Under the pieces are notes generated by a model. The model saw only the letters and a list, made by a program, of their open reading frames with translations. It did no database searches and had not been told where the DNA came from. Made by a program: the position numbers and the translations under genes. 64,000 nt of DNA from Sinomonas mesophila. GTDB taxonomy: Bacteria > Actinomycetota > Actinomycetes > Actinomycetales > Micrococcaceae. Positions 1 to 64,000 of the stretch are shown here, in pieces (position 1 is the stretch's first letter; each line of letters starts with the position of its first letter). The stretch is taken from assembly GCF_001999765.1 (NCBI RefSeq), contig NZ_KV908323.1, positions 252,585-316,584 on the forward strand. Reading direction: 5' to 3'.

Positions 1-264
1 GGCGAGGATGCCGCCGGCGCCGGGCTTGTTCTCGACGATCACGGTGGCTCCGAGCTCGTCGCCGAGCTTCGGGGCGAGCATGCGAGCGTAGGCGTCGTAG
101 CCCCCGCCCGGGTCGAAGGGGACGACCAGTGTGATCGTCTGGTTCTTGAGCTTCTCCGCTGCTTGCTCCGGGGAGCTCGACGCGCTGGTGGCTGCCGACG
201 AGCAGCCGGTGAGAGTGCCACCGACGATAGCGAGGGCGGCGAGCCCGAGTGCGAACTTGCGCAT
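1..264 (-). CDS. tctC: TctC-family tricarboxylate-type solute-binding lipoprotein (partial)
   Basis: The gene runs off the left edge, so only about the first 88 residues are visible. They begin with a lipoprotein signal peptide: charged MRKF, a hydrophobic stretch and a lipobox LTGC with the lipidated Cys at residue 21. A Ser/Ala-rich linker follows, then the start of the Bug/TctC fold with the family motif VVPFDPGGGYD and later ENKPGAGG. TctC proteins capture carboxylates outside the membrane and deliver them to the TctAB permease. It lies upstream in sequence order on the minus strand from tctB and tctA, so it is the last visible gene of that operon. The ligand cannot be read from the fragment. 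Confidence 0.9.
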   Translation of the reverse strand, partial: MRKFALGLAALAIVGGTLTGCSSAATSASSSPEQAAEKLKNQTITLVVPFDPGGGYDAYARMLAPKLGDELGATVIVENKPGAGGILA

Positions 265-360
265 GGGACGGGGGTCCTTTCGATTTCTGCGCCCCGATCG
301 GTAGACGATTGGGCCGGGGAGACGGGGGGAGATCAGGATTGGGGGGATGGGAGCGGGCGC

Positions 361-909
361 TCAGGCGAGTCCGAGCAGCCCGCCCGGCAGCGGCAGCTTG
401 AGGATGATCTCGAAGGCCCCGTAGATGACGCCGCCGAGCACGACCGCGTAGATCGCGGCGAACAGCCAGGACTTGTCGGCCTGGAAGCGCAGGTAGGCCA
501 CGGTGAAGGCGGCCATGGCGACGTAGATGCCGAAGATTGCCAGTGCGATGAAGAACCCGCCCAGCCAGCAGATCGAGGAGATCCAGTCCCTCGAGGTGAG
601 GTTCTTGAAGAATTCGTACTCCTGCTCGGCCATCGACTTGGCGGACTCGGGCACGTCGGTCTTCGGGGCGTCTGGCTTGGGCGGGAAGAACAGCACCCGG
701 ACGAGGAAGGACGCGCTGGCGATCGCGCCCGCGCCGCTGACGCCGAGCGGGAAGTAGGCGGCGAGTTCCTTCCAGCCCGTGGCCATCAGGTACGCCGCGA
801 CGAACACCACGAGCAGCACGGATGTGATGATCAGGTCGGGCTTGTTCACCCGGCGCCGCCGCGAGCCGCCCTCCTCGCCGTGGACGGGGCGGATGGTGTC
901 GATGCTCAT
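361..909 (-). CDS. tctB: TctB-family small permease subunit
   Basis: A protein of 182 residues with a basic N-terminus (GGSRRRR) and about four hydrophobic segments (near residues 25-45, 58-75, 115-140 and 150-175), which is the usual layout of the small TctB subunit. The ATG at 909 overlaps the tctA stop by four bases (ATGA), indicating translational coupling. A longer open frame extends upstream, but it lies inside tctA in another frame and does not look coding. TctB works with TctA and the binding protein as a secondary, ion-driven carboxylate importer. Confidence 0.88.
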   Translation of the reverse strand: MSIDTIRPVHGEEGGSRRRRVNKPDLIITSVLLVVFVAAYLMATGWKELAAYFPLGVSGAGAIASASFLVRVLFFPPKPDAPKTDVPESAKSMAEQEYEFFKNLTSRDWISSICWLGGFFIALAIFGIYVAMAAFTVAYLRFQADKSWLFAAIYAVVLGGVIYGAFEIILKLPLPGGLLGLA

Positions 910-2417
910 GGACGGCCTCCGAGGGTCAGGAGCTCGCCCTTCGCGGCGCGCTTCTTGAGGGCGATGCGGATCGCGGTGAACAGGATCATGCCGGCGATGA
1001 TGACCTCGATGACGATCACGCCCGGCCGGCCGATCCAGCTGAACTGAAACAGCGTGTAGCTGACGGTGAAGTACCGCTCGAGGATCTCGCCGAGCACCAG
1101 GCCGAGCAGCAGAGGGATGCGGGGCCACTTGAAGCGGGTGGACAGCACGCCGATCGCGAGGAAGACGAGCATGATCCACACGTCGTCGAGCGAGCTGGTG
1201 TTCGAGAACGCGCCGATGGTGAGCATCGCGATGAGGAACGGGACCAACGACCTTCCGGTCACCGAGGTGAGCTTGGCAAGGGGGCGGATCAGCAGGTAGC
1301 CAAGGATGACTGCCGCGATCGTGCTCAGCACGATGATCCAGACGAGCGAGAGGGTGACCTCGAGGTGCTCGCCCAGCATCTCAGGGCCCGGGTTCAGGCC
1401 GAGGATGAGGAACGCGCCCAGCAGCACCGCCATGCTCGCGCCCGACGGGACGCCGAAGGCGATCGTCGGCACGAGGTGGCCGCCGTCCTTGGCTGTGGTG
1501 GTCGCGCCGGAGGCGATCACGCCCTCGATGGCGCCGTTGCCGAACTCCTCGGGGTTCTTCGAGGTCTGCTTGGCGTGGCCGTAGGCGATGAACTGGGAGA
1601 CCGATCCTCCGAGGCCGGGCAGGATGCCGAGGACGGCACCGATGGCACTGGCGCGCAGCATCAGCCACCAATGGCGGAAGGAGTCCTTCACGCCGACGAG
1701 GATGCCGCCCAGGTGCGGTGCCACGGCCGTCTTGGTGTGGCCCTCCTTGTCGAGCATGGACTGCAGCACCTCGGCGCCGCCGAGGAGGCCAACGACGACA
1801 GGGACGATGCCGATGCCCTCCCACAGGTGCAGGCTTCCGAAGGCGTACCGCTCGGTGCCGAGGTTCGGGTCGATCCCGACCAGCGAGAGGAGCACGCCCA
1901 TGGTGGCCATGACGAGGCCCTTGTGGATGCTGCCGCTGGAGAGCGATGCGATGAACGTCAGGCCGAGCACGGCCGCGGCGAACAGCTCTGGCGCGCTGAT
2001 GCCCATCATGAGCGGCCTCATCACTGGGATCAGCGCCATGAGCAGGATCGCGCCGAAGATCGCCCCGATCGCCGAGCTCGACAGTGAGGCGCCGAGCGCG
2101 CGCCCGGCCTGCCCCTTCTTGTTGAGCGGATAACCGTCGAGCACCATGGCTGCTGCCGTGGGTTCGCCGGGGATCCCGAACAGGATGGAGGTGAAGTCGC
2201 CGGCAATCGCGGAGACGACGTACATGCCCAGGAGGAGCGAGAAGGCCGGCACAGGATCCATGCCGAAGGTCACGGGGATGAGCAGCGCGAGCGTGACCGC
2301 GCCGCCGAGGCCCGGGAGGATGCCGACGAGGAAGCCGATCACTACGCCGATCAGCAGCATGAGTAGCGATATCGGGGTGACGGCCTCGCCCAGAGCGCTC
2401 CAGATCGCGTCGAGCAT
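906..2417 (-). CDS. tctA: TctA-family large permease subunit
   Basis: A 503-residue, roughly 12-segment membrane protein of normal length for TctA. It starts with an amphipathic stretch and then the hallmark loop GILPGLGGAVTLALLIPVTF, and a second GILPGLGGS motif sits near residue 265; these two glycine-rich repeats define the family. It is the first gene of the minus-strand operon tctA-tctB-tctC. In such dioxygenase clusters TTT systems commonly import aromatic or aliphatic carboxylates, so this is probably the uptake route for the substrate or an intermediate of the neighbouring oxygenase (inference). Confidence 0.93.
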   Translation of the reverse strand: MLDAIWSALGEAVTPISLLMLLIGVVIGFLVGILPGLGGAVTLALLIPVTFGMDPVPAFSLLLGMYVVSAIAGDFTSILFGIPGEPTAAAMVLDGYPLNKKGQAGRALGASLSSSAIGAIFGAILLMALIPVMRPLMMGISAPELFAAAVLGLTFIASLSSGSIHKGLVMATMGVLLSLVGIDPNLGTERYAFGSLHLWEGIGIVPVVVGLLGGAEVLQSMLDKEGHTKTAVAPHLGGILVGVKDSFRHWWLMLRASAIGAVLGILPGLGGSVSQFIAYGHAKQTSKNPEEFGNGAIEGVIASGATTTAKDGGHLVPTIAFGVPSGASMAVLLGAFLILGLNPGPEMLGEHLEVTLSLVWIIVLSTIAAVILGYLLIRPLAKLTSVTGRSLVPFLIAMLTIGAFSNTSSLDDVWIMLVFLAIGVLSTRFKWPRIPLLLGLVLGEILERYFTVSYTLFQFSWIGRPGVIVIEVIIAGMILFTAIRIALKKRAAKGELLTLGGRP

Positions 2418-2653
2418 TGGCCCTCCTTTCTGGCGTCTTTGCCAAGGTTTTGATGATCACTGTGCGCCGCACTCAAGGCAGAGGCGAGGGGTTCGACAGT
2501 GCAGAAGACTTATCTGGAGCTTAGGACTTTTGGTCTTGCCACGTCAATGGACTAACCAATACATTCGAGGAAGAGCAGGGTTGGTCGGCCAGAGGCAGGC
2601 CTTGCTCTGGGGGACCGACGCGCTGTTGAGCGCATGTATGAAAGGTGAAAGCT
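2418..2653. promoter_or_regulatory. Divergent promoter region of tctA and the dehydrogenase gene
   Basis: This 236-bp gap separates the minus-strand tct operon from the plus-strand dehydrogenase-aldolase operon. It contains the operator-like site at 2546-2560 described separately. No small gene is convincing here. Both operons probably start within it and share control. Confidence 0.6.
2546..2560. promoter_or_regulatory. FadR/GntR-type operator copy 1
   Basis: AATGGACTAACCAAT. Its reverse complement differs at only two positions from the site at 8782-8796, and its core TGG-N5-CCA fits the FadR-family pattern TGGT-N3-ACCA with one half-site changed. It lies in the divergent promoter region. 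Confidence 0.5.
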
Positions 2654-3547
2654 ATGGATCCAAGTCACGTGGGAGTCGTCGGGCTCGGGGGGATGGGCAA
2701 GGCCCTGGTCGACAGCCTCATCGCCGCCGAGCATCCGGTTGCGGTGTGGGACCGGCACACGGACCGCGTTGCGACAACGGCGATGATCGGGGCGGCTCCG
2801 TCGGTGAGCCCCCGCCAGCTCGCGGAGCAGAGCGACGTGATCTTCCTTGCCCTGCCGAATCCGGCGGCGGTGCGGGAGGTGCTCTACGACGAAGAGACCG
2901 GAGTGCTTGCCGGGCTCCGCCCAGGCGCGGTGATCGTGGACATGACAACCGGAGACCCGGACCTCGCGCAGGACGTCGCGCAGCGCGTCGCAGCCCTGGG
3001 CAACGGTGTCCGTTACGTCGATGCCCCGGTGTCCGGCACGGCTCCGAACCTCACCGTCATGATCGGCGGCGAGGCGGGTGTGCTCGGTGGCGCCGAGGCT
3101 ATCGTGCAGGACGTCGCTGGGGCGCTGCTCTACATGGGGGCCCTGGGCGATGGATTCGCCACCAAGCTCGTGCACCAGCACGTGAAGTACGCGACCCACC
3201 TCGCTGCGGCCGAGGCCCTCCTGATCGCGCAGCAGGCCGGTCTCGACGTCGCTATGGTGATCGACGCGGTCGAGCGGTCGAGCGGTGTCATCGGCGGCTT
3301 CAAGGGCGTCGCCGAGTACTACGGCGGCAACAAGCGCGCCGTGGCAAAGCATGCGCCCGCTACGACGATCGCCAAGGACATGCGGCTGGCCGCGGCTCTC
3401 GCCGACTCGCTGGGTGTTACGAGCGCAACGCTGGCGGCCGCCGCGGAATTCTTCGGTACCGCCGCGGAGGGAGACTACGCCAAGCTTCCCTACCCGGAGA
3501 GCACGGAGCTTCTGACACGGCTGCGCACGGCTGTGCAGGAGAGCTGA
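2654..3547 (+). CDS. NAD(P)-dependent 3-hydroxyisobutyrate dehydrogenase-family oxidoreductase
   Basis: The 297-residue protein has the N-terminal Rossmann motif VGVVGLGGMG, the substrate loop DAPVSG near residue 130, and the all-alpha C-terminal domain of the beta-hydroxyacid dehydrogenase family. The catalytic lysine is present in GDGFATKLVHQH, but the usual following Asn-Asn pair is His-Gln, which may change substrate preference. ATG 2654 is preferred over an in-frame GTG at 2645 because AAAGGTG lies six bases before it. It overlaps the aldolase gene by one base (TGATG). The family oxidises short beta-hydroxyacids; the substrate here is unknown. Confidence 0.85.
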   Translation: MDPSHVGVVGLGGMGKALVDSLIAAEHPVAVWDRHTDRVATTAMIGAAPSVSPRQLAEQSDVIFLALPNPAAVREVLYDEETGVLAGLRPGAVIVDMTTGDPDLAQDVAQRVAALGNGVRYVDAPVSGTAPNLTVMIGGEAGVLGGAEAIVQDVAGALLYMGALGDGFATKLVHQHVKYATHLAAAEALLIAQQAGLDVAMVIDAVERSSGVIGGFKGVAEYYGGNKRAVAKHAPATTIAKDMRLAAALADSLGVTSATLAAAAEFFGTAAEGDYAKLPYPESTELLTRLRTAVQES

Positions 3548-4266
3548 TGGCACTCGACGCGTCGGCACGGGAGGTACTCGCCGAGGCCTGCCGGATCATC
3601 GCCCATGCCGGCCTGGCGGAGGACGTCCTCGGCCATGTCAGCCTCCGGACCGACGACGGCATCGCGGTCCGCTGTCGCGGACCGCACGAGAGCGGGCTGC
3701 TGTTCACCGAGCCGGCGGACATCCACGAAGTCGTCCCCGAGCGTGCGCTCGGGGGCGGGTACAAGGCCCCGAATGAGCTTCCGATCCATGCCGAGGTGCT
3801 GGCGGCACGCCCTGAGGCCCATGCGGTGGTGCACGCGCACGCTCCGGCGGTCATCGCGGCCGACCTCGCCGGAGTCGCCCTGCTGCCCGCGGTCGGCGCG
3901 TACAACATCCCGGCGATGCGCATGGCCGCGGAGGGGATCCCGACCTACCCGCGCAGCCTGCTGATCAACACGGCGGAGCTCGGACGGGAAGTCGCATCCG
4001 CGCTCGGCGCGGCACCGGCGCTGGTCCTGCGCGGACATGGGATCGTGACGGTGGGCGCGACAGTCGAACAGGCCGTCGTGCGCGCGCTGAACGTGGAGAT
4101 CCTCGCGCGGATGCTCGTGAGCGCCAGCGCGCTGGGGCCGGTGAGCTACACGGTCACGGAGGCTGACATGGCGATGATGCCCGACCTCGGATCAGGGTTC
4201 AACGACGGCTTCGTCTGGAACTACCAGCGCGCGCGGCTCCGACACGCTGGACTGGCCGTGCGCTGA
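3547..4266 (+). CDS. Class II aldolase/adducin-family protein
   Basis: The 239-residue protein has the zinc-site pattern of the family: a Glu in APNELPIHAEV, the HAH pair in VVHAHAP and a later His in LRGHGIV. Members are metal-dependent aldolases, epimerases or decarboxylases, including decarboxylases of dihydroxylated aromatic acids. It is translationally coupled to the preceding dehydrogenase and sits beside a ring-hydroxylating dioxygenase operon, so decarboxylation or cleavage of an oxidised intermediate is plausible but not shown. A strong hairpin follows directly. Confidence 0.85.
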   Translation: MALDASAREVLAEACRIIAHAGLAEDVLGHVSLRTDDGIAVRCRGPHESGLLFTEPADIHEVVPERALGGGYKAPNELPIHAEVLAARPEAHAVVHAHAPAVIAADLAGVALLPAVGAYNIPAMRMAAEGIPTYPRSLLINTAELGREVASALGAAPALVLRGHGIVTVGATVEQAVVRALNVEILARMLVSASALGPVSYTVTEADMAMMPDLGSGFNDGFVWNYQRARLRHAGLAVR

Positions 4267-4288
4267 GCGCTCCGGCAGCACAGACGAC

Positions 4289-4316
4289 GCCCGTCCGGCA
4301 CCCCTGCCGGACGGGC
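4289..4316. terminator. Bidirectional terminator hairpin
   Basis: Perfect 12-bp stem (GCCCGTCCGGCA with its complement) and a CCCC loop, between the convergent aldolase and iclR genes. The flanks (GACGAC and ATCGTC) extend the stem with one mismatch. Confidence 0.8.
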
Positions 4317-4320
4317 ATCG

Positions 4321-5088
4321 TCATTCCTTCGGCGCGGCTCCCAGCGCCTCCTGGATCTGCGCCGCCGCAGTGTGAAGCTGGCGGGCGATCTGCCCGTGCC
4401 CCTGCCGCGCTATACGGAGCGACGGGCCGGCAGCATTGATCGCGGCGATCGTCGTGCCGCGGGCATCCTTGACGGTCCTCGCCAGGGAGGTCACGTCATC
4501 CGGACGGGCATTGAGCGCATAGCCGAGCTCCCGGATCTGGGCGAGCTGGGCTTCGAGGGCCGCGACATCCACTTCCCGAGCGGCGAGCCGCGCGAGCGTC
4601 TGCTCCAGGTGCGCCTGGGGCAGATCTGCGAGCATCGCTCGCCCCATGGAACTCGTATGCGCAGGGAACACCTGGCCGGTGCGATCCGCGACGCGCAGCT
4701 GCTGCGGTCCCTCGACGCTGAACACATAGCGGACATTGTCGCCTTCGAGGACGGCGAGGTGGACGGACTCGTCCAGTCGTGTGGTGAGATCCGCGAGGAT
4801 GGGACGTGCCAGCGACCGCACATCCATGTTCCGCACCGCTGACAGGCCCAGGTCGAGAAGGACCGGGCCCAGGACGTACGTGCGGACTTCTGCCTCCTGG
4901 CGGATGAAGTCGTAGGACTGCAGCATCGCCAGGAGCCGATGCGCGGTGGATATCGAGACGCCGAGCTCGTGGGCCGCGTCGGACAGGCGGAGGCGCCGCC
5001 GCTCTTTGAACATCAGGAGCAGACGCAGGGTATTGCCGACCGAGGAGACCGGATAGCTGGGCTGTGTTCTCGGTTCGGCGGCAGGCAT
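4321..5088 (-). CDS. IclR-family transcriptional regulator
   Basis: The 255-residue protein carries an N-terminal winged helix-turn-helix (about residues 15-75, with ELGVSISTAHRLLAML) and the IclR effector-binding domain (about 80-245, with SMGRAMLA and the usual C-terminal GPSLR region). IclR proteins commonly control aromatic-acid catabolism. It is the last gene on the minus strand after the dioxygenase subunits, separated from them by 108 bp containing a terminator-like hairpin. It probably senses the substrate or a product of the pathway (inference). Confidence 0.92.
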   Translation of the reverse strand: MPAAEPRTQPSYPVSSVGNTLRLLLMFKERRRLRLSDAAHELGVSISTAHRLLAMLQSYDFIRQEAEVRTYVLGPVLLDLGLSAVRNMDVRSLARPILADLTTRLDESVHLAVLEGDNVRYVFSVEGPQQLRVADRTGQVFPAHTSSMGRAMLADLPQAHLEQTLARLAAREVDVAALEAQLAQIRELGYALNARPDDVTSLARTVKDARGTTIAAINAAGPSLRIARQGHGQIARQLHTAAAQIQEALGAAPKE

Positions 5089-5116
5089 TGCTCCAGAAGG
5101 GCTTTCAGAGAAGGCT

Positions 5117-5158
5117 CCCGCCCTGCTGGAGGCGTGGGGGCGCCTTCAGCAGGGCGGG
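5117..5158 (-). terminator. Hairpin after the dioxygenase operon
   Basis: Stem CCCGCCCTGCTG with its complement at 5147-5158, extended by six inner pairs including one GU around a six-base loop. It lies 39 bp past the beta-subunit stop and before iclR, so it may attenuate read-through into the regulator. Confidence 0.65.
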
Positions 5159-5196
5159 AACGTGGAAGGAGCCGCCGTCTCGGGCGGCGCCCATCG

Positions 5197-5736
5197 TCAG
5201 AGGAAGACGGAGAGGTTCTTCGCCAGCAGCACCGTCTGGTCCAACAGCAGGTAGCGGCGAACAACCTTCCATCCGTCGTCCGTCTTGCGGAGGGTGTCCT
5301 GGCGGCGCCCGACGAAGAAGTCGGTCTCGTCGGCCACGCGGTTGCGGTAGACGAGGAATCGGCTCGAGAGCTTGACCTCGGGCCAGGCGACTTCCTCGAT
5401 GCGGACGTTCGTCACCAGGTGCGAGACCCGGGAGACGGGTTCCTCGGCCCAGTGCACGCCGGTGGCCAGCTGCATCACGCGCAGCTCGACCGTCGATTTG
5501 GGCTCGTCGAACCAGCAGACCTCGGACCCGGCCTTGGTCTCGCCTCGGGTGTCCGCGTCGGCGTACTCGACGTTCATCCGCAGCGGAACGCTGTACTGGT
5601 AGTCGTCCGCGAGCAGATCCAGCCACTCGTCATAGCGTCGCTCGTCCAGGAGGTCAGCCTCGGCGAAGAGGAACTCCGAGACCTCCTGCAGCAGCGCCCA
5701 GCGGTCCGGTCCCTGCGAGTAGTCCGGCGTCGGCAT
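5197..5736 (-). CDS. Aromatic-ring-hydroxylating dioxygenase beta subunit
   Basis: The 179-residue protein has the small-subunit (SnoaL/cystatin-like) fold signature: an N-terminal helix rich in acidic residues (EVSEFLFAEADLLDERRYDEWLDLL) followed by YQYSVPLRMN and strands ending in LLLDQTVLLAKNLSVFL. The subunit forms the structural base of alpha3beta3 Rieske oxygenases. Its ATG overlaps the alpha-subunit stop by one base, so the two subunits are translationally coupled. Confidence 0.92.
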   Translation of the reverse strand: MPTPDYSQGPDRWALLQEVSEFLFAEADLLDERRYDEWLDLLADDYQYSVPLRMNVEYADADTRGETKAGSEVCWFDEPKSTVELRVMQLATGVHWAEEPVSRVSHLVTNVRIEEVAWPEVKLSSRFLVYRNRVADETDFFVGRRQDTLRKTDDGWKVVRRYLLLDQTVLLAKNLSVFL

Positions 5737-7229
5737 CAGTGGTTCACCTTCCCTGCGGCGGCCTCGGTAACCGCTTCTTCCTCCTGACGGCGAATGATCG
5801 CGTCAATCCTGTCGTCCGACTTCGCGATCTCGATGAGCTCGTCCCAGCTGAGGTTGTCGACGAACTCCGACCAGCGGCGGTAGAAGGCCCTCGCATTCAC
5901 CTCACCGGAGATCGCGTGGTTGGAATGCACGGCGCGATCGAGCTCCGAGAGCTGCTCGGTGCCGAGGCCCTGCTGGTAGTTGTAGGGGTACCGCTGGGCG
6001 ACGACGCCCTTCGACGCCTGAGTGGCGTAGTCCCAGTTCTCCATGTCGTCCTGCTCGGTCATGCCGGCCGGGCCGCCGTAGCGCATGTAGTACTGGCGCA
6101 GCCACTCCCGGACGGGCTCGGGGGCCTTCTTGTCGGTGAGGAACCAGCGCCACACCTCGGTCTCGGTGGGACTGATCGGGTGGGCGACGAGGATGCTGCG
6201 CGGGAAGCCGGCCGCGAACGACATGTTCGGGAACATCGTCGCGGGGCCGCGGCCGCCGAGGCGACGGCCCTCGGCGTCCAGGCGCTCCTTGCGGGTCGCC
6301 CACGCCTGGTCGAAGTACTCGTTCATCTCCGGCTCGATGAACTCGGGGTAGGCGATCTCATAGGCCAGGTTGTCGCTGGCGCCGTGGCCGTTGCGGAACG
6401 AGGTCTTCATGCGGCCTGTCGAGTGGCCGCCCTGGTCCTGGCGCTCACCGTGGCGGCGCTTGCCGCGCCCGCCGGGACCGATGCCGACGGCTTCGACCGA
6501 GGCATGGGTCGATGCGCCGTGGTAGGTGTCGCCGAGGAAGTTCTCGGAGACGAACTTCCAGTTCGACTTGATGCGCCACTTGAGCACGCCGTGGAACACC
6601 TCGGTCTCGCCGGGGGTGCCGTCGAACGCGTCGGCGAGGTTGTCCAGCCACCAGTGGAAGTCGCCGACGTAGTCGAGGAAGTCCTCCGCGTTCTCGTCCC
6701 AGTTGGCGAACACCAGGCCCTTGTAGTTGTAGACCTTCGGGCAGCGCACGAGGCCCCAATTCTGCTTGTCGAGCTTGCCGCTGTAGGCGGCCTTCATGTG
6801 GGGCACGCCGAAGAGGTCGCCAGGCACGTTGACCAGGCTGCCGTCCATCGAATAGGACCATGCGTGGTAGGGGCAGGTGAACTGCATCGTGTTGCCCTCG
6901 TCGTAGCGGCATACGCGCATGCCGCGGTGGCGGCAGGAGTTCAGCAACACAAAGATCCCGCCGTCCACATCGCGTGTGAGCAGGACCGGGTCGCTGCCCA
7001 TCCAGGACGAGAAGTAGTCGCCCGGGTTGGGCACCTGCGACGCATGGCCGACGAAGAGCCAGGCCCGGGGGAACAGGTTCTTCATTTCAAGGTCGAATAT
7101 CTCCTGGTTGAAGAAGACCTCGCGGCTGATCTGTCCGGTCTCCAGGTCGACCAGGTCCCGGGCACGCCGTGGGTCCTCGGCCTGGGGCGGCGGCGCCGGA
7201 CAGGGGTTGGAGGTGGAGCCAGTGGTCAT
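5736..7229 (-). CDS. Rieske ring-hydroxylating dioxygenase alpha subunit
   Basis: The 497-residue catalytic subunit has a Rieske [2Fe-2S] domain with ligands C99, H101, C119 and H122 (CRHRG and CPYHAW). The mononuclear iron site appears as D234-T-Y-H237-x4-H242, with D234 the bridging aspartate that links Rieske and iron centres of neighbouring subunits. The ATG at 7229 is chosen; 24 extra in-frame upstream residues lack family similarity. Length and organisation match benzoate/phthalate/phenylpropionate-type oxygenases. The substrate is not identifiable from sequence, but uptake genes for carboxylates nearby suggest an aromatic acid. Confidence 0.94.
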   Translation of the reverse strand: MTTGSTSNPCPAPPPQAEDPRRARDLVDLETGQISREVFFNQEIFDLEMKNLFPRAWLFVGHASQVPNPGDYFSSWMGSDPVLLTRDVDGGIFVLLNSCRHRGMRVCRYDEGNTMQFTCPYHAWSYSMDGSLVNVPGDLFGVPHMKAAYSGKLDKQNWGLVRCPKVYNYKGLVFANWDENAEDFLDYVGDFHWWLDNLADAFDGTPGETEVFHGVLKWRIKSNWKFVSENFLGDTYHGASTHASVEAVGIGPGGRGKRRHGERQDQGGHSTGRMKTSFRNGHGASDNLAYEIAYPEFIEPEMNEYFDQAWATRKERLDAEGRRLGGRGPATMFPNMSFAAGFPRSILVAHPISPTETEVWRWFLTDKKAPEPVREWLRQYYMRYGGPAGMTEQDDMENWDYATQASKGVVAQRYPYNYQQGLGTEQLSELDRAVHSNHAISGEVNARAFYRRWSEFVDNLSWDELIEIAKSDDRIDAIIRRQEEEAVTEAAAGKVNH

Positions 7230-7275
7230 CGTTGAACTCGCTTTCGTGTACGGAACGGGAAGGAAGGGATCGGCA

Positions 7276-8535
7276 TCAGCGGGCGGCGACAAGGCGTGCA
7301 CCCGCGGCGAGCTCCTCGAGCTCGCTGAGCATCTCGGCGGTCGTTGGCTCGAGCGGCATCAGGCGGCGCACGGCGACCATGCCGCGAGGCCAGCCGAAGG
7401 TGACGACGGCGCTGCAGCCGTCGTCGTCGCCGTGCGTGTAGACCGCGATCCGACGTGGCGTGGGGCCCTCAAGCGTCAGCAGATCGACGTGGGCGTCGGG
7501 GTCCGGGTGTCCGGCGACCTGGATCTTCTCGCGGAACTGGTCGGACCAGAAGTAGGGCGCCTCGCGGTATCCGATCGGATCCTGCGGATGCAGGAGGTTG
7601 TGGGCGACGACTGTCGCCTGGTCGGCGGCATTCGTCCAGTGGCCGACCCGGCGGGGCTTGGCGGAGTGGACGTCGTAGAAGCGCGCTACGTCCCCCAGGG
7701 CGTAGACCCCCGCAGCGCCGAACGCGCGGCACCGGGCGTCGGTGACGACGCCGTCGTCGACGCGGATGCCCGAGCCCTGGAGCCATGCGGTGTTGGGCTC
7801 AGATCCGATGCCGGCGACCAGGACGTCGGCCCGGACCAGGCCGCCGCCCTCCAAAGTGATCACGGCGCCGCTGCCGTCACGGGCGATCGAGGTGATGCGT
7901 GCCTGCGTGCGCAGGTCCACGCCGTGATTGCGGTGGTTGGCCGCAATGTGCGCGCCGACGACGGCACCGAGGCTGCCCTCGAGCAGTGTCGCGCGCCGGT
8001 CGATGATCGTGGCCGGAAGGCCGAGTCCGCGGGCCACGGACGCTGCTTCGGCCGCGATGAACCCGCCTCCAACCGCGACGACGTGCGCCCCGTCTCGGAG
8101 CTGGTGCCGCAGGGCATCGGCGTCGGACGCCGTCCCGATGACGTGGCCGATCGGTTCACCGTCGTCCGCGACCAGGCGTCGCGGCGAGAGCCCGGTTGCG
8201 ATCACCAGGGCGTCATAGCCGATCAGCTGCCCGTCGGAGAGCCTGATCTGGCGTCCCTGCCCATCCAGCGCCGCGGCGTGCGCCCTGACGACCGTGGCGT
8301 CCAGGGACGCCCAGCCGCCGGGGATGAGGTTGAGCTGGGCACGCGACCAGGCGCCGGTCAGGTACTCCTTGGACAGCGGCGGGCGGTCGTACGCTTCCCC
8401 GGCCTCCGGCTCGATCACGATGAGCTCTCCGGTGAAGCCCTCCGAGCGCAGCGCCTGGGCGGTGCGCGCACCGGCGATGGATCCGCCGACGATGAGGATG
8501 CGCCCCGGGGGAACGGTTGTCGCGGGCACGGTCAC
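7276..8535 (-). CDS. FAD-dependent ferredoxin reductase of the oxygenase system
   Basis: The 419-residue protein has an FAD-binding GxGxxG variant near the N-terminus (VGGSIAGARTAQALR), the loop DRPPLSKEYL typical of rubredoxin/putidaredoxin-type reductases, a second Rossmann motif VGGGFIAAEAA for NAD(P)H, and the FAD-contact GVYALGDVARF. It passes electrons from NAD(P)H to the ferredoxin encoded just before it. The GTG start overlaps the ferredoxin stop (GTGA). It lies 46 bp before the alpha-subunit gene in the same operon. Confidence 0.92.
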   Translation of the reverse strand: MTVPATTVPPGRILIVGGSIAGARTAQALRSEGFTGELIVIEPEAGEAYDRPPLSKEYLTGAWSRAQLNLIPGGWASLDATVVRAHAAALDGQGRQIRLSDGQLIGYDALVIATGLSPRRLVADDGEPIGHVIGTASDADALRHQLRDGAHVVAVGGGFIAAEAASVARGLGLPATIIDRRATLLEGSLGAVVGAHIAANHRNHGVDLRTQARITSIARDGSGAVITLEGGGLVRADVLVAGIGSEPNTAWLQGSGIRVDDGVVTDARCRAFGAAGVYALGDVARFYDVHSAKPRRVGHWTNAADQATVVAHNLLHPQDPIGYREAPYFWSDQFREKIQVAGHPDPDAHVDLLTLEGPTPRRIAVYTHGDDDGCSAVVTFGWPRGMVAVRRLMPLEPTTAEMLSELEELAAGARLVAAR

Positions 8536-8729
8536 TCTCCTTCGACGAGGACGAGCGCGTTCACCGGGCAGCTGCGGATTCCCGCCTGGACGGCCGCGAG
8601 CTCACCGTCCGCGACGGAATCCCGGGTAACGACGACAAGCCCTTCGTCGTCGAGGTCAAGGTGCTCTGGGTCGATGGCTACGCAGTTGCCGTAGCTCTGG
8701 CATAGGTGTCGCTTGGCTTCGATCCGCAT
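8532..8729 (-). CDS. Small single-cluster ferredoxin, 3Fe-4S type
   Basis: The 65-residue protein has three cysteines in cluster spacing: C10-x5-C16 and C54 followed by Pro. The central Cys of the normal CxxCxxC motif is absent, as in [3Fe-4S] ferredoxins that serve actinobacterial P450s. Here it heads a ring-hydroxylating dioxygenase operon and presumably shuttles electrons between reductase and oxygenase. AGGAG lies about eight bases before the ATG. The gene is the first of the operon downstream of the operator at 8782-8796. Confidence 0.88.
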   Translation of the reverse strand: MRIEAKRHLCQSYGNCVAIDPEHLDLDDEGLVVVTRDSVADGELAAVQAGIRSCPVNALVLVEGE

Positions 8730-8781
8730 TGATCACTCCTGGGACGTGTCCTCACGCTGGGAACCATTGGTCCTCTGCGCA

Positions 8782-8796
8782 AATGGTTAGACCATT
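8782..8796. promoter_or_regulatory. FadR/GntR-type operator copy 2 (best match)
   Basis: AATGGTTAGACCATT is a perfect 6-bp inverted repeat around TAG and contains TGGT-N3-ACCA, the known FadR-family operator pattern. It lies 53 bp before the ferredoxin start, between the operon and the convergent end of the gntR gene. A further ACCATTGGT half-site pair sits at 8763-8771. Confidence 0.68.
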
Positions 8797-8856
8797 AGTG
8801 TTATCGAGCGTCCTTGATATCGCTCTGTTTGTCAAGGGGCTCGGTGAGGCCTGGTC

Positions 8857-9597
8857 TCAGGGCTGGGCGAAGCGGGCCGCCGTGCGGCCCAGATGGGCGC
8901 GCATGATCTCGGTCGCAGCATCGGCGTCCCGAGCGGCGATGGCATCGACGAACCGGCGGTGTTCCTGGACGCCGCTGGTGTCCTGGTGGGCCGCGTCGTG
9001 CAGTGACCGGAGGATCGGCTGCTGGATGGACGTGAGCAGCATGAGGACAGCAGGATTGTGGGCGGCAGCGGCCACGCGAAGATGGAAGCTCAGGGAGGTG
9101 CGGACGTCGTAGTCGCCCCGCTCGCGTTCGGCGAGGGCGCGGTCGCAGAGCGCGTAGAGCTCCGCAATGTCTTCATCGGTTGCACGCTCGCACACGAGCG
9201 GGATCAGGCTCAGCTCGAGAAGCGTGCGCGCCTCGGTGATCTGTGCCGGTGTCAGGGCGGAGAGTGCGAGGAGGTCGCCGATGCTGTCGCGCACGACATC
9301 GATCGGAGGAACAGTGACGTAAGCGCCGCCGCTCACGCCGACCTTGACGGTGACCAGCCCGTTCGTCTCGAGGATCCGCAGCGCCTCGCGCACCGTGACG
9401 CGGCTCACGCCCAGCTGCTCGCACAGGTCACGCTCTGAGGGCAGGCGGTCTCCGACGGCAATCACACCCTGCTGGATCATGGCCCGGATCCGGTCGGCGA
9501 CCGTCTGAGAGGAACGCTGCGCCTCGATCCGGCCGAACAGATCGGTGGACACTGTTCTCGCTGGGCGGTCAGTTCGCAAAGTCTTTGTCGTGTTCAT
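8857..9597 (-). CDS. FadR-subfamily GntR transcriptional regulator
   Basis: The 246-residue protein has an N-terminal winged helix-turn-helix (about residues 30-95: [29 protein letters not shown], written here as the GntR signature) and an all-helical FCD ligand domain with the metal-binding pattern seen as [11 protein letters not shown] and later EH. Its start lies inside the end of the MFS gene (29-bp overlap), so the two are cotranscribed and probably under the operator at 10821-10835, implying autoregulation. The matching sites before the dioxygenase and tct operons suggest it is the cluster's main repressor (inference). Confidence 0.92.
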
Positions 9598-10798
9598 GGG
9601 TGCCTTCCCGGGACGTCCTCGCCTTGCCTCTGGGTCTGATCAGAGCAGTCAGCGATGGAGTGGAAATGATGATACCGGCGATCCCCGCGGCGACAGCTGC
9701 GCTGGGGACGATGAGGACGAGCCCTGCCGCGGCCAGCGGGGACGCGAGCAGCGAGATTGACCGGAACGTCCCGATGGAAGCGATGGCGCGCCCACGGTCG
9801 TCCTCGCTGGTGGAATCTGCCGCCAAGGCCGGTCCGACCGTCTGCAGGATCCCGGCACCTGCCCCCGAGATCGCGAGCCCCACAACGACCGCCCAGATCG
9901 GATTCGGGAAGAACGACGCGAGCGCGAGTCCCAGACCTGCCCCGGCCGTGCCGATCGCGTTCGCAGCGCGCGGGCCCGCGGCCTGGATGCGGCGGGACAG
10001 CGCGCTGCCGCCAAGCGAAGCAAGATTGGCGACCGTCATAAGCGCCCCTGCGACGGGAACGCTGTACCCGGCCGCGGTCAGGATGACGGGCAGGTAGGAA
10101 TTGACGATCCCGCGCCATGCACCGCCAATCGCTGTCATGCTGGCGGCCATGCCGACACCCGGCTGGCGCCAGATCTGCCGAGGACGCTCGGTGCTGTGGC
10201 GGCTCCGCTTCGGGAAGGGGGCGAAGCGGACGAGGGCGATGGCGGGCGCGAGCGCGACTGCCGCAAGTGCGCCGGCTGCCAGGAGGGAGATCTGAAGCGA
10301 CCAGGCACCAAGGACGCCCGCCAGTGCCGGTCCGATCAGCTGGCCGATGCCCTGGACGACGTTCAAGCGGGACAGTGCGGTGACGGCGGAGTCGGACGCG
10401 CGGACGACATGCGTCTGGCTTCCCGTCCAGAAATATGCCCGTGCCGCTCCCTGCAGGAGCTGGGCGACGACGAAGGCCCACAGCTCGGTGCTGAAGCCGA
10501 GGAGGAGACAGGATGCGGACAGCAGCAGCGTGGCTGTGGCAATGAAGTGTTTGGTGGGCAGCCGGCTCATCAGGGCGCCCATGCCAAGGCGAGCGACTGT
10601 CTGCGACACCGCGGAGACCGCGACAATGAGCCCGATCAGCCCGATGTCGTGACCCGCGGACACGGCCAGGATCGGCACGATGACGGCCGCCATTGCCTGC
10701 GCGATCGAGAATGCGAGGTTCGCCGACTGTGTCAAGTGGCTGTCGCGACGGAGGCGCCGCGGATCAACAGATGATGCGGACTGATTGGTACGTGACAT
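9569..10798 (-). CDS. Major facilitator superfamily transporter
   Basis: The 409-residue protein has about 12 hydrophobic segments and a central basic loop ([18 protein letters not shown]). The A-type loop motif appears as [13 protein letters not shown] between segments 2 and 3. It is the first gene of an operon with the FadR-type regulator, preceded by AAGGAGG. Its operator matches those of the oxygenase cluster, so it likely imports or exports a substrate, product or toxic intermediate of that pathway; direction is not evident. Confidence 0.88.
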
Positions 10799-10820
10799 GC
10801 GGCCTCCTTCGTCTCACTAT

Positions 10821-10835
10821 AATGGTTCGGCCATT
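10821..10835. promoter_or_regulatory. FadR/GntR-type operator copy 3
   Basis: AATGGTTCGGCCATT: AATGG-N5-CCATT with the same outer half-sites as the site at 8782-8796 and one core mismatch. It lies 23-37 bp before the MFS start, overlapping the expected promoter. Confidence 0.58.
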
Positions 10836-11360
10836 TATTGGTATGCACTAGCCTAGGGCATGTCTGTACGAACCGAAGCCGTACGAATCAGCAGATGGGG
10901 GAGCGTGGCGTTGGGTCCACCCCAACGCCCCATGTCAGCATCCTGTCGAGTCGTGTGAGCCAAAACGCTGTCCCAGAACTCGTACGTCCTCCTTGTGCGC
11001 TTCCCCGCGGACACGGAAGCCTGCACTAGCCGTATCCATCAGGTCTCCACAGTGCGGCAAGGGCAAGTGGACAGTTCCCTTGTACCTGACCCTGCCCCAG
11101 GCCCTGCATGATGTGGGCGGCGCGGCGCAGCGTGAGGCGAGCAAGTCCGGGACGCCGAGCATGAATCTCAACGCGTCCTCGCTGCCGTCCCTAAGGCGGC
11201 GGAGTTGTCGATCACCCGCCATTGGCCGCACCCGCCAGCGTCGTGCGGCTTCGGGGCTTCATCCAAGGCGTCGACCCGCTCAGGCATGTTGAGGGGCTCA
11301 GTCATGGTGTGCCGCCTGAAGCCATTCGAGGCGGCGGATGCCCTCGCAGTCATCGGCTGG
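10836..11360. other. Gene-poor region at the left edge of the island
   Basis: About 525 bp without a recognisable gene. Short open frames exist on both strands, including one on the minus strand beginning MTEPLNMPERVDALDEAPKP at 11307, but none has a family signature, consistent ribosome site or codon bias. It may be a decayed mobile-element border. Confidence 0.5.
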
Positions 11361-11646
11361 GAGGCAGCGCTCGTGGTGCGCGCCCGGCGGGCCGGGCTAG
11401 GCCTCGGCCGCGGCCTCGCGGCTCGCGGACCTCTTCTGCCACGGCCACCGCCCCGTGATCTCCAGCTCGAGGGAGAAGCTGAGGAAGGTGCGGATCAGCA
11501 CGATGAGGGCGAGCACGATGACCGAGTCGAAGGACGGGACGACCGCCACGGTGCGGACGATGTCGGCCCCGACCAGCAACTCGAGGCCCAACAGGATCGA
11601 GCGGCCGAGCTGCCGCCTGAAGCGCGGATAGGTCTCCGGGTCCCGG
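11361..11646. repeat. Left direct repeat flanking the second TTT island
   Basis: This block pairs with 18197-18478 in the same orientation. The core 11433-11646 is 214 bp with one mismatch (C at 11613 versus T), and 11361-11432 is similar but more diverged. The copies lie 6,832 bp apart and could recombine to remove the DNA between them. Confidence 0.85.
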
Positions 11647-11658
11647 ACGCGCAGGTAC
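11397..11658 (-). pseudogene. Truncated DUF1622 gene copy
   Basis: This stretch encodes the C-terminal two thirds of the DUF1622 protein found intact at 18229-18597, ending in a slightly different tail (KRSASREAAAEA). Positions 11433-11646 match 18265-18478 with a single mismatch over 214 bp. The similarity stops at about 11646-11658, so the N-terminal membrane segment and start codon are missing. It is a partial duplication, not a functional gene. Confidence 0.85.
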
Positions 11659-11689
11659 CCGCCGGCCGATAAGGGCTCTCAGTGGTCCG

Positions 11690-11964
11690 GCCGAGAGCCT
11701 CGGAAAGAGACGCGGCTGGATCGGGACTCGCTGGTCAGCGCGGACTTCGGCATCATCCGCCAGATGGAGAACCGCGTCGCGGCCCTGCCCATACTCGCCG
11801 AGCGGACAGCCGAGCGGATGGCCGAGGCCGAGGCGAAGATCGCCGAGGCCGAGACCATGCTCGACCGTCCGTTCAAGCACGCCGAGACCCTGGCTACGGC
11901 ACGCGCCGAAGTGGAACGCGTCGACGCGGCCATCGCCGCGCGCAGCGACTCGTCCTGCAGGTGA
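11690..11964 (+). pseudogene. Remnant of a large helicase-type gene (C-terminal tail)
   Basis: An open stretch without a proper start encodes about 90 residues ending in a coiled-coil-like tail: RQMENRVAALP, then alternating Glu/Ala/Lys, then MLDRPFKHAETL. From family knowledge this resembles the extreme C-terminus of large plasmid or integrative-element helicase/methylase proteins (moderate confidence). Only the tail survives. A shorter, more decayed copy lies at 18085-18196. Confidence 0.5.
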
Positions 11965-12348
11965 GCCGGCCACGGCCGAGCACGGACTGGATTCGGAGAC
12001 GGAGAGGATCGCGAGCCTGCGCGCACTGAGTTTCCCGTCCGCCTCGACACAGTCAGCGGCGACGTGGCTGGTGCGGCCCCGGCTCTTCCCGTCTGATCTT
12101 GGTGGGCCCGTCCCCATATGGTCCGCCCCCGCATTAGTCCGCGGGTCAGGTCTGCATGACGTCGGGGCTGTCGGATGAATGATCAGATCAGCATTGATCA
12201 GAAGGCCGCCGATAGAGCGTCCAAGTTCACCCCTAGGGAGACTGCCCCTCTTCCGTTCCGTCTGTCCGCGGCACCCTTTTCTGGGAACCTCGAGGACTGG
12301 TTCGCTGGGCCAGTCCTCGAGGGGGCGGTGCTGGTGCCGCGCAGTGGT
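11965..12348. other. Non-coding stretch between remnant and second TTT operon
   Basis: No supported gene is present. The stretch contains the hairpin at 12288-12322 and a TGATCAGATCAGCATTGATC segment near 12180 with repeated GATCA words. Confidence 0.5.
12288..12322 (-). terminator. Terminator hairpin of the second TTT operon
   Basis: Perfect 13-bp stem (CCTCGAGGACTGG and complement) with a nine-base loop, 27 bp past the stop of the second tctA. The downstream strand has only a weak U-rich tail. Confidence 0.7.
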
Positions 12349-13884
12349 CTACGCGGGTACGTCCTCCTTCGCCGGAGCCTTGTCGTGATCGTGGCGGTGG
12401 CGCAGGTGCTGGATGGCGCTGATGATCAGTCCGGCGGCCAGAACCGCGTAGAGGGTGATGGTGATGGGGCTGTCCACGAGGATCCTCAGGTCACCCTGGG
12501 AGACGGCCAGGGCCCGGCGCAGTTCGGTCTCGGCCATGGGGCCAAGGATCACGGCGATGAGCACCGGGGCCAGGGGCACGTTGTATCGGCGCATCATGAA
12601 GCCAACCAGCCCGATGGCCAGCAGTAGCCAAAGGTCGACCAGCGAGGAGCTGATGGCGTAGACCCCAAGCATCGAGAAGACTGTGATCCCGGCGTAGAGA
12701 TAGTGCCGGGGGATGCTCAGCAGCTTGGCCCACACGGAGGCGAAGGGCAGGTTGATCGCCACCAGGATGACCAGTCCGATGAACAGGGAGGCCAGCAGGG
12801 CCCAGACCATGTCGCCGCTGCGTTCGAAGAGCAGGGGACCCGGTTGCATGCCGTACTGCTGGAAGGCGGCGAGCATGATCGCAGCGGTGGCGGAAGTGGG
12901 CAGGCCGAGGGCGAGCAGGGCCCCCATTGCCGTGCCGGCGGTGGCGTTGGCCGCGGCTTCGGGGGCAGCCAGGCCGCGGATGGAGCCGGTGGTGCCGAAC
13001 TCGGGGTCCCGGCGGCGTTTGGCCAGTTGCTTCTCGGTGCCGTAGGCCAGGAAGGTCGGCACCTCGGCCCCGCCAGCGGGGATCAGCCCGAAGGGGGCGC
13101 CGAAGGCGGTGCCGCGCAGCCAGGCGGGCAGGGCCTTGCGGAAGTCGACCCAGGTGATCCTGGCCTTCCCTGCGGGGGTGATGCGGGTGGCGACGGGATC
13201 GCGGTGGATGCGGGAGGCGATGTGGAAGACCTCCCCGAGGGCGAGCAGGCCGACGGTGATGACGACGACGGAGATCCCGTCGAACAGCTCCGGCATCCCG
13301 AGCGTGAAGCGGGCGGTGCCACTGGGGCCGTCGATTCCTACCAGAGCCAGGGCCAGGCCGATGCCCAGGGCGGCCAGTCCGCGGATGACGGACTCGGAGA
13401 CGACCGCGGAGATCGCCAGGAATGCGAACACGGCCAGGGCGAAGTACTCGGCCGGGCCGAAGACGGTGGCGAGCTTGACTAGGGCAGGGGCGAAGAACAC
13501 CATCAGGGTGGTGGCGATCAGCCCTCCGATGAAGGCGCCCAGCGCGCAGGTGGCCAGCGCTTTGGCGGCGTGGCCGTTCTTGGCCATGCGGTGACCTTCG
13601 AAGGTGGAGGCGATCGCTGAGGAGTGGCCGGGGGTGTTGAGCAGGATCCCGGCGGTGGAGTCGCCGAACAGGCCGCCGAAGTAGACCCCTGCGAACATGA
13701 TGAACGCTGCGGTGGGCTCCAAGGAGAAGGTGATGGGCAGCAGCAGGGCCACGGCCATGGCAGAGCCCATGCCGGGCAGCACCCCTACGGCGGTGCCCAG
13801 GATCGCCCCGAGGACCACCCACAGCAGGTTCATGGGTGTCAGGGCGTTGCTGAATCCTTCGAGCAGAAGGGAGATCTGGTCCAT
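12349..13884 (-). CDS. tctA: TctA-family large permease subunit (second system)
   Basis: The 511-residue protein has the TctA glycine-rich loop GVLPGMGSAMAVALLLPITF near the N-terminus, LNTPGHSSAIAS, and a second-half loop PFGLIPAGGAEVPTF. About 12 membrane segments are apparent, and the charged tail RHRHDHDKAPAKED is cytoplasmic-like. ATG 13884 (MDQISLLLEG) is chosen because the upstream extension is out-of-frame tctB sequence; it overlaps the tctB stop by one base (TGATG). It is clearly diverged from the first TctA in this window, so it arose independently and not by local duplication. Confidence 0.92.
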   Translation of the reverse strand: MDQISLLLEGFSNALTPMNLLWVVLGAILGTAVGVLPGMGSAMAVALLLPITFSLEPTAAFIMFAGVYFGGLFGDSTAGILLNTPGHSSAIASTFEGHRMAKNGHAAKALATCALGAFIGGLIATTLMVFFAPALVKLATVFGPAEYFALAVFAFLAISAVVSESVIRGLAALGIGLALALVGIDGPSGTARFTLGMPELFDGISVVVITVGLLALGEVFHIASRIHRDPVATRITPAGKARITWVDFRKALPAWLRGTAFGAPFGLIPAGGAEVPTFLAYGTEKQLAKRRRDPEFGTTGSIRGLAAPEAAANATAGTAMGALLALGLPTSATAAIMLAAFQQYGMQPGPLLFERSGDMVWALLASLFIGLVILVAINLPFASVWAKLLSIPRHYLYAGITVFSMLGVYAISSSLVDLWLLLAIGLVGFMMRRYNVPLAPVLIAVILGPMAETELRRALAVSQGDLRILVDSPITITLYAVLAAGLIISAIQHLRHRHDHDKAPAKEDVPA

Positions 13885-14516
13885 CAGAGAAGTCCTTCCA
13901 GGAACCCGGACGGTAGGGGCAGGCCCAGCCCGGCGGTGAAGGCCAGCTGGATGACGGAGGAGAGCAGCAGGGCCAGCCCGAGGTCGAAGACGGGCCGTTT
14001 GCTGCCTAGGGCGTGGGCGACCACCCAGAAGAGGAAGGCCGCGCACAGGATCCAGCCGACGACCTTGAGCAGGGAGATGAAAGCGACGGCGGCGCCGGCG
14101 ATCATCCCGACCGTCTTCCAGTCTGAGTATGTCCTCGACCGGTTGGACATGCCCGGGCCCCGGGTGGCGGTGTGCTCATCGGTGATGTGGGCCAGGTCGC
14201 TCAGCAGGTCGGCGGAGAAGTCGCCGTGGCCGGGGTGGGGTTCGGTGTCGGGCAGGTGCCGGTGGCGGATGATGTGGATGGCCAGCATGGTGGCTGTGGC
14301 ATAGAGCAGTACGCACACGATGACGGGGAATAGCCTCGGGCCGGGGAGGGCTTTGCCGAGCACGTGCATCGTGGCGGTGCCGATGGTGAAGAACACGGCG
14401 AGGGCGTAGAGGAAGGCCACGAAGGCGAACTCGCTGCGCCCGGTCCAGAAGCCCTTGGCGCGCGGGGGGGCCGCTGTGGTCTGCGCGGTGGCCGTGTCGG
14501 CTGGGGTGATGCTCAT
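13884..14516 (-). CDS. tctB: TctB-family small permease subunit (second system)
   Basis: The 210-residue protein has a Thr/Ala-rich cytoplasmic N-terminus and about four membrane segments, with a long hydrophilic loop (residues ~95-135, HRHLPDTEPHPGHGDF). ATG 14516 overlaps the end of the binding-protein gene by four bases (stop at 14513). It is translationally coupled to the second tctA. Confidence 0.87.
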   Translation of the reverse strand: MSITPADTATAQTTAAPPRAKGFWTGRSEFAFVAFLYALAVFFTIGTATMHVLGKALPGPRLFPVIVCVLLYATATMLAIHIIRHRHLPDTEPHPGHGDFSADLLSDLAHITDEHTATRGPGMSNRSRTYSDWKTVGMIAGAAVAFISLLKVVGWILCAAFLFWVVAHALGSKRPVFDLGLALLLSSVIQLAFTAGLGLPLPSGFLEGLL

Positions 14517-15494
14517 AGTCCAAGTTCCTTTACGATCTGCTGGGCCGTGGCCACTTCGCCGTCGATGAACTCCTCGACGTCCGCGCCGGTGGAGAAGGTG
14601 TCGGTCCACTTGTTGCGTGCCAGCGCGTCCTGCCATTCGGGGGAGCCATGGAGCTCGGTGACGATGTCGATGAGCTCCTCCTTCGCCTCGTCGCTGATGC
14701 CCGGGGCGGCTACCACGCCACGCCAGTTGGACATGGACACGTCCACGCCCTGTTCCCGGAAGGTCGGCACGTCCACACCCCTGAGGTGCTCGGGGGAGGA
14801 GATGGCCAGGGCCCGCAGTGTGCCAGCCTCGATCTGGTCCTTGACCTCGTTGTAGCCGGACATCCCGGCGGCGGTGGTGTGGGAGAGCAGGGAGTTCAGG
14901 GCCTCGCCACCACCGGAGTAGGCCACGTAGTTCACGGCTTTGGGGTCGATGCCGACCTCCTTGGCCAGCAGCCCGCTGAGCAGGTGGTCGATGGAGCCCA
15001 GCGACCCACCGCCGATGGAGGTGCCTCCGGGGTCCTGCGTCCAGACGCTCAGGAAGTCCTCCAGGGTCTGGATTTTCGAGTCGGCGGGCACGACCAGGGC
15101 GGCGTAGTCATCGGCCATCCGGGCGATCGGCACGACGTCGTCGAAGGACTCGGGGTTGTCAGATAGTTCGATGGCCCCGACCATCACCCCACCGGTGACC
15201 ATCAGGGCGTCCTCCCGCCCAGGGGTCTGGACGAACTGGCTCAGCCCGATTGTGCCCCCGGCGCCGGGAATGTTGACGACCTGGGGGTTGTTCACGATCG
15301 CTTCGGCACGCAGCGCCTGCTGTGCCTCACGGGCGAACCCGTCCCAGCCGCCCCCCTGGGGCCGCCGGGGCGATCAGAGTGAGTTTGCTGCGGGCAGTGC
15401 TCACTCCTCCGGAGGAGGCAGCGTTGACCAAGGCCAGCATGGCCACCACCGCCGCCAGCAGGCCGAACAGGCCTGCGCGGATTGGCTTCTTCAT
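14513..15494 (-). pseudogene. tctC: TctC-family binding protein with a frameshift
   Basis: The reading frame starts at MKKPIRAG with a Sec-type signal peptide and reaches LTLIAPAAPGG, then breaks. Removing one base from a run of six C residues at 15351-15356 restores PGGGWDGFAREAQQAL and joins it to the long second part (NIPGAGGTIGLSQF... to the stop at 14513). Unlike the first TctC it has no lipobox Cys. If the extra base is real, the binding protein is not made as one chain and the transporter is probably inactive; a sequencing error in the run is the main alternative. Confidence 0.82.
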
Positions 15495-15595
15495 GATCCT
15501 CATTCCCTGACGACATCGTCCAGTACTCGGGGTCGACCGTCCTCGCACATCGTCCCCAGAGCGACAGGGCGATTGGGCCGATGGTCTGCATGCAG

Positions 15596-15615
15596 TTGTA
15601 CACAATGGAATACAG
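15596..15615. promoter_or_regulatory. Operator-like site near tctC (second system)
   Basis: TTGTACACAATGGAATACAG. It matches the reverse complement of 15738-15757 at 16 of 20 positions, including the palindromic TTGTACACA word. The pair sits in the divergent region between the frameshifted tctC and the flavoprotein gene. Confidence 0.55.
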
Positions 15616-15737
15616 TTATACGGCGTGAGCCCCGTCACCGCAAGGGCCACCACTTCCAAGGAAGAGCAGGGCTCTGTGCAGGGTCACCGGGATGATGGAA
15701 TCGGCTCACGGGGGGCTTGGCGGATGCATGGCCGTTA

Positions 15738-15757
15738 CTGTATACAAATGTGTACAA
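15738..15757. promoter_or_regulatory. Operator-like site before the flavoprotein gene
   Basis: CTGTATACAAATGTGTACAA contains TGTATACA and TGTGTACA as two near-palindromic words two bases apart. It ends 17 bp before the flavoprotein ATG and is the inverted partner of 15596-15615. The GntR protein encoded at 17315 is the obvious candidate ligand. Confidence 0.58.
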
Positions 15758-15774
15758 CTAATCAGGAGGTAGCA

Positions 15775-17262
15775 ATGTCAGTTGAGGACGCCGAATTCCC
15801 GACAGAGGCGGTTGCCGTGGTGGTGGTGGGCGGGGGCAACGCCGGGTTCACTGCAGCCCATGCGGCCGCCGTGCGGGGCAGGTCGGTGATCCTGCTCGAG
15901 AAGGGTGAGCAGGACATGGCCGGGGGCAACAGCTTCTACACTGCCGGGGCGACCCGAATCGCCCACAACGGGCTGGAGGACCTGAAGGACTTCATCGAGC
16001 CGGACGACCGCCATGCCATGACCGTGGTCCCGGCGTACAGCGTCGAGGAGTACGCGGCCGATCTGGCCAAGGTCACCGAGGGCCGGAACGACCCGGCCTT
16101 GACCGAGGTACTCGTTACCGAGAGCCAATCCACTCTGCGGTGGCTCAGCAGCCTGGGCCTGAAGTACCGGTTGATGTACGAGCGTCAGGCCTATGAGCGG
16201 GCGGACGGGTCCTACCTGTTCTGGGGCGGGCTGCACGTGGGCAATGTCGGCGGCGGCGAGGGCCTGATCGAAGACCACACCCGGGTGGCTGGGGAGCTCG
16301 GCGTGCAGGTGCGGTATGGGCAGCGGGCGACCGATCTGTGCGTGGAGAACGGGCGAGTGGTCGGAGTGGCCGTCGAGGCTGCTGAGGGGCGCAAGGTCAT
16401 CCGGGCGGAGTCGGTGATCCTGACGGCCGGCGGCTTTGAGGCCGATCCGAGGTGGCGCCGTGACTATCTGGGGGAGGGGTGGGAGAACGCCAAGGTGCGT
16501 GGTACTCCCTACAACACCGGAGACATGATCGCCGCGGCGCTGCGGATCGGGGCGGCCAAGGGCGGGGACTGGTCCACGTGCCACTCCGTGCAGTGGGATG
16601 CCTTCACCCCTACCAACGAGTCCAACCGGGAGCTGACCAACCGCCTGACCAGGCAGAGCTACCCGCTGGGCATCATCGTCAACACTGAGGGCAAGCGGTT
16701 CCTCGACGAGGGCGCAGACTTCCGCAACTACACATATGCGAAGTACGGGAAGGAGATCCTCAAGCAGCCCGGCTCGGTGGCCTATCAGATCTTCGATGCC
16801 GCCCTGCGTCCGATGCTACGCTCCGAGGAGTACGAGATGCCCGGCATCTCCGTGGCCACCGCCGATACCATTGAAGAGCTCGCCGCGCAGATTGGGATCG
16901 AGCCCGAGGCTCTGGCGAAGACGGTGGCGGACTACAACGCCTCCATCGACCGGTCGGTCGGCTTCGATCCCAACATCAAGGACGGCCGCAGGGCCGACAC
17001 AACGCCGCCCAAGAGCAACTGGGCCTCCTCTCTGGAGACTGGGCCGTTCTACGCGTATGGAGTCACCTGCGGGATCACCTTCAGTTTTGGCGGGGTCAAG
17101 GCCGACACCCATGGCCGGGTCCTCGATGCCGAAGGTCGCCACATCCAAGGTCTCTACGCTGCAGGGGAGATGCTCGGCGGGCTCTTTTCTTCCAACTACC
17201 CCGGTGGAGCCGGGCTGGCCGCCGGATGTGTGTTCGGTCGGCGCGCCGGGGCCCTAGCGTAG
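15775..17262 (+). CDS. FAD-dependent tricarballylate dehydrogenase-like flavoprotein (TcuA/fumarate reductase family)
   Basis: The 495-residue protein has an N-terminal FAD dinucleotide-binding motif VVVGGGNAGFTAAHAA, then EKGEQDMAGGNSFYTAG, the family's flavin-contact region, and ends with the C-terminal FAD motif GLYAAGEMLGGLFSSNYPGG. Among succinate dehydrogenase/fumarate reductase flavoproteins the GGGNAG form and its link to a TTT transporter best fit TcuA, which oxidises tricarballylate to cis-aconitate. A perfect AGGAGGT precedes the ATG. No heme or TcuB partner is encoded nearby, so the electron acceptor is unclear. Confidence 0.83.
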   Translation: MSVEDAEFPTEAVAVVVVGGGNAGFTAAHAAAVRGRSVILLEKGEQDMAGGNSFYTAGATRIAHNGLEDLKDFIEPDDRHAMTVVPAYSVEEYAADLAKVTEGRNDPALTEVLVTESQSTLRWLSSLGLKYRLMYERQAYERADGSYLFWGGLHVGNVGGGEGLIEDHTRVAGELGVQVRYGQRATDLCVENGRVVGVAVEAAEGRKVIRAESVILTAGGFEADPRWRRDYLGEGWENAKVRGTPYNTGDMIAAALRIGAAKGGDWSTCHSVQWDAFTPTNESNRELTNRLTRQSYPLGIIVNTEGKRFLDEGADFRNYTYAKYGKEILKQPGSVAYQIFDAALRPMLRSEEYEMPGISVATADTIEELAAQIGIEPEALAKTVADYNASIDRSVGFDPNIKDGRRADTTPPKSNWASSLETGPFYAYGVTCGITFSFGGVKADTHGRVLDAEGRHIQGLYAAGEMLGGLFSSNYPGGAGLAAGCVFGRRAGALA

Positions 17263-17314
17263 AGTTGATGATCATCCGGCCACTACAGGCCCACATCATG
17301 CAAGGGGAATCCCA

Positions 17315-18007
17315 GTGACGCAGACTGCGACCTCGGTACGCCCGGACGGAGATGCCATCTTCATCGCCCTACGCGATGAGATCCTCACAGGCATTCACCA
17401 GCCGGGCACCCCCATGCGTGAAGTGGCTCTGGCCCAGCGGTTCGGCGTCTCCCGGACACCGGTCCGGGAGGCGCTCTCCCGCCTGCAGCAAGAACGACTG
17501 CTCGAACGCATCGACCGCGGGCTCCGAGTGCCGGAGATCGACCCGCAGCAGGTCATCCAGATCTACGACATGCGCATCCTGCTCGAACAAGAAGCTGCGG
17601 CTCAGGCCGCCCGAGCCCGCCAATTCACCGACCTCATTCGTCTGGATGCTTTGGTAGAGCGCGACCGTGCCCTCGTCGACCCGGACGACCACGCCCGGAT
17701 CACCACCAATCTGGAGTTCCACGCCGCAGTGTGGGCATGCACCCACAATCGCGTGCTGCAAGACCTGCTCGAACGGCTGTCCACCCACCTCATCCACGCT
17801 CCCAGATCCACTCTCTCAACCGAGGGCCGATGGGAGGCTGCTCTGGACGAGCACGAGCGGCTCGTGCGTGCAATAGAAGACCAGGACGAGCAGGCCGCGC
17901 GCACCATCGCCCGCGAGCACATGGAGACCGCCCGCCGGCTTCGGCTTCAACTCCTCCGCCAGAGCGCCCTCCAGCAGCCGCCTGCTGATTCTCACCGCTC
18001 CCGCTAA
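17315..18007 (+). CDS. GntR-family regulator of the second TTT/flavoprotein cluster
   Basis: The 230-residue protein has a winged helix-turn-helix (residues ~15-75, with LAQRFGVSRTPVREALSRLQ) and a helical FCD effector domain with the His-containing pattern NLEFHAAVWACTHN and a later DEHERLV. The GTG start has AAGGGGA upstream. It follows the flavoprotein gene by 52 bp in the same direction. Paired TGTATACA-type sites in the divergent promoter suggest it represses both operons until its carboxylate ligand binds (inference). Confidence 0.9.
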   Translation: MTQTATSVRPDGDAIFIALRDEILTGIHQPGTPMREVALAQRFGVSRTPVREALSRLQQERLLERIDRGLRVPEIDPQQVIQIYDMRILLEQEAAAQAARARQFTDLIRLDALVERDRALVDPDDHARITTNLEFHAAVWACTHNRVLQDLLERLSTHLIHAPRSTLSTEGRWEAALDEHERLVRAIEDQDEQAARTIAREHMETARRLRLQLLRQSALQQPPADSHRSR

Positions 18008-18228
18008 CGGCCGAGCTGCCCCTACAACTCCGATTCCTCGGATGCTTGGGGCCGCACTTGTCGCTGGCGGCCCAGCTTAGGTTCGCTGAGCGGACGGCGG
18101 AGCGGCTGGCCGAGGCCGAGACCATGCTCGACTGTCCGTTCAGGCACCCCGAGGCCCTGGCCGGGGCACGCGCCGACGTGGAACGCGTCGACGAGGCAGC
18201 GCTCGCGTGTGCGGCCCGGCGGGCCAGG
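18008..18228 (+). other. Junction region with decayed helicase-tail copy
   Basis: Positions 18085-18196 resemble 11796-11930, encoding ERTAERLAEAE and MLDCPFRHPEAL, with a 21-bp deletion relative to the first copy and more substitutions. It runs directly into the duplicated DUF1622 3' end. There is no start codon or complete gene. Confidence 0.55.
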
Positions 18229-18478
18229 CTATGCTTCGGCCGCGGCGGGGGTGGCCTCGGACTTCTTCTGCCACGGCCACCGCCCCGTGATCTCCAGCTC
18301 GAGGGAGAAGCTGAGGAAGGTGCGGATCAGCACGATGAGGGCGAGCACGATGACCGAGTCGAAGGACGGGACGACCGCCACGGTGCGGACGATGTCGGCC
18401 CCGACCAGCAACTCGAGGCCCAACAGGATCGAGCGGCCGAGCTGTCGCCTGAAGCGCGGATAGGTCTCCGGGTCCCGG
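18197..18478. repeat. Right direct repeat flanking the second TTT island
   Basis: Partner of 11361-11646 in the same orientation; 18265-18478 is the near-identical part. This copy is the original, since it lies within a complete DUF1622 gene. Confidence 0.85.
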
Positions 18479-18597
18479 TTGCGCACATACCGGACCGCGG
18501 CCGCCGCGGCGCTGATCACTGCCCCGACGACGATGACGACGACGCCCGCCGCATCGAGGAACTCGGCCGCGATCTCGATCAGGGGCTTGAACTCCAC
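18229..18597 (-). CDS. DUF1622 family membrane protein
   Basis: The 122-residue protein (GTG start VEFKPLIEIAAEF) has three hydrophobic segments: residues ~15-35 (AAGVVVIVVGAVISAAAAA), ~55-75 (LGLELLVGADIVRTV) and ~80-100 (VIVLALIVLIRTFLSFSLELEI). The internal RRQLGRSILLGLELLVGADII-type block is the family hallmark; function is unknown. It is divergent from the MerR gene at 18768 and may share its promoter region, so it could be the MerR target. Its 3' part is duplicated at 11397-11646. Confidence 0.85.
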   Translation of the reverse strand: MEFKPLIEIAAEFLDAAGVVVIVVGAVISAAAAAVRYVRNRDPETYPRFRRQLGRSILLGLELLVGADIVRTVAVVPSFDSVIVLALIVLIRTFLSFSLELEITGRWPWQKKSEATPAAAEA

Positions 18598-18705
18598 TGC
18601 GTCCCGCCTTCCGCGTGCTGCCGTTCGCCGGTCTGCGCTGCCTCTAGGCAAGCACGGCTGCCCCTCGTCCGGGATGGGACGCGCGGCACGATGTCCTCGT
18701 TCCCC

Positions 18706-18736
18706 TTGACCTTGACGCTGCGTCAACTTCTACGCT
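18706..18736 (+). promoter_or_regulatory. MerR-type promoter with 19-bp spacer and dyad operator
   Basis: A -35 element TTGACC (18706-18711) and -10 element TACGCT (18731-18736) are 19 bp apart, the overlong spacing typical of MerR-controlled promoters. The spacer holds the perfect dyad TTGACG-CTG-CGTCAA (18712-18726). The MerR gene starts 31 bp downstream, so autoregulation is likely. Confidence 0.75.
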
Positions 18737-18767
18737 CGAAGAGCACACGGAACGACAAGGGGGAGCG

Positions 18768-19523
18768 GTGGACTGGAGCATCCAGGACGTCGCCCGGCTG
18801 GCGGGCACGACGAGCCGGGCACTGCGGCACTACGGCAGCATCGGGCTGCTCGAGCCGAGCCGGGTCGGCAGCAACGGCTACCGCTACTACGACGCGGCCG
18901 CGCTCGTGCGGCTCCAGCGCATCCTCCTGCTGCGCCAGCTCGGCCTCGGCCTAGACGAGATCGCCCGGGCCCTCGCGGACGACGGCGACCCCGCCGCCGC
19001 CCTGCGCCGTCACCTCGCGCGGCTCGACGCCGAGCGGGAGCGGCTCGCGCGGCAGGCCCGTGCCGTGGAGCGAACCATCGCCGCACTCGAGACGGGAGGG
19101 CCACTCATGGCCGAGGACATGTTCGACGGATTCGACCACACCCAGTACCGGGAGGAGGTCGTTCAGCGCTGGGGCAAGCAGGCCTACGCGGACTCCGACG
19201 CGTGGTGGCGCGGCCTCAGCGACGAGCAGCGCCGCGACTGGAAGGCCCTCTCGCAGCGGCTCGGCGAGGACTGGATCGCCGCGGCGGGGGCGGGGGAGGC
19301 GCCCGACGGCGAGGCCGCCCAGGCGCTCGCGGCCCGCCACGTGCGCTGGCTCGGCGGCATCCCGGGCACGCCGGGCTACCCCGACGGACCCTCGAAGGAG
19401 TACGTCCTGGGCCTGTCCGAGATGTACGTCGCGGACCCGCGCTTCGCCAGGAACTACGGCGGCGAGACGGGGGCGGCCTTCGTGAGGGATGCCCTGCGGA
19501 TCTACGCGGAGCGGGAGCTCTGA
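18768..19523 (+). CDS. MerR-family regulator with TipAS antibiotic-recognition domain
   Basis: The 251-residue protein has an N-terminal MerR helix-turn-helix (DVARLAGTTSRALRHYGSIGLL), a wing (RVGSNGYRYYD), a dimerising coiled coil (~residues 85-110) and a C-terminal TipAS domain (~115-245) with FDHTQYREEVVQRWG and a conserved MYVADPRFARNY end. TipAS domains bind thiopeptides and other drugs. The start is GTG after GGGGGAG. A MerR-type promoter with dyad lies just upstream. Targets are not encoded next to it apart from the divergent DUF1622 gene. Confidence 0.93.
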   Translation: MDWSIQDVARLAGTTSRALRHYGSIGLLEPSRVGSNGYRYYDAAALVRLQRILLLRQLGLGLDEIARALADDGDPAAALRRHLARLDAERERLARQARAVERTIAALETGGPLMAEDMFDGFDHTQYREEVVQRWGKQAYADSDAWWRGLSDEQRRDWKALSQRLGEDWIAAAGAGEAPDGEAAQALAARHVRWLGGIPGTPGYPDGPSKEYVLGLSEMYVADPRFARNYGGETGAAFVRDALRIYAEREL

Positions 19524-19567
19524 GCGCCCGGCGGGTCTACGCTGGAGATGCTTGAGAAGCGTGCAAA

Positions 19568-19593
19568 CGACGGCGGGCAACCACCCGCCGTCG
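19568..19593. terminator. Hairpin after the MerR gene
   Basis: Perfect 10-bp stem CGACGGCGGG with complement and a six-base loop, 45 bp after the stop. The stem carries the recurrent CGACGGCGG word discussed in the findings. Confidence 0.7.
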
Positions 19594-19616
19594 CGCACTT
19601 CAACACCCCACAACCC

Positions 19617-19773
19617 GGGGTCACCTCCCAACGTTGCGGGGTCACCTCTCAGCGTTGCGGAGCCAACGTCCTGACGATGGCCCCGGATCCCAGGGAGGCG
19701 ACCCCGGATCCCAGGGAGCTGACTCCGGATCGCAGGGAGGTGACCCCGGAAGGCAGGGACCTGACCCCGCAAC
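19617..19773. repeat. 21-bp GGGGTCA repeat array R1
   Basis: Units of 21 bp with core GGGGTCACCTCCC: two good and one degenerate forward unit (19617-19679), then four to five units in reverse complement (GGGAGGTGACCCC form) to 19773. It fills the convergent gap between the MerR gene and the D-threonine-aldolase-like gene. Confidence 0.9.
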
Positions 19774-19789
19774 GGGGAGGGGAAGCCGG

Positions 19790-20890
19790 CTACTTGTTCC
19801 GCCCGCGGGCGGCCACGCGCCACCGGCCCACGACCTCTCCGCCGCTGACGACGGCGACGTCGTCCACGAGGTTCACCGCGACGCACACGTGGTTCGGGAT
19901 GACCCGGACGCGCTCGCCGAGCGCGGGCAGGTCGGCGCCGTCGGGGAAGACGACTGTCGCGTGGTGCTCCGACAGCGCGGTGATGAGGGCCTCGGGATGG
20001 TCCGCGAGGCGCCCGAACCCCGTCGCCCAGGCGGGCCGGTCGCCGCCGATCACCTTGCTGCCCGCGTCGATGACGATGCGACGGGGGACCTCGCCCTCGC
20101 CCTCGTGCCGGCTCACGACGGTCGCGGCGATGGTCAGCGCGATGTCCTCGGGTTCGCAGCGTCCGAGCTCGAGCTGCTGCGCGTCGCCGAAGACGTAGAC
20201 GCCCGGGCGAACCTCGGTCGTCGCGCCGGACTCGGTCAGCAGCGCGCTCGGCGTGGACCCGCCGCTCACGCGCGTCACGTCGAAGCCCGCACCCGCGAGG
20301 GCCCCGGCGGCCTCGGCGAGGGCGCGCTGCTCCTGGCCCGCGGCCTCGACGGGCATCCCCGGCGCGTACGACTGCCCCGGGAAGGTGAAGACCCCGGCGA
20401 CCCGAAGCCCCGCCCCGGCTGCGGCCCGCGCGACCTCAGCCGCCCGCCCGGGGAGGACGCCGCTGCGGTGGTGGCCGCTGTCGACCTCGACGAGCACCTC
20501 GATCCGCCCCGCGGCGTCCCCGAGCGCCGCGCCCATCGCCGCCGCGGCTTCGACGGAGTCGGTGCCCACGGAAACTCTGGCCCGCTCGCTCAGCGCCCGC
20601 AGCCGCTCCGCCTGCCGCGGCCCGACCCACAGCGGGTACGCGATGAACAGGTCCGCGACCCCGTGCTCGGCGAACACCTCCGCCTCGCCGATCGTCGCGA
20701 CCGTGAGCCCCACCGCCCCGGCCTCGAGCTGCAGCGCCGCGATCTCGGGGATCTTGTGGGTCTTCGCGTGCGGGCGCAGCGCGAGGCCCTTCGCCCGCAC
20801 GGCCTCGGCCATCCGCGTGACGTTCCGCTGCAGGACGTCCCTGTCCACCATGATCTCGGGCGTGTCGATGTCGTCAGGGACGGTGTTCAT
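19790..20890 (-). CDS. D-threonine aldolase/alanine racemase-fold PLP enzyme
   Basis: The 366-residue protein has the fold-III PLP lysine in RPHAKTHK (about residue 46) and a C-terminal beta domain carrying the metal-binding His-x-Cys of D-threonine aldolases in PNHVCVAVNL. Glycine-rich SGGSTPSAL binds the PLP phosphate. Members cleave D-3-hydroxyamino acids or dehydrate D-serine, with a divalent metal. GAGGAG lies before the ATG. A -10-like TAGGCT occurs at 20924-20929. The gene is monocistronic and its stop abuts repeat array R1. Confidence 0.87.
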   Translation of the reverse strand: MNTVPDDIDTPEIMVDRDVLQRNVTRMAEAVRAKGLALRPHAKTHKIPEIAALQLEAGAVGLTVATIGEAEVFAEHGVADLFIAYPLWVGPRQAERLRALSERARVSVGTDSVEAAAAMGAALGDAAGRIEVLVEVDSGHHRSGVLPGRAAEVARAAAGAGLRVAGVFTFPGQSYAPGMPVEAAGQEQRALAEAAGALAGAGFDVTRVSGGSTPSALLTESGATTEVRPGVYVFGDAQQLELGRCEPEDIALTIAATVVSRHEGEGEVPRRIVIDAGSKVIGGDRPAWATGFGRLADHPEALITALSEHHATVVFPDGADLPALGERVRVIPNHVCVAVNLVDDVAVVSGGEVVGRWRVAARGRNK

Positions 20891-20969
20891 GGGGCACTCC
20901 TCGCAGGTCCGGGTAGAACCCCAGCCTAGGTGGGCGCACGACGGCGGGTGCGCGCCCGGCGTCGTGCGC

Positions 20970-22298
20970 TCACCGTTCCGGCGACTCGGCGACGTCCTCG
21001 TTCAAGGCCTCGACGCCCCCGCCATCCTGCAGGGCCCTGTCCAGCGGGTGGGCGAGTTCGTCCGAGGGCATGCGCGCGGCGACGATCGCGACGAGCGCCA
21101 TGATCGGGCACACCCCGCCGGCCACGACGAAGATGAGCCACAGCGGCAGCACCTCCGCGAGCGGGCCGGCGAGGGCCATCGAGACGGGCATGAACGCGAG
21201 CGAGACGAAGAAGTCCAAGCTCGAGACGCGCCCGAGCAGGTGCGGCGGCACGCGCCGCTGCAGGAGCGTTCCCCAGATGACCGTGCCGAAGGACCAGCTT
21301 GCGCCGAGCACCGCGAGCGCGCCAGCGAGCTGCCAGAACGCGTCCATGAGCCCCACGAACACGAGGGGGATCGACCCCACGCCCCACACGGCGACCATGA
21401 GCGTGAGGTAGCGGCGCGGGAGCCGGAACGACGCCGTCACGAGGGAGGCTGCCGCGCTCGCGACCCCCATCGTCGCGAGCGCGAGGCCGAAAACGGCCGA
21501 GTCTCCGCCGAGCTGGTCCCGCACCACGAACGGCAGCAGCACCTCGATCGGCCCCATCATGAACAGCACCGAGAAGCACGCCCACAGGAGCGTCCACAGG
21601 AGCCACGGGGTCCGGACGGTGTACGCGATGCCCTCGCGCAGCTCGTGGAGGATGGAAGGGCGCGCGACGGCGATGGGGCCGCCGTCCGCGGCCGGCTCGC
21701 CGTCGGGTGCGGGCCTGGACAGGAAGTTCAGGGCGATGAACGCGATGACGTGGCACGCCGCGACGCCCGCGACGGCGTGCGGGGGCGAGAGCGCCGCGAC
21801 CACGAGGCCCGCGGCGGCCGGTCCCGCGGCCTGCTGCAGCATCGGGCGCAGGGTGCCCTCCATGCCGTTCGCGGCGAGGAGGTCCTCGGGCGGGAGGATG
21901 CGCGGCAGGATCGCCGAGTAGGCCGGGAAGAAGAACGCCGCGCCGACGCCGAGCGCGAACGCCGCGACCGCGATGTGCCAGATCGCGAGCCAGCCGAGCG
22001 CGGCGAGGACGGCGACGGTGCCGACGGAGGCGAGGTTCACGGCCTCGACGGCGATGATGAGCCGCCGCTGCGGGATCCTGTCGGCCGCGACGCCGCCGGC
22101 GAGGACGAAGGCGGTGAGCCCAACGCTCATCGACGCGGCCACGAGGGACAGCTCGAGCGGCCCTCCGTCCAGGGCGAGGACCTGGTAGACCATCGCAACG
22201 GCCCACATGCCCGAGCCGAAGATGCTCACGGCCAAGGCGGCGATGAGGACCCGATACTCCCGGTGCGCGAAGGGGCGGAAAGCGCGAGGTGCGGCCAC
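20970..22298 (-). CDS. MFS exporter, EntS-like
   Basis: The 442-residue, 12-segment protein begins FRPFAHREYRVLIAALAVSIFGSGMWAVAM, matching the start of the EntS/siderophore-exporter-like MFS family, and has GGVAADRIPQRRLI between segments 2 and 3. It has a hydrophilic central loop and an acidic tail. The GTG start is supported by a leaderless promoter. No siderophore genes are nearby, so the substrate is unknown. Confidence 0.85.
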   Translation of the reverse strand: MAAPRAFRPFAHREYRVLIAALAVSIFGSGMWAVAMVYQVLALDGGPLELSLVAASMSVGLTAFVLAGGVAADRIPQRRLIIAVEAVNLASVGTVAVLAALGWLAIWHIAVAAFALGVGAAFFFPAYSAILPRILPPEDLLAANGMEGTLRPMLQQAAGPAAAGLVVAALSPPHAVAGVAACHVIAFIALNFLSRPAPDGEPAADGGPIAVARPSILHELREGIAYTVRTPWLLWTLLWACFSVLFMMGPIEVLLPFVVRDQLGGDSAVFGLALATMGVASAAASLVTASFRLPRRYLTLMVAVWGVGSIPLVFVGLMDAFWQLAGALAVLGASWSFGTVIWGTLLQRRVPPHLLGRVSSLDFFVSLAFMPVSMALAGPLAEVLPLWLIFVVAGGVCPIMALVAIVAARMPSDELAHPLDRALQDGGGVEALNEDVAESPER

Positions 22299-22304
22299 CC
22301 GTCA

Positions 22305-22310
22305 AGTCTA
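22305..22310 (-). promoter_or_regulatory. Leaderless -10 element of the EntS-like gene
   Basis: TAGACT ends six bases before the GTG start, so transcription should begin at or next to the start codon. Confidence 0.55.
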
Positions 22311-22431
22311 GGACCGCCGTCGTGCGACCCGCCCGGGGCCGCGAAACACAGAGGACACCTTCTGTCCGCACGTCCGCCGAGGACCGGCCCACCCCGCCGC
22401 CCGAGCCCTGACACATGTCCGAGGCCGTGCG

Positions 22432-22437
22432 TAGGCT
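22432..22437 (+). promoter_or_regulatory. Leaderless -10 element of the VOC gene
   Basis: TAGGCT followed by GGGGCCC and the ATG at 22445. This favours 22445 over the in-frame ATG at 22415. Confidence 0.55.
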
Positions 22438-22444
22438 GGGGCCC

Positions 22445-22819
22445 ATGCGGATCAAGATGTGCTCCCTTCACGTGACCGACCCGGCCGCCGCGCACGCCTT
22501 CTACACCGGCACGCTCGGCTTCGACACCCTCCTGGCGATGCCGGAGGCGAACCTCTTCATTGTGACCTCGCCGGATTCCGGCGGCGTCGGGCTGCTGCTC
22601 GAGCCGAGCGACAACCCGATCGGCGAGTCGTACCGCAAGGGCGTGTACGACGCCGGCCTCCCGGCGATCGTGCTCGGCTCGCCGGACGTGCGGGCGGACT
22701 ACGAGCGGCTCAGCGCCGCGGGCGTCGGCTTCCGCGGGGAGCCCACCGAGGACCCGTCCGGTCTGTCCGCGGTCTTCGACGACGGCCACGGCAACCTCAT
22801 CCAGCTCCACCAGGACTGA
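22445..22819 (+). CDS. VOC-family (glyoxalase-like) protein
   Basis: The 124-residue single-domain protein has the paired beta-alpha-beta-beta-beta modules of the vicinal oxygen chelate superfamily: HVTDPAAAHAFYTGTLGF at the N-terminus, SPDSGGVGLLLEP, and DDGHGNLIQLHQD at the C-terminus, which supplies typical metal or substrate residues. Members isomerise, cleave dioxygen or bind drugs; the specific activity cannot be assigned. It is monocistronic, and the hairpin-forming repeat at 22833-22879 follows at once. Confidence 0.85.
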   Translation: MRIKMCSLHVTDPAAAHAFYTGTLGFDTLLAMPEANLFIVTSPDSGGVGLLLEPSDNPIGESYRKGVYDAGLPAIVLGSPDVRADYERLSAAGVGFRGEPTEDPSGLSAVFDDGHGNLIQLHQD

Positions 22820-22832
22820 CCGCTCACGGCAG

Positions 22833-22968
22833 GGGACGTGACCCCTCAATCAAACCTTCCGGTTGAGGGGTCACATCCCGTGCGTTGAGTGGCCACTTAT
22901 GAGTCTTGCGGGGTCACGTCCCTGCGTTGCGGGGTCACCTTCCAACGATGCGGGGTCAGTTCCTACCG
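22833..22968. repeat. 21-bp GGGGTCA repeat array R2 with long hairpin
   Basis: A reverse unit (22833-22849) and a forward unit (22863-22879) make a 17-bp stem with one mismatch around a 13-base loop. Degenerate and good forward units follow to 22968, the last overlapping the stop codon of the convergent MFS gene. The hairpin can act as a terminator for the VOC gene. Confidence 0.85.
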
Positions 22969-24471
22969 CCGCGCCGTCGCGAGCCTGAGCCTCCAGGCCC
23001 GGGGCGCCGCCGCGACGAGCAGGCCCACGACCGCGACCGCCGTGCTCAGCGCGAGCCCGGGGAGGAAGACGGTGAGCATCGCCGCCGCGTCAGCGACCCC
23101 TGCCCCGCCTCCGACAGAACCCCCGCCGTCCGCGGCGTGCCCGCCGGCGGCGACGATCGCCGTCGTCACCGCGAGGACGAGCGCCGCGCCGACCTGCGTG
23201 CTGGTCTGGATGAGCCCGGCCGCGAGGCCCTGCTCGGAGTCGTGGATGCCGGCGGTCGCCTGGACGTTGATCGCCGGGAACCCGAGGGCGAACCCGACGC
23301 CGAGCAGCAGCACCGAGGGCAGGATGTCCACGACGTAATTCGGCGAGGTGTCGATCTGCAGGAACCACAGGTATCCCGCGGAGAGCGAGATCAGGCCCGT
23401 GATGATGAGCCGCGTCGCGCCGAAGCGGTCGATGAGCCGCCCCGCGAAGGGCGCAGAGCTGGCCACCATGAGCCCTGCCGGGAGGAGCGCGAGGGCCATC
23501 GCGAGCGGTGCCCAGCCGAGAACCGACTGCAGGTACAGCGTCACGATGAACTGGAAGCTCAGGTACGAGCCGAACAGGGCCACGGCGGCGATGTTCGCCC
23601 GCGCGACCCAGCCCTCGCGCAGGATCCCGAACCGGATGAGCGGGTGCCGCACCCGCGACTCGATCACCGCGAACGCCGCGAGCACGGCTGCGGAGAGCGC
23701 GAAGCCGCCGATCGTCTGCGGAGACGACCACCCGGCGTCGGGCGCCGAGACGACGGTGAAGACGAGCCCGAGCATGCCGAGCGCGAGGGTGACGGCGCCC
23801 CAGACGTCGTGCCCGCCATCGGCCGCGGGCTTGTCCCGCGGGATGTAGCGCAGGCCGAGGACGATCGCGGCGACGGCGATCGGCACGGAGAAGAGGAAGG
23901 TCCAGCGCCAGGAGAGCGCGGTCATGAGCCCGCCGACGACGAGCCCTAGCGAGAAGCCCGAGGCGCCGAAGGTCGTGTAGATCGAGATGGCGCGGTTGCG
24001 CTCGCGGCCCTCGGCGAACGTCGTGGTGATGATCGAGAAGCCGGTCGGCGCGGTGAACGCCGCCGCGAGGCCCTTGACGAAGCGCGTCGCGATGAGCAGC
24101 GCCGGGTCGCTCACGAGCCCGCCGAGCAGGGACGCCGCGGCGAAGACCGTGAGCGCGATGAGGAAGATCCGGCGGCGGCCGAGCAGGTCCGCGAGCCGCC
24201 CGCCGAGCATGAGCAGGGAGCCGTAGCCGAGCACGTAGCCGGACACGATCCACTGCAGCGCGCCCGTGCCGAGGCCGAGCTCGTGGCCGATCGATGGCAG
24301 GGCCACGCCGACCATCGAGACGTCGAGCCCGTCGAGCGCGAGGACCACGCAGAGGGTGGTCAGGAGGAGCCACTGCGCGCGGCTCCAGCGCACGACGGCG
24401 CCAGGCCGGGTCGAGCTTCCGGCGGTGGGAGTGGGTGGGAGTGCAGTCAGGGACGAGAGATCCTGTGCCAT
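22963..24471 (-). CDS. DHA2-type MFS drug exporter (14 segments)
   Basis: The 502-residue protein has 14 predicted membrane segments, the motif GGRLADLLGRRRIF after segment 2, LDGLDVSMVGVALPSI in segment 1 (motif D1-like) and GASGFSLGLVVGGLM (antiporter motif C-like) in segment 5. This fits proton-coupled multidrug exporters of the EmrB/QacA group. It is divergent from a MarR gene 87 bp away, which probably represses it. The last codons and stop lie in repeat array R2. Confidence 0.92.
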   Translation of the reverse strand: MAQDLSSLTALPPTPTAGSSTRPGAVVRWSRAQWLLLTTLCVVLALDGLDVSMVGVALPSIGHELGLGTGALQWIVSGYVLGYGSLLMLGGRLADLLGRRRIFLIALTVFAAASLLGGLVSDPALLIATRFVKGLAAAFTAPTGFSIITTTFAEGRERNRAISIYTTFGASGFSLGLVVGGLMTALSWRWTFLFSVPIAVAAIVLGLRYIPRDKPAADGGHDVWGAVTLALGMLGLVFTVVSAPDAGWSSPQTIGGFALSAAVLAAFAVIESRVRHPLIRFGILREGWVARANIAAVALFGSYLSFQFIVTLYLQSVLGWAPLAMALALLPAGLMVASSAPFAGRLIDRFGATRLIITGLISLSAGYLWFLQIDTSPNYVVDILPSVLLLGVGFALGFPAINVQATAGIHDSEQGLAAGLIQTSTQVGAALVLAVTTAIVAAGGHAADGGGSVGGGAGVADAAAMLTVFLPGLALSTAVAVVGLLVAAAPRAWRLRLATARR

Positions 24472-24493
24472 GCCGACGACAATACATGACGCA

Positions 24494-24504
24494 TCATTGA
24501 ATGA
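24494..24504. promoter_or_regulatory. Candidate MarR operator
   Basis: TCATTGAATGA is a perfect inverted repeat in the 87-bp gap between the exporter and marR-like genes. The surrounding sequence is unusually A/T-rich for this genome. Confidence 0.45.
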
Positions 24505-24545
24505 CCAAGAAAAAGATGACATGGAAAAATATTCCGCTGTCTTGG

Positions 24546-24551
24546 TACACT
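24546..24551 (+). promoter_or_regulatory. Leaderless -10 element of the MarR gene
   Basis: TACACT, then a seven-base spacer GGGGGGC and the ATG at 24559. Confidence 0.55.
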
Positions 24552-24558
24552 GGGGGGC

Positions 24559-24939
24559 ATGTCCACGGAGGCCAGGCCCGAGATCATCGACCAATGGCGC
24601 GCGCTGCAGTGCGTGTACCTCAAGACGTCGAATGCGCTGGACCGAGAGCTCTCGGCCCAGCATGGGATCGGGCTCAACGAGTTCGAGACCCTCGACCTGC
24701 TCTCGGAGCGCAGCGAGGAGGGCTGCCGGATGAAGGACCTCACGGCGGTCTCGCCCATGACCCAGAGCGCGCTGTCCAAGATCGTCGACCGGCTCGAGAA
24801 GGCCGGCTACGTCACGCGCGCGGCGTGCGCGGACGATCGTCGCTCGCTCTACGTCGGGCTCACCGAGGCCGGCTGCGCCGTGCACGCCAAGGCCGCGGCG
24901 CTGCACCGCGAGCTCCTCGAGGCGAACCTGGCCGGCTGA
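24559..24939 (+). CDS. MarR-family transcriptional regulator
   Basis: The 126-residue protein is a short MarR with the winged helix at residues ~30-95: FETLDLLSERSEEGCRMKDLTAVSPMTQSALSKIVDRLEKAGYV and the wing CADDRRSLYVGLTEAG (both quoted as adjoining blocks). MarR proteins dimerise and release DNA on binding phenolic or drug ligands. It is divergent from the DHA2-type exporter, so it likely controls that gene and itself. Array R3 begins 12 bp after its stop. Confidence 0.92.
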   Translation: MSTEARPEIIDQWRALQCVYLKTSNALDRELSAQHGIGLNEFETLDLLSERSEEGCRMKDLTAVSPMTQSALSKIVDRLEKAGYVTRAACADDRRSLYVGLTEAGCAVHAKAAALHRELLEANLAG

Positions 24940-24950
24940 GCCCAGGGCCC

Positions 24951-25155
24951 GGGGTCACCTCCCAACGTTGCGGGGTCACCTCCCAACGTTGCGGGGTCAT
25001 GTCTCAACCTTGCGGGGTCATGTCTCAAGGATGCGGAGGCTATGTCCTGAGGATGTTGGGCGCCGCCTGTGCCGGCATCTCCTGCACAGGTGACCCCGCA
25101 ACGCAGGGAGGTGACCCCGCAACGCAGGGAGGTGACCCCGCAACGCCCTGGGGTC
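24951..25155. repeat. 21-bp GGGGTCA repeat array R3
   Basis: Five contiguous forward units (24951-25055, the last degenerate), a central non-repeat segment of about 31 bp (25056-25086), then three reverse-complement units ending near 25155. The first two forward units are identical. The array fills the gap between convergent marR-like and DUF5997 genes and gives a potential large stem-loop. Confidence 0.93.
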
Positions 25156-25168
25156 GGATGGGGCCGGC

Positions 25169-25624
25169 TCAGCCGTGGCTGCCGCCGCGCTTGGCCCGCT
25201 CTGCCGCAGCGCCGTGCCGGGCGCCGGCCGACCGGGCCGCCTTCTCCTCCGCCGCGGCCTTGACCCGCCGGGCCTCCTCGCGCACGGCGGCCATGCTCGC
25301 CCGCTCCTCCTGGAGCCACTGCGGCCGGTCCTGCAGCAGCGCGGTGATCTCCGCCGTCGTGAGCGGCTCGGTGATGCCCGCCCGCGCGAGGCCCGAGATC
25401 GAGACGTTGAGCTTCTGCGCGACCACGGGCCGCGGGTGCGGTCCCTGGGCCAGCAGCTCGGACAGCCACGCCGGCGGGTTCTGGCGCAGGGCGTCGAACT
25501 CCTCGCGCGTGATGTCGCCCTCTTGGAATTCCGCGGGGGCCGCGGGCAGGTAGATGCCGAGCTTCTTAGCGGCAGTGGCCGGCTTCATGGACTGGGAGGC
25601 GCTGGCCTTGGGGTTCGAGCTCAT
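25169..25624 (-). CDS. DUF5997 family protein
   Basis: The 151-residue protein matches the actinobacterial DUF5997 pattern: AAKKLGIYLPAAPAEFQ, then REEFDALRQNPPAWLSELLAQGPHPRPVVAQKLNVSISGLARAG, with a helical Lys/Ala/Glu-rich tail (residues ~110-151). The VAQKLNVSISGLARAG block looks like a helix-turn-helix recognition unit. Function is unknown. It is divergent by 31 bp from a LysR-like ligand-binding protein lacking a DNA-binding domain, a neighbourhood known in related genomes, so the two may act together. Confidence 0.85.
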   Translation of the reverse strand: MSSNPKASASQSMKPATAAKKLGIYLPAAPAEFQEGDITREEFDALRQNPPAWLSELLAQGPHPRPVVAQKLNVSISGLARAGITEPLTTAEITALLQDRPQWLQEERASMAAVREEARRVKAAAEEKAARSAGARHGAAAERAKRGGSHG

Positions 25625-25630
25625 GCATCA

Positions 25631-25636
25631 AGCCTA
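25631..25636 (-). promoter_or_regulatory. Leaderless -10 element of the DUF5997 gene
   Basis: TAGGCT with six bases to the ATG at 25624. Confidence 0.55.
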
Positions 25637-25643
25637 GCCGGGC

Positions 25644-25649
25644 TACCGT
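25644..25649 (+). promoter_or_regulatory. Leaderless -10 element of the LysR-like gene
   Basis: TACCGT with six bases to the ATG at 25656. It is back to back with the DUF5997 promoter, eight bases away. Confidence 0.55.
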
Positions 25650-25655
25650 TGACGC

Positions 25656-26405
25656 ATGGAGTCCCCCGAACCCCTCAAGATCGCCTTTGTTGCGGGCGTC
25701 GCCCCCGGCAAGTGGTTCCACCGCTGGGAGGACCGCTTCCCCGAGGTGCCGCTCGCCTCGGCGATGGTCGACGACGGCGAACAGCTCGCCGTCCTGGGCG
25801 ACGGCCGGGCGGACATCGCCTTCGTGCGCCTGCCCGTAGGGGACGAAGACAGGGAGCGCCTGCACATCATCCCGCTCTACGAGGAGCTGCCGGTCGTCGT
25901 CGCGCCGAAGGGCCACGAGATCCAGGCCTTCGATGAGATCCCGCTCGCCGAGGTCGAGGACGAGCTCTTCGAGTACGACGGCGGGCCCTCCGAGCGCCTC
26001 GACCTCGTCGAGGGCGGGGCGGGGCTCGCGATCATGCCGATGTCGGTCGTGCGGCACTTCAACCGCAAGGAGCTCCGCTACCGGCCCGTGACCGGGGTCG
26101 AGCCCTACGGGGTGGGGGTCGCGTGGCTCAAGGACAACGAGTCCGAGGCCATTCAGGAGTTCATCGGCGTGGTCCGCGGGCGCGGGGCGAACAGCTCCCG
26201 GCAGGCGTCCGTCCAGCGCGGCCAGCAGGAGGCCGCGAAGGAACGTCGGGCCGAGCGCGCCGCGTCGCAGTCCAAGGAGGCCAAGGCGCGCAACGACGCC
26301 AGCCGCGCTGCCAAGGCGGCCCGCGGCGGCCGGGGCGGCGCCAAGGGGAGGCCTGCCGCGGGGAAGGGCAAGCGCCCGGGCGCGGCCCGCCGTCGTCCGC
26401 GCTGA
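25656..26405 (+). CDS. LysR-type substrate-binding domain protein without HTH
   Basis: The 249-residue protein begins directly with the periplasmic-binding fold of LysR effector domains (LKIAFVAGVAPGKWFHRWEDRFPEVPL...) and keeps the hinge region GGAGLAIMPMSVVRHF, but the N-terminal helix-turn-helix is absent. Residues ~185-249 form a highly basic Lys/Arg/Ala/Gly tail (AKGRPAAGKGKRPGAARRRPR) suited to nucleic-acid binding. It has no signal peptide. It may be a ligand-sensing partner of the DUF5997 protein encoded divergently (inference). Confidence 0.83.
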   Translation: MESPEPLKIAFVAGVAPGKWFHRWEDRFPEVPLASAMVDDGEQLAVLGDGRADIAFVRLPVGDEDRERLHIIPLYEELPVVVAPKGHEIQAFDEIPLAEVEDELFEYDGGPSERLDLVEGGAGLAIMPMSVVRHFNRKELRYRPVTGVEPYGVGVAWLKDNESEAIQEFIGVVRGRGANSSRQASVQRGQQEAAKERRAERAASQSKEAKARNDASRAAKAARGGRGGAKGRPAAGKGKRPGAARRRPR

Positions 26406-26441
26406 GCGGGCCGGAACCTGTACCACCGGCGCGCAGCGGCC

Positions 26442-26447
26442 TATTGT
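26442..26447 (+). promoter_or_regulatory. Leaderless -10 element of the GNAT gene
   Basis: TATTGT with seven bases to the ATG at 26455, which supports that start over the in-frame GTG at 26446. Confidence 0.5.
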
Positions 26448-26454
26448 GGGCAAG

Positions 26455-27087
26455 ATGGAAGAACCCCGGACGAGGGAACCGACGATCAGCACCGTCCCGG
26501 CCAACAAGGCATCGTGGGAGGACCTCGAGTCGATCTTCGGGCGGCGCGGGGACCCCGCACGCTGCCAGTGCCAGTGGTTCAAGCTCGCCGCCCGAGAGTG
26601 GCGGGCGACCCCGCGCGAGGCCCGCGCCGACGCCCTGCGCGAGCAGACCCGCTGCGGGAGCCCGCGGGCCACGTCGACCTCGGGCCTCGTCGCGTACCTC
26701 GACGGCGAGCCCGCCGGGTGGTGCGCCGTCGAGCCGCGGACCGCGTACCCGCGGCTCGACGGCATGAGAGTCCCCTGGGCGGGCCGGGACGAGGACAAGG
26801 ACGACGATGGCGTGTGGGCCGTCACGTGCTTCGTCACCCGGGTGGGCTACCGGCGACGCGGCGTGAGCGCGGCGCTCGCCGCCGCGGCCGTGGATTACGC
26901 GCGCTCGCGCGGGGCGCGGGCGATCGAGGGCTACGCGATGATCACCGAGCCCGGCCGAGAGATCACGTGGGGCGAGCTGTACGTGGGGAACCGGAACGTC
27001 TTCGCGGACGCGGGCTTCGCCGAGGTGAGCCACCCGTCCCCGCGGCGCGTCGTCATGCGGATCGACTTCGCGGCCGCGGACGCGTAG
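26455..27087 (+). CDS. GNAT-family N-acetyltransferase
   Basis: The 210-residue protein has a Cys/Trp-rich N-terminus (CQCQWFKLAAREW) and the GNAT acetyl-CoA site VTCFVTRVGYRRRGVSAALAAAA (strand beta4 and the R/Q-x-x-G-x-G/A-type loop, here RRRGVS). The C-terminal NVFADAGFAEV closes the fold. The N-terminal CxC(Q)W block resembles a subgroup annotated as GNAT acetyltransferases of unknown substrate. Monocistronic; a histidine-kinase gene follows 128 bp later. Confidence 0.82.
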   Translation: MEEPRTREPTISTVPANKASWEDLESIFGRRGDPARCQCQWFKLAAREWRATPREARADALREQTRCGSPRATSTSGLVAYLDGEPAGWCAVEPRTAYPRLDGMRVPWAGRDEDKDDDGVWAVTCFVTRVGYRRRGVSAALAAAAVDYARSRGARAIEGYAMITEPGREITWGELYVGNRNVFADAGFAEVSHPSPRRVVMRIDFAAADA

Positions 27088-27214
27088 ACCCTACGGACAC
27101 GGTCGGCGTCCGGGATACCCTGCTGGGAAGGCAGGGGGCGGGGGGAGCCGACGTGCCGGGCGGGCGAACAGGCCGCCGCGGCGGGAGCGTCGCCGAATGC
27201 GGGGGAGGTGGTCC

Positions 27215-28897
27215 TTGGACAAGCTGCTGGACGTCCTTGTGCTGGGCAAACGCAGCTTCCACGACCTGAGCATGCGGGGCCGGGTGGTCCTGAGCCAGAT
27301 GCCGCTGAACCTGACCCTGGGGCTCGTGTGGGGGATCATGGCGTTCGTCCACGAGGAGCCCATGCACCTCGAGTTCCTCGTCGGCCAGGGGCTCGGGATC
27401 CTCCTGCTCGGGCTGTGCGCCGCGCTGCCGTGGGACCGGATCCCGTACGGGCTCTTCCTTGTCATCCCGTTCCTCGATCTCATCCCCATCGCCCTCGTCC
27501 GCGCCTCGGCGGCCGACGTCGTGCCCGGGCTCGGGCTGCTCGCCGTGTTCCCGATGATGTGGCTCGCGGGCTCGGGCATCCACCCCAAGATCATGGTCCC
27601 CGCCGGCGGCGTCGCAGTGCTGCTCATGGTCTGGCTGCCGCTGCTCGGCCGCTCGGATCTCGGACTGCGGGACCTCGTGGGCGAGCTCGTCACACCGTTC
27701 CTCATGCTCGCGATCGCCGTGGCCGTGTCCGTCATGACCAAGAGCGGCATGGAGCAGCAGAGCCACATCGCCGAACTGCTCGAGCGCTCGGAGATGCGCG
27801 AACGCATCCTCGAGACGATCCTCGACACCGTGGACGTCGGCGTCGTCGCCTTCGACGCGGACGGCCGCGACATCCTCTTCAACCTCAGGCTGCGGGACTT
27901 CTACCGCGCGGCGCTCCCAGAGGGCGCGGACGACGCGCCCGAGGCCGAGCTCGTCGTCGTCGACGAGGCGACGGGCGAGCTCGTTCCGCCCCGCCGCCGC
28001 CCGGCCGCGCGGGCGATCGCGGGGGAGGTCTTCACCCACGAGATCGTCCGGCTCGGGCGCGGGAAAACCGCCCGCACGGTGTCCGTCTCCGCCCGGCCGC
28101 TGGGCGGCGCCGAAGCCGGCCCCGCCGGAACCGTCCTCGCGTTCTCGGACGTGACCGACGTCGTCGCCGCCGTACGGGCGAAGGACAGCTTCGTGGCGAG
28201 CATGTCCCACGAGTTCCGCACCCCGCTCACGAGCATCCGGGGCTACGCCGAGCTCCTGCTCGACGATCCGGCCCTGCCGGCGGGGGCGCGGGCGGACGTC
28301 CTCGTGATCGACCGCAGCGCCCGGCACCTCCAGCTCATGGTCGACGAGGTCCTCGCGGCGGCCACGGGCACGGTCGCCTCGGTGCTGTGGACGCCGATCG
28401 ACCTCGCCGAGCTCGTCCGCGAGGCCGCCGCGAGCGCGACGCCCGAGGCCGCGAGCCGCGGGATCTCCTTCCAGGTCCGCACGTCGGGAGACGTGCGGCT
28501 GCACGGGGACCGGACGGCGATGATCCGCACCGTGGACAACCTCGTCTCGAACGCCATCAAGTACTCGGGCGACGGGCGCGAGGTGCGGCTCTCCACTGCC
28601 CGCGAGAACGGATGGGTGGTCCTGACCGTCTCCGACGACGGCATCGGGATGTCCCAGGCCGATGTCAACAGCGTCTTCACGAGGTTCCACCGGAGCTCGG
28701 CCGCGAAGGTTGCCGGGATTCCCGGCATCGGCCTCGGCATGGCGCTCGCGCGCGAGGTCGCCGAGCAGCACGGCGGCCGCCTCGAGTGCGTCTCCCGGCT
28801 CGGTGAGGGGACGACCTTCACCCTGCGGATCCCCGGTGCGTCCATGCCTCCGCAGCCCTCTCCCGGGGCGGGGACGCAGGCCGGCCGTGCCGACTGA
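27215..28897 (+). CDS. Membrane sensor histidine kinase (orphan)
   Basis: The protein is about 560 residues. Six hydrophobic segments occupy residues ~20-180, followed by a PAS-like domain (ILDTVDVGVVAFDADGRDILFN), a dimerisation/phosphoacceptor helix with SHEFRTPLTSIRGY (the His is the phosphorylation site) and a HATPase domain with N box NLVSNAIKYS, DDGIGM and GIGLGMAL. TTG 27215 is chosen because GGGGGAGG lies six bases before it; ATG 27197 is an alternative. No response regulator is adjacent. Downstream is a coupled alpha/beta hydrolase gene. Confidence 0.88.
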   Translation: MDKLLDVLVLGKRSFHDLSMRGRVVLSQMPLNLTLGLVWGIMAFVHEEPMHLEFLVGQGLGILLLGLCAALPWDRIPYGLFLVIPFLDLIPIALVRASAADVVPGLGLLAVFPMMWLAGSGIHPKIMVPAGGVAVLLMVWLPLLGRSDLGLRDLVGELVTPFLMLAIAVAVSVMTKSGMEQQSHIAELLERSEMRERILETILDTVDVGVVAFDADGRDILFNLRLRDFYRAALPEGADDAPEAELVVVDEATGELVPPRRRPAARAIAGEVFTHEIVRLGRGKTARTVSVSARPLGGAEAGPAGTVLAFSDVTDVVAAVRAKDSFVASMSHEFRTPLTSIRGYAELLLDDPALPAGARADVLVIDRSARHLQLMVDEVLAAATGTVASVLWTPIDLAELVREAAASATPEAASRGISFQVRTSGDVRLHGDRTAMIRTVDNLVSNAIKYSGDGREVRLSTARENGWVVLTVSDDGIGMSQADVNSVFTRFHRSSAAKVAGIPGIGLGMALAREVAEQHGGRLECVSRLGEGTTFTLRIPGASMPPQPSPGAGTQAGRAD

Positions 28898-29705
28898 CGC
28901 GCGCCGGCACGCGTACGACGGCGGGCCGTCGCCGTCCGCCGGCTTGCCCGCCTTCCGCCTCGGCCAGGGCCCGCCGCTGGTCGTCCTGCCGGGGCTCGGC
29001 GCCCGGCATGCGGTGCCCCACGGGCTCGACCGGGCGGCCGAGGAGCGGCCCCTGCGCGGCCTCGCGCAGGCCCGGGAGGTCTGGTGGGTCGGGCGCCGAC
29101 CGGGCCTTCCGCCCGGGACCACGATGGCGGACATCGCGGCCGACTACGCCGTCGCGCTGGCGGGCTTCGGCGGACCGGTCGATGTCCTCGGCTTCTCCAC
29201 CGGTGGCTCAGCCGCGCTCCAGCTCGCCGCGGACCACCCCGCCGTCGTCCGGCGCCAGGTCCTCGTCTCGGCGGGCTGCCGCCTCGGGCCCGAGGGCCGC
29301 GCGGGGCAGCGGGCTGTGCTCGCCCGGCTGGAGGCCGGTGACCGCCGCGGCGCGGGCGCCGAGATGATGCGGCTGCTCGACGTGCGGCCGGTCGCGCGCC
29401 AGCTCGAGGGGTGGCTCGGCTGGCTCGTGGGGCCGCTCATGTTCCACGGCGCGACCGCGGACCTCGCCGCGACGATCCTCGCCGAGGATGCGTACGACCT
29501 CACGGCGCGGCTGCCCGGGATCGCGGTGCCGACGCTCGTCGTCGGCGGCGACGAGGACGCGCCGTACGGCGCCGGCGTCTTCCGCGAGACGGCGGGGGGC
29601 CTCCCGCGCGGGGCGCTGCGGCTCTACGCGGGCCGCGGCCACGTCGGCGCCCAGTACGCCCCGGGCTTCGCCGAGGACGTGCTCGGATTTCTTGAGGGCG
29701 GCTGA
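28887..29705 (+). CDS. Alpha/beta-fold hydrolase
   Basis: The 272-residue protein has the nucleophile elbow GFSTGGSAA (catalytic Ser), the acid residue in VGGDEDAPYG and the catalytic His in AGRGHVGAQY. An oxyanion-region motif is seen as VVLPGLGARHAV. The GTG start lies inside the end of the histidine kinase gene (11-bp overlap), so the two are probably cotranscribed. Substrate unknown. Confidence 0.83.
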   Translation: MPTDARRHAYDGGPSPSAGLPAFRLGQGPPLVVLPGLGARHAVPHGLDRAAEERPLRGLAQAREVWWVGRRPGLPPGTTMADIAADYAVALAGFGGPVDVLGFSTGGSAALQLAADHPAVVRRQVLVSAGCRLGPEGRAGQRAVLARLEAGDRRGAGAEMMRLLDVRPVARQLEGWLGWLVGPLMFHGATADLAATILAEDAYDLTARLPGIAVPTLVVGGDEDAPYGAGVFRETAGGLPRGALRLYAGRGHVGAQYAPGFAEDVLGFLEGG

Positions 29706-29803
29706 GCACTGGGCTCTGGCCCCGCCGCGCCGCGGGGCGTATGGTCCTCGCAGGCCATGCCTCCGCTGCCGGGCGGTGCCCCATGGCCGCGAGGAGCGCA
29801 GCC

Positions 29804-30397
29804 ATGGGCATTGTGTCGTCCGGCTTCCAGGGCCGCCGGAAGAGGGACCTTCCGGGCGTGCCGCCAGGGCAGTACGTGACCGAGGACTTCCCCGTGCTCT
29901 CGGCCGGCCCGACACCCAGGATCGAGCGCGACGACTGGGTCTTCTCCCTCAGGACGGAGAGCGGCACGGGCCGGCACTGGGACTGGAACGTCTTCATGTC
30001 CCTGCCGCAGGAGGACGTCACGGCGGACCTGCACTGCGTCACGAGTTGGTCGAAGCTCGGCACGCACTGGCGCGGCGTCCCCGTCGACGCCGTGCTGAAC
30101 GGCGTCGATACCCAGGCCGAGTTCGCGCTCTTCTACTCCTACGGCGGCTACACGACAAACCTCCCGCTGTCTGACGTGCTCGGGGGCAGGGCCTGGCTCG
30201 TGCACGAGTTCGACGGCGCAGACCTCCCGCCCGAGCACGGCGGCCCCGTCCGGCTGCTCGTGCCCCACCTGTACCTGTGGAAGAGCGCGAAGTGGGTCCG
30301 CGGCGTCGAGCTCATCCCGCAGGACCGCCCGGGCTTCTGGGAGAGCAGGGGCTACCACCTGCACGGGGACCCCTGGCGCGAGGAGCGCTACGGGTGA
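29804..30397 (+). CDS. Sulfite oxidase-like molybdopterin oxidoreductase
   Basis: The 197-residue single-domain protein has the oxidoreductase molybdopterin-binding fold: residues PPGQYVTEDFPVLSAGPTP, and the conserved Cys in LHCVTSWSKLGTHWRGV, the expected Mo ligand, followed by YGGYTTNLPLSD and HLYLWKSAKWVRGVEL. No Tat signal is visible, so it is probably cytoplasmic. GAGGAG lies seven bases before the ATG. It is the first gene of a three-gene, GTGA-overlapped operon with a flavin reductase and a DUF6510 protein. Confidence 0.87.
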   Translation: MGIVSSGFQGRRKRDLPGVPPGQYVTEDFPVLSAGPTPRIERDDWVFSLRTESGTGRHWDWNVFMSLPQEDVTADLHCVTSWSKLGTHWRGVPVDAVLNGVDTQAEFALFYSYGGYTTNLPLSDVLGGRAWLVHEFDGADLPPEHGGPVRLLVPHLYLWKSAKWVRGVELIPQDRPGFWESRGYHLHGDPWREERYG

Positions 30398-31125
30398 GCG
30401 GCGCCTGGAACGTCGCCGACGTCGTCGGCCTCCGCGACGAGACGCCGACGGCGCGCACTATCCGCCTGCGCCTGCCCGTCCCCGTGCGCGTCCTGGCGGG
30501 GCAGCACGTCGACCTCCGGCTCACGGCACCGGACGGGTACCAGGCCGTCCGCTCCTACTCGGTCTCGGCCGGCATCCCGCCGGACGGGCTCGAGATCACG
30601 GTGGAGGAGCTGCCCGACGGCGAGGTCTCGCCGTACCTCGTGCGGGACCTCGGGGTCGGCGACCAGGTCGAGGTCCGGGGTCCCGTCGGCGGCTGGTTCG
30701 TGTGGCGGCCGGAGGACGACTCGCCGGTGCAGCTCATCGGCGGCGGATCCGGCGTCGTGCCCCTCATGGCCATGGTGCGTGCGCACCAGATGGCCAGCCA
30801 CTCGTCCCCGCTGAGGCTGCTCTACTCGGTGAGGAGCCCGGAGGCCGCCGTCTTCCGCCACGAGCTCGAGTCGCTCGCGCAGGCGTCCGGGACCTTCGGG
30901 CTGCAGTGGGTGTACACGCGCACCGCACCGGACGGGCAGCCCGTCGGGCGGCTCGACGCGGAGACGCTCGGGGCGAGCGTGCTGGACAGCGGGGCGGATC
31001 CGGCCATCTTCGTGTGCGGGGCCACGGGCTTCGTCGAGGCTGTCGCGGGCTGGCTCGTGGATCTGGGCCACGCCCCGGACCGGATCAAGACCGAGCGCTA
31101 CGGCGGGCTGGGAGGCGCATCGTGA
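30394..31125 (+). CDS. Ferredoxin-reductase-type FAD/NAD(P)H oxidoreductase
   Basis: The 243-residue protein has an N-terminal FAD-binding barrel with the flavin motif RSYSVSA (RxYS) and a C-terminal NAD(P)H domain with GGGSGVVPLMAM and the terminal FVCGATGFVEAVAGWL. No iron-sulfur domain is attached. The GTG start overlaps the upstream stop by four bases. It presumably supplies electrons to the sulfite-oxidase-like partner from NAD(P)H (inference from gene order). Confidence 0.88.
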   Translation: MSGAWNVADVVGLRDETPTARTIRLRLPVPVRVLAGQHVDLRLTAPDGYQAVRSYSVSAGIPPDGLEITVEELPDGEVSPYLVRDLGVGDQVEVRGPVGGWFVWRPEDDSPVQLIGGGSGVVPLMAMVRAHQMASHSSPLRLLYSVRSPEAAVFRHELESLAQASGTFGLQWVYTRTAPDGQPVGRLDAETLGASVLDSGADPAIFVCGATGFVEAVAGWLVDLGHAPDRIKTERYGGLGGAS

Positions 31126-31421
31126 GCGAGTGGACGGGGCGGCCTGCCGAGCGGAGCGCCGAGGACGACTACCTCGACGGCAACGCCCTCGCTGGGCCGC
31201 TCTCCGAGGTCTTCGCGATCGACATCACCGCCGCCCTCGGCACGTGCGGCACCTGCGGCGACAGGCGGGCCGTCGCCGAAGCCCACCTCTACGTCAACGC
31301 ACCCGCGAAGATCCTGCGCTGCCCCTCATGCGGCGGGGTGCTGCTGCGGCTCGACGAGCGGGGCGGGCGGGTCATCCTCGACCTCAGCGGGTTCACGCAG
31401 CTCACCATCGAGGTCCGGTAG
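31122..31421 (+). CDS. DUF6510 zinc-ribbon protein
   Basis: The 99-residue protein has the N-terminal block DDYLDGNALAGPLSEVFAID and a four-Cys zinc ribbon (CGTCG near residue 38 and CPSCGG near 68), ending LSGFTQLTIEV. This is the DUF6510 pattern; function is unknown. It overlaps the reductase stop (GTGA) and completes the sulfite-oxidase-like operon, where it may help in assembly or electron transfer. Confidence 0.83.
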   Translation: MSEWTGRPAERSAEDDYLDGNALAGPLSEVFAIDITAALGTCGTCGDRRAVAEAHLYVNAPAKILRCPSCGGVLLRLDERGGRVILDLSGFTQLTIEVR

Positions 31422-31441
31422 CCCGGGCCTTCGGGCGCCGC

Positions 31442-31909
31442 TCAGGAGCCGAGGCGCCGCAGCAGCGCGTCGAGGACGGGCACTTGGCCCTTGACGAGCC
31501 GTTCGCGGGCCTCCGCCTCGGGGACCCACTCTGCACGATCGATCTCCGGGAAGTCGCGCAGGATCCCGGACCCTTTGGGCCACTCGAGCGGGAAGGTGTT
31601 GCTCACGATCCGCTCGGGCCGGAAATCCGCCTCGCCCGCGAACACCGTCACGATCTTCCCCGAGGGCTGGCGGAAGTCGCCGAGCCCCACGTAGTCCGCT
31701 TCGGGCGGCGGCGTGCCCATCTCCTCGGCGAACTCGCGCTTCGCCGCGACGAACGGGTCCTCGTCCGGGGCGTACTCGCCCTTCGGGATCGACCACGCCC
31801 GGTTCTCCTTGCGCGCCCAGAACGGCCCGCCCATGTGCGCGATCCACACCTCGAGGCCGCGCGTCCCGTCCAGCCGGTACAGCAGGAGGCCAGCGCTCGT
31901 CACGGTCAT
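31442..31909 (-). CDS. NUDIX hydrolase
   Basis: The 155-residue protein contains a full Nudix box: GEYAPDEDPFVAAKREFAEEMG (G-x5-E-x7-REFAEEMG, starting near residue 44). The opening TSAGLLLYRLDG and the later SIPKGEY fit the subgroup often annotated as NUDIX domain proteins or diadenosine-polyphosphate hydrolases. The longer upstream frame is not used; ATG 31909 has GGAG a few bases before it. It converges on DUF6510 with only 20 bp between. Confidence 0.88.
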   Translation of the reverse strand: MTVTSAGLLLYRLDGTRGLEVWIAHMGGPFWARKENRAWSIPKGEYAPDEDPFVAAKREFAEEMGTPPPEADYVGLGDFRQPSGKIVTVFAGEADFRPERIVSNTFPLEWPKGSGILRDFPEIDRAEWVPEAEARERLVKGQVPVLDALLRRLGS

Positions 31910-31921
31910 CGTGTCTCCATG

Positions 31922-31968
31922 GAGCCAATTTAGCCGTCGAGCCAATCTAACTGTCGAGCCAATCAGCC
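31922..31968. repeat. Short tandem repeat upstream of the NUDIX gene
   Basis: Two full 17-bp units beginning GAGCCAAT (31922 and 31939) and a third partial unit at 31956. They sit about 13-60 bp before the NUDIX start. Confidence 0.6.
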
Positions 31969-31992
31969 TTGGCGCAGCCTCGGCAGAGGAAC

Positions 31993-32018
31993 GGGTGCCG
32001 GGTATGACCCCGGCACCC
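31993..32018 (-). terminator. Hairpin after the acidic secreted-protein gene
   Basis: A 10-bp perfect stem GGGTGCCGGG with complement, loop of about six bases, 44 bp past the stop of the minus-strand gene. Confidence 0.7.
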
Positions 32019-32061
32019 ATCATGGATTCGGCTTCTGGTCTTCTTCCGATCTGCGGCGGCG

Positions 32062-32598
32062 TCACCGCCCCTTCTTGCCGTTGCCCTGGCCGCCCCGCTG
32101 CTGCGGCTCGGACTGGGGCTCGGACTGCGGAACCGACTGGGGTTCCTGCTTGGGCCCGGCCGGCACGAACTGGAGCACGACGTCGGAGACCGACCCGGGA
32201 TAGCGCTCTTCTGCGGGCGCGTGCGCGGCCTCCCACGCCTGCTGGGCGACGACCGAGGCGTTCTCGGACGGCCCGTCGGCGGCGGGAGCATCGACGTCGG
32301 CGGGTTCGTCGACGTCGTCGGTGTCGTCCGCACCGTCCTCGGGTGTGTCGTCTGCGTCGTCCGCCGGGTCGTCGACGTCATCAGCGTCGTCCTCCGGGGC
32401 CTCGGTCTCGGGGTCGTCGACGTCGGGCTCGTCGACGTCGTCGAGGTCGACCTCCGTCGTGTCGACGTTCGTGGTCACCGGCTGGTCCGCCGAATCGTCG
32501 CCGGGGGCCGCAAAGGCAGCCGCCCCGGCGCCCCCCAACACGACCGCGCCAGCGGCGGCGGCGCCGATGAAGAGCTTGCGAGTGGCATATCTGGACAT
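32062..32598 (-). CDS. Secreted acidic low-complexity protein
   Basis: The 178-residue protein starts with a Sec signal peptide (MSRYATRKLFIGAAAAGAVV..., AFA-A cleavage region near residue 31). Residues ~35-110 are extremely Asp/Glu-rich (repeated DD, DEP, PADD), followed by a short helix (SVVAQQAWEAAHAPAEERYPG) and a Pro-Gln-Ser-Glu repeat tail ending basic (GNGKKGR). AGGAGATGTC precedes the ATG. No family recognised. The acidic linker could bind calcium or cell-wall material (speculation). Confidence 0.8.
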   Translation of the reverse strand: MSRYATRKLFIGAAAAGAVVLGGAGAAAFAAPGDDSADQPVTTNVDTTEVDLDDVDEPDVDDPETEAPEDDADDVDDPADDADDTPEDGADDTDDVDEPADVDAPAADGPSENASVVAQQAWEAAHAPAEERYPGSVSDVVLQFVPAGPKQEPQSVPQSEPQSEPQQRGGQGNGKKGR

Positions 32599-32672
32599 GA
32601 CATCTCCTGTCGTGATCAAGTCCCCCATCACGCTGAGATTGCATGTCCATCGTGCGCAGCCCATTCCAGCGC

Positions 32673-32691
32673 TGTCACGCAGGGCGTGACA
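32673..32691. promoter_or_regulatory. Dyad operator candidate upstream of the acidic secreted-protein gene
   Basis: TGTCACGC-agg-GCGTGACA is a perfect 8-bp inverted repeat, about 75-95 bp upstream of the start. A 3-bp loop is too short for a good terminator, so protein binding is the likelier role. Confidence 0.5.
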
Positions 32692-32756
32692 GATTTCGCA
32701 AATCCCAAAGAAAAACGTTGTCAATTGATTTCTCGGGACTTGACATCCGCAGCCAA

Positions 32757-35700
32757 CTAAAGCCTGGCTGCGAGCGCCACCGGGCTCGGGTTGCCGAAGC
32801 GGTGCGCTGTGATCGAGACGGCCTGCTCGCGCAGGAACGGCAGGAGCTCAACCCGCCCCGCGGAGACCACGGGATGCGCGTACAGCGCGACGTCCGGCAT
32901 CCCGTCCACGGCCTCGGCGAGCGCCCGGACGGCGGCGCCCGATGCCTCCGCATCCCCGGCGATGAGGCGGACGCGCCCCGCGCCGAGTCGCGCGGCCCGC
33001 ACGAGCCAGGCCGCCGAGTCCTCGACCTCCACGCCCGCGCCGTGCTGGCGCAGCACCTCCCCCGTGCGCCCGGGAAGTACGACGGCGCTGCTCACCGAGA
33101 GCCGCGACCCCGCCCTGAGGGCGGCAGCAGCGATCCGGAGCAGCTCGGCCACGCCGTGGCCCGACGTCCCGGCCTCGAAGCGGACCGTCATCGGCACAGG
33201 GCGGTAGCGGAACACGTTGCGCTCGCACGTCAGGCCCGTGACGTCCTGGGCGGCGCCGAACTCCGCGGCCCAGGCCGCGGCGTCCGAGCCGACCGCCGAA
33301 GCCAGCCACGCGGCGTCGTCCGCGGAGAGGCCGGCGCCGACGGCTGCCCGCGCGGCGCCGAGGAGCTCGACGGCGGCGTGGTGCAGACCGCGCCCACCCG
33401 CCGGGGTGCCGGGCTCGCGCACCGGGGCGTCCCGCCACGAACCGAGGCCCACGAGGTAGTTTGGCCCGCCGGCCTTCGCACCCGCCCCCACGGCAGACCT
33501 CTTCCACCCCCCGAAGGGCTGCCGCCTGACGATCGCGCCCGTGATCCCGCGGTTGACGTACAGGTTGCCGGCCTCAAGGTGCTCCGCCCAGTAGCCGATC
33601 TCGTCGGCGTCGAGCGAGTGCAGGCCCGACGTGAGGCCATAGTCGACCTGGTTCACGAGGGCGACGGCCTCCTCGAACGTCGCGGCCGTCATGACGCCGA
33701 GGATCGGGCCGAAGTACTCGATGCGGTGGTACTCCGAGCCGGGCCGGACGCCCGAGCGAACGCCGGGACTCCAGAGCTTGCCGGTGTCGTCGAGGGGCCG
33801 CGGCTCGAGCACCCAGGCCTCGCCCTCGCCGAGGGCCGTGAGGCCGCGCAGCAGTTTGCCCTGGGGCGGCTCGATGACCGGGCCCATCTGCGACCGGGCG
33901 TCCCACGGGTAGCCGATGTGCAGCGACTGGACCGCGTCGAGGAGCTGGTTGCGGAACCGGCGTGAGGTCGCGACCGAGCCGACGAGGACCACGAGCGACG
34001 CGGCCGAGCACTTCTGGCCCGCGTGCCCGAAGGCCGAGGCCGCGACGTCCCGCGCGGCGAGGTCGAGGTCAGCGCTCGGGGTCACGATGATCGCGTTCTT
34101 GCCCGAGGTCTCGGCCAGCAGCGGCAGATCCTTGCGGAAGGAGCGGAACAGCCGCGCGGTCTCGTACCCGCCCGTGAGGATCACGCGGTCCACGCCCGGG
34201 TGCGCGATGAGCGCCCGGCCGAGGGTCCGGCCAGGCTCGCCGGCCGGGAACTGCACGAGCTGGAGCACGTCGCGGCCCACGCCCGTCTCGGCCGCGGTCG
34301 CGTCGAACGCCTCCCACAGCGCCTCGACCATGACCGCGCCAGAGCGCCGGGCCTGTTTCGCGGGCTTGAGGACGACGCCGGAGCCCGCGGCGAGCGCGGC
34401 CAGGGTCGAGCCGGCCGGGATCGAGACCGGGAAGTTCCATGGCGGCGTCACGACGGTCAGGCGGGACGGCACGAACTCGGCCCCGTCGACGGTGTCGAGC
34501 TCGCGGGCGAGCGTCGCGTAGTAGCGCGCGAAGTCCGCGGCCTCGGAGACCTCGGGGTCGCCCTGGTCGAGCGTCTTGCCGCACTCGCTCGCCATCGCCT
34601 CGAGGAGCTCGGCCCGGCGGGCCTCCAGCGCGCGCCCAGCGGCGTCGAGCACGACGGCGCGCTGGGCACCGGTGAGGGCGCCCCACCGCCCGCCTGCGGC
34701 CGCCGCGGCGAGCACGACGGCGTCGAGCCCGCCCTCGGCGCCGATCTCCGCGGCGTCCGCCGTGTCGACGCCGATCCGGGACGATGCAGAGCGGGCGATG
34801 ATGGCGCGGCCCCACTCCCGGTTGCCTGGGAGGTCCGGATCGGTGTCGGGAGTGTTGGCGAACCCCTCCACACGATGAGGGGTCACCTCCCTGCGATGAG
34901 GGGTCACCTCCCTGCGATGAGGGGTCACCTCCCAGGCTTGCGGGGTCAGATCCCTAGCTTGCGAGGTCAGATCCCTGTGATCCGTGGTCAATGTCTGCGG
35001 ATTGACCCCGGATTCTTGGGAGGTGACCCCGGATTCTTGGGAGGTGACCCCGGATTCTTGGGAGGTGACCCCGGGTCGCAGGGAGGTGACCCCGGATTGG
35101 CGGCGGTCTTGGGTGCGGTGCGGAGCAGGGACCGTCCGCCGGCCGTCGGCGTCGGCGAAGGGCGGGGCGTCGAGGGCGGACAGCGAGGCGAGGAAGCGCC
35201 GCTTCTCGCGCTCGAAAAGGGCCGGGTCCGACCCGAGGCCAAACACGGCGGACATGAAGTTCTCCGGGCTCGCGCCCTCCTCGAGCCGGCGGACGAGGTA
35301 GGCGATCGCGACGTCGAACTCCCCGGGGTGGACGACAGGGGTGTAGAGGAGGAGGTGCCCGACGTCCGCCAGGACGGCCTGCGCCTGCGCCGGGGCCATG
35401 CCCAGGAGCATCTCGAACTCGACCTGGGCTGTCTGCCCGCCCAGCCCGCCCACAGTGATCCCACGGTCGACCCCGCGGGCCTTCGCGAGCAGCCACGCGA
35501 GGGCGACGTCGAACAGGTTGTGCCCCGCGATGCCCACGCGCACATGGGCGAGCCGCTCGGGCGTGAGCGCGTAGTCGAGGACCGCCTTGTATGAGGTATC
35601 CGTCTCCTGCTTGGTGTGCCACGTCGCGAGCGGCCAGCCGTGGACCTCGGCGTCGACGCGCTCCATGGGCCGATTCGCGCCCTTGACCACGCGGATCTTG

Positions 35701-36614
35701 ATCGGCGCGCCCCCGGCCGCGACGCGCCCCGCGGCCCATTCCTGGAGGCGCATCATCGCCCCGAGGGCGTCGGGGAGGTATGCCTGCAGCGCGATCCCGC
35801 CCTCGAGGCCGCGGAACTCCTCACGCCCGAGCAGCCGTGTGAACACGGCGATGGTCAGGCCAAGGTCCTTGTACTCCTCCATGTCCAGGTTGATGAACTT
35901 CGGCGTCCCCGACGGGCCGCCGGCCGCCGCGAGACGGTAGAGCGGGGCGAGCGTGTCGGCGATGTGCTCGACGGCCTCGTCGAAGGCCCAGTGGCTGTGG
36001 GGCGCGACGGTCGCGGAGACCTTGATCGAGACGTAGTCGACGTCGTCGCGCTCGAGGAGCCGGCGCGTGCCCTCGAGCCGCCGGGCCGCCTCACGCTCGC
36101 CGAGGATCGCCTCGCCGAGGAGGTTGAGGTTGAGCCGCACCCCCGGCCGGCGAATCCTCGCGATGGCGGGTCCGAGCCTCTCGTCCGAGGCGTCGACGAT
36201 GAGGTGGCCGACCATCCCGCGCAGCATGCGGCGCGCGAGGGGGACGACGACGTGCGGCAGCGCCGGGGCGAGGGCACCTCCGAAAGCCACGGCCCGGCGC
36301 AGGGGCCAGGGCAGGAAGTCCGGGGACGTCCGCGCGAGGGAGCGGAGGTTGCGTGCGGCGACGCCGAGGTCCTCGGGCCGGACGACGCCGTCGACGAAGC
36401 CGACGGCGAACGCGAGGCCTCCCGGGTCCTTGAGCACGGCGGCGAGCCGGGCCGCCGCGGGATCCACGGGGAACGCGGCCGCGGCGTCGAGCCACGCCCG
36501 GACCTGTGCCACGGCGGCGTCGGCGAGGTCCTGCGGGCGGACAGCCGCGCCGTCCGCGGCCGCGCTCGTGGGCTGCTGATCGCCGGACGCCGGCGCCGGT
36601 GTGTGCTGGCCCAT
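32757..36614 (-). CDS. putA: Bifunctional proline dehydrogenase / glutamate-semialdehyde dehydrogenase PutA
   Basis: The 1,285-residue protein joins both steps of proline oxidation to glutamate. Residues ~80-490 are the FAD-binding PRODH barrel (DVDYVSIKVSA, FINLDMEEYKDL, IKIRVVKGAN). Residues ~590-1090 are the aldehyde dehydrogenase with VVLKPAKQA, ETSGKNAIIV (general base Glu) and GHAGQKCSAAS (catalytic Cys). A further C-terminal domain follows. There is no ribbon-helix-helix, so it is not its own repressor. Residues ~505-583 are encoded by repeat array R4 (GVTSQESG...EVTPHRR), an in-frame insertion between the domains. ATG 36614 is chosen. A LysR gene is divergent. Confidence 0.95.
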   Translation of the reverse strand: MGQHTPAPASGDQQPTSAAADGAAVRPQDLADAAVAQVRAWLDAAAAFPVDPAAARLAAVLKDPGGLAFAVGFVDGVVRPEDLGVAARNLRSLARTSPDFLPWPLRRAVAFGGALAPALPHVVVPLARRMLRGMVGHLIVDASDERLGPAIARIRRPGVRLNLNLLGEAILGEREAARRLEGTRRLLERDDVDYVSIKVSATVAPHSHWAFDEAVEHIADTLAPLYRLAAAGGPSGTPKFINLDMEEYKDLGLTIAVFTRLLGREEFRGLEGGIALQAYLPDALGAMMRLQEWAAGRVAAGGAPIKIRVVKGANRPMERVDAEVHGWPLATWHTKQETDTSYKAVLDYALTPERLAHVRVGIAGHNLFDVALAWLLAKARGVDRGITVGGLGGQTAQVEFEMLLGMAPAQAQAVLADVGHLLLYTPVVHPGEFDVAIAYLVRRLEEGASPENFMSAVFGLGSDPALFEREKRRFLASLSALDAPPFADADGRRTVPAPHRTQDRRQSGVTSLRPGVTSQESGVTSQESGVTSQESGVNPQTLTTDHRDLTSQARDLTPQAWEVTPHRREVTPHRREVTPHRVEGFANTPDTDPDLPGNREWGRAIIARSASSRIGVDTADAAEIGAEGGLDAVVLAAAAAGGRWGALTGAQRAVVLDAAGRALEARRAELLEAMASECGKTLDQGDPEVSEAADFARYYATLARELDTVDGAEFVPSRLTVVTPPWNFPVSIPAGSTLAALAAGSGVVLKPAKQARRSGAVMVEALWEAFDATAAETGVGRDVLQLVQFPAGEPGRTLGRALIAHPGVDRVILTGGYETARLFRSFRKDLPLLAETSGKNAIIVTPSADLDLAARDVAASAFGHAGQKCSAASLVVLVGSVATSRRFRNQLLDAVQSLHIGYPWDARSQMGPVIEPPQGKLLRGLTALGEGEAWVLEPRPLDDTGKLWSPGVRSGVRPGSEYHRIEYFGPILGVMTAATFEEAVALVNQVDYGLTSGLHSLDADEIGYWAEHLEAGNLYVNRGITGAIVRRQPFGGWKRSAVGAGAKAGGPNYLVGLGSWRDAPVREPGTPAGGRGLHHAAVELLGAARAAVGAGLSADDAAWLASAVGSDAAAWAAEFGAAQDVTGLTCERNVFRYRPVPMTVRFEAGTSGHGVAELLRIAAAALRAGSRLSVSSAVVLPGRTGEVLRQHGAGVEVEDSAAWLVRAARLGAGRVRLIAGDAEASGAAVRALAEAVDGMPDVALYAHPVVSAGRVELLPFLREQAVSITAHRFGNPSPVALAARL
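34879..35098. repeat. 21-bp GGGGTCA repeat array R4 inside putA
   Basis: Five to six forward units (34879-34983 plus a degenerate one), a short centre, and five reverse units to 35098, three of them identical (GGATTCTTGGGAGGTGACCCC cycles). It lies wholly within putA and keeps its frame because each unit is seven codons. Confidence 0.93.
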
Positions 36615-36700
36615 GCTGGCTGCTCCTTCCCGCGCGATGGTCTCATCATGCGCCTGCGGGATCGGCCGTCGGTATGCGCGCCCTCCGTTCAAGAAGCAGA

Positions 36701-36716
36701 AGTGATCTTTAGTGAT
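36701..36716. promoter_or_regulatory. Direct repeats in the putA-LysR divergent region
   Basis: AGTGAT occurs at 36701-36706 and 36711-36716, one helical turn apart, followed by ATGCAT. They lie between divergent putA and the LysR gene and may form its binding site. Confidence 0.4.
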
Positions 36717-36779
36717 GCATAATGGTGAGTCAAACCGATCGGTCAGGAACCCACTGGCACTATTGCGAAAGGGCCGCCG

Positions 36780-37700
36780 TTGCTCGAGATCCGCCGCCTC
36801 CGCCTCCTGAGGGAGCTCAGCATCCGGGGCACCCTCGCCGAGGTCGCCGACGCGCTCCAGTACAGCCCCTCCTCCGTGTCGCAGCAGCTCGCCCTCCTCG
36901 AGAAGGAGACGGGCGTCCAGCTGCTGCGCAAGTCCGGCCGCCGCGTGCTTCTCACGCCGCAGGCGCAGGTCCTCGTCGCCCACACCTCGGAGCTGCTCGA
37001 CTCGCTCGAGCGCACCGAGGCCGCGCTCGCCGCGAGCCAGAGCGAGGTCCGCGGCACCGTGCGGCTCGCCGTGTTCCAGACCGCGGCGCTCGCCCTCCTG
37101 CCCGCCGCCCTCAAGACCCTCCGCCAGCGGCACCCGCAGCTGCGCGTCGAGATGGTCCAGCACGAGCCCGAGACCGCCCTGCACGAGACCTGGGCGCGGG
37201 ACTTCGACCTCGTCGTCGCCGAGCAGTACCCGCACCACGCCGCGCCGCACTACTCGGGCCTCGACCGGCAGGGGCTCACGCGGGACACGATCCGCCTCGC
37301 CCTTCCGCCCCGCGGCTCGGGCGCCGAGTTCGACGGCGTCAGGCGGCTTGCCGACGCCGGACGCGTCCCGTGGGTCATGGAGCCGCGCGGCGCAGCCTCT
37401 CGGCACTGGGCCGAGCAGGCCTGCCGTTCCGCGGGCTTCGATCCGGACGTCCGCTACGAGACGGCGGACCTCCAGGCCCACGTCCGGCTCGTCGAGTCGG
37501 GCAACGCCGTGGCCCTCCTCCCGGATCTCGTCTGGGTGGGGCGCGTGCCTGCCGCGCGGCTCGTGATGCTCGAGGGGACGCCGCAGCGCACCGTGTTCAC
37601 GTCCATGCGGTCCTCGAGCGCCCAGCATCCCGTGATGCTCGCGGTGCGGCGCGTGCTCGAAGAGACGGCCCGCCAGCTCGTGGGCCCGGCCGCGGGATGA
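36780..37700 (+). CDS. LysR-family regulator, probably of proline use
   Basis: The 306-residue protein has the N-terminal LysR helix-turn-helix (EIRRLRLLRELSIRGTLAEVADAL, PSSVSQQLALLEKETG; RRVLLT follows) and the effector domain from ~90 (RGTVRLAVFQTAALALLPAAL...). It starts with TTG after GAAAGGG. Divergence from putA and the following putP gene suggest control of proline oxidation and uptake (inference). Confidence 0.9.
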   Translation: MLEIRRLRLLRELSIRGTLAEVADALQYSPSSVSQQLALLEKETGVQLLRKSGRRVLLTPQAQVLVAHTSELLDSLERTEAALAASQSEVRGTVRLAVFQTAALALLPAALKTLRQRHPQLRVEMVQHEPETALHETWARDFDLVVAEQYPHHAAPHYSGLDRQGLTRDTIRLALPPRGSGAEFDGVRRLADAGRVPWVMEPRGAASRHWAEQACRSAGFDPDVRYETADLQAHVRLVESGNAVALLPDLVWVGRVPAARLVMLEGTPQRTVFTSMRSSSAQHPVMLAVRRVLEETARQLVGPAAG

Positions 37701-37860
37701 GCGGCGGCCGGATGAACGGCGCCGAACGGCCAGAAACCCATATCACGGAACGGTAACGGCCCGTTGCGCCCGTGTGGGCGCTGCCACACTGGAGCGATCA
37801 CCCCCTGACGCGCCGGGATCCCCCTGCGCAGGCACTCATGATTCCGAGGAAGACACAAGC

Positions 37861-39384
37861 ATGACCGAGCAGACCTTCCAGCTCATCGCCATTGCGGTAT
37901 ACCTCGCGGCGATGCTGGGCATTGGGTACTACGCCTACCGGCGCACAACGAGCATCGACGGCTACATGCTCGCAGAGCGAGGCCTCCGCCCGTCCGTCGC
38001 AGCACTCTCCGCGAACGCCGCAGACATGTCGGGCTGGTTGCTCATGGGCCTCCCGGGTGCCATCTACGCGTCCGGGCTCATCGAGGCCTGGATCGCGATC
38101 GGCCTCACCATCGGCGCGTGGCTCAACTGGAAGTTCGTGGCCCCGCGGCTTCGCGCCTACACCGAGATCTCGGACAACGCGATCACCATCCCGAGCTTCT
38201 TCGAGAAGCGCCTGAAGGACCACAGCCACCTGCTCCGCATCGCGGCCGCCCTCGTGATCCTCGTGTTCTTCACGTTCTATGTCTCCTCCGGCATGGTCGC
38301 CGCGGGCAAGTTCTTCGTGAGCTCGTTCGGCTGGCCGTACCTGTCGGGCATGCTCCTCGTCGCCGTCATCACGCTCCTGTACACGCTCTTCGGCGGGTTC
38401 CTCGGGGCCACGCTCACCGACGTCGCCCAGGGCCTGCTCATGTTCGCCGCGCTCATCGCGGTGCCGATCGTCGTCGTCCTCCAGCTCGGCGACCTCGGCG
38501 GCGCGGCCGCCACGATGCAGTCCGTCAACCCGGAGGTCCTCAACCTCTTCGCCGGCCTCGAGGACAAGGGCGCGCTGCTGTGGGGCCTCGCGATCTTCTC
38601 GACCGCCGCGTGGGGCCTGGGCTACTTCGGCCAGCCGCACATCATCGTCCGGTTCATGGCGCTGCGCACCCCGGCCGAGGCCAAGGCCGGCCGCCGCGTG
38701 AGCACGACCTGGATGATCATGACCGCGGCCGGCGCGATCGGCACGGCGCTCATCGGCATCGCCTACTTCGCCGGCTCGCCCGCCCGCCAGCTCGAGGACC
38801 CCGAGACGGTGTTCCTGCTCCTGAGCCAGATCTTCTTCCACCCGTTCGTGGGCGGACTCGTCCTCGCGGCCGTGCTCGCCGCGATCATGTCGACCATGTC
38901 GAGCCAGCTCATCGTGTGCTCCTCGGCCCTCGTGGAGGACCTCTACAACATCGTCGGCAAGAAGGCCTCGCAGAAGGCCCAGCTCACGCTCGGCCGCCTC
39001 GGAGTCCTCGTCATCGCGGTCGTGGCGGCGGTGCTCGCCCTCGACTCGGACTCGAAGATCCTCGACCTCGTCTCCTTCGCGTGGGCCGGTTTCGGCGCGG
39101 CCTTCGGCCCGATCGTGATCCTGAGCCTCTACTGGCGCCAGCTCACGGCCGCCGGCGCCCTCGCGGGCCTCCTCACGGGCGCCGTGACGGTGTTCGTCTG
39201 GGGCAACATCCCGGCCCTGCACTCAGCCATGTACGAGATCGTGCCGGGCTTCCTCCTCAACGTCCTCGTCGCCGTCCTCGTCTCCCGTGCGACGAACCGC
39301 CACGAGGACATCGACGCCGAGTTCGAGGAGATGGAGCGTCAGGTCGGCGAGGAGGCCGCCGCGGAGGCCGCCGCCACGCGGTAG
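37861..39384 (+). CDS. putP: Sodium/proline symporter PutP
   Basis: The 507-residue, about 13-segment member of the sodium:solute symporter family shows the sodium-site and substrate motifs of PutP: GYMLAERGLRPSVAALSANAADMSGWLLMGLPG, GFLGATLTDVAQG, and WGLGYFGQPHIIVRFMA (short blocks). The C-terminus is acidic and cytoplasmic. It imports proline with Na+ for PutA. It lies 160 bp after the LysR gene, with its own upstream region, and ends at a strong bidirectional terminator. Confidence 0.95.
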   Translation: MTEQTFQLIAIAVYLAAMLGIGYYAYRRTTSIDGYMLAERGLRPSVAALSANAADMSGWLLMGLPGAIYASGLIEAWIAIGLTIGAWLNWKFVAPRLRAYTEISDNAITIPSFFEKRLKDHSHLLRIAAALVILVFFTFYVSSGMVAAGKFFVSSFGWPYLSGMLLVAVITLLYTLFGGFLGATLTDVAQGLLMFAALIAVPIVVVLQLGDLGGAAATMQSVNPEVLNLFAGLEDKGALLWGLAIFSTAAWGLGYFGQPHIIVRFMALRTPAEAKAGRRVSTTWMIMTAAGAIGTALIGIAYFAGSPARQLEDPETVFLLLSQIFFHPFVGGLVLAAVLAAIMSTMSSQLIVCSSALVEDLYNIVGKKASQKAQLTLGRLGVLVIAVVAAVLALDSDSKILDLVSFAWAGFGAAFGPIVILSLYWRQLTAAGALAGLLTGAVTVFVWGNIPALHSAMYEIVPGFLLNVLVAVLVSRATNRHEDIDAEFEEMERQVGEEAAAEAAATR

Positions 39385-39446
39385 CCATCCCGCCGCGGGC
39401 CTCCCTGCGCAGCACGGCAGCCCGCAAGCACGACGGCGGCCCGCAA

Positions 39447-39497
39447 GCACGACGGCGGCCCGGTCACCGGTGCGAGGTGACCGGGCCGCCGTCGTGC
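39447..39497. terminator. Bidirectional terminator between putP and dps
   Basis: Perfect 21-bp inverted repeat (39447-39467 with 39477-39497), nine-base loop, containing the GCACGACGGCGG word. An extra copy of that word lies at 39428-39439. Confidence 0.85.
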
Positions 39498-39532
39498 GCG
39501 CCGCTCGGGCGGGCGAGCGGCGAGGCCGCTGG

Positions 39533-39991
39533 CTACGGCGTCGTCGTCTTCATCTTCTCGGCGCCGACCATCCACGCGAACTGCTCGAGCTTCAGGATGA
39601 TCTCGTTGAGCTGGTCGGTCGTGGCCGGATCGTGCTCCTCGACCGCGCTGTAGATCCCGCGCACCGTGGCCACCGTGTTCTCGAGGGCCTTGACGGTGGC
39701 GTCGATCGCCTGGCTCGTCGAGACGATCCCCTCATGGGCCTCGTCGAGAGAGGTCGTCTTGGCGACCGTCGCGCTGCGGCCGTCGGGCACGACGTGCAGG
39801 GCGCGCATCCGCTCGGCGATGACATCGGTGTGCAGGCGGGCGGCCGCGACGATCTCGTCGAGCTGCAGGTGCAGGTCGCGGAAGTTGGGCCCCACGATGT
39901 TCCAGTGCGCCTGCTTGCCCTGGAGCGTGAGCTCGATGAGGTCCACGAGCACGGCCTGCAGGCCCCTGGCGAGTTCCTCGGATGCCTTCAT
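39533..39991 (-). CDS. dps: Dps-family ferritin-like DNA-protection protein
   Basis: The 152-residue protein has the Dps ferroxidase signature KQAHWNIVGPNFRDLHLQLDEIV, with the first His and the later His/Asp/Glu forming the inter-subunit iron site. The four-helix core and the ATTDQLNEIILKLEQFAWMV last helix are typical. Twelve subunits store iron, using peroxide as oxidant, and protect DNA in starvation. The N-terminus is short and lacks the Lys-rich DNA-binding tail. Confidence 0.93.
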   Translation of the reverse strand: MKASEELARGLQAVLVDLIELTLQGKQAHWNIVGPNFRDLHLQLDEIVAAARLHTDVIAERMRALHVVPDGRSATVAKTTSLDEAHEGIVSTSQAIDATVKALENTVATVRGIYSAVEEHDPATTDQLNEIILKLEQFAWMVGAEKMKTTTP

Positions 39992-40073
39992 GGGTCAGTC
40001 CTTTCCCTCGGTGGTGTGCTGTACCCCTACCCCAATCCCTACCCGAGCACGGGGGAGCCAAAAGTGAACCGCC

Positions 40074-41174
40074 TCACGTGAGCCGGTAGCGCTCGATCTG
40101 CCTGAGCCTGCGCAGGAGCGAGTCGCGCCGCGGGTGCGGCTCGGTGCCCGCCGGCTCGGCCGTCAGCTCGATGTGCTCACGCCCGAACCGCCACAGGAGG
40201 AGGTCGTCGAGCAGCCGGTCGGGGCCGGGGGAGTAGCGGTGGTCGAGGGCCTTGCGGACCTCGGTGATCCGCTCGGCGTCGAGCAGCGCCACGAGCTGGC
40301 GGGTCTCGGTGAAGCCGTGCGCCTGGACGAGCTCGTTCGCCCAGCCCCAGTCGTCGTCGACCTTGCGGTCCACGTGCGGCAGGAGCGTCTGCCAGACGTC
40401 CCGGATGCGGTCCGGGCTGAGCGGCTCGCCGCCCTCGCCAGCAGGATCCCAGAAGCTGCGCACCGTCTCGTAGCGCTCGTGCAGCTCGGCGAACTCCTTC
40501 TCCACGACCTCGAGCATGGCCGCCGTCGCCGTGAACTGCCGGTCGAACTGGGGGCTCCACGCCCTCGGGTCCTGGCTCTTGAACCGGATGTCGTGCTCGA
40601 TCTCGCTCCACGCGTGCGCGAAGATCGTGCGGACCTGGCACTCGAAGAAGTAGTTGCCGTTGGCCGGCAGCTCCGGGTTGAACTCGGCCTGGTAGGCGCG
40701 CACGGCATCGTTCTGGATCGTGCGCAGGATCAGGTGGCGGCTCGAGTAGCCGTAGGTGCCGGACTCGATCGAGCCGATGGCCTTCTCGCGGTCCCCGCGG
40801 CAGTCGTAGATCTGGCGCTGGCGCTTGATGAGGTTCGCGACCATGGCGTTCTCGCTCGGCAGCTTCGTGATGACCCGCACCCCGACCATGTCGTTGAGCG
40901 TCCGGAACGGGTCGGGGAACTTGAGCGTCGGGGCGCCGCCGGGCTCGGACGGCGGGTCGAGCCGGGAGATCTTCTCCCTGAACGACTCCACGGTCTTGGT
41001 CCGCCCTGTGATGAACAGGGGCGTCACCTCGGCGTCGGCGAAGATGTCGCGCAGCGTGTACAGCACGTCCCGCGTGACGTTCTTCAGCGCCGGGCGCACG
41101 CGCTCGTACGTCTGCACCGAGGCGTCCACGATCGCGCGCTGGCCGGCGTCGAGCCGGCCGTAGTTGCTGGTCAT
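40074..41174 (-). CDS. RelA/SpoT synthetase-domain protein
   Basis: The 366-residue protein has a single RelA/SpoT nucleotidyltransferase domain (residues ~30-220) with FPDPFRTLNDMVGVRVI (metal-binding Asp), the G-loop-like YGYSSRHLILRT and the ECQVRTIFAHAWSEIEHDI motif that completes the site. No HD hydrolase or TGS domain is present. It is longer than classical small alarmone synthetases, with an added helical C-terminal domain (~230-366). It probably makes (p)ppGpp or a related nucleotide. A leaderless promoter (41181-41186) supports the start. Confidence 0.88.
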   Translation of the reverse strand: MTSNYGRLDAGQRAIVDASVQTYERVRPALKNVTRDVLYTLRDIFADAEVTPLFITGRTKTVESFREKISRLDPPSEPGGAPTLKFPDPFRTLNDMVGVRVITKLPSENAMVANLIKRQRQIYDCRGDREKAIGSIESGTYGYSSRHLILRTIQNDAVRAYQAEFNPELPANGNYFFECQVRTIFAHAWSEIEHDIRFKSQDPRAWSPQFDRQFTATAAMLEVVEKEFAELHERYETVRSFWDPAGEGGEPLSPDRIRDVWQTLLPHVDRKVDDDWGWANELVQAHGFTETRQLVALLDAERITEVRKALDHRYSPGPDRLLDDLLLWRFGREHIELTAEPAGTEPHPRRDSLLRRLRQIERYRLT

Positions 41175-41180
41175 GCAATC

Positions 41181-41186
41181 ACCGTA
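41181..41186 (-). promoter_or_regulatory. Leaderless -10 element of the RelA/SpoT-domain gene
   Basis: TACGGT with six bases (GATTGC) to the ATG at 41174. Confidence 0.55.
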
Positions 41187-41285
41187 GCAATCGGTTCCGA
41201 CACGGTAGCCCGGCTGGGTGTTCGCCTGCGGCGATCCGCGCACGACGGCGGGAATCGCCGCGCCGCGCGGGGCGTTGGCCTGTGC

Positions 41286-42203
41286 GTGGGCGATGAGGAG
41301 GCGCTGGACGCCTATTCGCAGACCGTCACGTCCGTGGCCCGCCACCTGAGGCCCCGGGTGGCCTCGGTGCGCACCGAGCGGGGCTCGGGCTCCGCCGTCG
41401 TGCTCAGCGACGAGGGGCACCTCGTGACGAACGCGCACGTCGTCGGGCGGCTGGCGCGCGGTGAGGTCGCGCTCGCCGACGGCGCGTCCGGGCCGTTCGC
41501 GGTGATCGGCCGCGACCCGCTCTCCGACCTCGCCGTCCTGCGCACGGGCATCCAGGTCCCCGAGCCGCCCGAGTTCGGCGACGCGGACCGGCTGCTCGTC
41601 GGCTCGCTCGTCGTCGCGGTCGGGAGCCCGCTGGGCCTCGAGGGCAGCGTCACGGCAGGGGTGGTCAGCGCCCTCGGCCGGTCGATGCCCGCGCGGGGGA
41701 GGACGGCGTCGCGGCTCATCGAGGACGTCATCCAGACCGACGCCGCGCTCAACCCCGGGAACTCCGGCGGCGCGCTCGCGGACTCGCGCGGGCGCGTCGT
41801 GGGGATCAACACGGCGGTCGCGGGGATCGGGCTCGGCCTCGCCGTCCCGATCAACGCCACGACCCGCCGCATCCTGAGCGCCCTGCGCGAGGACGGCCGC
41901 GTCCGCCGCGCCTACCTCGGGCTCGTGAGCGTCCCGACGCCGCTCGACGAGCGCTGGACCGCACGGACCGGCCGGCGCCGCGCCCTGCGGGTCGCCGAGG
42001 TCATCCCGGGGAGCCCCGCCGCGGTGAGCGGCCTGCGGCCCGGCGACCTTCTCCTGGCCATCAACGGCGCCGCGCTCGCCGACGCGCAGTCCCTCCAGCG
42101 GCACATGTTCGAGGACGCGATCGGCCGCCGGACCGAGATCACGGTGCTGCGCGGCGAGGCCATGGTCGACGTCATCACCGAGCCCACCGAGCTCGTCGAC
42201 TGA
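41286..42203 (+). CDS. HtrA/DegP-like S1C serine protease with PDZ domain
   Basis: The 305-residue protein has the trypsin-fold triad: His in LVTNAHVVG, Asp in RDPLSDLAVL and Ser in ALNPGNSGGAL. A C-terminal PDZ domain starts near residue 200 (LRVAEVIPGSPAAVSGLRPGDLLLAINGAAL). No signal peptide or membrane anchor is visible from the GTG at 41286, so it may be cytoplasmic or use an unrecognised start. HtrA proteases degrade misfolded proteins. Confidence 0.85.
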   Translation: MGDEEALDAYSQTVTSVARHLRPRVASVRTERGSGSAVVLSDEGHLVTNAHVVGRLARGEVALADGASGPFAVIGRDPLSDLAVLRTGIQVPEPPEFGDADRLLVGSLVVAVGSPLGLEGSVTAGVVSALGRSMPARGRTASRLIEDVIQTDAALNPGNSGGALADSRGRVVGINTAVAGIGLGLAVPINATTRRILSALREDGRVRRAYLGLVSVPTPLDERWTARTGRRRALRVAEVIPGSPAAVSGLRPGDLLLAINGAALADAQSLQRHMFEDAIGRRTEITVLRGEAMVDVITEPTELVD

Positions 42204-42277
42204 CCCGGCCGGCGCGGCGCACGGCGCCCGGCCCCGGAAGGCTCGCCTCGCGGGTTCCGGCGCCTGCGGCCCCGGCG

Positions 42278-42283
42278 TACGGT
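42278..42283 (+). promoter_or_regulatory. Leaderless -10 element of the lipoprotein gene
   Basis: TACGGT with six bases to the ATG at 42290, which supports that start over the ATG at 42320. Confidence 0.5.
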
Positions 42284-42289
42284 GGAGCC

Positions 42290-42913
42290 ATGGCGGCGCG
42301 GTGGGGGAGCCTTCGTTTCATGTGGCGCACGACGGCGATGCTCGCCGCCGCGATGGCGGCGGCCGCGCTCGTGACCGGCTGCGGGGACGGCCTCGGCGCC
42401 AAGCCCCCGGGCCCGGCGGCGACCTCGCCGGGGGCGACCGCCCCGGGATCCACCCCGGGCGGACCCGCCCAGCCCACGCCGCCCGACGGCGCCGGGGACG
42501 CGCCGTCGTCCGCGCCCCGCACGCCCGACCCGACGCCGAGCGAGGACTGCTCCGACGTGGGCGGCCTGCCGGGCTGCGTGACCTTCACGTCCGTCTCCGG
42601 CTCCGATCCCTCCGGCCCGCTCCCGTGGCTCGGCACGGACCCGGTCTCGTTCTCGGTCCGCACTGTGAACGGCCGGGTCACGGTGGGCATCGGCACGCCC
42701 TGCAACGGCGGCGGTGGCCCGGCCGAGCTTGACGGGGCGACCCTGACGGTCGACCACTCGCAGTTCGCCCAGACCCTCATCGCCTGCCTCGGCCCCCAGG
42801 CGGACTACGAGAGGTGGACGTGGAACCTCATCGCCGAGCCGGTCTCGTATGCCTACGACGGCACGACGCTCACGTGGTCCAACCCGCGCGGGACGGTGGT
42901 GTTCCGGCGGTAG
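42290..42913 (+). CDS. Putative lipoprotein of unknown function
   Basis: The 207-residue protein has an N-terminal signal peptide with lipobox LVTGC (Cys near residue 31), then a Pro/Ala/Thr/Ser-rich stretch (~35-85, wall-spanning linker type), then a compact domain with CSDVGGLPGCVTF, a four-Gly loop CNGGGGPAEL and an internal LTVDHSQFAQTLIACLG. The domain resembles META/HslJ-like folds (weak). Four extracellular cysteines may form disulfides. Expected to be membrane anchored. Confidence 0.8.
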   Translation: MAARWGSLRFMWRTTAMLAAAMAAAALVTGCGDGLGAKPPGPAATSPGATAPGSTPGGPAQPTPPDGAGDAPSSAPRTPDPTPSEDCSDVGGLPGCVTFTSVSGSDPSGPLPWLGTDPVSFSVRTVNGRVTVGIGTPCNGGGGPAELDGATLTVDHSQFAQTLIACLGPQADYERWTWNLIAEPVSYAYDGTTLTWSNPRGTVVFRR

Positions 42914-42934
42914 GGGTTCCGGCGCCAGCCCGGT

Positions 42935-42964
42935 CAGCGCTGCCTCACGCAGCGCTGCCTCACG
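42935..42964. repeat. Tandem 15-bp repeat at a convergent junction
   Basis: CAGCGCTGCCTCACG occurs twice in tandem. The second copy overlaps the stop codon of the dihydrofolate-reductase-like gene, and the junction makes the palindrome GCAGCGCTGC. Confidence 0.6.
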
Positions 42965-43547
42965 GCCCCATGGGCCCGCCGGGTGGGGGCTCGGTGAGCA
43001 GCGTGGGCGCGTACTCGAGCAGCTGGAGCTTGCCGTCGAAGGTCCGGCTCGCGACCATGTCGAGCATGACGTCGGGGTAGCCGTCGAAGATGCGCTCGCT
43101 GCCCGTCCGGCCGGTGATGACGGGGAACACGACGACCCGGAATCGGTCCACGAGCCCGGCGGCGAGGAGCGAGCGGCAGAGGCTCACGCTGCCGAGGGTG
43201 CGCAGCGGGGTCGGGGCGTCCTCCTTCATGGCGCGGACGGCCTCGACGGCGTCGGTGTCCACGAGCCGCGCGTTGGCCCAGGTCAGCGGCTCCTTCAGGG
43301 TCGAGGAGAACACGACCTTGGGCATCTCGGCGAGCATCGTCATGCTCGGATCGTCCGGGAACTGCTCGGCGAAGCCGGACATGAGCCGGTAGGTCTTCGC
43401 GCCCATGAGGGTCGTGTGCCCGCGCTCGGGCGACTGGTCGAGCCAGGCCAGGTACTCGGGCGCCTCGACGCCCCAGAACCCCGGCCAGCCCTCGGCGGAG
43501 GCATACCCGTCGAGGGAGATGATGAAGTCCACTGTCAGGTCAGGCAC
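42960..43547 (-). CDS. Dihydrofolate-reductase/RibD C-terminal family protein
   Basis: The 195-residue protein has the DHFR-like fold: FIISLDGYASAEGWPG at the start, GAKTYRLMSGF and KVVFSSTL, then GSVSLCRSLLAAGLVDRFRVVVFPVI, the common RibD-C signature. Such proteins are NADPH reductases of unknown substrate. The GTG at 43547 is supported by a leaderless -10 element seven bases upstream. The C-terminus is Pro/Gly-rich. Confidence 0.88.
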   Translation of the reverse strand: MPDLTVDFIISLDGYASAEGWPGFWGVEAPEYLAWLDQSPERGHTTLMGAKTYRLMSGFAEQFPDDPSMTMLAEMPKVVFSSTLKEPLTWANARLVDTDAVEAVRAMKEDAPTPLRTLGSVSLCRSLLAAGLVDRFRVVVFPVITGRTGSERIFDGYPDVMLDMVASRTFDGKLQLLEYAPTLLTEPPPGGPMGP

Positions 43548-43554
43548 CCTTCCG

Positions 43555-43560
43555 AGGGTA
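43555..43560 (-). promoter_or_regulatory. Leaderless -10 element of the DHFR-like gene
   Basis: TACCCT with seven bases (CGGAAGG) to the GTG start. Confidence 0.5.
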
Positions 43561-43604
43561 GGCCGGTGGCGCCGCACGCGTAAGGGGCGGGGCGGGAACA
43601 CGCC

Positions 43605-43636
43605 GGGGGCCCGCCGCGAAACAGCGGCGGGCCCCC
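43605..43636 (-). terminator. Terminator of the sugar porter gene
   Basis: Perfect 13-bp stem GGGGGCCCGCCGC with complement and the loop GAAACA, 50 bp past the stop. Confidence 0.8.
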
Positions 43637-43686
43637 GGGCGGCGTACTCTTCGCGGCGTACTCCCGCGGAGGCGCTCCTGAAGCGA

Positions 43687-45132
43687 TTAGCCCTTGTTCA
43701 CGAGGTAGATGGCGCCGGTCGTGACGTCCTCCTCGAGCGCCTCGAGCGTGCGGCCTCGGGTCTCGGGGACCTGCGTGATGACGAAGAGCAGCGCGAGGGC
43801 GCCGACGACGGCGAAGAGGAAGAAGGTCCCGGTGATGCCGGTGGCCTGCACGAGCGAGGGGAAGTAGAGCGAGAGGAACCCGTTCACGATCCAGAGCATG
43901 AAGATCGAGACCCCGGTGCCGAAACCGCGCATGTGCAGTGGGAAGACCTCCGAGAGGTAGACCCACACGGCGATGTTGAGGAAGGTCTGCATCGAGCCGA
44001 CGAACGCGACGACGAGGAAGAGGATCACGAAGGGACGGATGGGGTTGCCCACGGGCAGCGCCATCGAGGCGACGCCGATGAGGACGTGGCAGGTCGTGGT
44101 CAGCGCCAGGCCGGTGATGAACGTTTTGCGGCGATCGAGGCGGTCCATGAGCGAGAGCCCGATGATGCCGCCGACCACGGCGATCACGCCGGGGGCGATG
44201 TTCGCGATGAGCGCCCCGCTCTTGTCGAAGCCCGACTCGACGAGCACGGTCTGGCCGTAGTACATGATCGAGTTGATGCCGGTCAGCTGCTGGGCGACGC
44301 CCAGGCCGATGCCGATGAGCAGGATGCGCAGCAGGTTCTTGTTGGAGAAGATCGCGCGCCAGCCGATCTGGTGGCTCTCGAGCTCCTCTTGGGCGACGTG
44401 CTCGACGTCACCGAGCTCCGCGACCGCTCGGTCCTCGGACCGGACGGTGCGCAGGACGGCGAGGGCCTCCTCGTGGCGGCCCTTCTCCACGAGCCAGCGG
44501 GGGGACTCGGGCATCCGCAGCATGCCGAAGAACAGCGCGATGGCCGGCACGGCGCAGACCGCGAACATGATGCGCCACACGCCCTCGATGTGGCCGAGCG
44601 TGCTGCCGAGGATCGCGTTGACGACGAAGGCCGCGAGCTGGCCGACCACGATCGCGAGCTCGTTGCGGCCCGCGAGCGATCCACGGATCTCGTAGGGGGC
44701 GAGCTCGGCGAGGAACACGGGCACGACGGTCGAGGCGCCGCCGACGGCGAGGCCGAGGAGGATGCGGCCGACGACCAGGATGGCGAAGTTCGGCGTGAGC
44801 ACGACCGCGAGGGTGCCGACGAAGAAGAGGACGGCGAGGAGGATGATCGTCTTGCGGCGGCCCCAACCGTCCGAGAGGCGCCCGCAGAACATCGCGCCGA
44901 TCGCGGCGGCGAAGACGAGCGAGCTCGTGACGACGCCCTCGGTGAACGCGGTCAGCCCGAGCTCCGCGGCCATCGGGCTCAGCGCGCCGTTGATCACGCC
45001 GGTGTCGTAGCCGAAGAGGAGGCCGCCGAAGGTGGCGATGAGGGCGACGACGCCGAGGCGCCGGGTGTGCGGGCCGCTCGTGAGGGGCGGCAGCTTACTG
45101 TTCCCTGTTGGTGGGGTGATCGTGGCGGACAT
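43687..45132 (-). CDS. Sugar-porter family MFS transporter
   Basis: The 481-residue, 12-segment protein has the sugar porter motifs: FGYDTGVINGAL in segment 1, GRLSDGWGRRK after segment 2, PVFLAELAP-type and GRNELAIVVGQ, PESPRWLVEKGR in the central loop, QQLTGINSIMYYG in segment 7 and VPETRGRTLEALEE at the end. This fits proton/sugar symporters of the XylE/AraE/GlcP group. ATG 45132 is preferred. The divergent LacI gene and sugar kinase point to one sugar use unit. Confidence 0.94.
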   Translation of the reverse strand: MSATITPPTGNSKLPPLTSGPHTRRLGVVALIATFGGLLFGYDTGVINGALSPMAAELGLTAFTEGVVTSSLVFAAAIGAMFCGRLSDGWGRRKTIILLAVLFFVGTLAVVLTPNFAILVVGRILLGLAVGGASTVVPVFLAELAPYEIRGSLAGRNELAIVVGQLAAFVVNAILGSTLGHIEGVWRIMFAVCAVPAIALFFGMLRMPESPRWLVEKGRHEEALAVLRTVRSEDRAVAELGDVEHVAQEELESHQIGWRAIFSNKNLLRILLIGIGLGVAQQLTGINSIMYYGQTVLVESGFDKSGALIANIAPGVIAVVGGIIGLSLMDRLDRRKTFITGLALTTTCHVLIGVASMALPVGNPIRPFVILFLVVAFVGSMQTFLNIAVWVYLSEVFPLHMRGFGTGVSIFMLWIVNGFLSLYFPSLVQATGITGTFFLFAVVGALALLFVITQVPETRGRTLEALEEDVTTGAIYLVNKG

Positions 45133-45200
45133 CGGGACTCCTTTGTCGGTGGACCACGGGCCTGTGACCCGAATCTCATCCAAGACTAACGCGCGAAAGA

Positions 45201-45220
45201 GCTATATGTAAGGACATAGC
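45201..45220. promoter_or_regulatory. Imperfect inverted repeat between sugar porter and LacI genes
   Basis: GCTAT and ATAGC bracket ATGTAAGGAC, with inner TGT/ACA also pairing. It lies in the divergent gap and is a candidate LacI operator, though it lacks the usual central CG. Confidence 0.45.
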
Positions 45221-45257
45221 GACATCTTTTCAAAAAAGTTGTCCGGCGGGCCGGTGG

Positions 45258-45263
45258 CAGGAT
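45258..45263 (+). promoter_or_regulatory. Leaderless -10 element of the LacI gene
   Basis: CAGGAT with seven bases to the ATG at 45271, which supports that start over the ATG at 45262. Confidence 0.4.
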
Positions 45264-45270
45264 GGGGTCC

Positions 45271-46332
45271 ATGACCACCGCCGATCCCCGCCGCCCGGCC
45301 ACCCAGTCCGACGTCGCGCGCGCGGTCGGCGTCTCCCGCACCCTCGTCTCCTTCGCCTTCCGCGGCGCCCCGGGCGTGAGCGAGGAGACCCGGCGGGCGA
45401 TCCTCGAGGCGGCCAAGCGCCTCGGGTACCGGCCCAACGTCGCCGCCGCGGACCTCGCGCGCAAGCGCGCCTCCGCCGTCGGCCTCCACCTCCTCGACCT
45501 GCGCAACGAGGTCTACGCCGACATCTTCGCGGGCGTACGCGAGGCGCTCGCCCCCACCGCGCACCGCATCATCCTCGGCGTCGCGCGCTCTTCCGACGGC
45601 GTCGGAGGACGCGGCGGAGAACACGGCGGGACCGGCGGCGACGAGGCGGACCTCGGCCCGCTCATCGAGGCGCGCGTCGGCGTCGTCATCGCCGCGACCC
45701 TCATCGACCCGGACGAGCGCGTTCGCGAGCTCGCCCTCGACGTGCCGATCGTGAGCGTCGCGCGCCGGGTCGAGGGCGTGGACAGCGTCTACTCCGACGA
45801 CGCCGCCGGCTCCCGCGCCGCGACCGAGCACCTCCTCGCGCTCGGCCACACCCGGATCGCCCACATCACGGGGCCGTACCACGAGGGCATGCACGCGCGC
45901 CGGCGGGCCTTCGACGCCGCGATGCACGACGCCGGCCTGCCGCCGCGCGTCGTCGCCGCGCCGGGGCACTCGCTCGCCGCCGGGGAGGAGGCGGCGCGGG
46001 CGCTGCTCGCCGGGCCGGAGCGGCCCACCGCGGTCGTCGCGCACAACGACCAGCTCGCGCTCGGCGTACGCGAGGTCGCCCTCGGCCTCGGGCTGCGTGT
46101 GCCCGAGGACCTTTCGCTCACGGGCTACGACGACTCGAGGACCGCGGGCCTGGCCGGGATCGGCCTGACCTCGGTGGACCTGGGCGCGCACGCCCTCGGG
46201 GTCGCCGCGGGGATGGCCGCCCTCAACCGGCTCGCGTACCCCAACGCGCCGGCCGTGGACGAGTGCAGTCTGCCCCGGCTCGTCGTGCGCGGTTCGACGG
46301 CCCCGCCGGGACGTTCCTCCTCGGACTCCTGA
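45271..46332 (+). CDS. LacI-family transcriptional regulator
   Basis: The 353-residue protein has a LacI helix-turn-helix (SDVARAVGVSRTLVSFAFRGAPGVSEETRRAIL) and hinge (GYRPNVAAADLA), then the sugar-binding fold ending with the GYDDSRTAGLAGIGLTSVD block (both quoted in pieces). A short Gly-rich insertion (GVGGRGGEHGGTGG, near residue 115) is unusual. It is divergent from the sugar porter and upstream of a PfkB kinase, so it likely represses sugar transport and phosphorylation. Confidence 0.92.
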   Translation: MTTADPRRPATQSDVARAVGVSRTLVSFAFRGAPGVSEETRRAILEAAKRLGYRPNVAAADLARKRASAVGLHLLDLRNEVYADIFAGVREALAPTAHRIILGVARSSDGVGGRGGEHGGTGGDEADLGPLIEARVGVVIAATLIDPDERVRELALDVPIVSVARRVEGVDSVYSDDAAGSRAATEHLLALGHTRIAHITGPYHEGMHARRRAFDAAMHDAGLPPRVVAAPGHSLAAGEEAARALLAGPERPTAVVAHNDQLALGVREVALGLGLRVPEDLSLTGYDDSRTAGLAGIGLTSVDLGAHALGVAAGMAALNRLAYPNAPAVDECSLPRLVVRGSTAPPGRSSSDS

Positions 46333-46370
46333 GCCGGCCTTCATGTGAGCCGCGCCTCAGCCCGGACTGC

Positions 46371-46376
46371 TACCGT
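46371..46376 (+). promoter_or_regulatory. Leaderless -10 element of the kinase gene
   Basis: TACCGT with seven bases (AAAGCGC) to the ATG at 46384. Confidence 0.55.
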
Positions 46377-46383
46377 AAAGCGC

Positions 46384-47376
46384 ATGCTCACTGTGATCGG
46401 CGAGGGCCTCATCGACGTCGTCCGCCGCCCGTCCGGGACGGAGTCGCACCCCGGCGGGAGCCCGCTCAACGTCGCGATCGGCCTGGCCCGGCTGGACCAC
46501 CCCGTGCAGTTCATCGGCCGCTACGGCGACGACCCCCACGGGCGGATGCTCACGGAGCACCTCCGGGCCTCCGGCGTCCTGGTTCCCCTCCCGCCGGACG
46601 GCACGCCGACCTCCGTCGCGACCGCCGAGCTCGACCACCGCGGCGCGGCGACCTACCACTTCGACCTCGACTGGCACCTGCCCGACCTGCGCGAGCGGCT
46701 CTCGGGCCTCCTCGGCGCCACGACGCTCCTGCACACGGGCTCGATCGCGACCGTCCTCGAGCCCGGGGCAGACCAGGTCATGGCCGTCGTCGAGCGCGCC
46801 CGGCCCCGCGCGACCATCGGCTTCGACCCGAACTGCCGTCCCACGATCACCACCGACCCCGAGGCCGTGCGCGGCCGGGTCGAGCGCTTCGTCGCGCTCG
46901 CCGACGTCGTCAAGGCCTCGGACGAGGACCTCGCCTGGCTTTACCCCGGCGTCGACCCGCTCGACTCCGCGCGCCGCTGGCTCCGGCTCGGCGCGCCCGA
47001 GGGGCCGGCCCTCGTCGTGGTCACGCGCGGCTCCCGGGGGGCCTGGGGCGTGTGCGCCGACGGCGAGGAGCAGCTCTCCCCGCCCGCCGTGCGCGTCGCG
47101 GACACCGTCGGGGCCGGCGACTCGTTCATGGCCGCCCTGCTCTCGGGGATCGTGGACCGCGAGCTCGACGGCGCGCAGCGCCGCCCCGAGCTGCGCCGCC
47201 TCGACGCCGCCGAGCTGCGGCGGATCATGGACTTCGCCGCGCGCGCCGCCGCCGTGACCGTCTCCCGCCGCGGCGCCAATCCGCCGACCCGGGCCGAGGT
47301 CCGCGCGGGCGCCCCCGCGCCGTCGTCAGGCGCACCGTCAGCGCCTGCGGCGAGCACCCGCGGAGGTGCGGCATGA
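46384..47376 (+). CDS. PfkB-family carbohydrate kinase (fructokinase-like)
   Basis: The 330-residue protein has the PfkB signatures GGSPLNVAIGLARLD at the N-terminus and DTVGAGDSFMAALL near residue 240, where the Asp is the catalytic base. The GRYGDDPHGRMLTEHL block is shared with fructokinases and ribokinases. The Ala/Pro-rich C-terminal tail (APAPSSGAPSAPAAS) is extra. It has its own leaderless promoter and its stop overlaps the start of the PEBP gene (ATGA). Probably phosphorylates the sugar brought in by the nearby porter. Confidence 0.9.
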   Translation: MLTVIGEGLIDVVRRPSGTESHPGGSPLNVAIGLARLDHPVQFIGRYGDDPHGRMLTEHLRASGVLVPLPPDGTPTSVATAELDHRGAATYHFDLDWHLPDLRERLSGLLGATTLLHTGSIATVLEPGADQVMAVVERARPRATIGFDPNCRPTITTDPEAVRGRVERFVALADVVKASDEDLAWLYPGVDPLDSARRWLRLGAPEGPALVVVTRGSRGAWGVCADGEEQLSPPAVRVADTVGAGDSFMAALLSGIVDRELDGAQRRPELRRLDAAELRRIMDFAARAAAVTVSRRGANPPTRAEVRAGAPAPSSGAPSAPAASTRGGAA

Positions 47377-47900
47377 GCTTCGAGGTGACGAGCCAGGACC
47401 TCGTCGAGGGCGGCGAGCTGCCCGCCGCGCAGGCGAGCGCGCACTTCGGTATCCCGGGCGGGCAGGACCTCTCGCCGCAGCTGGCGTGGAGCGGGGCGCC
47501 CGAGGGGACCCGCAGCTACGCCGTGACGGTCGTGGACCCGGACGCGCCCCGGCCCGGCGGGTTCTGCCACTGGGCCGTCGTGAACATCCCCGCCGAGGTC
47601 GACCAGCTGCCCGAGGGCGCAGGCGGCGCACCGGATGGCATGGGGCCGTCCGGGGACGTGGCGGGCCTGCCCCTCGGCTCGGTCGAGCTCGTGAACGATG
47701 CTGGATACTCCGGCTTCGTGGGCGCCGGGCCGCCGCCGGGCGCGCGGCACCGCTACGTCGTGACCGTGCACGCCCTCGACGTCGGGAGCCTGCCGGCCAC
47801 CCCGCGCACCCACGGCGCGCGCACGCTCGATGACATCGCCGCGCATGAGCTGGCCCGGGCGGGCTTCACGACGCACTACGAACACCCCGAGACGCGCTGA
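47373..47900 (+). CDS. YbhB/YbcL-family (PEBP-like) protein
   Basis: The 175-residue protein has the phosphatidylethanolamine-binding fold motifs: DLSPQLAWSGAPEGTRSYAVTVVDPDAP, then GGFCHWAVVNIPA and PPPGARHRYVVTVHALD. The anion pocket DPDAP and the H-W region are intact. No signal peptide is seen. Bacterial members have no firm function. Translationally coupled to the sugar kinase. Confidence 0.9.
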   Translation: MSFEVTSQDLVEGGELPAAQASAHFGIPGGQDLSPQLAWSGAPEGTRSYAVTVVDPDAPRPGGFCHWAVVNIPAEVDQLPEGAGGAPDGMGPSGDVAGLPLGSVELVNDAGYSGFVGAGPPPGARHRYVVTVHALDVGSLPATPRTHGARTLDDIAAHELARAGFTTHYEHPETR

Positions 47901-47910
47901 GGGCGGCGCG

Positions 47911-48771
47911 ATGGGTCAGGCGACGGGCCAGCTGCGCATGCGCCTCGTGGCGAGCGACATCGATGGGACGATCCTCGGCAGCGACGGACGGATCACGCCG
48001 CGGACCGTGCGGGCCCTGCACGCGTGCGAGGCCGCGGGGGTCGAGCTCGTCTTCGTCACGGGCCGCCCCGCGCGCTGGCTCACGCCGCTCGTCGACCAGC
48101 TCGGCCACTCCGGGACCGTGATCTGCTCGAACGGCGCGCTCGTCTTCGACCTCGAGACGATGTCCGTGGTCAGCGCCGAGGCGATCCGCCGGGACACGCT
48201 GCTCGAGGTCCGCGACATCATCCGCGGGCTGTTCCCCGAGACGGCCTTCGCGGCCGAGACGACGGCGGAGTTCGTCATGGAGACCGCGTTCGCCGAGCCG
48301 CGGCATCGGGCCCTGCTCGACCAGGTGCGCCACGGCGACCTCGCCGAGCTCGTGGGCGAGGACGAGGTGGTCAAGTTCATGGCCAAGATCGAGGGGATCT
48401 CCGCGGAGGAATATCTCGACGGCGTCGCCCCGCACATCGCGCACCTCGTGGCCGTGACGCATTCGGCCGTGGACATGACGATGCTCGAGATGGCCGCTCT
48501 GGGGGTCAACAAGGCCGTGACGCTCGCCGAGTACGCGCACGCGCTGGGGATCCGGCCCGAAGAGGTCGTCGCGTTCGGGGACATGCCGAACGACGTCGAG
48601 ATGCTTTCGTGGGCGGGCGAGGGCTACGCGATGTCCTCGGGGCACCCGCTCGCGCTCGCGGCGACGGTGCTGCACGCGCCCGGGCTCGAGGACGACGGCG
48701 TCGCGCAGGTCCTCGAGCGGAAGCTCGCCGAGGCGCCGGCCGGGCGCATGCCAGACCGCGCCGCCGGGTAG
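47911..48771 (+). CDS. HAD-superfamily phosphatase, Cof type
   Basis: The 286-residue protein has HAD motif I DIDGT, motif II TGRPARW, and motif III/IV VAFGDMPNDVEML, with a C2B cap between. Cof-type members dephosphorylate sugar phosphates and cofactors. It follows the PEBP gene by ten bases, with GAGGG before the ATG, and is probably in the kinase operon. The end of the gene is followed by the palindromic element at 48804-48899. Confidence 0.93.
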   Translation: MGQATGQLRMRLVASDIDGTILGSDGRITPRTVRALHACEAAGVELVFVTGRPARWLTPLVDQLGHSGTVICSNGALVFDLETMSVVSAEAIRRDTLLEVRDIIRGLFPETAFAAETTAEFVMETAFAEPRHRALLDQVRHGDLAELVGEDEVVKFMAKIEGISAEEYLDGVAPHIAHLVAVTHSAVDMTMLEMAALGVNKAVTLAEYAHALGIRPEEVVAFGDMPNDVEMLSWAGEGYAMSSGHPLALAATVLHAPGLEDDGVAQVLERKLAEAPAGRMPDRAAG

Positions 48772-48803
48772 GCGGCTCGCTCGCTCCCCGTCCCCGCCCC
48801 CCA

Positions 48804-48899
48804 CGTCTCGGGTACGTATCTCGACGGGAAAGCGGCCTTCCGGGTACGAGCCTGCGTACCCGAAACGCCATTTCGGCGTCGAGATACGTACCCGAGACG
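48804..48899. repeat. Nested palindromic element
   Basis: Perfect 23-bp outer arms (48804-48826 and 48877-48899) enclose a second inverted repeat CGGGTACG/CGTACCCG (48841-48848 and 48855-48862). CGGGTACG thus occurs four times. It occupies the convergent gap between the HAD gene and the small membrane protein gene and may be a mobile repeat and/or terminator. Confidence 0.85.
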
Positions 48900-48909
48900 G
48901 GGGTGGGGG

Positions 48910-49059
48910 CTACGAGTGCCGGTGCGCCGCCTGCGTCAGGCCGATCGTGACGCAGATGGTTCCGATGACGAGGAACATGTGGACGCCTGGGCCGAAGCCC
49001 CCGAGTATCCCGAGGACCCAGAAGGCGAGGGCAGCGATGCCCGAGACGAGCAGAATCAT
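48910..49059 (-). CDS. Small membrane protein, lmo0937 family
   Basis: The 49-residue protein has two hydrophobic segments, MILLVSGIAALAFWVLGIL and VHMFLVIGTICVTIGLTQA, joined by GGFGPG, the layout of lmo0937-type small membrane proteins, often stress induced. AAGGAG lies seven bases before the ATG. Function unknown. Confidence 0.7.
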   Translation of the reverse strand: MILLVSGIAALAFWVLGILGGFGPGVHMFLVIGTICVTIGLTQAAHRHS

Positions 49060-49315
49060 CACGAACTCCTTCCCGATGACCACCGGATGCCCATATTGTC
49101 CGCGCCTGGCCGCCCCATGGCTACGGCCGTCGCGGTGCTCGGCCGGGAAGAATCCGGTGGTTGAGGGGAGTCGAAGCCAACACTCCGGGAGAAAACTCTC
49201 TTCACCTCTTCCGTTATTTGAACACTCTGTATCATAATTCTCCACGGGGAGATAGCCGTTGCGGTCTCGGGAATGAATGAGTGGGCGTATGCACGCCCCT
49301 TGGCCGAGGGCAGCG
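49060..49315. other. Upstream region of the TetR-like gene
   Basis: About 256 bp, without a supported gene. The part 49170-49250 is markedly A/T-richer than the rest of the window and holds TTGAAC and CATAAT words, so it likely contains promoters for both flanking genes. Confidence 0.45.
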
Positions 49316-50215
49316 ATGGGCACTGACAACGGAACATCCGGGCTCGCGGCTTTCGATATCGACGCCGTCGACCTCTCGGAGACCGTGACGAACCTGAGCC
49401 GCGTGAAATCAAAGAATCGCGCCAGGCTCGCCAATTCCGATCTCACCCGGGCGTTCCTCAACGCGGCGCTGAGCCTCACGGACCATCTCCTCGGCCCGGG
49501 CGGCGAGGATTCCGCCGAGGTCGCGCGCCAGTCCCTCGCCTACCTCTCGCGCCCCCGGATCGTGGGCCGCGCCCGCGAGGCGTACCCCGAGCTGGTGCCC
49601 ACCGAGGCCAAGTTCCGGGACCGCTGGGCCGGGCAGCAGGACTTCCTCTCCGACTTCGTGGCCTACGCCCTCAAGGCCCGCGAGGGCTACCTCCGCCGGG
49701 CGATCGACGCCTGGGCGGACGAGCTTGCGTGCTCGGGCGGGGACTTCGCCTCGGCAATCCACCGCGTGGCCTTCGAGGGCATGTCCTTCATCGCCGACCA
49801 GCCCGCCTACAGGCTCCAGCTCCTCCTCACGGCCTCCGCCGAGGCGGATCCCATCGCCGCCGAGGCGCTGCGGCAGCTCTACGCCTCGATGACGGCGGCG
49901 TGGTTCGGCCTCTACCGGCAGGTGGTCGAGCGCTTCGGGCTGCGGCTGCGTGCCGGCGTGCGGGCCCAGGAGGTCAACATCATCCTCCAGTCCCTCGCCG
50001 AGGGGCTCGGGCTGCGCGTCCTCGCGGGCGTGGAGGAGCCGCTCGTGAACCGGACCCGCGGGACCTCGCTGCTCGGCACGGCCGCGCTGGCCCTGCTCTC
50101 CTCCCTCGTGGACGACGGCGACGGGCTCACGCTCGCGGAATCCGCCAATGAGCGCATCGGCCACAGCATGAGAATTCCCTCCGATGCCGGAGGTAATTCG
50201 TCGGAGGTCTTCTAG
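49316..50215 (+). CDS. TetR-like regulator with a degenerate DNA-binding domain
   Basis: The 299-residue protein has an N-terminal section in which PTEAKFRDRWAGQQDFLSDFVAYAL resembles helices 3-4 of a TetR domain (compare the usual TxxxFYxxFxxKxxL pattern), and a long helical ligand domain (IHRVAFEGMSF, IILQSLAEGLGLRVLAG). The region before it (DLTRAFLNAALSL) fits helix 1. It is longer than common TetR proteins and the assignment is tentative. GAGGG precedes the ATG. A sortase-like gene follows. Confidence 0.6.
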   Translation: MGTDNGTSGLAAFDIDAVDLSETVTNLSRVKSKNRARLANSDLTRAFLNAALSLTDHLLGPGGEDSAEVARQSLAYLSRPRIVGRAREAYPELVPTEAKFRDRWAGQQDFLSDFVAYALKAREGYLRRAIDAWADELACSGGDFASAIHRVAFEGMSFIADQPAYRLQLLLTASAEADPIAAEALRQLYASMTAAWFGLYRQVVERFGLRLRAGVRAQEVNIILQSLAEGLGLRVLAGVEEPLVNRTRGTSLLGTAALALLSSLVDDGDGLTLAESANERIGHSMRIPSDAGGNSSEVF

Positions 50216-50338
50216 AAGCGCACATCCCGTGGTGCTGGAAGCCGCTCTCCCGGCAATGATCAACTGAAACAGTACCCAGCTCCGGTGAGAAATCCGGGGC
50301 CAGGCAGCAGGTGAATTCAGCCGGAATTCGCGGAAGTG

Positions 50339-51091
50339 ATGTCGGGGGACGTCATGCGTGGGAAAATGACGGTCGCTGCTCGCTGGGCGTGGGTCAGGGC
50401 TGCGGTCCTGGCCTGCTCCATCGGCCTCCTTGGCGTGGCCGCCGTGCAGCAGGCCCAGATCGATGCCACCCAGGACCGCCGAGCGCAGGCAGCCCGGCTC
50501 CTCGCCGAGGCGTCGGCAAGGGCTGCTGCCTCGGTGCCGCCCGCGGAGCCCGCCGTGACGGAGCCCGCACCGCCCGCCGAGCCCGAACCGGCGCCGTCGT
50601 CCGCTCCCGCGGAACCTCAACCTGTCTCGCTGCCGCGCCTGTCCCTCCCTCCCACCGGCTTCTCGTGGCCGGCGGCCGGGCTCTCGGTGGGCGTCGTGCC
50701 GATGCCGTGGACGCCGGGCGAGACCGTGAACCCGGACCTGGACGCGAACGGATTCGACCCCGTGGCGCACTGGCTCGTCGGCACGGGCGAGACAGAGGAA
50801 CACCAGCCCGTGGTCCTGGCCGCGCACACGTGCTACGGCGCAGACCCGCTGTGCAATCCCGCCACGTTCCCGTTCAACCGTCTGAGTTTCCCCGGATGGG
50901 AAAAGGGGCAATCCGCATCAATTTCTGATGCGAATGGGCAGACTATTCCGTGCAGCCTCGAAGATCGGAGGATCGTCGACAAATCAACGCAATTCTCATT
51001 CCCGAATGATCCGCATCATGTCGTGGTCTTCTCGTGCAATCTCGAGCGGCCCCACGACGAAATCACTTTGGTTACCTTCCGCTGCGGATAA
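50339..51091 (+). CDS. Class F sortase-like protein
   Basis: The ~250-residue protein has an N-terminal signal-anchor segment (RAAVLACSIGLLGVAAV), a Pro/Ala/Glu linker (~residues 60-100) and a C-terminal sortase-like barrel with the His motif VVLAAHTCYG and a Cys in VVVFSCNLE, followed by RPHDEITLVTF. These fit catalytic His, Cys and a nearby Arg, but the usual TLxTC motif is not canonical. The last ~70 codons use more A/T third positions than neighbours. ATG 50339 and 50354 are both possible starts. Confidence 0.68.
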   Translation: MSGDVMRGKMTVAARWAWVRAAVLACSIGLLGVAAVQQAQIDATQDRRAQAARLLAEASARAAASVPPAEPAVTEPAPPAEPEPAPSSAPAEPQPVSLPRLSLPPTGFSWPAAGLSVGVVPMPWTPGETVNPDLDANGFDPVAHWLVGTGETEEHQPVVLAAHTCYGADPLCNPATFPFNRLSFPGWEKGQSASISDANGQTIPCSLEDRRIVDKSTQFSFPNDPHHVVVFSCNLERPHDEITLVTFRCG

Positions 51092-51167
51092 TCCTGCATT
51101 GGATGGCAGCCGCCTTTGCCGCGTACTGGGACGCGGGGCTCACACTATATGAAAGGAGTCGAGCAGC

Positions 51168-51794
51168 ATGCAGCTGTTCTCTCACTTCAAGAAGCACTCC
51201 GCGGGGATCTTCACCCTTGCGGCCTGCGCTCTGATGGCGGGGGGCCTCGTGACTAGCCCGTCCTTCGCTGCCGGAGACACACCCCCGGACCATCGGGTGA
51301 CCATCTGTCACGCCACCGGCTCCACAACCAACCCCTTCGTCGTGATCACCCCGGCCAAGGCCGGCGTCGTGAAGGGCCACGAGGGCGCCGGGCACCAGGA
51401 CGCCGAGGACATCATCCCGCCCTTCGACTGGAACGGGCAGAGCTTCCCCGGCCAGAACTGGGATGCCCAGGGCCAGGCCACCTTCAACGCCGGGTGCGTC
51501 GTGACCGTCGTGACTTCGCCTCCGCCGACGACTCCCGGGGTGCCGACGACTCCAGTCCAGCCGACGACCCCAGTCGAGCCGAGCGGCGCGGCGGTGGCAG
51601 CGCCTCTGGGCGCCGCCAAGGCTGCACCCCCGCAGGAGGTCAGCATCGCCGCTGACACCGCGGCTGACACCGCGGCCGCGGACGAGGGCGCCGACTACGT
51701 GGTCTCCGCCGCGCTCTTCGGGTCGGGCGCGCTGCTCATCGTCTGGGTCCTGCTCACGCTCTACGCGCACCGGACCCGCGGACAGCACGCCTAG
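51168..51794 (+). CDS. Surface protein with C-terminal membrane anchor
   Basis: The 208-residue protein has a signal peptide (HSAGIFTLAACALMAGGLV; PSFAAG cleavage), a domain with VTICHATGS...GHEGAGHQDAEDIIPPFDW, known from many secreted actinobacterial proteins, a Pro-Thr-rich wall-spanning stretch (TTPGVPTTPVQPTTPVEP) and a C-terminal hydrophobic segment followed by RTRGQHA. AAAGGAG lies before the ATG. No LPxTG motif is seen despite the sortase-like gene just upstream. Confidence 0.78.
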   Translation: MQLFSHFKKHSAGIFTLAACALMAGGLVTSPSFAAGDTPPDHRVTICHATGSTTNPFVVITPAKAGVVKGHEGAGHQDAEDIIPPFDWNGQSFPGQNWDAQGQATFNAGCVVTVVTSPPPTTPGVPTTPVQPTTPVEPSGAAVAAPLGAAKAAPPQEVSIAADTAADTAAADEGADYVVSAALFGSGALLIVWVLLTLYAHRTRGQHA

Positions 51795-51937
51795 CGGCTG
51801 CCCGCGCTCGAGCGCCGGATGGCGTGGGGCCAGGGCGAGATCCCCCGATCGCCCACAGCTTCGCGCCATCCGGTTGGACCGCGGCGGCGACTGCGGCGGC
51901 GGTGCAGGGCCGCCGTGAGCCGCCCGAGAGGAACACC

Positions 51938-51973
51938 GTGAGGGGCCGTGGCCGTCAGGCCGCGGCCCCTCAC
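51938..51973. terminator. Bidirectional terminator between surface protein and MFS genes
   Basis: A 14-bp stem beginning GTGAGGGGCCG with one GU pair and an eight-base loop, in the 200-bp convergent gap. Confidence 0.78.
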
Positions 51974-51994
51974 CTGTGCCGTGGCTCGGCGCGG

Positions 51995-53278
51995 CTAGGA
52001 GACCTCCCGGCCCCGGTGAGCGACGACGCCCAGCCAGACCAGGGCCAGCGCCAGGGCGGCCATGCCCGCGAACGGCGCGGTCCAGCCCCCGGTCAGCTGT
52101 ACCGCCGCCCCCGCCGCAGGGGGGCCCGCCGCGGCGAGCGTGAACCCGGCCCCCTGGCTCAGGGCAGACAGCCTCCCGGCGACCGCTGCGCCGGACGCTC
52201 GCACGACCACCATGGCCAGCGCGTAGCCGAGCGCCCCGCTCTGCGCGAGCCCGAGAACGGCGATGGCGAGCGGCATGAGGGGCAGGGGCGCGACGAGCAC
52301 CCAGAGGATCGAGGCCGCGAGGACGACGCCGATCCCGGGCCCCAGCGCCCCGCGCCAGCGGCGGCGCCCCAGCAGCATCGGCACGACGAGCGTGGCCGGC
52401 AGCCCGGCGACACTGAACCAGGCGAGCAGCGCTGACGCCTCGGCGGCCTCGGCGCCGCGCGACACGAGGAAGCTCGGCAGCCAGGACGTGAGGGCGAAGT
52501 AGAGCGTCGCCTGCACCCCGAAGTAGGCGGCGATCGCGACCGCCGTCGGGTGCTTCAGGAGGGGCCGGCCGGCGTCGGGTGCGGGGGCGGCGGCTCGGAA
52601 CGGCCCGGCCCCCTGCGCGGCCCGACGGCGGCTGCCCAGGGAGAGCGCGACGACGAGCGCCGCGGCGGCCGCCGGCGCCGCCCACGTGGCCAGCGCCGCC
52701 GGGAGGCCGACGGCGGCTGCCGAGGGGGTGAGGAGCGCCGCGCCGATCGCTGCGCCGCCGCCCATGCCCATCGTCGCGAGGCCCGAGAACCATGCCGCTC
52801 CGCCGTGCGCCTTGACGAGCTGCGGGACGAGCACGCTCCCGACCATGATCGCGATGCCGGCCGCGGCGCTGCCGGCCAGCAGCAGCTCGGGTGCGGCCAC
52901 CCGCAGGACGAGCGCCGCGGCGAGGGCGAGCATCGCCCCGGTGAGCGTGCGGGCGAGGCCGCAACGCGCTGCCAGCCACGGGCCGAGGCCTGCGGACAGG
53001 CCGAAGGCCAGCACGGGGGCGGAGCCGAGCGCGAGCAGCCACGGCGTGCCGGCCGAGAAGGCCGGCCCAAAGGCGGCCCCGAGCTCCGGGAACGCCGCGG
53101 CGATGCTCGTGACCGCTGGGCGGAGGTTGAGCGCGACGAGGACCGCCGCGATCACCACCGGCCACGTGGGGCGCACGACGGCGCGCGCGGCCGTGGGCGG
53201 CGGCGCTACGGCCGCCGGGGGCGGCGCCGCCGGGAGTAGCGCTGCCGGTGGCGGGGCGTCGGTTGGGGACAGCGCCAC
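51995..53278 (-). CDS. CynX/NimT-family MFS transporter
   Basis: The 427-residue, 12-segment protein has the family hallmark ALNLRPAVTSIAAAFPEL in segment 1, plus RAVVRPT before it. Members export or import cyanate, 2-nitroimidazole or related small compounds. The N-terminal 35 residues are Pro/Ala-rich and unusual. It lies 54 bp after the amidohydrolase stop on the same strand, so it is likely cotranscribed and may move the amidohydrolase substrate or product. Confidence 0.88.
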   Translation of the reverse strand: MALSPTDAPPPAALLPAAPPPAAVAPPPTAARAVVRPTWPVVIAAVLVALNLRPAVTSIAAAFPELGAAFGPAFSAGTPWLLALGSAPVLAFGLSAGLGPWLAARCGLARTLTGAMLALAAALVLRVAAPELLLAGSAAAGIAIMVGSVLVPQLVKAHGGAAWFSGLATMGMGGGAAIGAALLTPSAAAVGLPAALATWAAPAAAAALVVALSLGSRRRAAQGAGPFRAAAPAPDAGRPLLKHPTAVAIAAYFGVQATLYFALTSWLPSFLVSRGAEAAEASALLAWFSVAGLPATLVVPMLLGRRRWRGALGPGIGVVLAASILWVLVAPLPLMPLAIAVLGLAQSGALGYALAMVVVRASGAAVAGRLSALSQGAGFTLAAAGPPAAGAAVQLTGGWTAPFAGMAALALALVWLGVVAHRGREVS

Positions 53279-53332
53279 AAGGACCTCCTGGTGATGGGCC
53301 GGACATGAGCCGGAAGGGCGGGGAACCCCGGG

Positions 53333-54814
53333 CTACATGACGGATGCAGGGACGGCCGCGCCCGGGTACACGGGCGGGAACAGCTCGTCGGGGCCGCGAC
53401 GCTCGAGGTCACGCTCCGAGTACGCCGCGCGCATGAGGCCGAAGAGCCGCTGCGCCTCGGCGCGGAGCGACTCGAGGTCGACGCCGGGCAGGGTGCCGTT
53501 GACGACGACGGGCCGCCCCGCCACGAAGGTGTCCGTCACGTTGCGCGCCGTCCCGTTGAGGACGAGGGTGCGTACGGGGTCCTCGACGACGCCGTCGGCG
53601 AACTGGTCCAGGGCGAAGACCGTGAGGTCGGCCTGCGCGCCCGGGGCGAGCCGGCCCAGGTCGTCGCGGCCGAGGGCGCGTGCGCCGCCGAGGGTCGCGG
53701 CGTCGAGGTAGTCGGCGAGCCTGCCGGCGTCGGGCCTCCCCTCGACCATCCGGGCGAGGTGCGCGCCGACGTCGATGCCCCGCACGAGGTCCGGCGGGAA
53801 CGAGTCCGTGCCGAGGCACACGTTGACCCCCGCGGCGCGGAATCGGTCGAAGGAGACGAGCTGCTTGCCGTAGCGGAAGGACGTGAGCGGGCAGTGGACG
53901 ATGCTCACGCCGTGCCGGGCTAGGGTCTCGAGCGGCCCGCCGGGCGCCGTCGCCCGCGGGTCGCGGGCGTCGATCTCGACGCCGTGGGGGATGAGGAGGC
54001 GGGCGCCGAGGAGCCCGGTGGATTCGAGCAGCTCGATGACGCCCTGGCCCGTCGCGCGCTGGAGGAGCCCCTCCTCGAGCGCGGACTGGAGGCAGTGCAG
54101 CCGGACGAGCGCGTCCCGCTCCCTCGCGACCCGGGCGGTCTCGCGCATGAGCTCCTCGGTGATGGTCTCGATCCGGCAGGGCAGCAGGACGCCCGTGACG
54201 AGGGGGTCCGCGAGGTCGGCGGCATAGTCGAGGAAGCGCTCGGCGTCGCGCAGGCCCGCGAGGCCCCCGGCCTCGTCGAAGCGGACCGTCCGCCCGCCGT
54301 CGGCCGTCGTGACGTGCACGCCGGCGCGGTAGGCGGGCCCGAGGTAGCCGCGCAGCCCGAGGCGCCGGCCCGTCTCGGCCATGTCGGCGAGCTCGTCGAA
54401 GCCCTCGGCCCAGGAGCTGTGGATCTCCGAGGCAATGGGCATGTAGGTCGTGACGCCATGCAGGGCGAGCTGCGCGAGCGCGAACTCCCGGACGGTGGCG
54501 CGCTCGGCCCGGGTGAAGACGTCGCGGCGGCGGTGGTCGAAGTAGTCCTCGGACCAGAGGTGGCCGGGCGCGACGTCGGGGGAGGGCCACGAGTCGAGGA
54601 TCAGGTGGTCGATGTCCGCGAGAGCGTCGAGGTCGATGAGGCCGGGCATGACGAGGCTCTGCCCGTAGTCCCGCTCCTCGTCCACTGGCCCGTCGTAGCC
54701 GCGGCCCACGAACACGATCGTGTCTCCCTTGACGACGACCTCGCCGTCCTCGATCAGGGCGTGCTGGCCTCCGTCAGAGCCGAGGACGTATCGCGCTGTG
54801 ATCTTGGTATACAA
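53333..54814 (-). CDS. Amidohydrolase-superfamily protein lacking the HxH metal motif
   Basis: The 493-residue protein has the two-part beta-sandwich and TIM-barrel layout of the chlorohydrolase/cytosine-deaminase group. The expected HxH after strand 1 is replaced by GLIDLDALADIDH, while later ligands or their equivalents remain: His in VRLHCLQS, His in IPHGVEID and Asp in CLGTDSFPPD. It may bind metal differently or be inactive. The start is TTG with AAGGAGGT five bases upstream. The operator-like word TTGGTATACAA overlaps the start codon. Divergent from the DUF3100 gene. Confidence 0.83.
   Translation of the reverse strand: MYTKITARYVLGSDGGQHALIEDGEVVVKGDTIVFVGRGYDGPVDEERDYGQSLVMPGLIDLDALADIDHLILDSWPSPDVAPGHLWSEDYFDHRRRDVFTRAERATVREFALAQLALHGVTTYMPIASEIHSSWAEGFDELADMAETGRRLGLRGYLGPAYRAGVHVTTADGGRTVRFDEAGGLAGLRDAERFLDYAADLADPLVTGVLLPCRIETITEELMRETARVARERDALVRLHCLQSALEEGLLQRATGQGVIELLESTGLLGARLLIPHGVEIDARDPRATAPGGPLETLARHGVSIVHCPLTSFRYGKQLVSFDRFRAAGVNVCLGTDSFPPDLVRGIDVGAHLARMVEGRPDAGRLADYLDAATLGGARALGRDDLGRLAPGAQADLTVFALDQFADGVVEDPVRTLVLNGTARNVTDTFVAGRPVVVNGTLPGVDLESLRAEAQRLFGLMRAAYSERDLERRGPDELFPPVYPGAAVPASVM
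54804..54814. promoter_or_regulatory. GntR-type operator-like site over the amidohydrolase start
   Basis: TTGGTATACAA, overlapping the TTG start codon. It matches the sites at 54982-55006 with the form TTGGNATACNAA. Confidence 0.5.
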
Positions 54815-55033
54815 ATGTACCTCCTTGCACGGGAGCCCCCGGTGCCGAGCCGCGCGGGGCTTGATATCGAGTGTGATCAGGAAGGGTCGACTCCCGCGTC
54901 AGGGCTCGGGGCCTCTGTCCGGAGTGCCAGATTGATCGCGAAAGTGACTTGCCTCTCATGGTGCGCAGGTTTACAGTCGAATTGGAATACCAAGATGGTA
55001 TGCCAAAGCCTCCCCCACCGAAAGGCCAGCGTC
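54815..55033. other. Divergent promoter region of the amidohydrolase and DUF3100 genes
   Basis: A 219-bp gap holding the operator-like sites and no supported gene; some of it is lower in GC than the surroundings. Confidence 0.5.
54982..55006. promoter_or_regulatory. Paired TTGGNATACC operator sites
   Basis: TTGGAATACCAA (54982-54993) and, inverted, TGGTATGCCAA (54996-55006) form a 25-bp palindrome with arms TTGGNATACC/GGTATNCCAA and the spacer AAGAT. It lies 28 bp before the DUF3100 ATG. No cognate GntR regulator is encoded next to it. Confidence 0.62.
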
Positions 55034-56518
55034 ATGCGCAATGATGCGAAGACCGCAGCCGGCTCCGACCTCGCCGTCGTCGACGCCCCAGCGTCCCCCT
55101 CCTTCCGGGCCCGCCCCGCCCTGTGGCTCGCCATGATCGGGGTCTCCACGGCCGTCTGCGCCGTCGCCATCAGCATCGGCACCCACAAGTTCCAGATCGG
55201 CCACGCGGCGATCGTCCTCATGCCCATCCTGTGGACCGTGCTCATCGGCGGTTTCCTCGGCGTCCAGAAGTGGAAGCCGATCGGCGGCCGGGCCCGAGCC
55301 GTGTCCACCCATCTCCAGGACGTCTCGATCGTCTTCTTCCTGGCCGGGCTCGGGACCCAGATCGGGCCCTCCCTCATGAAGTTCACGAACCTCGGCCCCG
55401 CGATCCTCCTGCAGGAGGTCGGGCACGTCGTCGGCACCGTGATCCTTGCCCTCCCCGTCGCAGTCGCCCTGGGCATGGGGCGCGCCGCGATCGGCGCGAC
55501 GTGGTCGATCGACCGCGAGTCCTACCTCGCCTTCGCCATCCAGCGCTTCGGCGTCCGCTCCCCGGAGTACCGCGGCGTCTTCGCCGTCTGGGTCCTGGGC
55601 AGCGTCTTCGGCGCCGTGTTCATCTCGATCCTGGCCGGCCTCCTCGGCGGGCTGGACTTCTTCGACCCCCGGGCCCTCGCCCTGGGCCTGGGCCTCGGCT
55701 CCGGCTCGATGATGCTCGGCGGCGTCGGCGCCCTCTCGATCCTCTATCCCGAGATGGCGGGGGAGATCGCGGCGCTCGCCGCGCTGTCCAACCTCGTGAC
55801 GAACATCGTCGGCTTCTATGCCGGAGTCTTCATCGCCCTGCCGATGTGCCAGAAGCTCTACAAGCTCTGGTCGCGCCTGTTCGGGCGGGACGACCTCGGC
55901 CGCCGGGTTCGCCGCGGCCCCGGCGCTGCCGCGGCCACGGTGCTGGCCAAGCGCGAGGGCGCCGTGGGCGAGGGCACTGTGCACGACGGCGGGCGCGACC
56001 GCCAGCGCGGTACCTCGGGCAACCAGGCTGGCAGTCCCCTCGATGCTGTCGACATCCACGGCATCGAGACCGACCCCGTGCTGAAGCGCACGCCGCTGAC
56101 CTGGATCGTCTCCTTCGCGGCCGCCGGCGGCGCGGGCCTCCTTCTCAACGCCCTCGGCACCGGCTCCCTGCGGCCCGAGGACTCCGTCGGCGTGCTTGTC
56201 CTCCTCGCGCTCACGGCGATCGCACTCGTGCTCGCGAAGCTCGTCCCCGCGGTCCCCTCGAGCATCTGGGTCCTCGCCCTGGCCACCATCGCCTCCGCGA
56301 CGTTCCTGCCCACCGGGCCCTTCGTCGCGTCCGTGACCCACAACATCAACGTCCTGTACGCTGGCCTGCCCATGATCGCCCTCGTCGGCATGTCGCTCGG
56401 GCGGGACGTCAAGGCGCTGCGCTCCCTGAGCTGGAAGATCGTCATCGTCGCCCTCATGACGTTCACGGCGAGCTTCGTCGCCGCGGCCGCCATCGCCGAG
56501 GCCGCGCTCCGCTTCTGA
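55034..56518 (+). CDS. DUF3100-family multi-pass membrane protein
   Basis: The 494-residue protein has about ten or more hydrophobic segments split by a charged cytoplasmic loop (residues ~295-355, RRVRRGPGAAAATVLAKREG). Family blocks include DVSIVFFLAGLGTQIGPSLMKF, GLGSGSMMLGGVGALSILYPEMAGE and ALSNLVTNIVGFYAG. DUF3100 proteins are uncharacterised, and their transporter-like look and linkage to amidohydrolases suggest a permease. It precedes the second amidohydrolase by 88 bp in the same direction. Confidence 0.83.
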   Translation: MRNDAKTAAGSDLAVVDAPASPSFRARPALWLAMIGVSTAVCAVAISIGTHKFQIGHAAIVLMPILWTVLIGGFLGVQKWKPIGGRARAVSTHLQDVSIVFFLAGLGTQIGPSLMKFTNLGPAILLQEVGHVVGTVILALPVAVALGMGRAAIGATWSIDRESYLAFAIQRFGVRSPEYRGVFAVWVLGSVFGAVFISILAGLLGGLDFFDPRALALGLGLGSGSMMLGGVGALSILYPEMAGEIAALAALSNLVTNIVGFYAGVFIALPMCQKLYKLWSRLFGRDDLGRRVRRGPGAAAATVLAKREGAVGEGTVHDGGRDRQRGTSGNQAGSPLDAVDIHGIETDPVLKRTPLTWIVSFAAAGGAGLLLNALGTGSLRPEDSVGVLVLLALTAIALVLAKLVPAVPSSIWVLALATIASATFLPTGPFVASVTHNINVLYAGLPMIALVGMSLGRDVKALRSLSWKIVIVALMTFTASFVAAAAIAEAALRF

Positions 56519-56606
56519 CCCGCTGTCAGCACCGAGGGCGGGGGCCGGCCACGCGGCGGCCCCCGCCTCCGCCCGTCCAGCCCTCACCGACAGAAAGGCC
56601 CGAACG

Positions 56607-57854
56607 ATGCTCATCACCGATGTCCGCCCCTGGGGAGGCGACGCCGTCGACCTCGAGGTGCGCGACGGGCGGATCGCGGCGATCCACCCGCGCGGGCACG
56701 GGGCCGAGCGGACGCATGCCGACGACGCGCGGCCCGCGCCCGACGTCGTCGACGGACGGGGCCGCCTCGCCCTGCCCGCGTTCTCCGACGTCCACGTCCA
56801 CCTCGACTCGACCCGCATCGGGCTGCCCTTCCGCGAGCACACCGGCGCACCCGGCGTGTGGAACATGATGAGCAACGACCGCGCCCACTGGCGCGACACG
56901 CCCGTCCCGTACCCCGACGTCGTCGCCGGGACGCTCGAGCGGATGATCGCCCGCGGGACGACGCGCGTGCGGTCCTACGCCCAGATCGACGTCGACTGCA
57001 AACTCGAGCGCTTCGAGGCAGTCATGGCCGCGAAGGGGCGCTTCGCCCAGGCCGCCGACGTCGAGGTCATGGCCTTCCCGCAGGCAGGCCTCCTTCTCGA
57101 GGAGGGCACCGTGCCGCTCCTCGAGGAGGCCCTCCGCGGCGGCGCGACGACGGTCGGGGGCATCGACCCCTGCCAGCTGGACCGCGATCCGGTCCGGCAC
57201 CTCGACATCGTCTTCGGGCTCGCCGAGAAGTACGGGGTCGACGTCGACCTCCACCTGCACGAGCCCGGCCACCTGGGGGTCTTCAGCGCCGAGCTCGTCT
57301 TCGAGCGCACGCGCGCGCTCGGGATGCAGGGCCGCGTTTCCCTCTCCCACGCCTATGACCTGGCCAACGTCCACCCCGAGGTGACCGCGCGGCTCGTGGA
57401 GGAGATGGCCGAGCTCGACATCGCGTGGGCCACCGTCGCCCCTGCCACCGGAGGGACCCAGTTCGACCTGGCCCGGATGACGGAGGCGGGAATCCGCGTG
57501 GGCCTCGGCGAGGACGGCCAGCGCGACTACTGGAGCCCGTACGGCAACTGCGACATGCTCGACCGCACCTGGCAGCTGGCCTTCACCCACCGCCTGCGCA
57601 AGGACCGGCTCATCGAGCACTGCGCGGCCATCGCCACCATCGGCGGCGCGTCGATCATGGACCGGAGCGCGCCGCGGCTCGCGAGCCCGGACGACAGGCC
57701 GGGCCTGGCGCCCGGCGATCGCGCGGACATCGTCCTGGTCGACGGCGAGACCGTCACGAGCGCCGTCATGGACCGCGGCACCGACCGCACCGTCCTCCAC
57801 GACGGCAGGGTCGTGGCCGACGGGCTGGCCGTCCTGCCCGGCGCGGCCGGGTAG
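56607..57854 (+). CDS. Amidohydrolase-family protein (cytosine deaminase-like)
   Basis: The 415-residue protein has a complete metal centre: HVHLD after strand 1 (HxH), His in DVDLHLHEPGH, His in SLSHAYDLANV and Asp in GLGEDGQRDYW. The N-terminal and C-terminal sandwich strands (ADIVLVDGETV) are typical. The family removes amino groups or opens cyclic amides on purine, pyrimidine or triazine-like rings; the substrate is unknown. GACAGAAAGG lies before the ATG. Its partner at 53333 lacks HxH, so this is the likely active enzyme of the pair. Confidence 0.88.
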   Translation: MLITDVRPWGGDAVDLEVRDGRIAAIHPRGHGAERTHADDARPAPDVVDGRGRLALPAFSDVHVHLDSTRIGLPFREHTGAPGVWNMMSNDRAHWRDTPVPYPDVVAGTLERMIARGTTRVRSYAQIDVDCKLERFEAVMAAKGRFAQAADVEVMAFPQAGLLLEEGTVPLLEEALRGGATTVGGIDPCQLDRDPVRHLDIVFGLAEKYGVDVDLHLHEPGHLGVFSAELVFERTRALGMQGRVSLSHAYDLANVHPEVTARLVEEMAELDIAWATVAPATGGTQFDLARMTEAGIRVGLGEDGQRDYWSPYGNCDMLDRTWQLAFTHRLRKDRLIEHCAAIATIGGASIMDRSAPRLASPDDRPGLAPGDRADIVLVDGETVTSAVMDRGTDRTVLHDGRVVADGLAVLPGAAG

Positions 57855-57877
57855 AGGGGCTCTTCGGGCCGGGCGGC

Positions 57878-58363
57878 TCAGACGATCTCGATGCCGTCCT
57901 CGAGCTCGAGCGTGCGTGCCTCGGCGAGGCCGGTCAGAGCGGCGGCCACGTGCACCGCGCCGTGCGCGCCGAAGTGGTCGTCGAACTCGTCCGGCCCGAT
58001 GAACTTCCACTCCGTGAGCTCCTCCTGCTGGAGGGTGACCCGCGCGCCGTCGGGGAGGCTCCCGCCGTCGTACAGGAAGCTCAGCCCGTCCCCGATCGGG
58101 TCCGGGAAGGCCGAGTGGGCGATGAGCAGGAGCGCTCCCGGCTCGATGTCCAGGCCCAGCTCCTCGCGGCCCTCGCGGCGGGCGGCGTTGCGGGGCGCCT
58201 CGCCGGGGTCCACGGTGCCGCCGGGGAGGAGCCAGCCGTCCTTGTAGTTGGGCTTGACCGCGAGCACGGCGCCGTGCCCGTCGCGGATCACGAGGCCGGC
58301 CGCGAGGCGGCGGCGGGGGAGCGTGCGGAAGTACTCCCGGCTCACGGGGCTCAGCTCTTCCAT
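57878..58363 (-). CDS. NUDIX hydrolase
   Basis: The 161-residue protein has the Nudix box GGTVDPGEAPRNAARREGREELGL (G-x5-E-x7-REGREELG, near residue 47), and the opening LAAGLVIRDGHGAVLAVKPNYKDGW. Substrate not predictable. Its start is supported by TAGGCT seven bases upstream. Convergent with the second amidohydrolase and divergent from the GDPD gene. Confidence 0.88.
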   Translation of the reverse strand: MEELSPVSREYFRTLPRRRLAAGLVIRDGHGAVLAVKPNYKDGWLLPGGTVDPGEAPRNAARREGREELGLDIEPGALLLIAHSAFPDPIGDGLSFLYDGGSLPDGARVTLQQEELTEWKFIGPDEFDDHFGAHGAVHVAAALTGLAEARTLELEDGIEIV

Positions 58364-58370
58364 GGAATCG

Positions 58371-58376
58371 AGCCTA
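58371..58376 (-). promoter_or_regulatory. Leaderless -10 element of the second NUDIX gene
   Basis: TAGGCT with seven bases to the ATG at 58363. Confidence 0.55.
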
Positions 58377-58383
58377 CCCGCGG

Positions 58384-58389
58384 TACCGT
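58384..58389 (+). promoter_or_regulatory. Leaderless -10 element of the GDPD gene
   Basis: TACCGT with six bases to the GTG at 58396; back to back with the NUDIX promoter. Confidence 0.5.
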
Positions 58390-58395
58390 GTGCGT

Positions 58396-59163
58396 GTGGC
58401 GTTCCTGACCCGAGCCCCCATGGCGTTCGCCCACCGGGGATTCTCGCCGGAGGGGCTCGAGAACACGCTCACGGCGTTCCGGGCCGCCAGAGAGCTCGGC
58501 TTCACGCACCTCGAGACTGACGTGCGGGCCACGGCCGACGGCGTGCTGGTCGCCTTCCACGATGAGCGCCTCGACCGCGTCACGGACCGGAGCGGCCCGC
58601 TGCGCGGGCTCACGTGGGCATCGGTCTCGGCCACGAGGATCGGCGGCATCGAGCGGATTCCGCGCTTCGAGGAGCTCGCCGAGGAGTTCCCGGACGCCCT
58701 GTTCAATGTCGACGTGAAGTCCGCCGACGCCGTCGTGCCCCTCGCCGGGGTCATCGAGGGGCTCCGGCTCCACGACCGCATCCTCGTGACCTCGTTCTCC
58801 GACGTGCGCCGGCGGGGCGTGCTCGCGCTGCTGTCCCGGCGTGTGGCGTCCTCGGCGGGACTGCGCGGCTCGGCGGCGTTCCGGCTGCTCGGCTCCTCGC
58901 TCGCGGACCGAGCCCTGCGGAGGGTCCTGCACGACGTCGACTGCCTCCAGGTGCCCGAGCGCGCCGGCCGGCTGCGGGTCGTCACCCCGCGGACCGTCGC
59001 CCGGGCGCACCGCCTCGGACTGCAGCTTCACGTGTGGGTGGTCAACGATCCCGCCGACATGGCGCGGCTCCTCGACGCCGGCGTGGACGGGCTCGTGACC
59101 GACCGGGCCGACGTGCTGCGCGGGGTGCTCGAGGCGCGGGGGGCCTGGCCGCCGGGGCGGTAA
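58396..59163 (+). CDS. Glycerophosphodiester phosphodiesterase
   Basis: The ~255-residue protein has the GDPD signature FAHRGFSPEGLENTLTAF, metal ligands in ETDVRATADGVLVAFHDE, and the C-terminal VVNDPADMARLLDAGVDGLVTDRAD. It hydrolyses glycerophosphodiesters to glycerol-3-phosphate and an alcohol. No signal peptide, so cytoplasmic. GTG 58396 is chosen because of the leaderless promoter; GTG 58390 and ATG 58420 are alternatives. Confidence 0.9.
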   Translation: MAFLTRAPMAFAHRGFSPEGLENTLTAFRAARELGFTHLETDVRATADGVLVAFHDERLDRVTDRSGPLRGLTWASVSATRIGGIERIPRFEELAEEFPDALFNVDVKSADAVVPLAGVIEGLRLHDRILVTSFSDVRRRGVLALLSRRVASSAGLRGSAAFRLLGSSLADRALRRVLHDVDCLQVPERAGRLRVVTPRTVARAHRLGLQLHVWVVNDPADMARLLDAGVDGLVTDRADVLRGVLEARGAWPPGR

Positions 59164-59202
59164 CCGAGTGGCGGAAAACACATTCCGACAATGCCGGGAT
59201 GG

Positions 59203-59208
59203 CATGAT
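59203..59208 (+). promoter_or_regulatory. Leaderless -10 element of the glycerate kinase gene
   Basis: CATGAT with seven bases (GGGGCCC) to the ATG at 59216. Confidence 0.45.
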
Positions 59209-59215
59209 GGGGCCC

Positions 59216-60331
59216 ATGCGCATTCTCATCGCCCCGGACAAGTTCAAGGGCTCCCTGACCGCCGCCGAAGCCGCCGAGGCGATGGCCGAGGGCGCCCTCG
59301 GCGTCTACCCCGAGGCCGAGATCCTCCGGGTCCCGATCGCCGACGGCGGCGAGGGCACCCTCGAGGCCGCCGTCGCCGCGGGTTTCGATGAGCGCATCCG
59401 CGCCGTGACCGGCCCGCTCATCAAGCCCGTGGGAGCCGCGTGGGCCATCAGCGGCACGACCGCCGTGATCGAGACCGCGCAGGCCTCCGGGCTCGCTGCC
59501 CTCGGCCAGGAGCCCGACGCCGAGACCGCCGGCCGCGCCCACTCGTACGGCGCGGGCCAGCTCATCGCCGCCGCCCTCGACGCGGGGGCCACCGAGATCA
59601 TCCTCGGCCTCGGCGGCTCGGCCATGACCGACGGCGGCTCCGGCGCCCTCCGGGCCCTCGGCCTGCGGCCCCTGGACGCGTCGGGCAACGTCGTGCCGCT
59701 CGGCGGGGCGCACCTGAAGGACGTCGCCTCGGTGGACGCCTCCGCCCTCGACCCCCGGCTCGCCGGCGCGACGCTGCGCATCGCCGTCGACGTCCGCAAC
59801 CCGCTCACGGGCCCCGAGGGCGCGGCCCACATCTTCGGACCGCAGAAGGGCGCGGACCCCGAGCTCGTCGAGGCGCTCGACGCCGGCCTGCGCACGTGGG
59901 CGCGCCTCCTCGCCGAGGCGACGGGGCGCAACGTCGACGTCCCGGGAGCCGGCGCAGCGGGCGGCTTCCCCGCGGCGTTCCTTGCCTACACGGACGCCCG
60001 GCTCGAGAGCGGCTTCGACCTCGTCGCCGAGCTCGTGGGGCTGGACGCGCGGCTCGCACTCGCGGACCTCGTCATCACGGGCGAGGGCTCGCTCGACGGG
60101 CAGTCCCTCACGGGCAAGGCCCCGATCGCCCTAGCCGACCGCGCCCGGGACCGCGGCATCCCGGTCGTGGCCGTCGCGGGCCGGCTCCTCGCGACGCCTG
60201 AGCAGCTCGCCGAGCACGGCATCGAGACAGCCGGGGCCCTCGTGGACCTGGCCCCGAGCCCGGCCGAGGCCATCGCCGAGGGCGCCCAGTACGTCCGCCG
60301 GGCGGTCGCGGAGCTCCTGGAAGGAGCCTGA
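59216..60331 (+). CDS. Glycerate kinase
   Basis: The 371-residue protein has the glycerate kinase type I signature: ILIAPDKFKGSLTAAEAAEAM, then PIADGGEGTLEA, GLGGSAMTDGGSGALRALG and ADLVITGEGSLDGQSLTGKAP. It phosphorylates glycerate for entry into lower glycolysis. It follows GDPD by 52 bp but has its own apparent promoter. Repeat array R5 starts 26 bp after its stop. Confidence 0.95.
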   Translation: MRILIAPDKFKGSLTAAEAAEAMAEGALGVYPEAEILRVPIADGGEGTLEAAVAAGFDERIRAVTGPLIKPVGAAWAISGTTAVIETAQASGLAALGQEPDAETAGRAHSYGAGQLIAAALDAGATEIILGLGGSAMTDGGSGALRALGLRPLDASGNVVPLGGAHLKDVASVDASALDPRLAGATLRIAVDVRNPLTGPEGAAHIFGPQKGADPELVEALDAGLRTWARLLAEATGRNVDVPGAGAAGGFPAAFLAYTDARLESGFDLVAELVGLDARLALADLVITGEGSLDGQSLTGKAPIALADRARDRGIPVVAVAGRLLATPEQLAEHGIETAGALVDLAPSPAEAIAEGAQYVRRAVAELLEGA

Positions 60332-60357
60332 CCCACCCCACACCAACCCCCAGATGC

Positions 60358-60688
60358 GGGGTCACCTCCCTCCGATGAGGGGTCACGTCCCAAGGATGAG
60401 GGGTCAAGTCCCAGCGTTGCGGGGTCACCTCCCAAGGATCCGGGGTCACGTCCCAAGAATGCGGAGTCACTGAGATCCCAGGCCAATGATTCACCCGGCC
60501 CGAGATTCGCGCGCGGCCGGCCGGTTGGGCTCGCCCGGACCGTTCCGTGTGAGACGCTTCGCGAGCTGGAAGCCCGAGACTTGAGGCCGCTATGACCCCG
60601 CATTGCAGGGACGTGACCCGGGATCCTTGGGAGGTGACCCCGCAACGCTGAGAGCTGACCCCGGATCCTTGGGAGGTGACCCCGCATT
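60358..60688. repeat. 21-bp GGGGTCA repeat array R5
   Basis: Five to six forward units (60358-60471), a non-repeat centre of about 120 bp, then four reverse-complement units (60592-60688). It fills the convergent gap between glycerate kinase and idi. All frames are largely open because units lack stop codons, which gives spurious long reading frames. Confidence 0.93.
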
Positions 60689-60710
60689 TCAGGCTAGGCC
60701 CGAGGTGCTG

Positions 60711-61241
60711 CTAGCGCCCCAGAGCTGCAAGGGCGTCGAGCTGGAGCACGAGCCACGGGCTGAAGGCGTAGGGCGCGGCAGCCACGGCGGTCCGGAAGCC
60801 TTCGGGTTCGGCCCAGACCCACTCGGCCACCTCGTCGGGAACGGGCTCGGGGTCGGTGGTCGCAACGGCGCAGTAGACCGGGCAGATCTCGTTTTCGACG
60901 ATGCCCGAGGCGTCCACAGCCCGGTAGCGGAAGTCGGGCAGGACGGGCTCGATGCCCGTGAGTTCGAGCCCGAGCTCCTGTCGCCCCCGCCGGCGGATCG
61001 CCTCCTCGAACGGCTCCCCGGGAGCCGGGTGCCCGCAGAACGCGTTGCTCCACACGCCGGGCCACGTGGCCTTCGAGAGGGCACGCCGGGTCACGAGGAT
61101 CCGCCCGTCTGGGCCGTAGACGTGGCACGAGAAGGCCAGGTGCAGGGGAGTCTCCGCCGTGTGGACGCTCGCCTTGGGGGCCGTGCCGAGGGGGCGGCCG
61201 TCGTCGTCAACGAGCTGCACGAGCTCCACGGGTGCGTCCAT
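60711..61241 (-). CDS. idi: Isopentenyl-diphosphate delta-isomerase, type 1
   Basis: The 176-residue protein has the catalytic Cys in NAFCGHP and the Glu in IVENEICPVY, with the Nudix-like helix GEPFEEAIRRRGRQELGLEL, as in type 1 IDI. It interconverts IPP and DMAPP for isoprenoid synthesis, using Mg2+. ATG 61241 is preferred; GAGAAT six bases upstream may be a leaderless -10 element. No other isoprenoid gene is nearby. Confidence 0.93.
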   Translation of the reverse strand: MDAPVELVQLVDDDGRPLGTAPKASVHTAETPLHLAFSCHVYGPDGRILVTRRALSKATWPGVWSNAFCGHPAPGEPFEEAIRRRGRQELGLELTGIEPVLPDFRYRAVDASGIVENEICPVYCAVATTDPEPVPDEVAEWVWAEPEGFRTAVAAAPYAFSPWLVLQLDALAALGR

Positions 61242-61330
61242 CCCCCCATTCTCCCAGCCGCCGCCGACCACGCCCGCGCCTCGGGCCACGCCCGCGCCGC
61301 CGTCCGCGCCCGCCGTCGTGCGCCCGAGCC

Positions 61331-62644
61331 TCAGTGCGAGGGCCCCTCCTCGACGGCGGCGGGCTCGGTCGCCGGTTCGGCAAGGGTGCCCCGCCACCGC
61401 GCGACCGCCGTCATGCCGTGGAAGACGAGCAGGGCCGCGGCCGAGCCGAGCGCGATGCCCGCGAAGGAGAGCTCACCGAGGTTCCACGTGTAGTCGGCGA
61501 TGCCGACAACGAGCGCGACCGCCGCCGTCGTCAAGTTGATCTGGTTCGAGAAGCTGACCCGGTTCTGCACCCAGATCTTGACCCCGAGCACGCCGATCAT
61601 GCCGTACAGCATCGTCGCGGCGCCGCCGAGGACGCCGGCCGGGACGGTCGCGATGAGCTCGCCGAACTTGGGCGAAAAGCTCAGCGCGAGCGCCGTGCCG
61701 CCTGCGATCCAGTACGCCGCCGTCGAGTAGACCTTGGTCGCGGCCATGACGCCGATGTTCTCGGCGTACGTCGTCGTGCCGGAGCCGCCGCCGACGCCGG
61801 CGAGGACGGTCGCGGCGCCGTCGGCCATGAGCGCGCGGCCGGCCATGTCGTCGAGGTCCTGCCCCGTCATCGCGGCGACGCTCTTGACGTGCCCGATGTT
61901 CTCGGCGGCGAGCACGAGGACGACCGGCACGAAGAGCCCGAGTACGCCGACGTGGAACTCGGGCGTCTGGAAGTGCGGGAGGCCGATCCACGCGGCGGCG
62001 TCGACCTTCGAGAAGTCCACCTCGCCGCGCGCCACCGCGACGCCGTACCCGATGACGACACCGACCAGGATGCTGAGCCGCCCGAGGATCCCGCGGAACA
62101 GGACGGAGACGAGGATGATCGCGAGCAGCGTCACGAGCGCCGTGACGGGCGCGGCGTCGACGTTCGCCTTCGCCGCGGGCGCGAGGTTGAGCCCGATGAG
62201 CGCCACGATCGCCCCGGTCACGACGGGCGGCATGACGATGTTGATCCAATGTGCGCCGAACGCCTGCACGATCCCGCCGACCGCCGCGAGCACGACGCCG
62301 GCCACCACCACGCCGCCGAGCGCGCCGGCGACGCCGAACTGCTGCTGTGACGCCAGGATCGGGGCGATGAACGCGAACGATGACCCGAGGTACGAGGGCA
62401 CGCGCCCGCGCGTCAGGACGAGGAACAGCAGCGTGCCGACGCCCGAGAAGAAGAGCGTCGTGGCCGGGGGCATGTGGGTCAGGATCGGCACGAGGAACGT
62501 CGCGCCGAACATCGCCACGACGTGCTGGAGGCCCACGCCGATCGTGAGCGGCCACGCGAGCCGCTCCTGCGGCGCGACGACCTCGCCGGGGCGCACGGAC
62601 CTGCCGTCGCCGTGAACTGTCCATCGGGTTCCGAGCAGGCTCAT
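61331..62644 (-). CDS. Uracil/xanthine permease, NCS2 family
   Basis: The 437-residue, about 14-segment protein has the NCS2 signatures AENIGHVKSVAAMTG and GGSGTTTYAENIGVMAATKV, and the opening GLQHVVAMFGATFLVPIL typical of UraA-like uracil permeases. The Glu in AENIG binds the base. It is divergent from a RutE-like nitroreductase, which also points to pyrimidine use. Confidence 0.92.
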   Translation of the reverse strand: MSLLGTRWTVHGDGRSVRPGEVVAPQERLAWPLTIGVGLQHVVAMFGATFLVPILTHMPPATTLFFSGVGTLLFLVLTRGRVPSYLGSSFAFIAPILASQQQFGVAGALGGVVVAGVVLAAVGGIVQAFGAHWINIVMPPVVTGAIVALIGLNLAPAAKANVDAAPVTALVTLLAIILVSVLFRGILGRLSILVGVVIGYGVAVARGEVDFSKVDAAAWIGLPHFQTPEFHVGVLGLFVPVVLVLAAENIGHVKSVAAMTGQDLDDMAGRALMADGAATVLAGVGGGSGTTTYAENIGVMAATKVYSTAAYWIAGGTALALSFSPKFGELIATVPAGVLGGAATMLYGMIGVLGVKIWVQNRVSFSNQINLTTAAVALVVGIADYTWNLGELSFAGIALGSAAALLVFHGMTAVARWRGTLAEPATEPAAVEEGPSH

Positions 62645-62882
62645 GGGGCGCCTTCCGAGCGGTGGTGGGGAGGGGGAGGGGACTCCCGGTGCACATCCTA
62701 CCGGCGGGTCACGTCCCGTCCGGGTGCCGGCCCGAGCTGCAGGTGCGCCTCGCGCGGGGGGCGGACGACGCCGTCGTGCGGCGCTGTGGCGAACGTCACC
62801 GGCCCTCACGGGATTCACGCCGGGCGCGCGCCGGTTGCCACGATGGAGAGGGCGGCCGAGGGCGCCGCCGGGAGGAGAAAGC

Positions 62883-63488
62883 ATGAGCATCGCGCACGAC
62901 GAATCTGTCCTCGAGGAGGTGGCGGTCGACGCCCTGTTCGCGCAGGCCCGCACGGCCAATGCGTTCACCGGCGAGGTGACCGACGCCCAGGCCCGGGCCA
63001 TCTACGAGCTCGCCAAGTACGGCCCGACGGCCTTCAACTCCCAGCCGCTGCGCATCACGTACGTGCGCACCGCCGAGGCGCGCGAGCGGCTCGTGCAGCA
63101 CCTGTCCCGGGGAAATCAGGAGAAGACGCGCCTCGCCCCGCTCGTCGCGCTGCTGAGCGTCGACGCCGAGTGGCACGAGCGCTGGGACACCTTCCTGCCC
63201 GCGGCGATCCGCGGCAAGGCCCGGTACGACGCCGACGAGCAGCTTCGCGCCGCCACTGGCCGGGACAACGCGCACCTGCAGGCCGGCTACTTCATCCTCG
63301 CCGTGCGCTCGCTCGGCCTCGCGGCGGGCCCGATGACCGGGGCCGACTTCGCCGCGATCGACGCCGAATTCTTCCCCGGCGGCGACCGGAAGAGCTTCCT
63401 CGTGGTCAACATCGGCAAGCCGGGCGACGACGCGTGGGGCCCGGCGAAGGCCAAGCTCGACTACGAGGACGTCGTCGAGACCGTCTGA
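62883..63488 (+). CDS. RutE-like malonic semialdehyde reductase (nitroreductase family)
   Basis: The 201-residue protein has the FMN-binding nitroreductase fold: YGPTAFNSQPLRITYV at the N-terminus and GYFILAVRSLGLAAGPMTG in the middle, ending FFPGGDRKSFLVVNIGKPG. These match RutE/HadB-type reductases that remove the 3-carbon product of uracil breakdown. The rest of a rut pathway is not in the window. GAGGAGAAAGC lies before the ATG. Confidence 0.88.
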   Translation: MSIAHDESVLEEVAVDALFAQARTANAFTGEVTDAQARAIYELAKYGPTAFNSQPLRITYVRTAEARERLVQHLSRGNQEKTRLAPLVALLSVDAEWHERWDTFLPAAIRGKARYDADEQLRAATGRDNAHLQAGYFILAVRSLGLAAGPMTGADFAAIDAEFFPGGDRKSFLVVNIGKPGDDAWGPAKAKLDYEDVVETV

Positions 63489-64000
63489 GCGGCGCCCCCC
63501 GGGTCGCGGCTCGCCGTCCCGGGGCCGCGTCCCAGCAACGCGGGGTCACCTCCCAGCGTTGCGGGGTCACTTCCCGCGCGGGCGGCCCGCCGCCGGGCGG
63601 CCCAGACGGCGCGCAGCTGCTCGCGAAGCGAACCCTCTCCCCAGCGCACCAGTACGACGACGCCGACGGCACCCGCGACGAGGGCTGCGGTCCCGCTCGC
63701 AAGCAGGGCCCAGCGCGGCCCCGCCGCGCCCGCGAGCCAGCCCACGAGCGGCGCGCCGAGGAACGACCCGCCCTGGATCACCGCCATGTACAGCGCCATG
63801 ACGCGCCCGCGGTACTGTGCGTCGATCGAGAGCTGGATGAGCGTATTGCACCCGTTGAGGAACGTGATCGCCGTGACCCCGACGAGGACCAGCGAGACGG
63901 CGAACCACGCGTATCCGGGCGCGAGCGCCGAGCCGATCGCGGCGAGACCCAACGCGAAGGCGGCCGCGAGCACGAGGGCCATCCGGAGCGACCGCCGCCG
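63461..64000 (-). CDS. MFS transporter, EntS-like (partial, C-terminal part)
   Basis: The gene continues past the right edge; the visible 180 residues are the last membrane segments, with NTLIQLSIDAQYRGRVMALYMAVIQGG, a motif of EntS-like MFS proteins, and WALLASGTAALVAGAVGVVVL. The end (residues after WAARRRAARAG) is encoded by repeat array R6 as SDPATLGGDPALLGRGPG, so the natural C-terminus was probably replaced. The stop overlaps the convergent nitroreductase end by 28 bp. Confidence 0.85.
   Translation of the reverse strand, partial: RRRSLRMALVLAAAFALGLAAIGSALAPGYAWFAVSLVLVGVTAITFLNGCNTLIQLSIDAQYRGRVMALYMAVIQGGSFLGAPLVGWLAGAAGPRWALLASGTAALVAGAVGVVVLVRWGEGSLREQLRAVWAARRRAARAGSDPATLGGDPALLGRGPGTASRDPGGAAQTVSTTSS
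63521..63583. repeat. 21-bp GGGGTCA repeat array R6
   Basis: Three forward units at 63521, 63542 and 63563, the middle one closest to consensus. They lie in the C-terminal coding sequence of the partial MFS gene, 33 bp past the nitroreductase stop. Confidence 0.82.

Follow-up and report, generated by a model that had tools for sequence, protein, structure and literature searches.

The window, by which we mean the whole analysed stretch of 64,000 nucleotides, covers positions 252585-316584 of C3, a 441-kb contig in the genome of the soil actinobacterium Sinomonas mesophila (4.0 Mb, 47 contigs). It contains six arrays (R1 to R6) of a repeated unit with a 21-bp period, which had been pointed out in a preliminary description and were all found at their places, far above chance: 38 matches to GGGGTCANNTCCC with at most one mismatch occur in the window, compared to a mean of 2.2 expected from 100 shuffles (sd 1.6, largest value 6). 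The features are given here in window coordinates.

19617-19650, plus strand: R1 forward block, 2 units
19693-19768, minus strand: R1 reverse block, 4 units
22833-22845, minus strand: leading reverse unit of R2, which could form a stem-loop with the unit at 22867
22867-22879, plus strand: first forward unit of R2
22887-22898, plus strand: class-B unit GAGTGGCCACTT within R2, also numbered C3:275471
22910-22964, plus strand: R2 forward block, 3 units
24951-25026, plus strand: R3 forward block, 4 units
25085-25139, minus strand: R3 reverse block, 3 units, of which the first has 3 mismatches
32757-37628, minus strand: open frame containing putA, whose linker between the Pro_dh and Aldedh domains carries R4; the actual gene start is internal to the frame
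34879-34975, plus strand: R4 forward block, 5 units that are in frame with putA and antisense to it
34984-35009, no strand: R4 centre, imperfect palindrome GTGGTCAAT...ATTGACCCC
34997-35093, minus strand: R4 reverse block, 5 units, of which the first overlaps the centre
60358-60454, plus strand: R5 forward block, 5 units
60587-60683, minus strand: R5 reverse block, 5 units, of which the first has 3 mismatches
63521-63575, plus strand: R6, 3 units, of which the first has 2 mismatches

As described before, R1, R3, R4 and R5 consist of a forward block, a centre and a reverse block, and R2 is opened by a reverse unit; R6 has forward units only. According to a simple codon-based gene finder, R1, R2, R3 and R5 are situated between convergent genes. 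R6 lies 3' of the stop of a plus-strand gene of the nitroreductase family and also within the end of a predicted minus-strand gene, 60 bp before the stop of the latter. Hence, the initial statement that five arrays occupy convergent junctions changes to four clear cases and one at overlapping gene ends. The location of R4 inside putA was confirmed; it lies in frame between the Pro_dh and Aldedh domains and translates as heptapeptide repeats. A second putA-like gene (C6:17428-19422, L171), 71% identical over the query, has a linker without an array. The window also contains a 17-bp tandem repeat, GAGCCAATCTAACCGTC, at 31922-31964, which is unrelated to the 21-bp family.

Core, spacing and dialects of the unit

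Arrays comprise 2-12 units with a constrained core of 11 bases, GGGGTCA..TCCC. The constraint was estimated from triples picked by their outer units (at most one mismatch, 42 bp apart), the middle unit then being compared to the one next to it. Among 98 triples from S. mesophila, 3.9% of the core sites differed, compared to 23.7% in the tail and 25.5% in the two bases within the core (NN); the corresponding values for 73 triples from other Sinomonas were 1.9%, 17.1% and 21.9%. The core thus changes 6-9 times less often than the tail between neighbouring units, with the qualification that the outer units were selected for core match and that the sites are not independent, so that the P values of this comparison are only indicative. 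The most fixed positions are G4, T5, C6, A7 and T10, i.e. the loop and not the stem of any small hairpin. This core constraint is the strongest indication of the unit itself being read. A strand bias among core substitutions (36 C>T at positions 11-13, 25 G>A at positions 1-3) is too weak to be used.

Same-strand neighbours not more than 60 bp apart are spaced by 21 bp in 345 of 363 cases (175/184 in S. mesophila, 170/179 in loci of other Sinomonas). The distances from forward to reverse units follow a 10.5-bp phase in the other Sinomonas (R=0.72, n=15, 0/5000 simulations, one of two close genomes being dropped), also when only distinct distances are counted (n=11, R=0.67, P=0.004). In S. mesophila, phasing fails when each distance is taken once (n=8, R=0.26, P=0.61), and all 14 forward-to-reverse distances are better fitted by 11.5 than by 10.5 bp; the 10.5-bp phasing is seen there only because 7 of the 14 distances equal 55. 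The 55-bp geometry corresponds to a central pair of inner units, which makes a near-perfect palindrome in L210 and L233 and an imperfect one in R4.

It had been proposed that the tails are alike among neighbours and differ between arrays. This holds within a block, where identity amounts to 79% compared to 66% between arrays, but the forward and reverse tails of one element are only 61% identical, so that its two blocks share no recent copy. Among 201 of the 8-bp tails 62 are distinct, the top five accounting for 88; such a small vocabulary does not correspond to the unique spacers that a CRISPR beside cas genes would have. Between species the cores stay common while NN and tails drift, and the dominant NN as well as the base preceding the core vary by species. 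CC is the majority NN in 53 of 66 S. mesophila arrays, and TG in 18/23, 17/23, 10/19 and 4/6 arrays of four other species. The likeness of TCACCTCC to an anti-Shine-Dalgarno sequence was dropped, as it is true of the CC dialect only. The unit consensus further appears to resemble the tRNA T-arm, GGGTTCRANTCCC.

Abundance, taxonomic range and sister classes

In the S. mesophila genome, 106 exact 21-bp doublets were counted and none of the reversed control pattern; at up to three mismatches the number rises to 290 doublets. C3 carries 18 arrays of at least two units, which extrapolates to approximately 164 genome-wide. Of 15 Sinomonas genomes, 9 have exact doublets, compared to none of 280 genomes of other Micrococcaceae. 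With up to three mismatches 11 of the 15 Sinomonas genomes match, two of these with one hit each, and the reversed control then gives 3 hits in two genomes. A scan of 84,980 genomes yielded at least 79 stretches; among the matches listed, 74 are from Sinomonas and 5 from MAGs of other groups. Within the genomes searched, the 21-bp family is chromosomal and almost confined to Sinomonas. No array DNA was found in IMG/VR with doublets of class A (the family described so far) and class C (see below), plasmids gave no match to either class and phages none to class A, and one weak plasmid match of class B in Rhizobium (E=0.01) was taken as chance. A phage or plasmid origin was rejected on these searches. 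A DNA uptake sequence needs abundant single copies, but 51 of the 52 exact units on C3 sit in arrays and singles are nearly absent, and this reading was rejected. Moreover, Rfam gave no match at gathering score in the window and a literature search found no description of the family, which agrees with the earlier remark that no described element with this layout was known.

Class B, GTTGAGTGGCCACCTCTC, has a 22-bp period and forms an array with inverted units at C3:331718-331838 (L129). A genus-level search found it also in G186 and G216, and a family-level search of a sample with 7 Sinomonas genomes gave no match. Among 394 Actinomycetes genomes, that of S. mesophila was the one matched by a doublet pattern that includes B and part of A. 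Class C, CGARATGGGGGYC, has a 21-bp period and shows the order forward, centre, reverse between convergent genes at C3:346300-346650 (L130). C-like arrays at 94 kb and 386 kb of C3 are situated in predicted genes and translate as Ala-rich heptads; these arrays are therefore possibly no more than ordinary protein repeats.

Position relative to genes

All gene calls come from the simple codon-based finder, and some arrays called inside genes may therefore reflect wrong gene ends. Of the 18 arrays of C3, 14 are intergenic (convergent in 8 cases, tandem in 5 and divergent in 1) and predicted genes contain the other 4; the intergenic space is 26% convergent, 41% tandem and 34% divergent. Counted by junction, arrays are carried by 8/68 convergent, 5/225 tandem and 1/67 divergent junctions, which represents a convergent enrichment (8/68 versus 6/292 others, Fisher P=0.0013). 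The 74 array-centred loci of other Sinomonas gave 42 convergent, 24 tandem, 2 divergent, 12 inside and 5 at locus edges, i.e. 42 of 68 intergenic elements are convergent and 2 divergent. A further 48 S. mesophila arrays outside C3, all from loci chosen for arrays, are convergent in 21, tandem in 19, divergent in 5 and inside genes in 3 cases. Measured to the nearest stop codon, the median distance amounts to 12 bp on C3 and to 13 and 12.5 bp in the other two samples; the proposed concentration at gene ends is hence borne out, arrays mostly lying just past stop codons.

Concerning block order, +- was found in 5 and -+ in 2 of the 18 elements on C3, and +- in 19, -+ in 13 and +-+ in 1 of 85 elements elsewhere, the rest having one orientation. 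Single-orientation elements are the commonest kind in the S. mesophila sample (39/54 elements with at least 3 units). The preliminary description had stated that transcripts from both sides meet the unit in the same orientation, because the layout is inverted. On C3 this is true of 41 of the 48 units located at convergent junctions, but in other Sinomonas of only 89 of 156. As a general rule it finds no support: it holds weakly in other Sinomonas, arrays of one orientation are commonest, and divergent, tandem-antisense and intragenic arrays oppose it as well.

Some individual loci deserve mention. An in-frame array occurs in a gene for an HrpB-type helicase at C3:41097-41151 (L118), and other Sinomonas have one apparently at the same place (L050:2738-2813; flanks alike by eye, aligned pair). 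Facing arrays flank a 307-aa ORF of no assigned family in four genomes (L041, L052, L092 and L108; it was listed in three of them and found by alignment in the fourth). At L222:4805-5424 facing arrays enclose a short gene, whose frame by eye resembles a MutT/NUDIX protein.

Turnover and age of the arrays

In the two genomes G197 and G226, which are approximately 98% identical (aligned blocks 96.6-99.9%), all seven compared arrays are kept in place, a sharing that is over-stated since these loci were fetched for carrying arrays. Their unit numbers are 4/8, 1/2, 12/7, 2/7, 5/5, 5/4 and 2/2 and thus differ in five of the seven; in one array the core also changed, from CACG to CACC/CAGG. G061 and G104 were compared over approximately 118 kb of synteny that was not chosen array by array, and both arrays in the aligned parts are common to the two genomes. 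Local amplification, as suggested earlier, is supported, but its recency applies to the unit numbers: array positions are in some cases common to species of no more than 80-92% identity, as seen in a biased sample and in the two arrays of the aligned G061/G104 parts. At places matching R1, R2, R3 and R5, no array of at least two units was found in the relatives compared. Of 14 relatives, 8 have units of class A or B at the R6 place, and in G216 and G186 class B (GTGGCCAC[CT]T) replaces class A. By eye, the putA linkers of four relatives contain a short palindrome of similar sequence, and a fifth has a fainter version, whereas nine lack it.

Discussion

The anatomy of the arrays is firm, while their function is what we infer. 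BIME/REP elements of enterobacteria and pseudomonads are described as dispersed, high-copy, species-specific and located at gene ends, where they occur between convergent genes, are clustered with inverted members and are polymorphic in number (PMC2817692, PMC1525189, PMC3733652). The Sinomonas arrays are alike in being dispersed, high-copy, mainly extragenic, at gene ends and species-specific, and in having clusters with opposite-orientation members and variable unit number. They differ from BIME/REP by units arranged strictly as 21-bp direct repeats, the conserved centre of which is not a palindrome, by array positions shared between species and by the lack of a Y1 transposase in 15/15 Sinomonas genomes. 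With the RAYT link set aside, the family appears by analogy to behave most like a BIME family. Bacterial VNTRs or minisatellites are similar in their tandem arrangement and fast change of unit number, whereas in Sinomonas one family, often mirrored and convergent-biased, occupies ~160 loci (extrapolated from C3) with a protected core. Iteron arrays of plasmid origins are direct repeats spaced by about two helical turns; the Sinomonas arrays share this spacing but are dispersed on the chromosome at gene ends. In Rickettsia, palindromic elements are inserted in frame into genes, which resembles in-frame arrays such as that in putA, but the Sinomonas arrays are mostly intergenic and built of 21-bp units.

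The constant core amid a drifting remainder suggests that something reads the sites. Our tentative reading, with a probability of roughly 0.4, is that the units are sites for a putative sequence-specific DNA-binding factor at gene ends and constitute a REP/BIME-like family without transposase; among the readings considered, it accounts best for the core constraint and the spacing. Each unit would represent one site, and the step of 21 bp, i.e. two helical turns, would bring neighbouring sites onto one face of the helix, so that the factor could bind cooperatively. Bound arrays might mark the ends of genes or insulate them, in particular where two genes converge, possibly by blocking read-through or by holding supercoils as BIME-2/gyrase does. 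Slippage and recombination would alter the numbers of units and carry the present dialect from array to array, and selection would purge units with broken cores and arrays in promoters. It must be mentioned that a fixed 21-bp spacing is also expected from simple duplication, and that promoter avoidance alone would give the same gene-end bias. Furthermore, the 22-bp period of class B, the failure of helical phasing in S. mesophila, the 5 divergent among 48 S. mesophila elements outside C3 and the missing arrays at the R1, R2, R3 and R5 places of the relatives compared speak against protein-read sites.

Two other explanations account for parts of the picture. Inverted arrays could act as large stem-loops, serving as two-way transcription terminators or stabilisers of mRNA 3' ends. 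Folding of elements with facing blocks is indeed far more stable than that of shuffles (mean z -11.5 for 11 elements; mean z -4.7 for 4 elements of the -+ type), and single units can fold at -4 to -9 kcal/mol. The median position 12-13 bp past stop codons fits as well, the units at the R6 place in G006 and G084 directly follow an intrinsic-terminator-like hairpin (by eye), and two terminator-like sites exist in 19001-26000, neither of them at R1-R3. However, the 39 S. mesophila elements of one orientation fold little below shuffles (mean z -1.6), the tails that would pair across a unit hairpin show no covariation, conservation is higher in the supposed loop than in the stem, and forward and reverse tails of one element are 61% alike compared to 66% for different arrays. 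In a crude scan of convergent ends with versus without arrays, U-tract terminators numbered 5/50 versus 22/164 in S. mesophila and 11/86 versus 8/94 in other Sinomonas; being neither commoner nor rarer beside arrays, they led us to discard a replacement of terminators by arrays. The arrays themselves have no regular U tract, which together with a GC hairpin defines an intrinsic terminator. Selection for a long cruciform was also dropped, as forward and reverse blocks are unmatched. Action as RNA would thus explain facing blocks, but not single-block arrays, absent covariation or unchanged terminator counts, and we consider it unlikely. A neutral or selfish minisatellite, in which slippage and recombination multiply functionless units that survive where they are least harmful, is likewise an unlikely account. 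It fits the differing unit numbers of five of seven orthologous arrays in ~98% identical genomes (e.g. 8 versus 4, 7 versus 2), the order convergent > tandem > divergent predicted by harm avoidance, and the persistence of arrays in putA, the HrpB-type helicase gene and others, which is possible since 21 bp keeps the reading frame. Turnover and placement are covered in this way, but not the core constraint: under free drift, a 6-9 fold protection of 11 core positions would not be expected, and cores are shared between species while NN and tails drift.

An origin as mobile-element relics of either kind is improbable. A movement as REP/REPIN elements by a RAYT (Y1 transposase) would be in line with the preference for convergent junctions, which the arrays share with REP clusters (PMC1525189), and with the MAG contig L087 (3113-3906), where GGGGTCAACTCCC repeats lie on both sides of a Y1_Tnp gene (IS200-like, Pfam E=1.7e-16). 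In contrast, Y1_Tnp is absent from all 15 Sinomonas genomes (control genomes were positive in 5/14), no GTAG-type tag was recognised, and hopping REPs predict single exact units, which are nearly absent. The link to a RAYT was tested and not found, so the family is not filed as RAYT-associated REP, and RAYT-driven movement was rejected on the absence of Y1_Tnp. The transposase may have been lost in an ancestor of Sinomonas, but we regard this origin as very improbable. The GGGGTCAACTCCC repeats in L087, an uncultured bacterium and one of the five MAG stretches from outside Sinomonas, share the 13-bp pattern with the Sinomonas unit. Copies in L074 lie in an ORF that presumably encodes an IS256-type transposase. 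There is also a very slim chance that the arrays are remnants of IS21- or Tn7-like transposon ends with repeated transposase sites. Such ends are resembled by facing blocks of direct repeats, and GGGGTCA/GTGGCCA may be likened to IS21-type end repeats, but related DNA was absent from plasmids, phages and IMG/VR (classes as searched) and PF01695 is weak in the S. mesophila genome (6 matches, 2 above cut-off, with the istA/istB context viewed at L032 only).

The core constraint, the 21-bp spacing, the persistence of positions with turnover of unit numbers and the species dialects are new here. Extending the reading as sites of a DNA-binding factor, the family could represent an actinobacterial counterpart of BIMEs: helically phased 21-bp sites at gene ends would be read by a putative genus-specific protein co-evolving with the core (dialects; classes A, B and perhaps C), would form a boundary between convergent genes, and would be kept uniform by ectopic recombination instead of transposition. 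This fuller version is possible, though doubtful. The arrays touch the open questions of how bacterial gene ends are marked and how dispersed repeats stay alike without a transposase. They offer a compact test case, in which a constrained unit with fast turnover and dialects occurs in one genus and related genomes are without the family. If a protein reads the arrays, it would represent a new gene-end or chromosome-organising factor.
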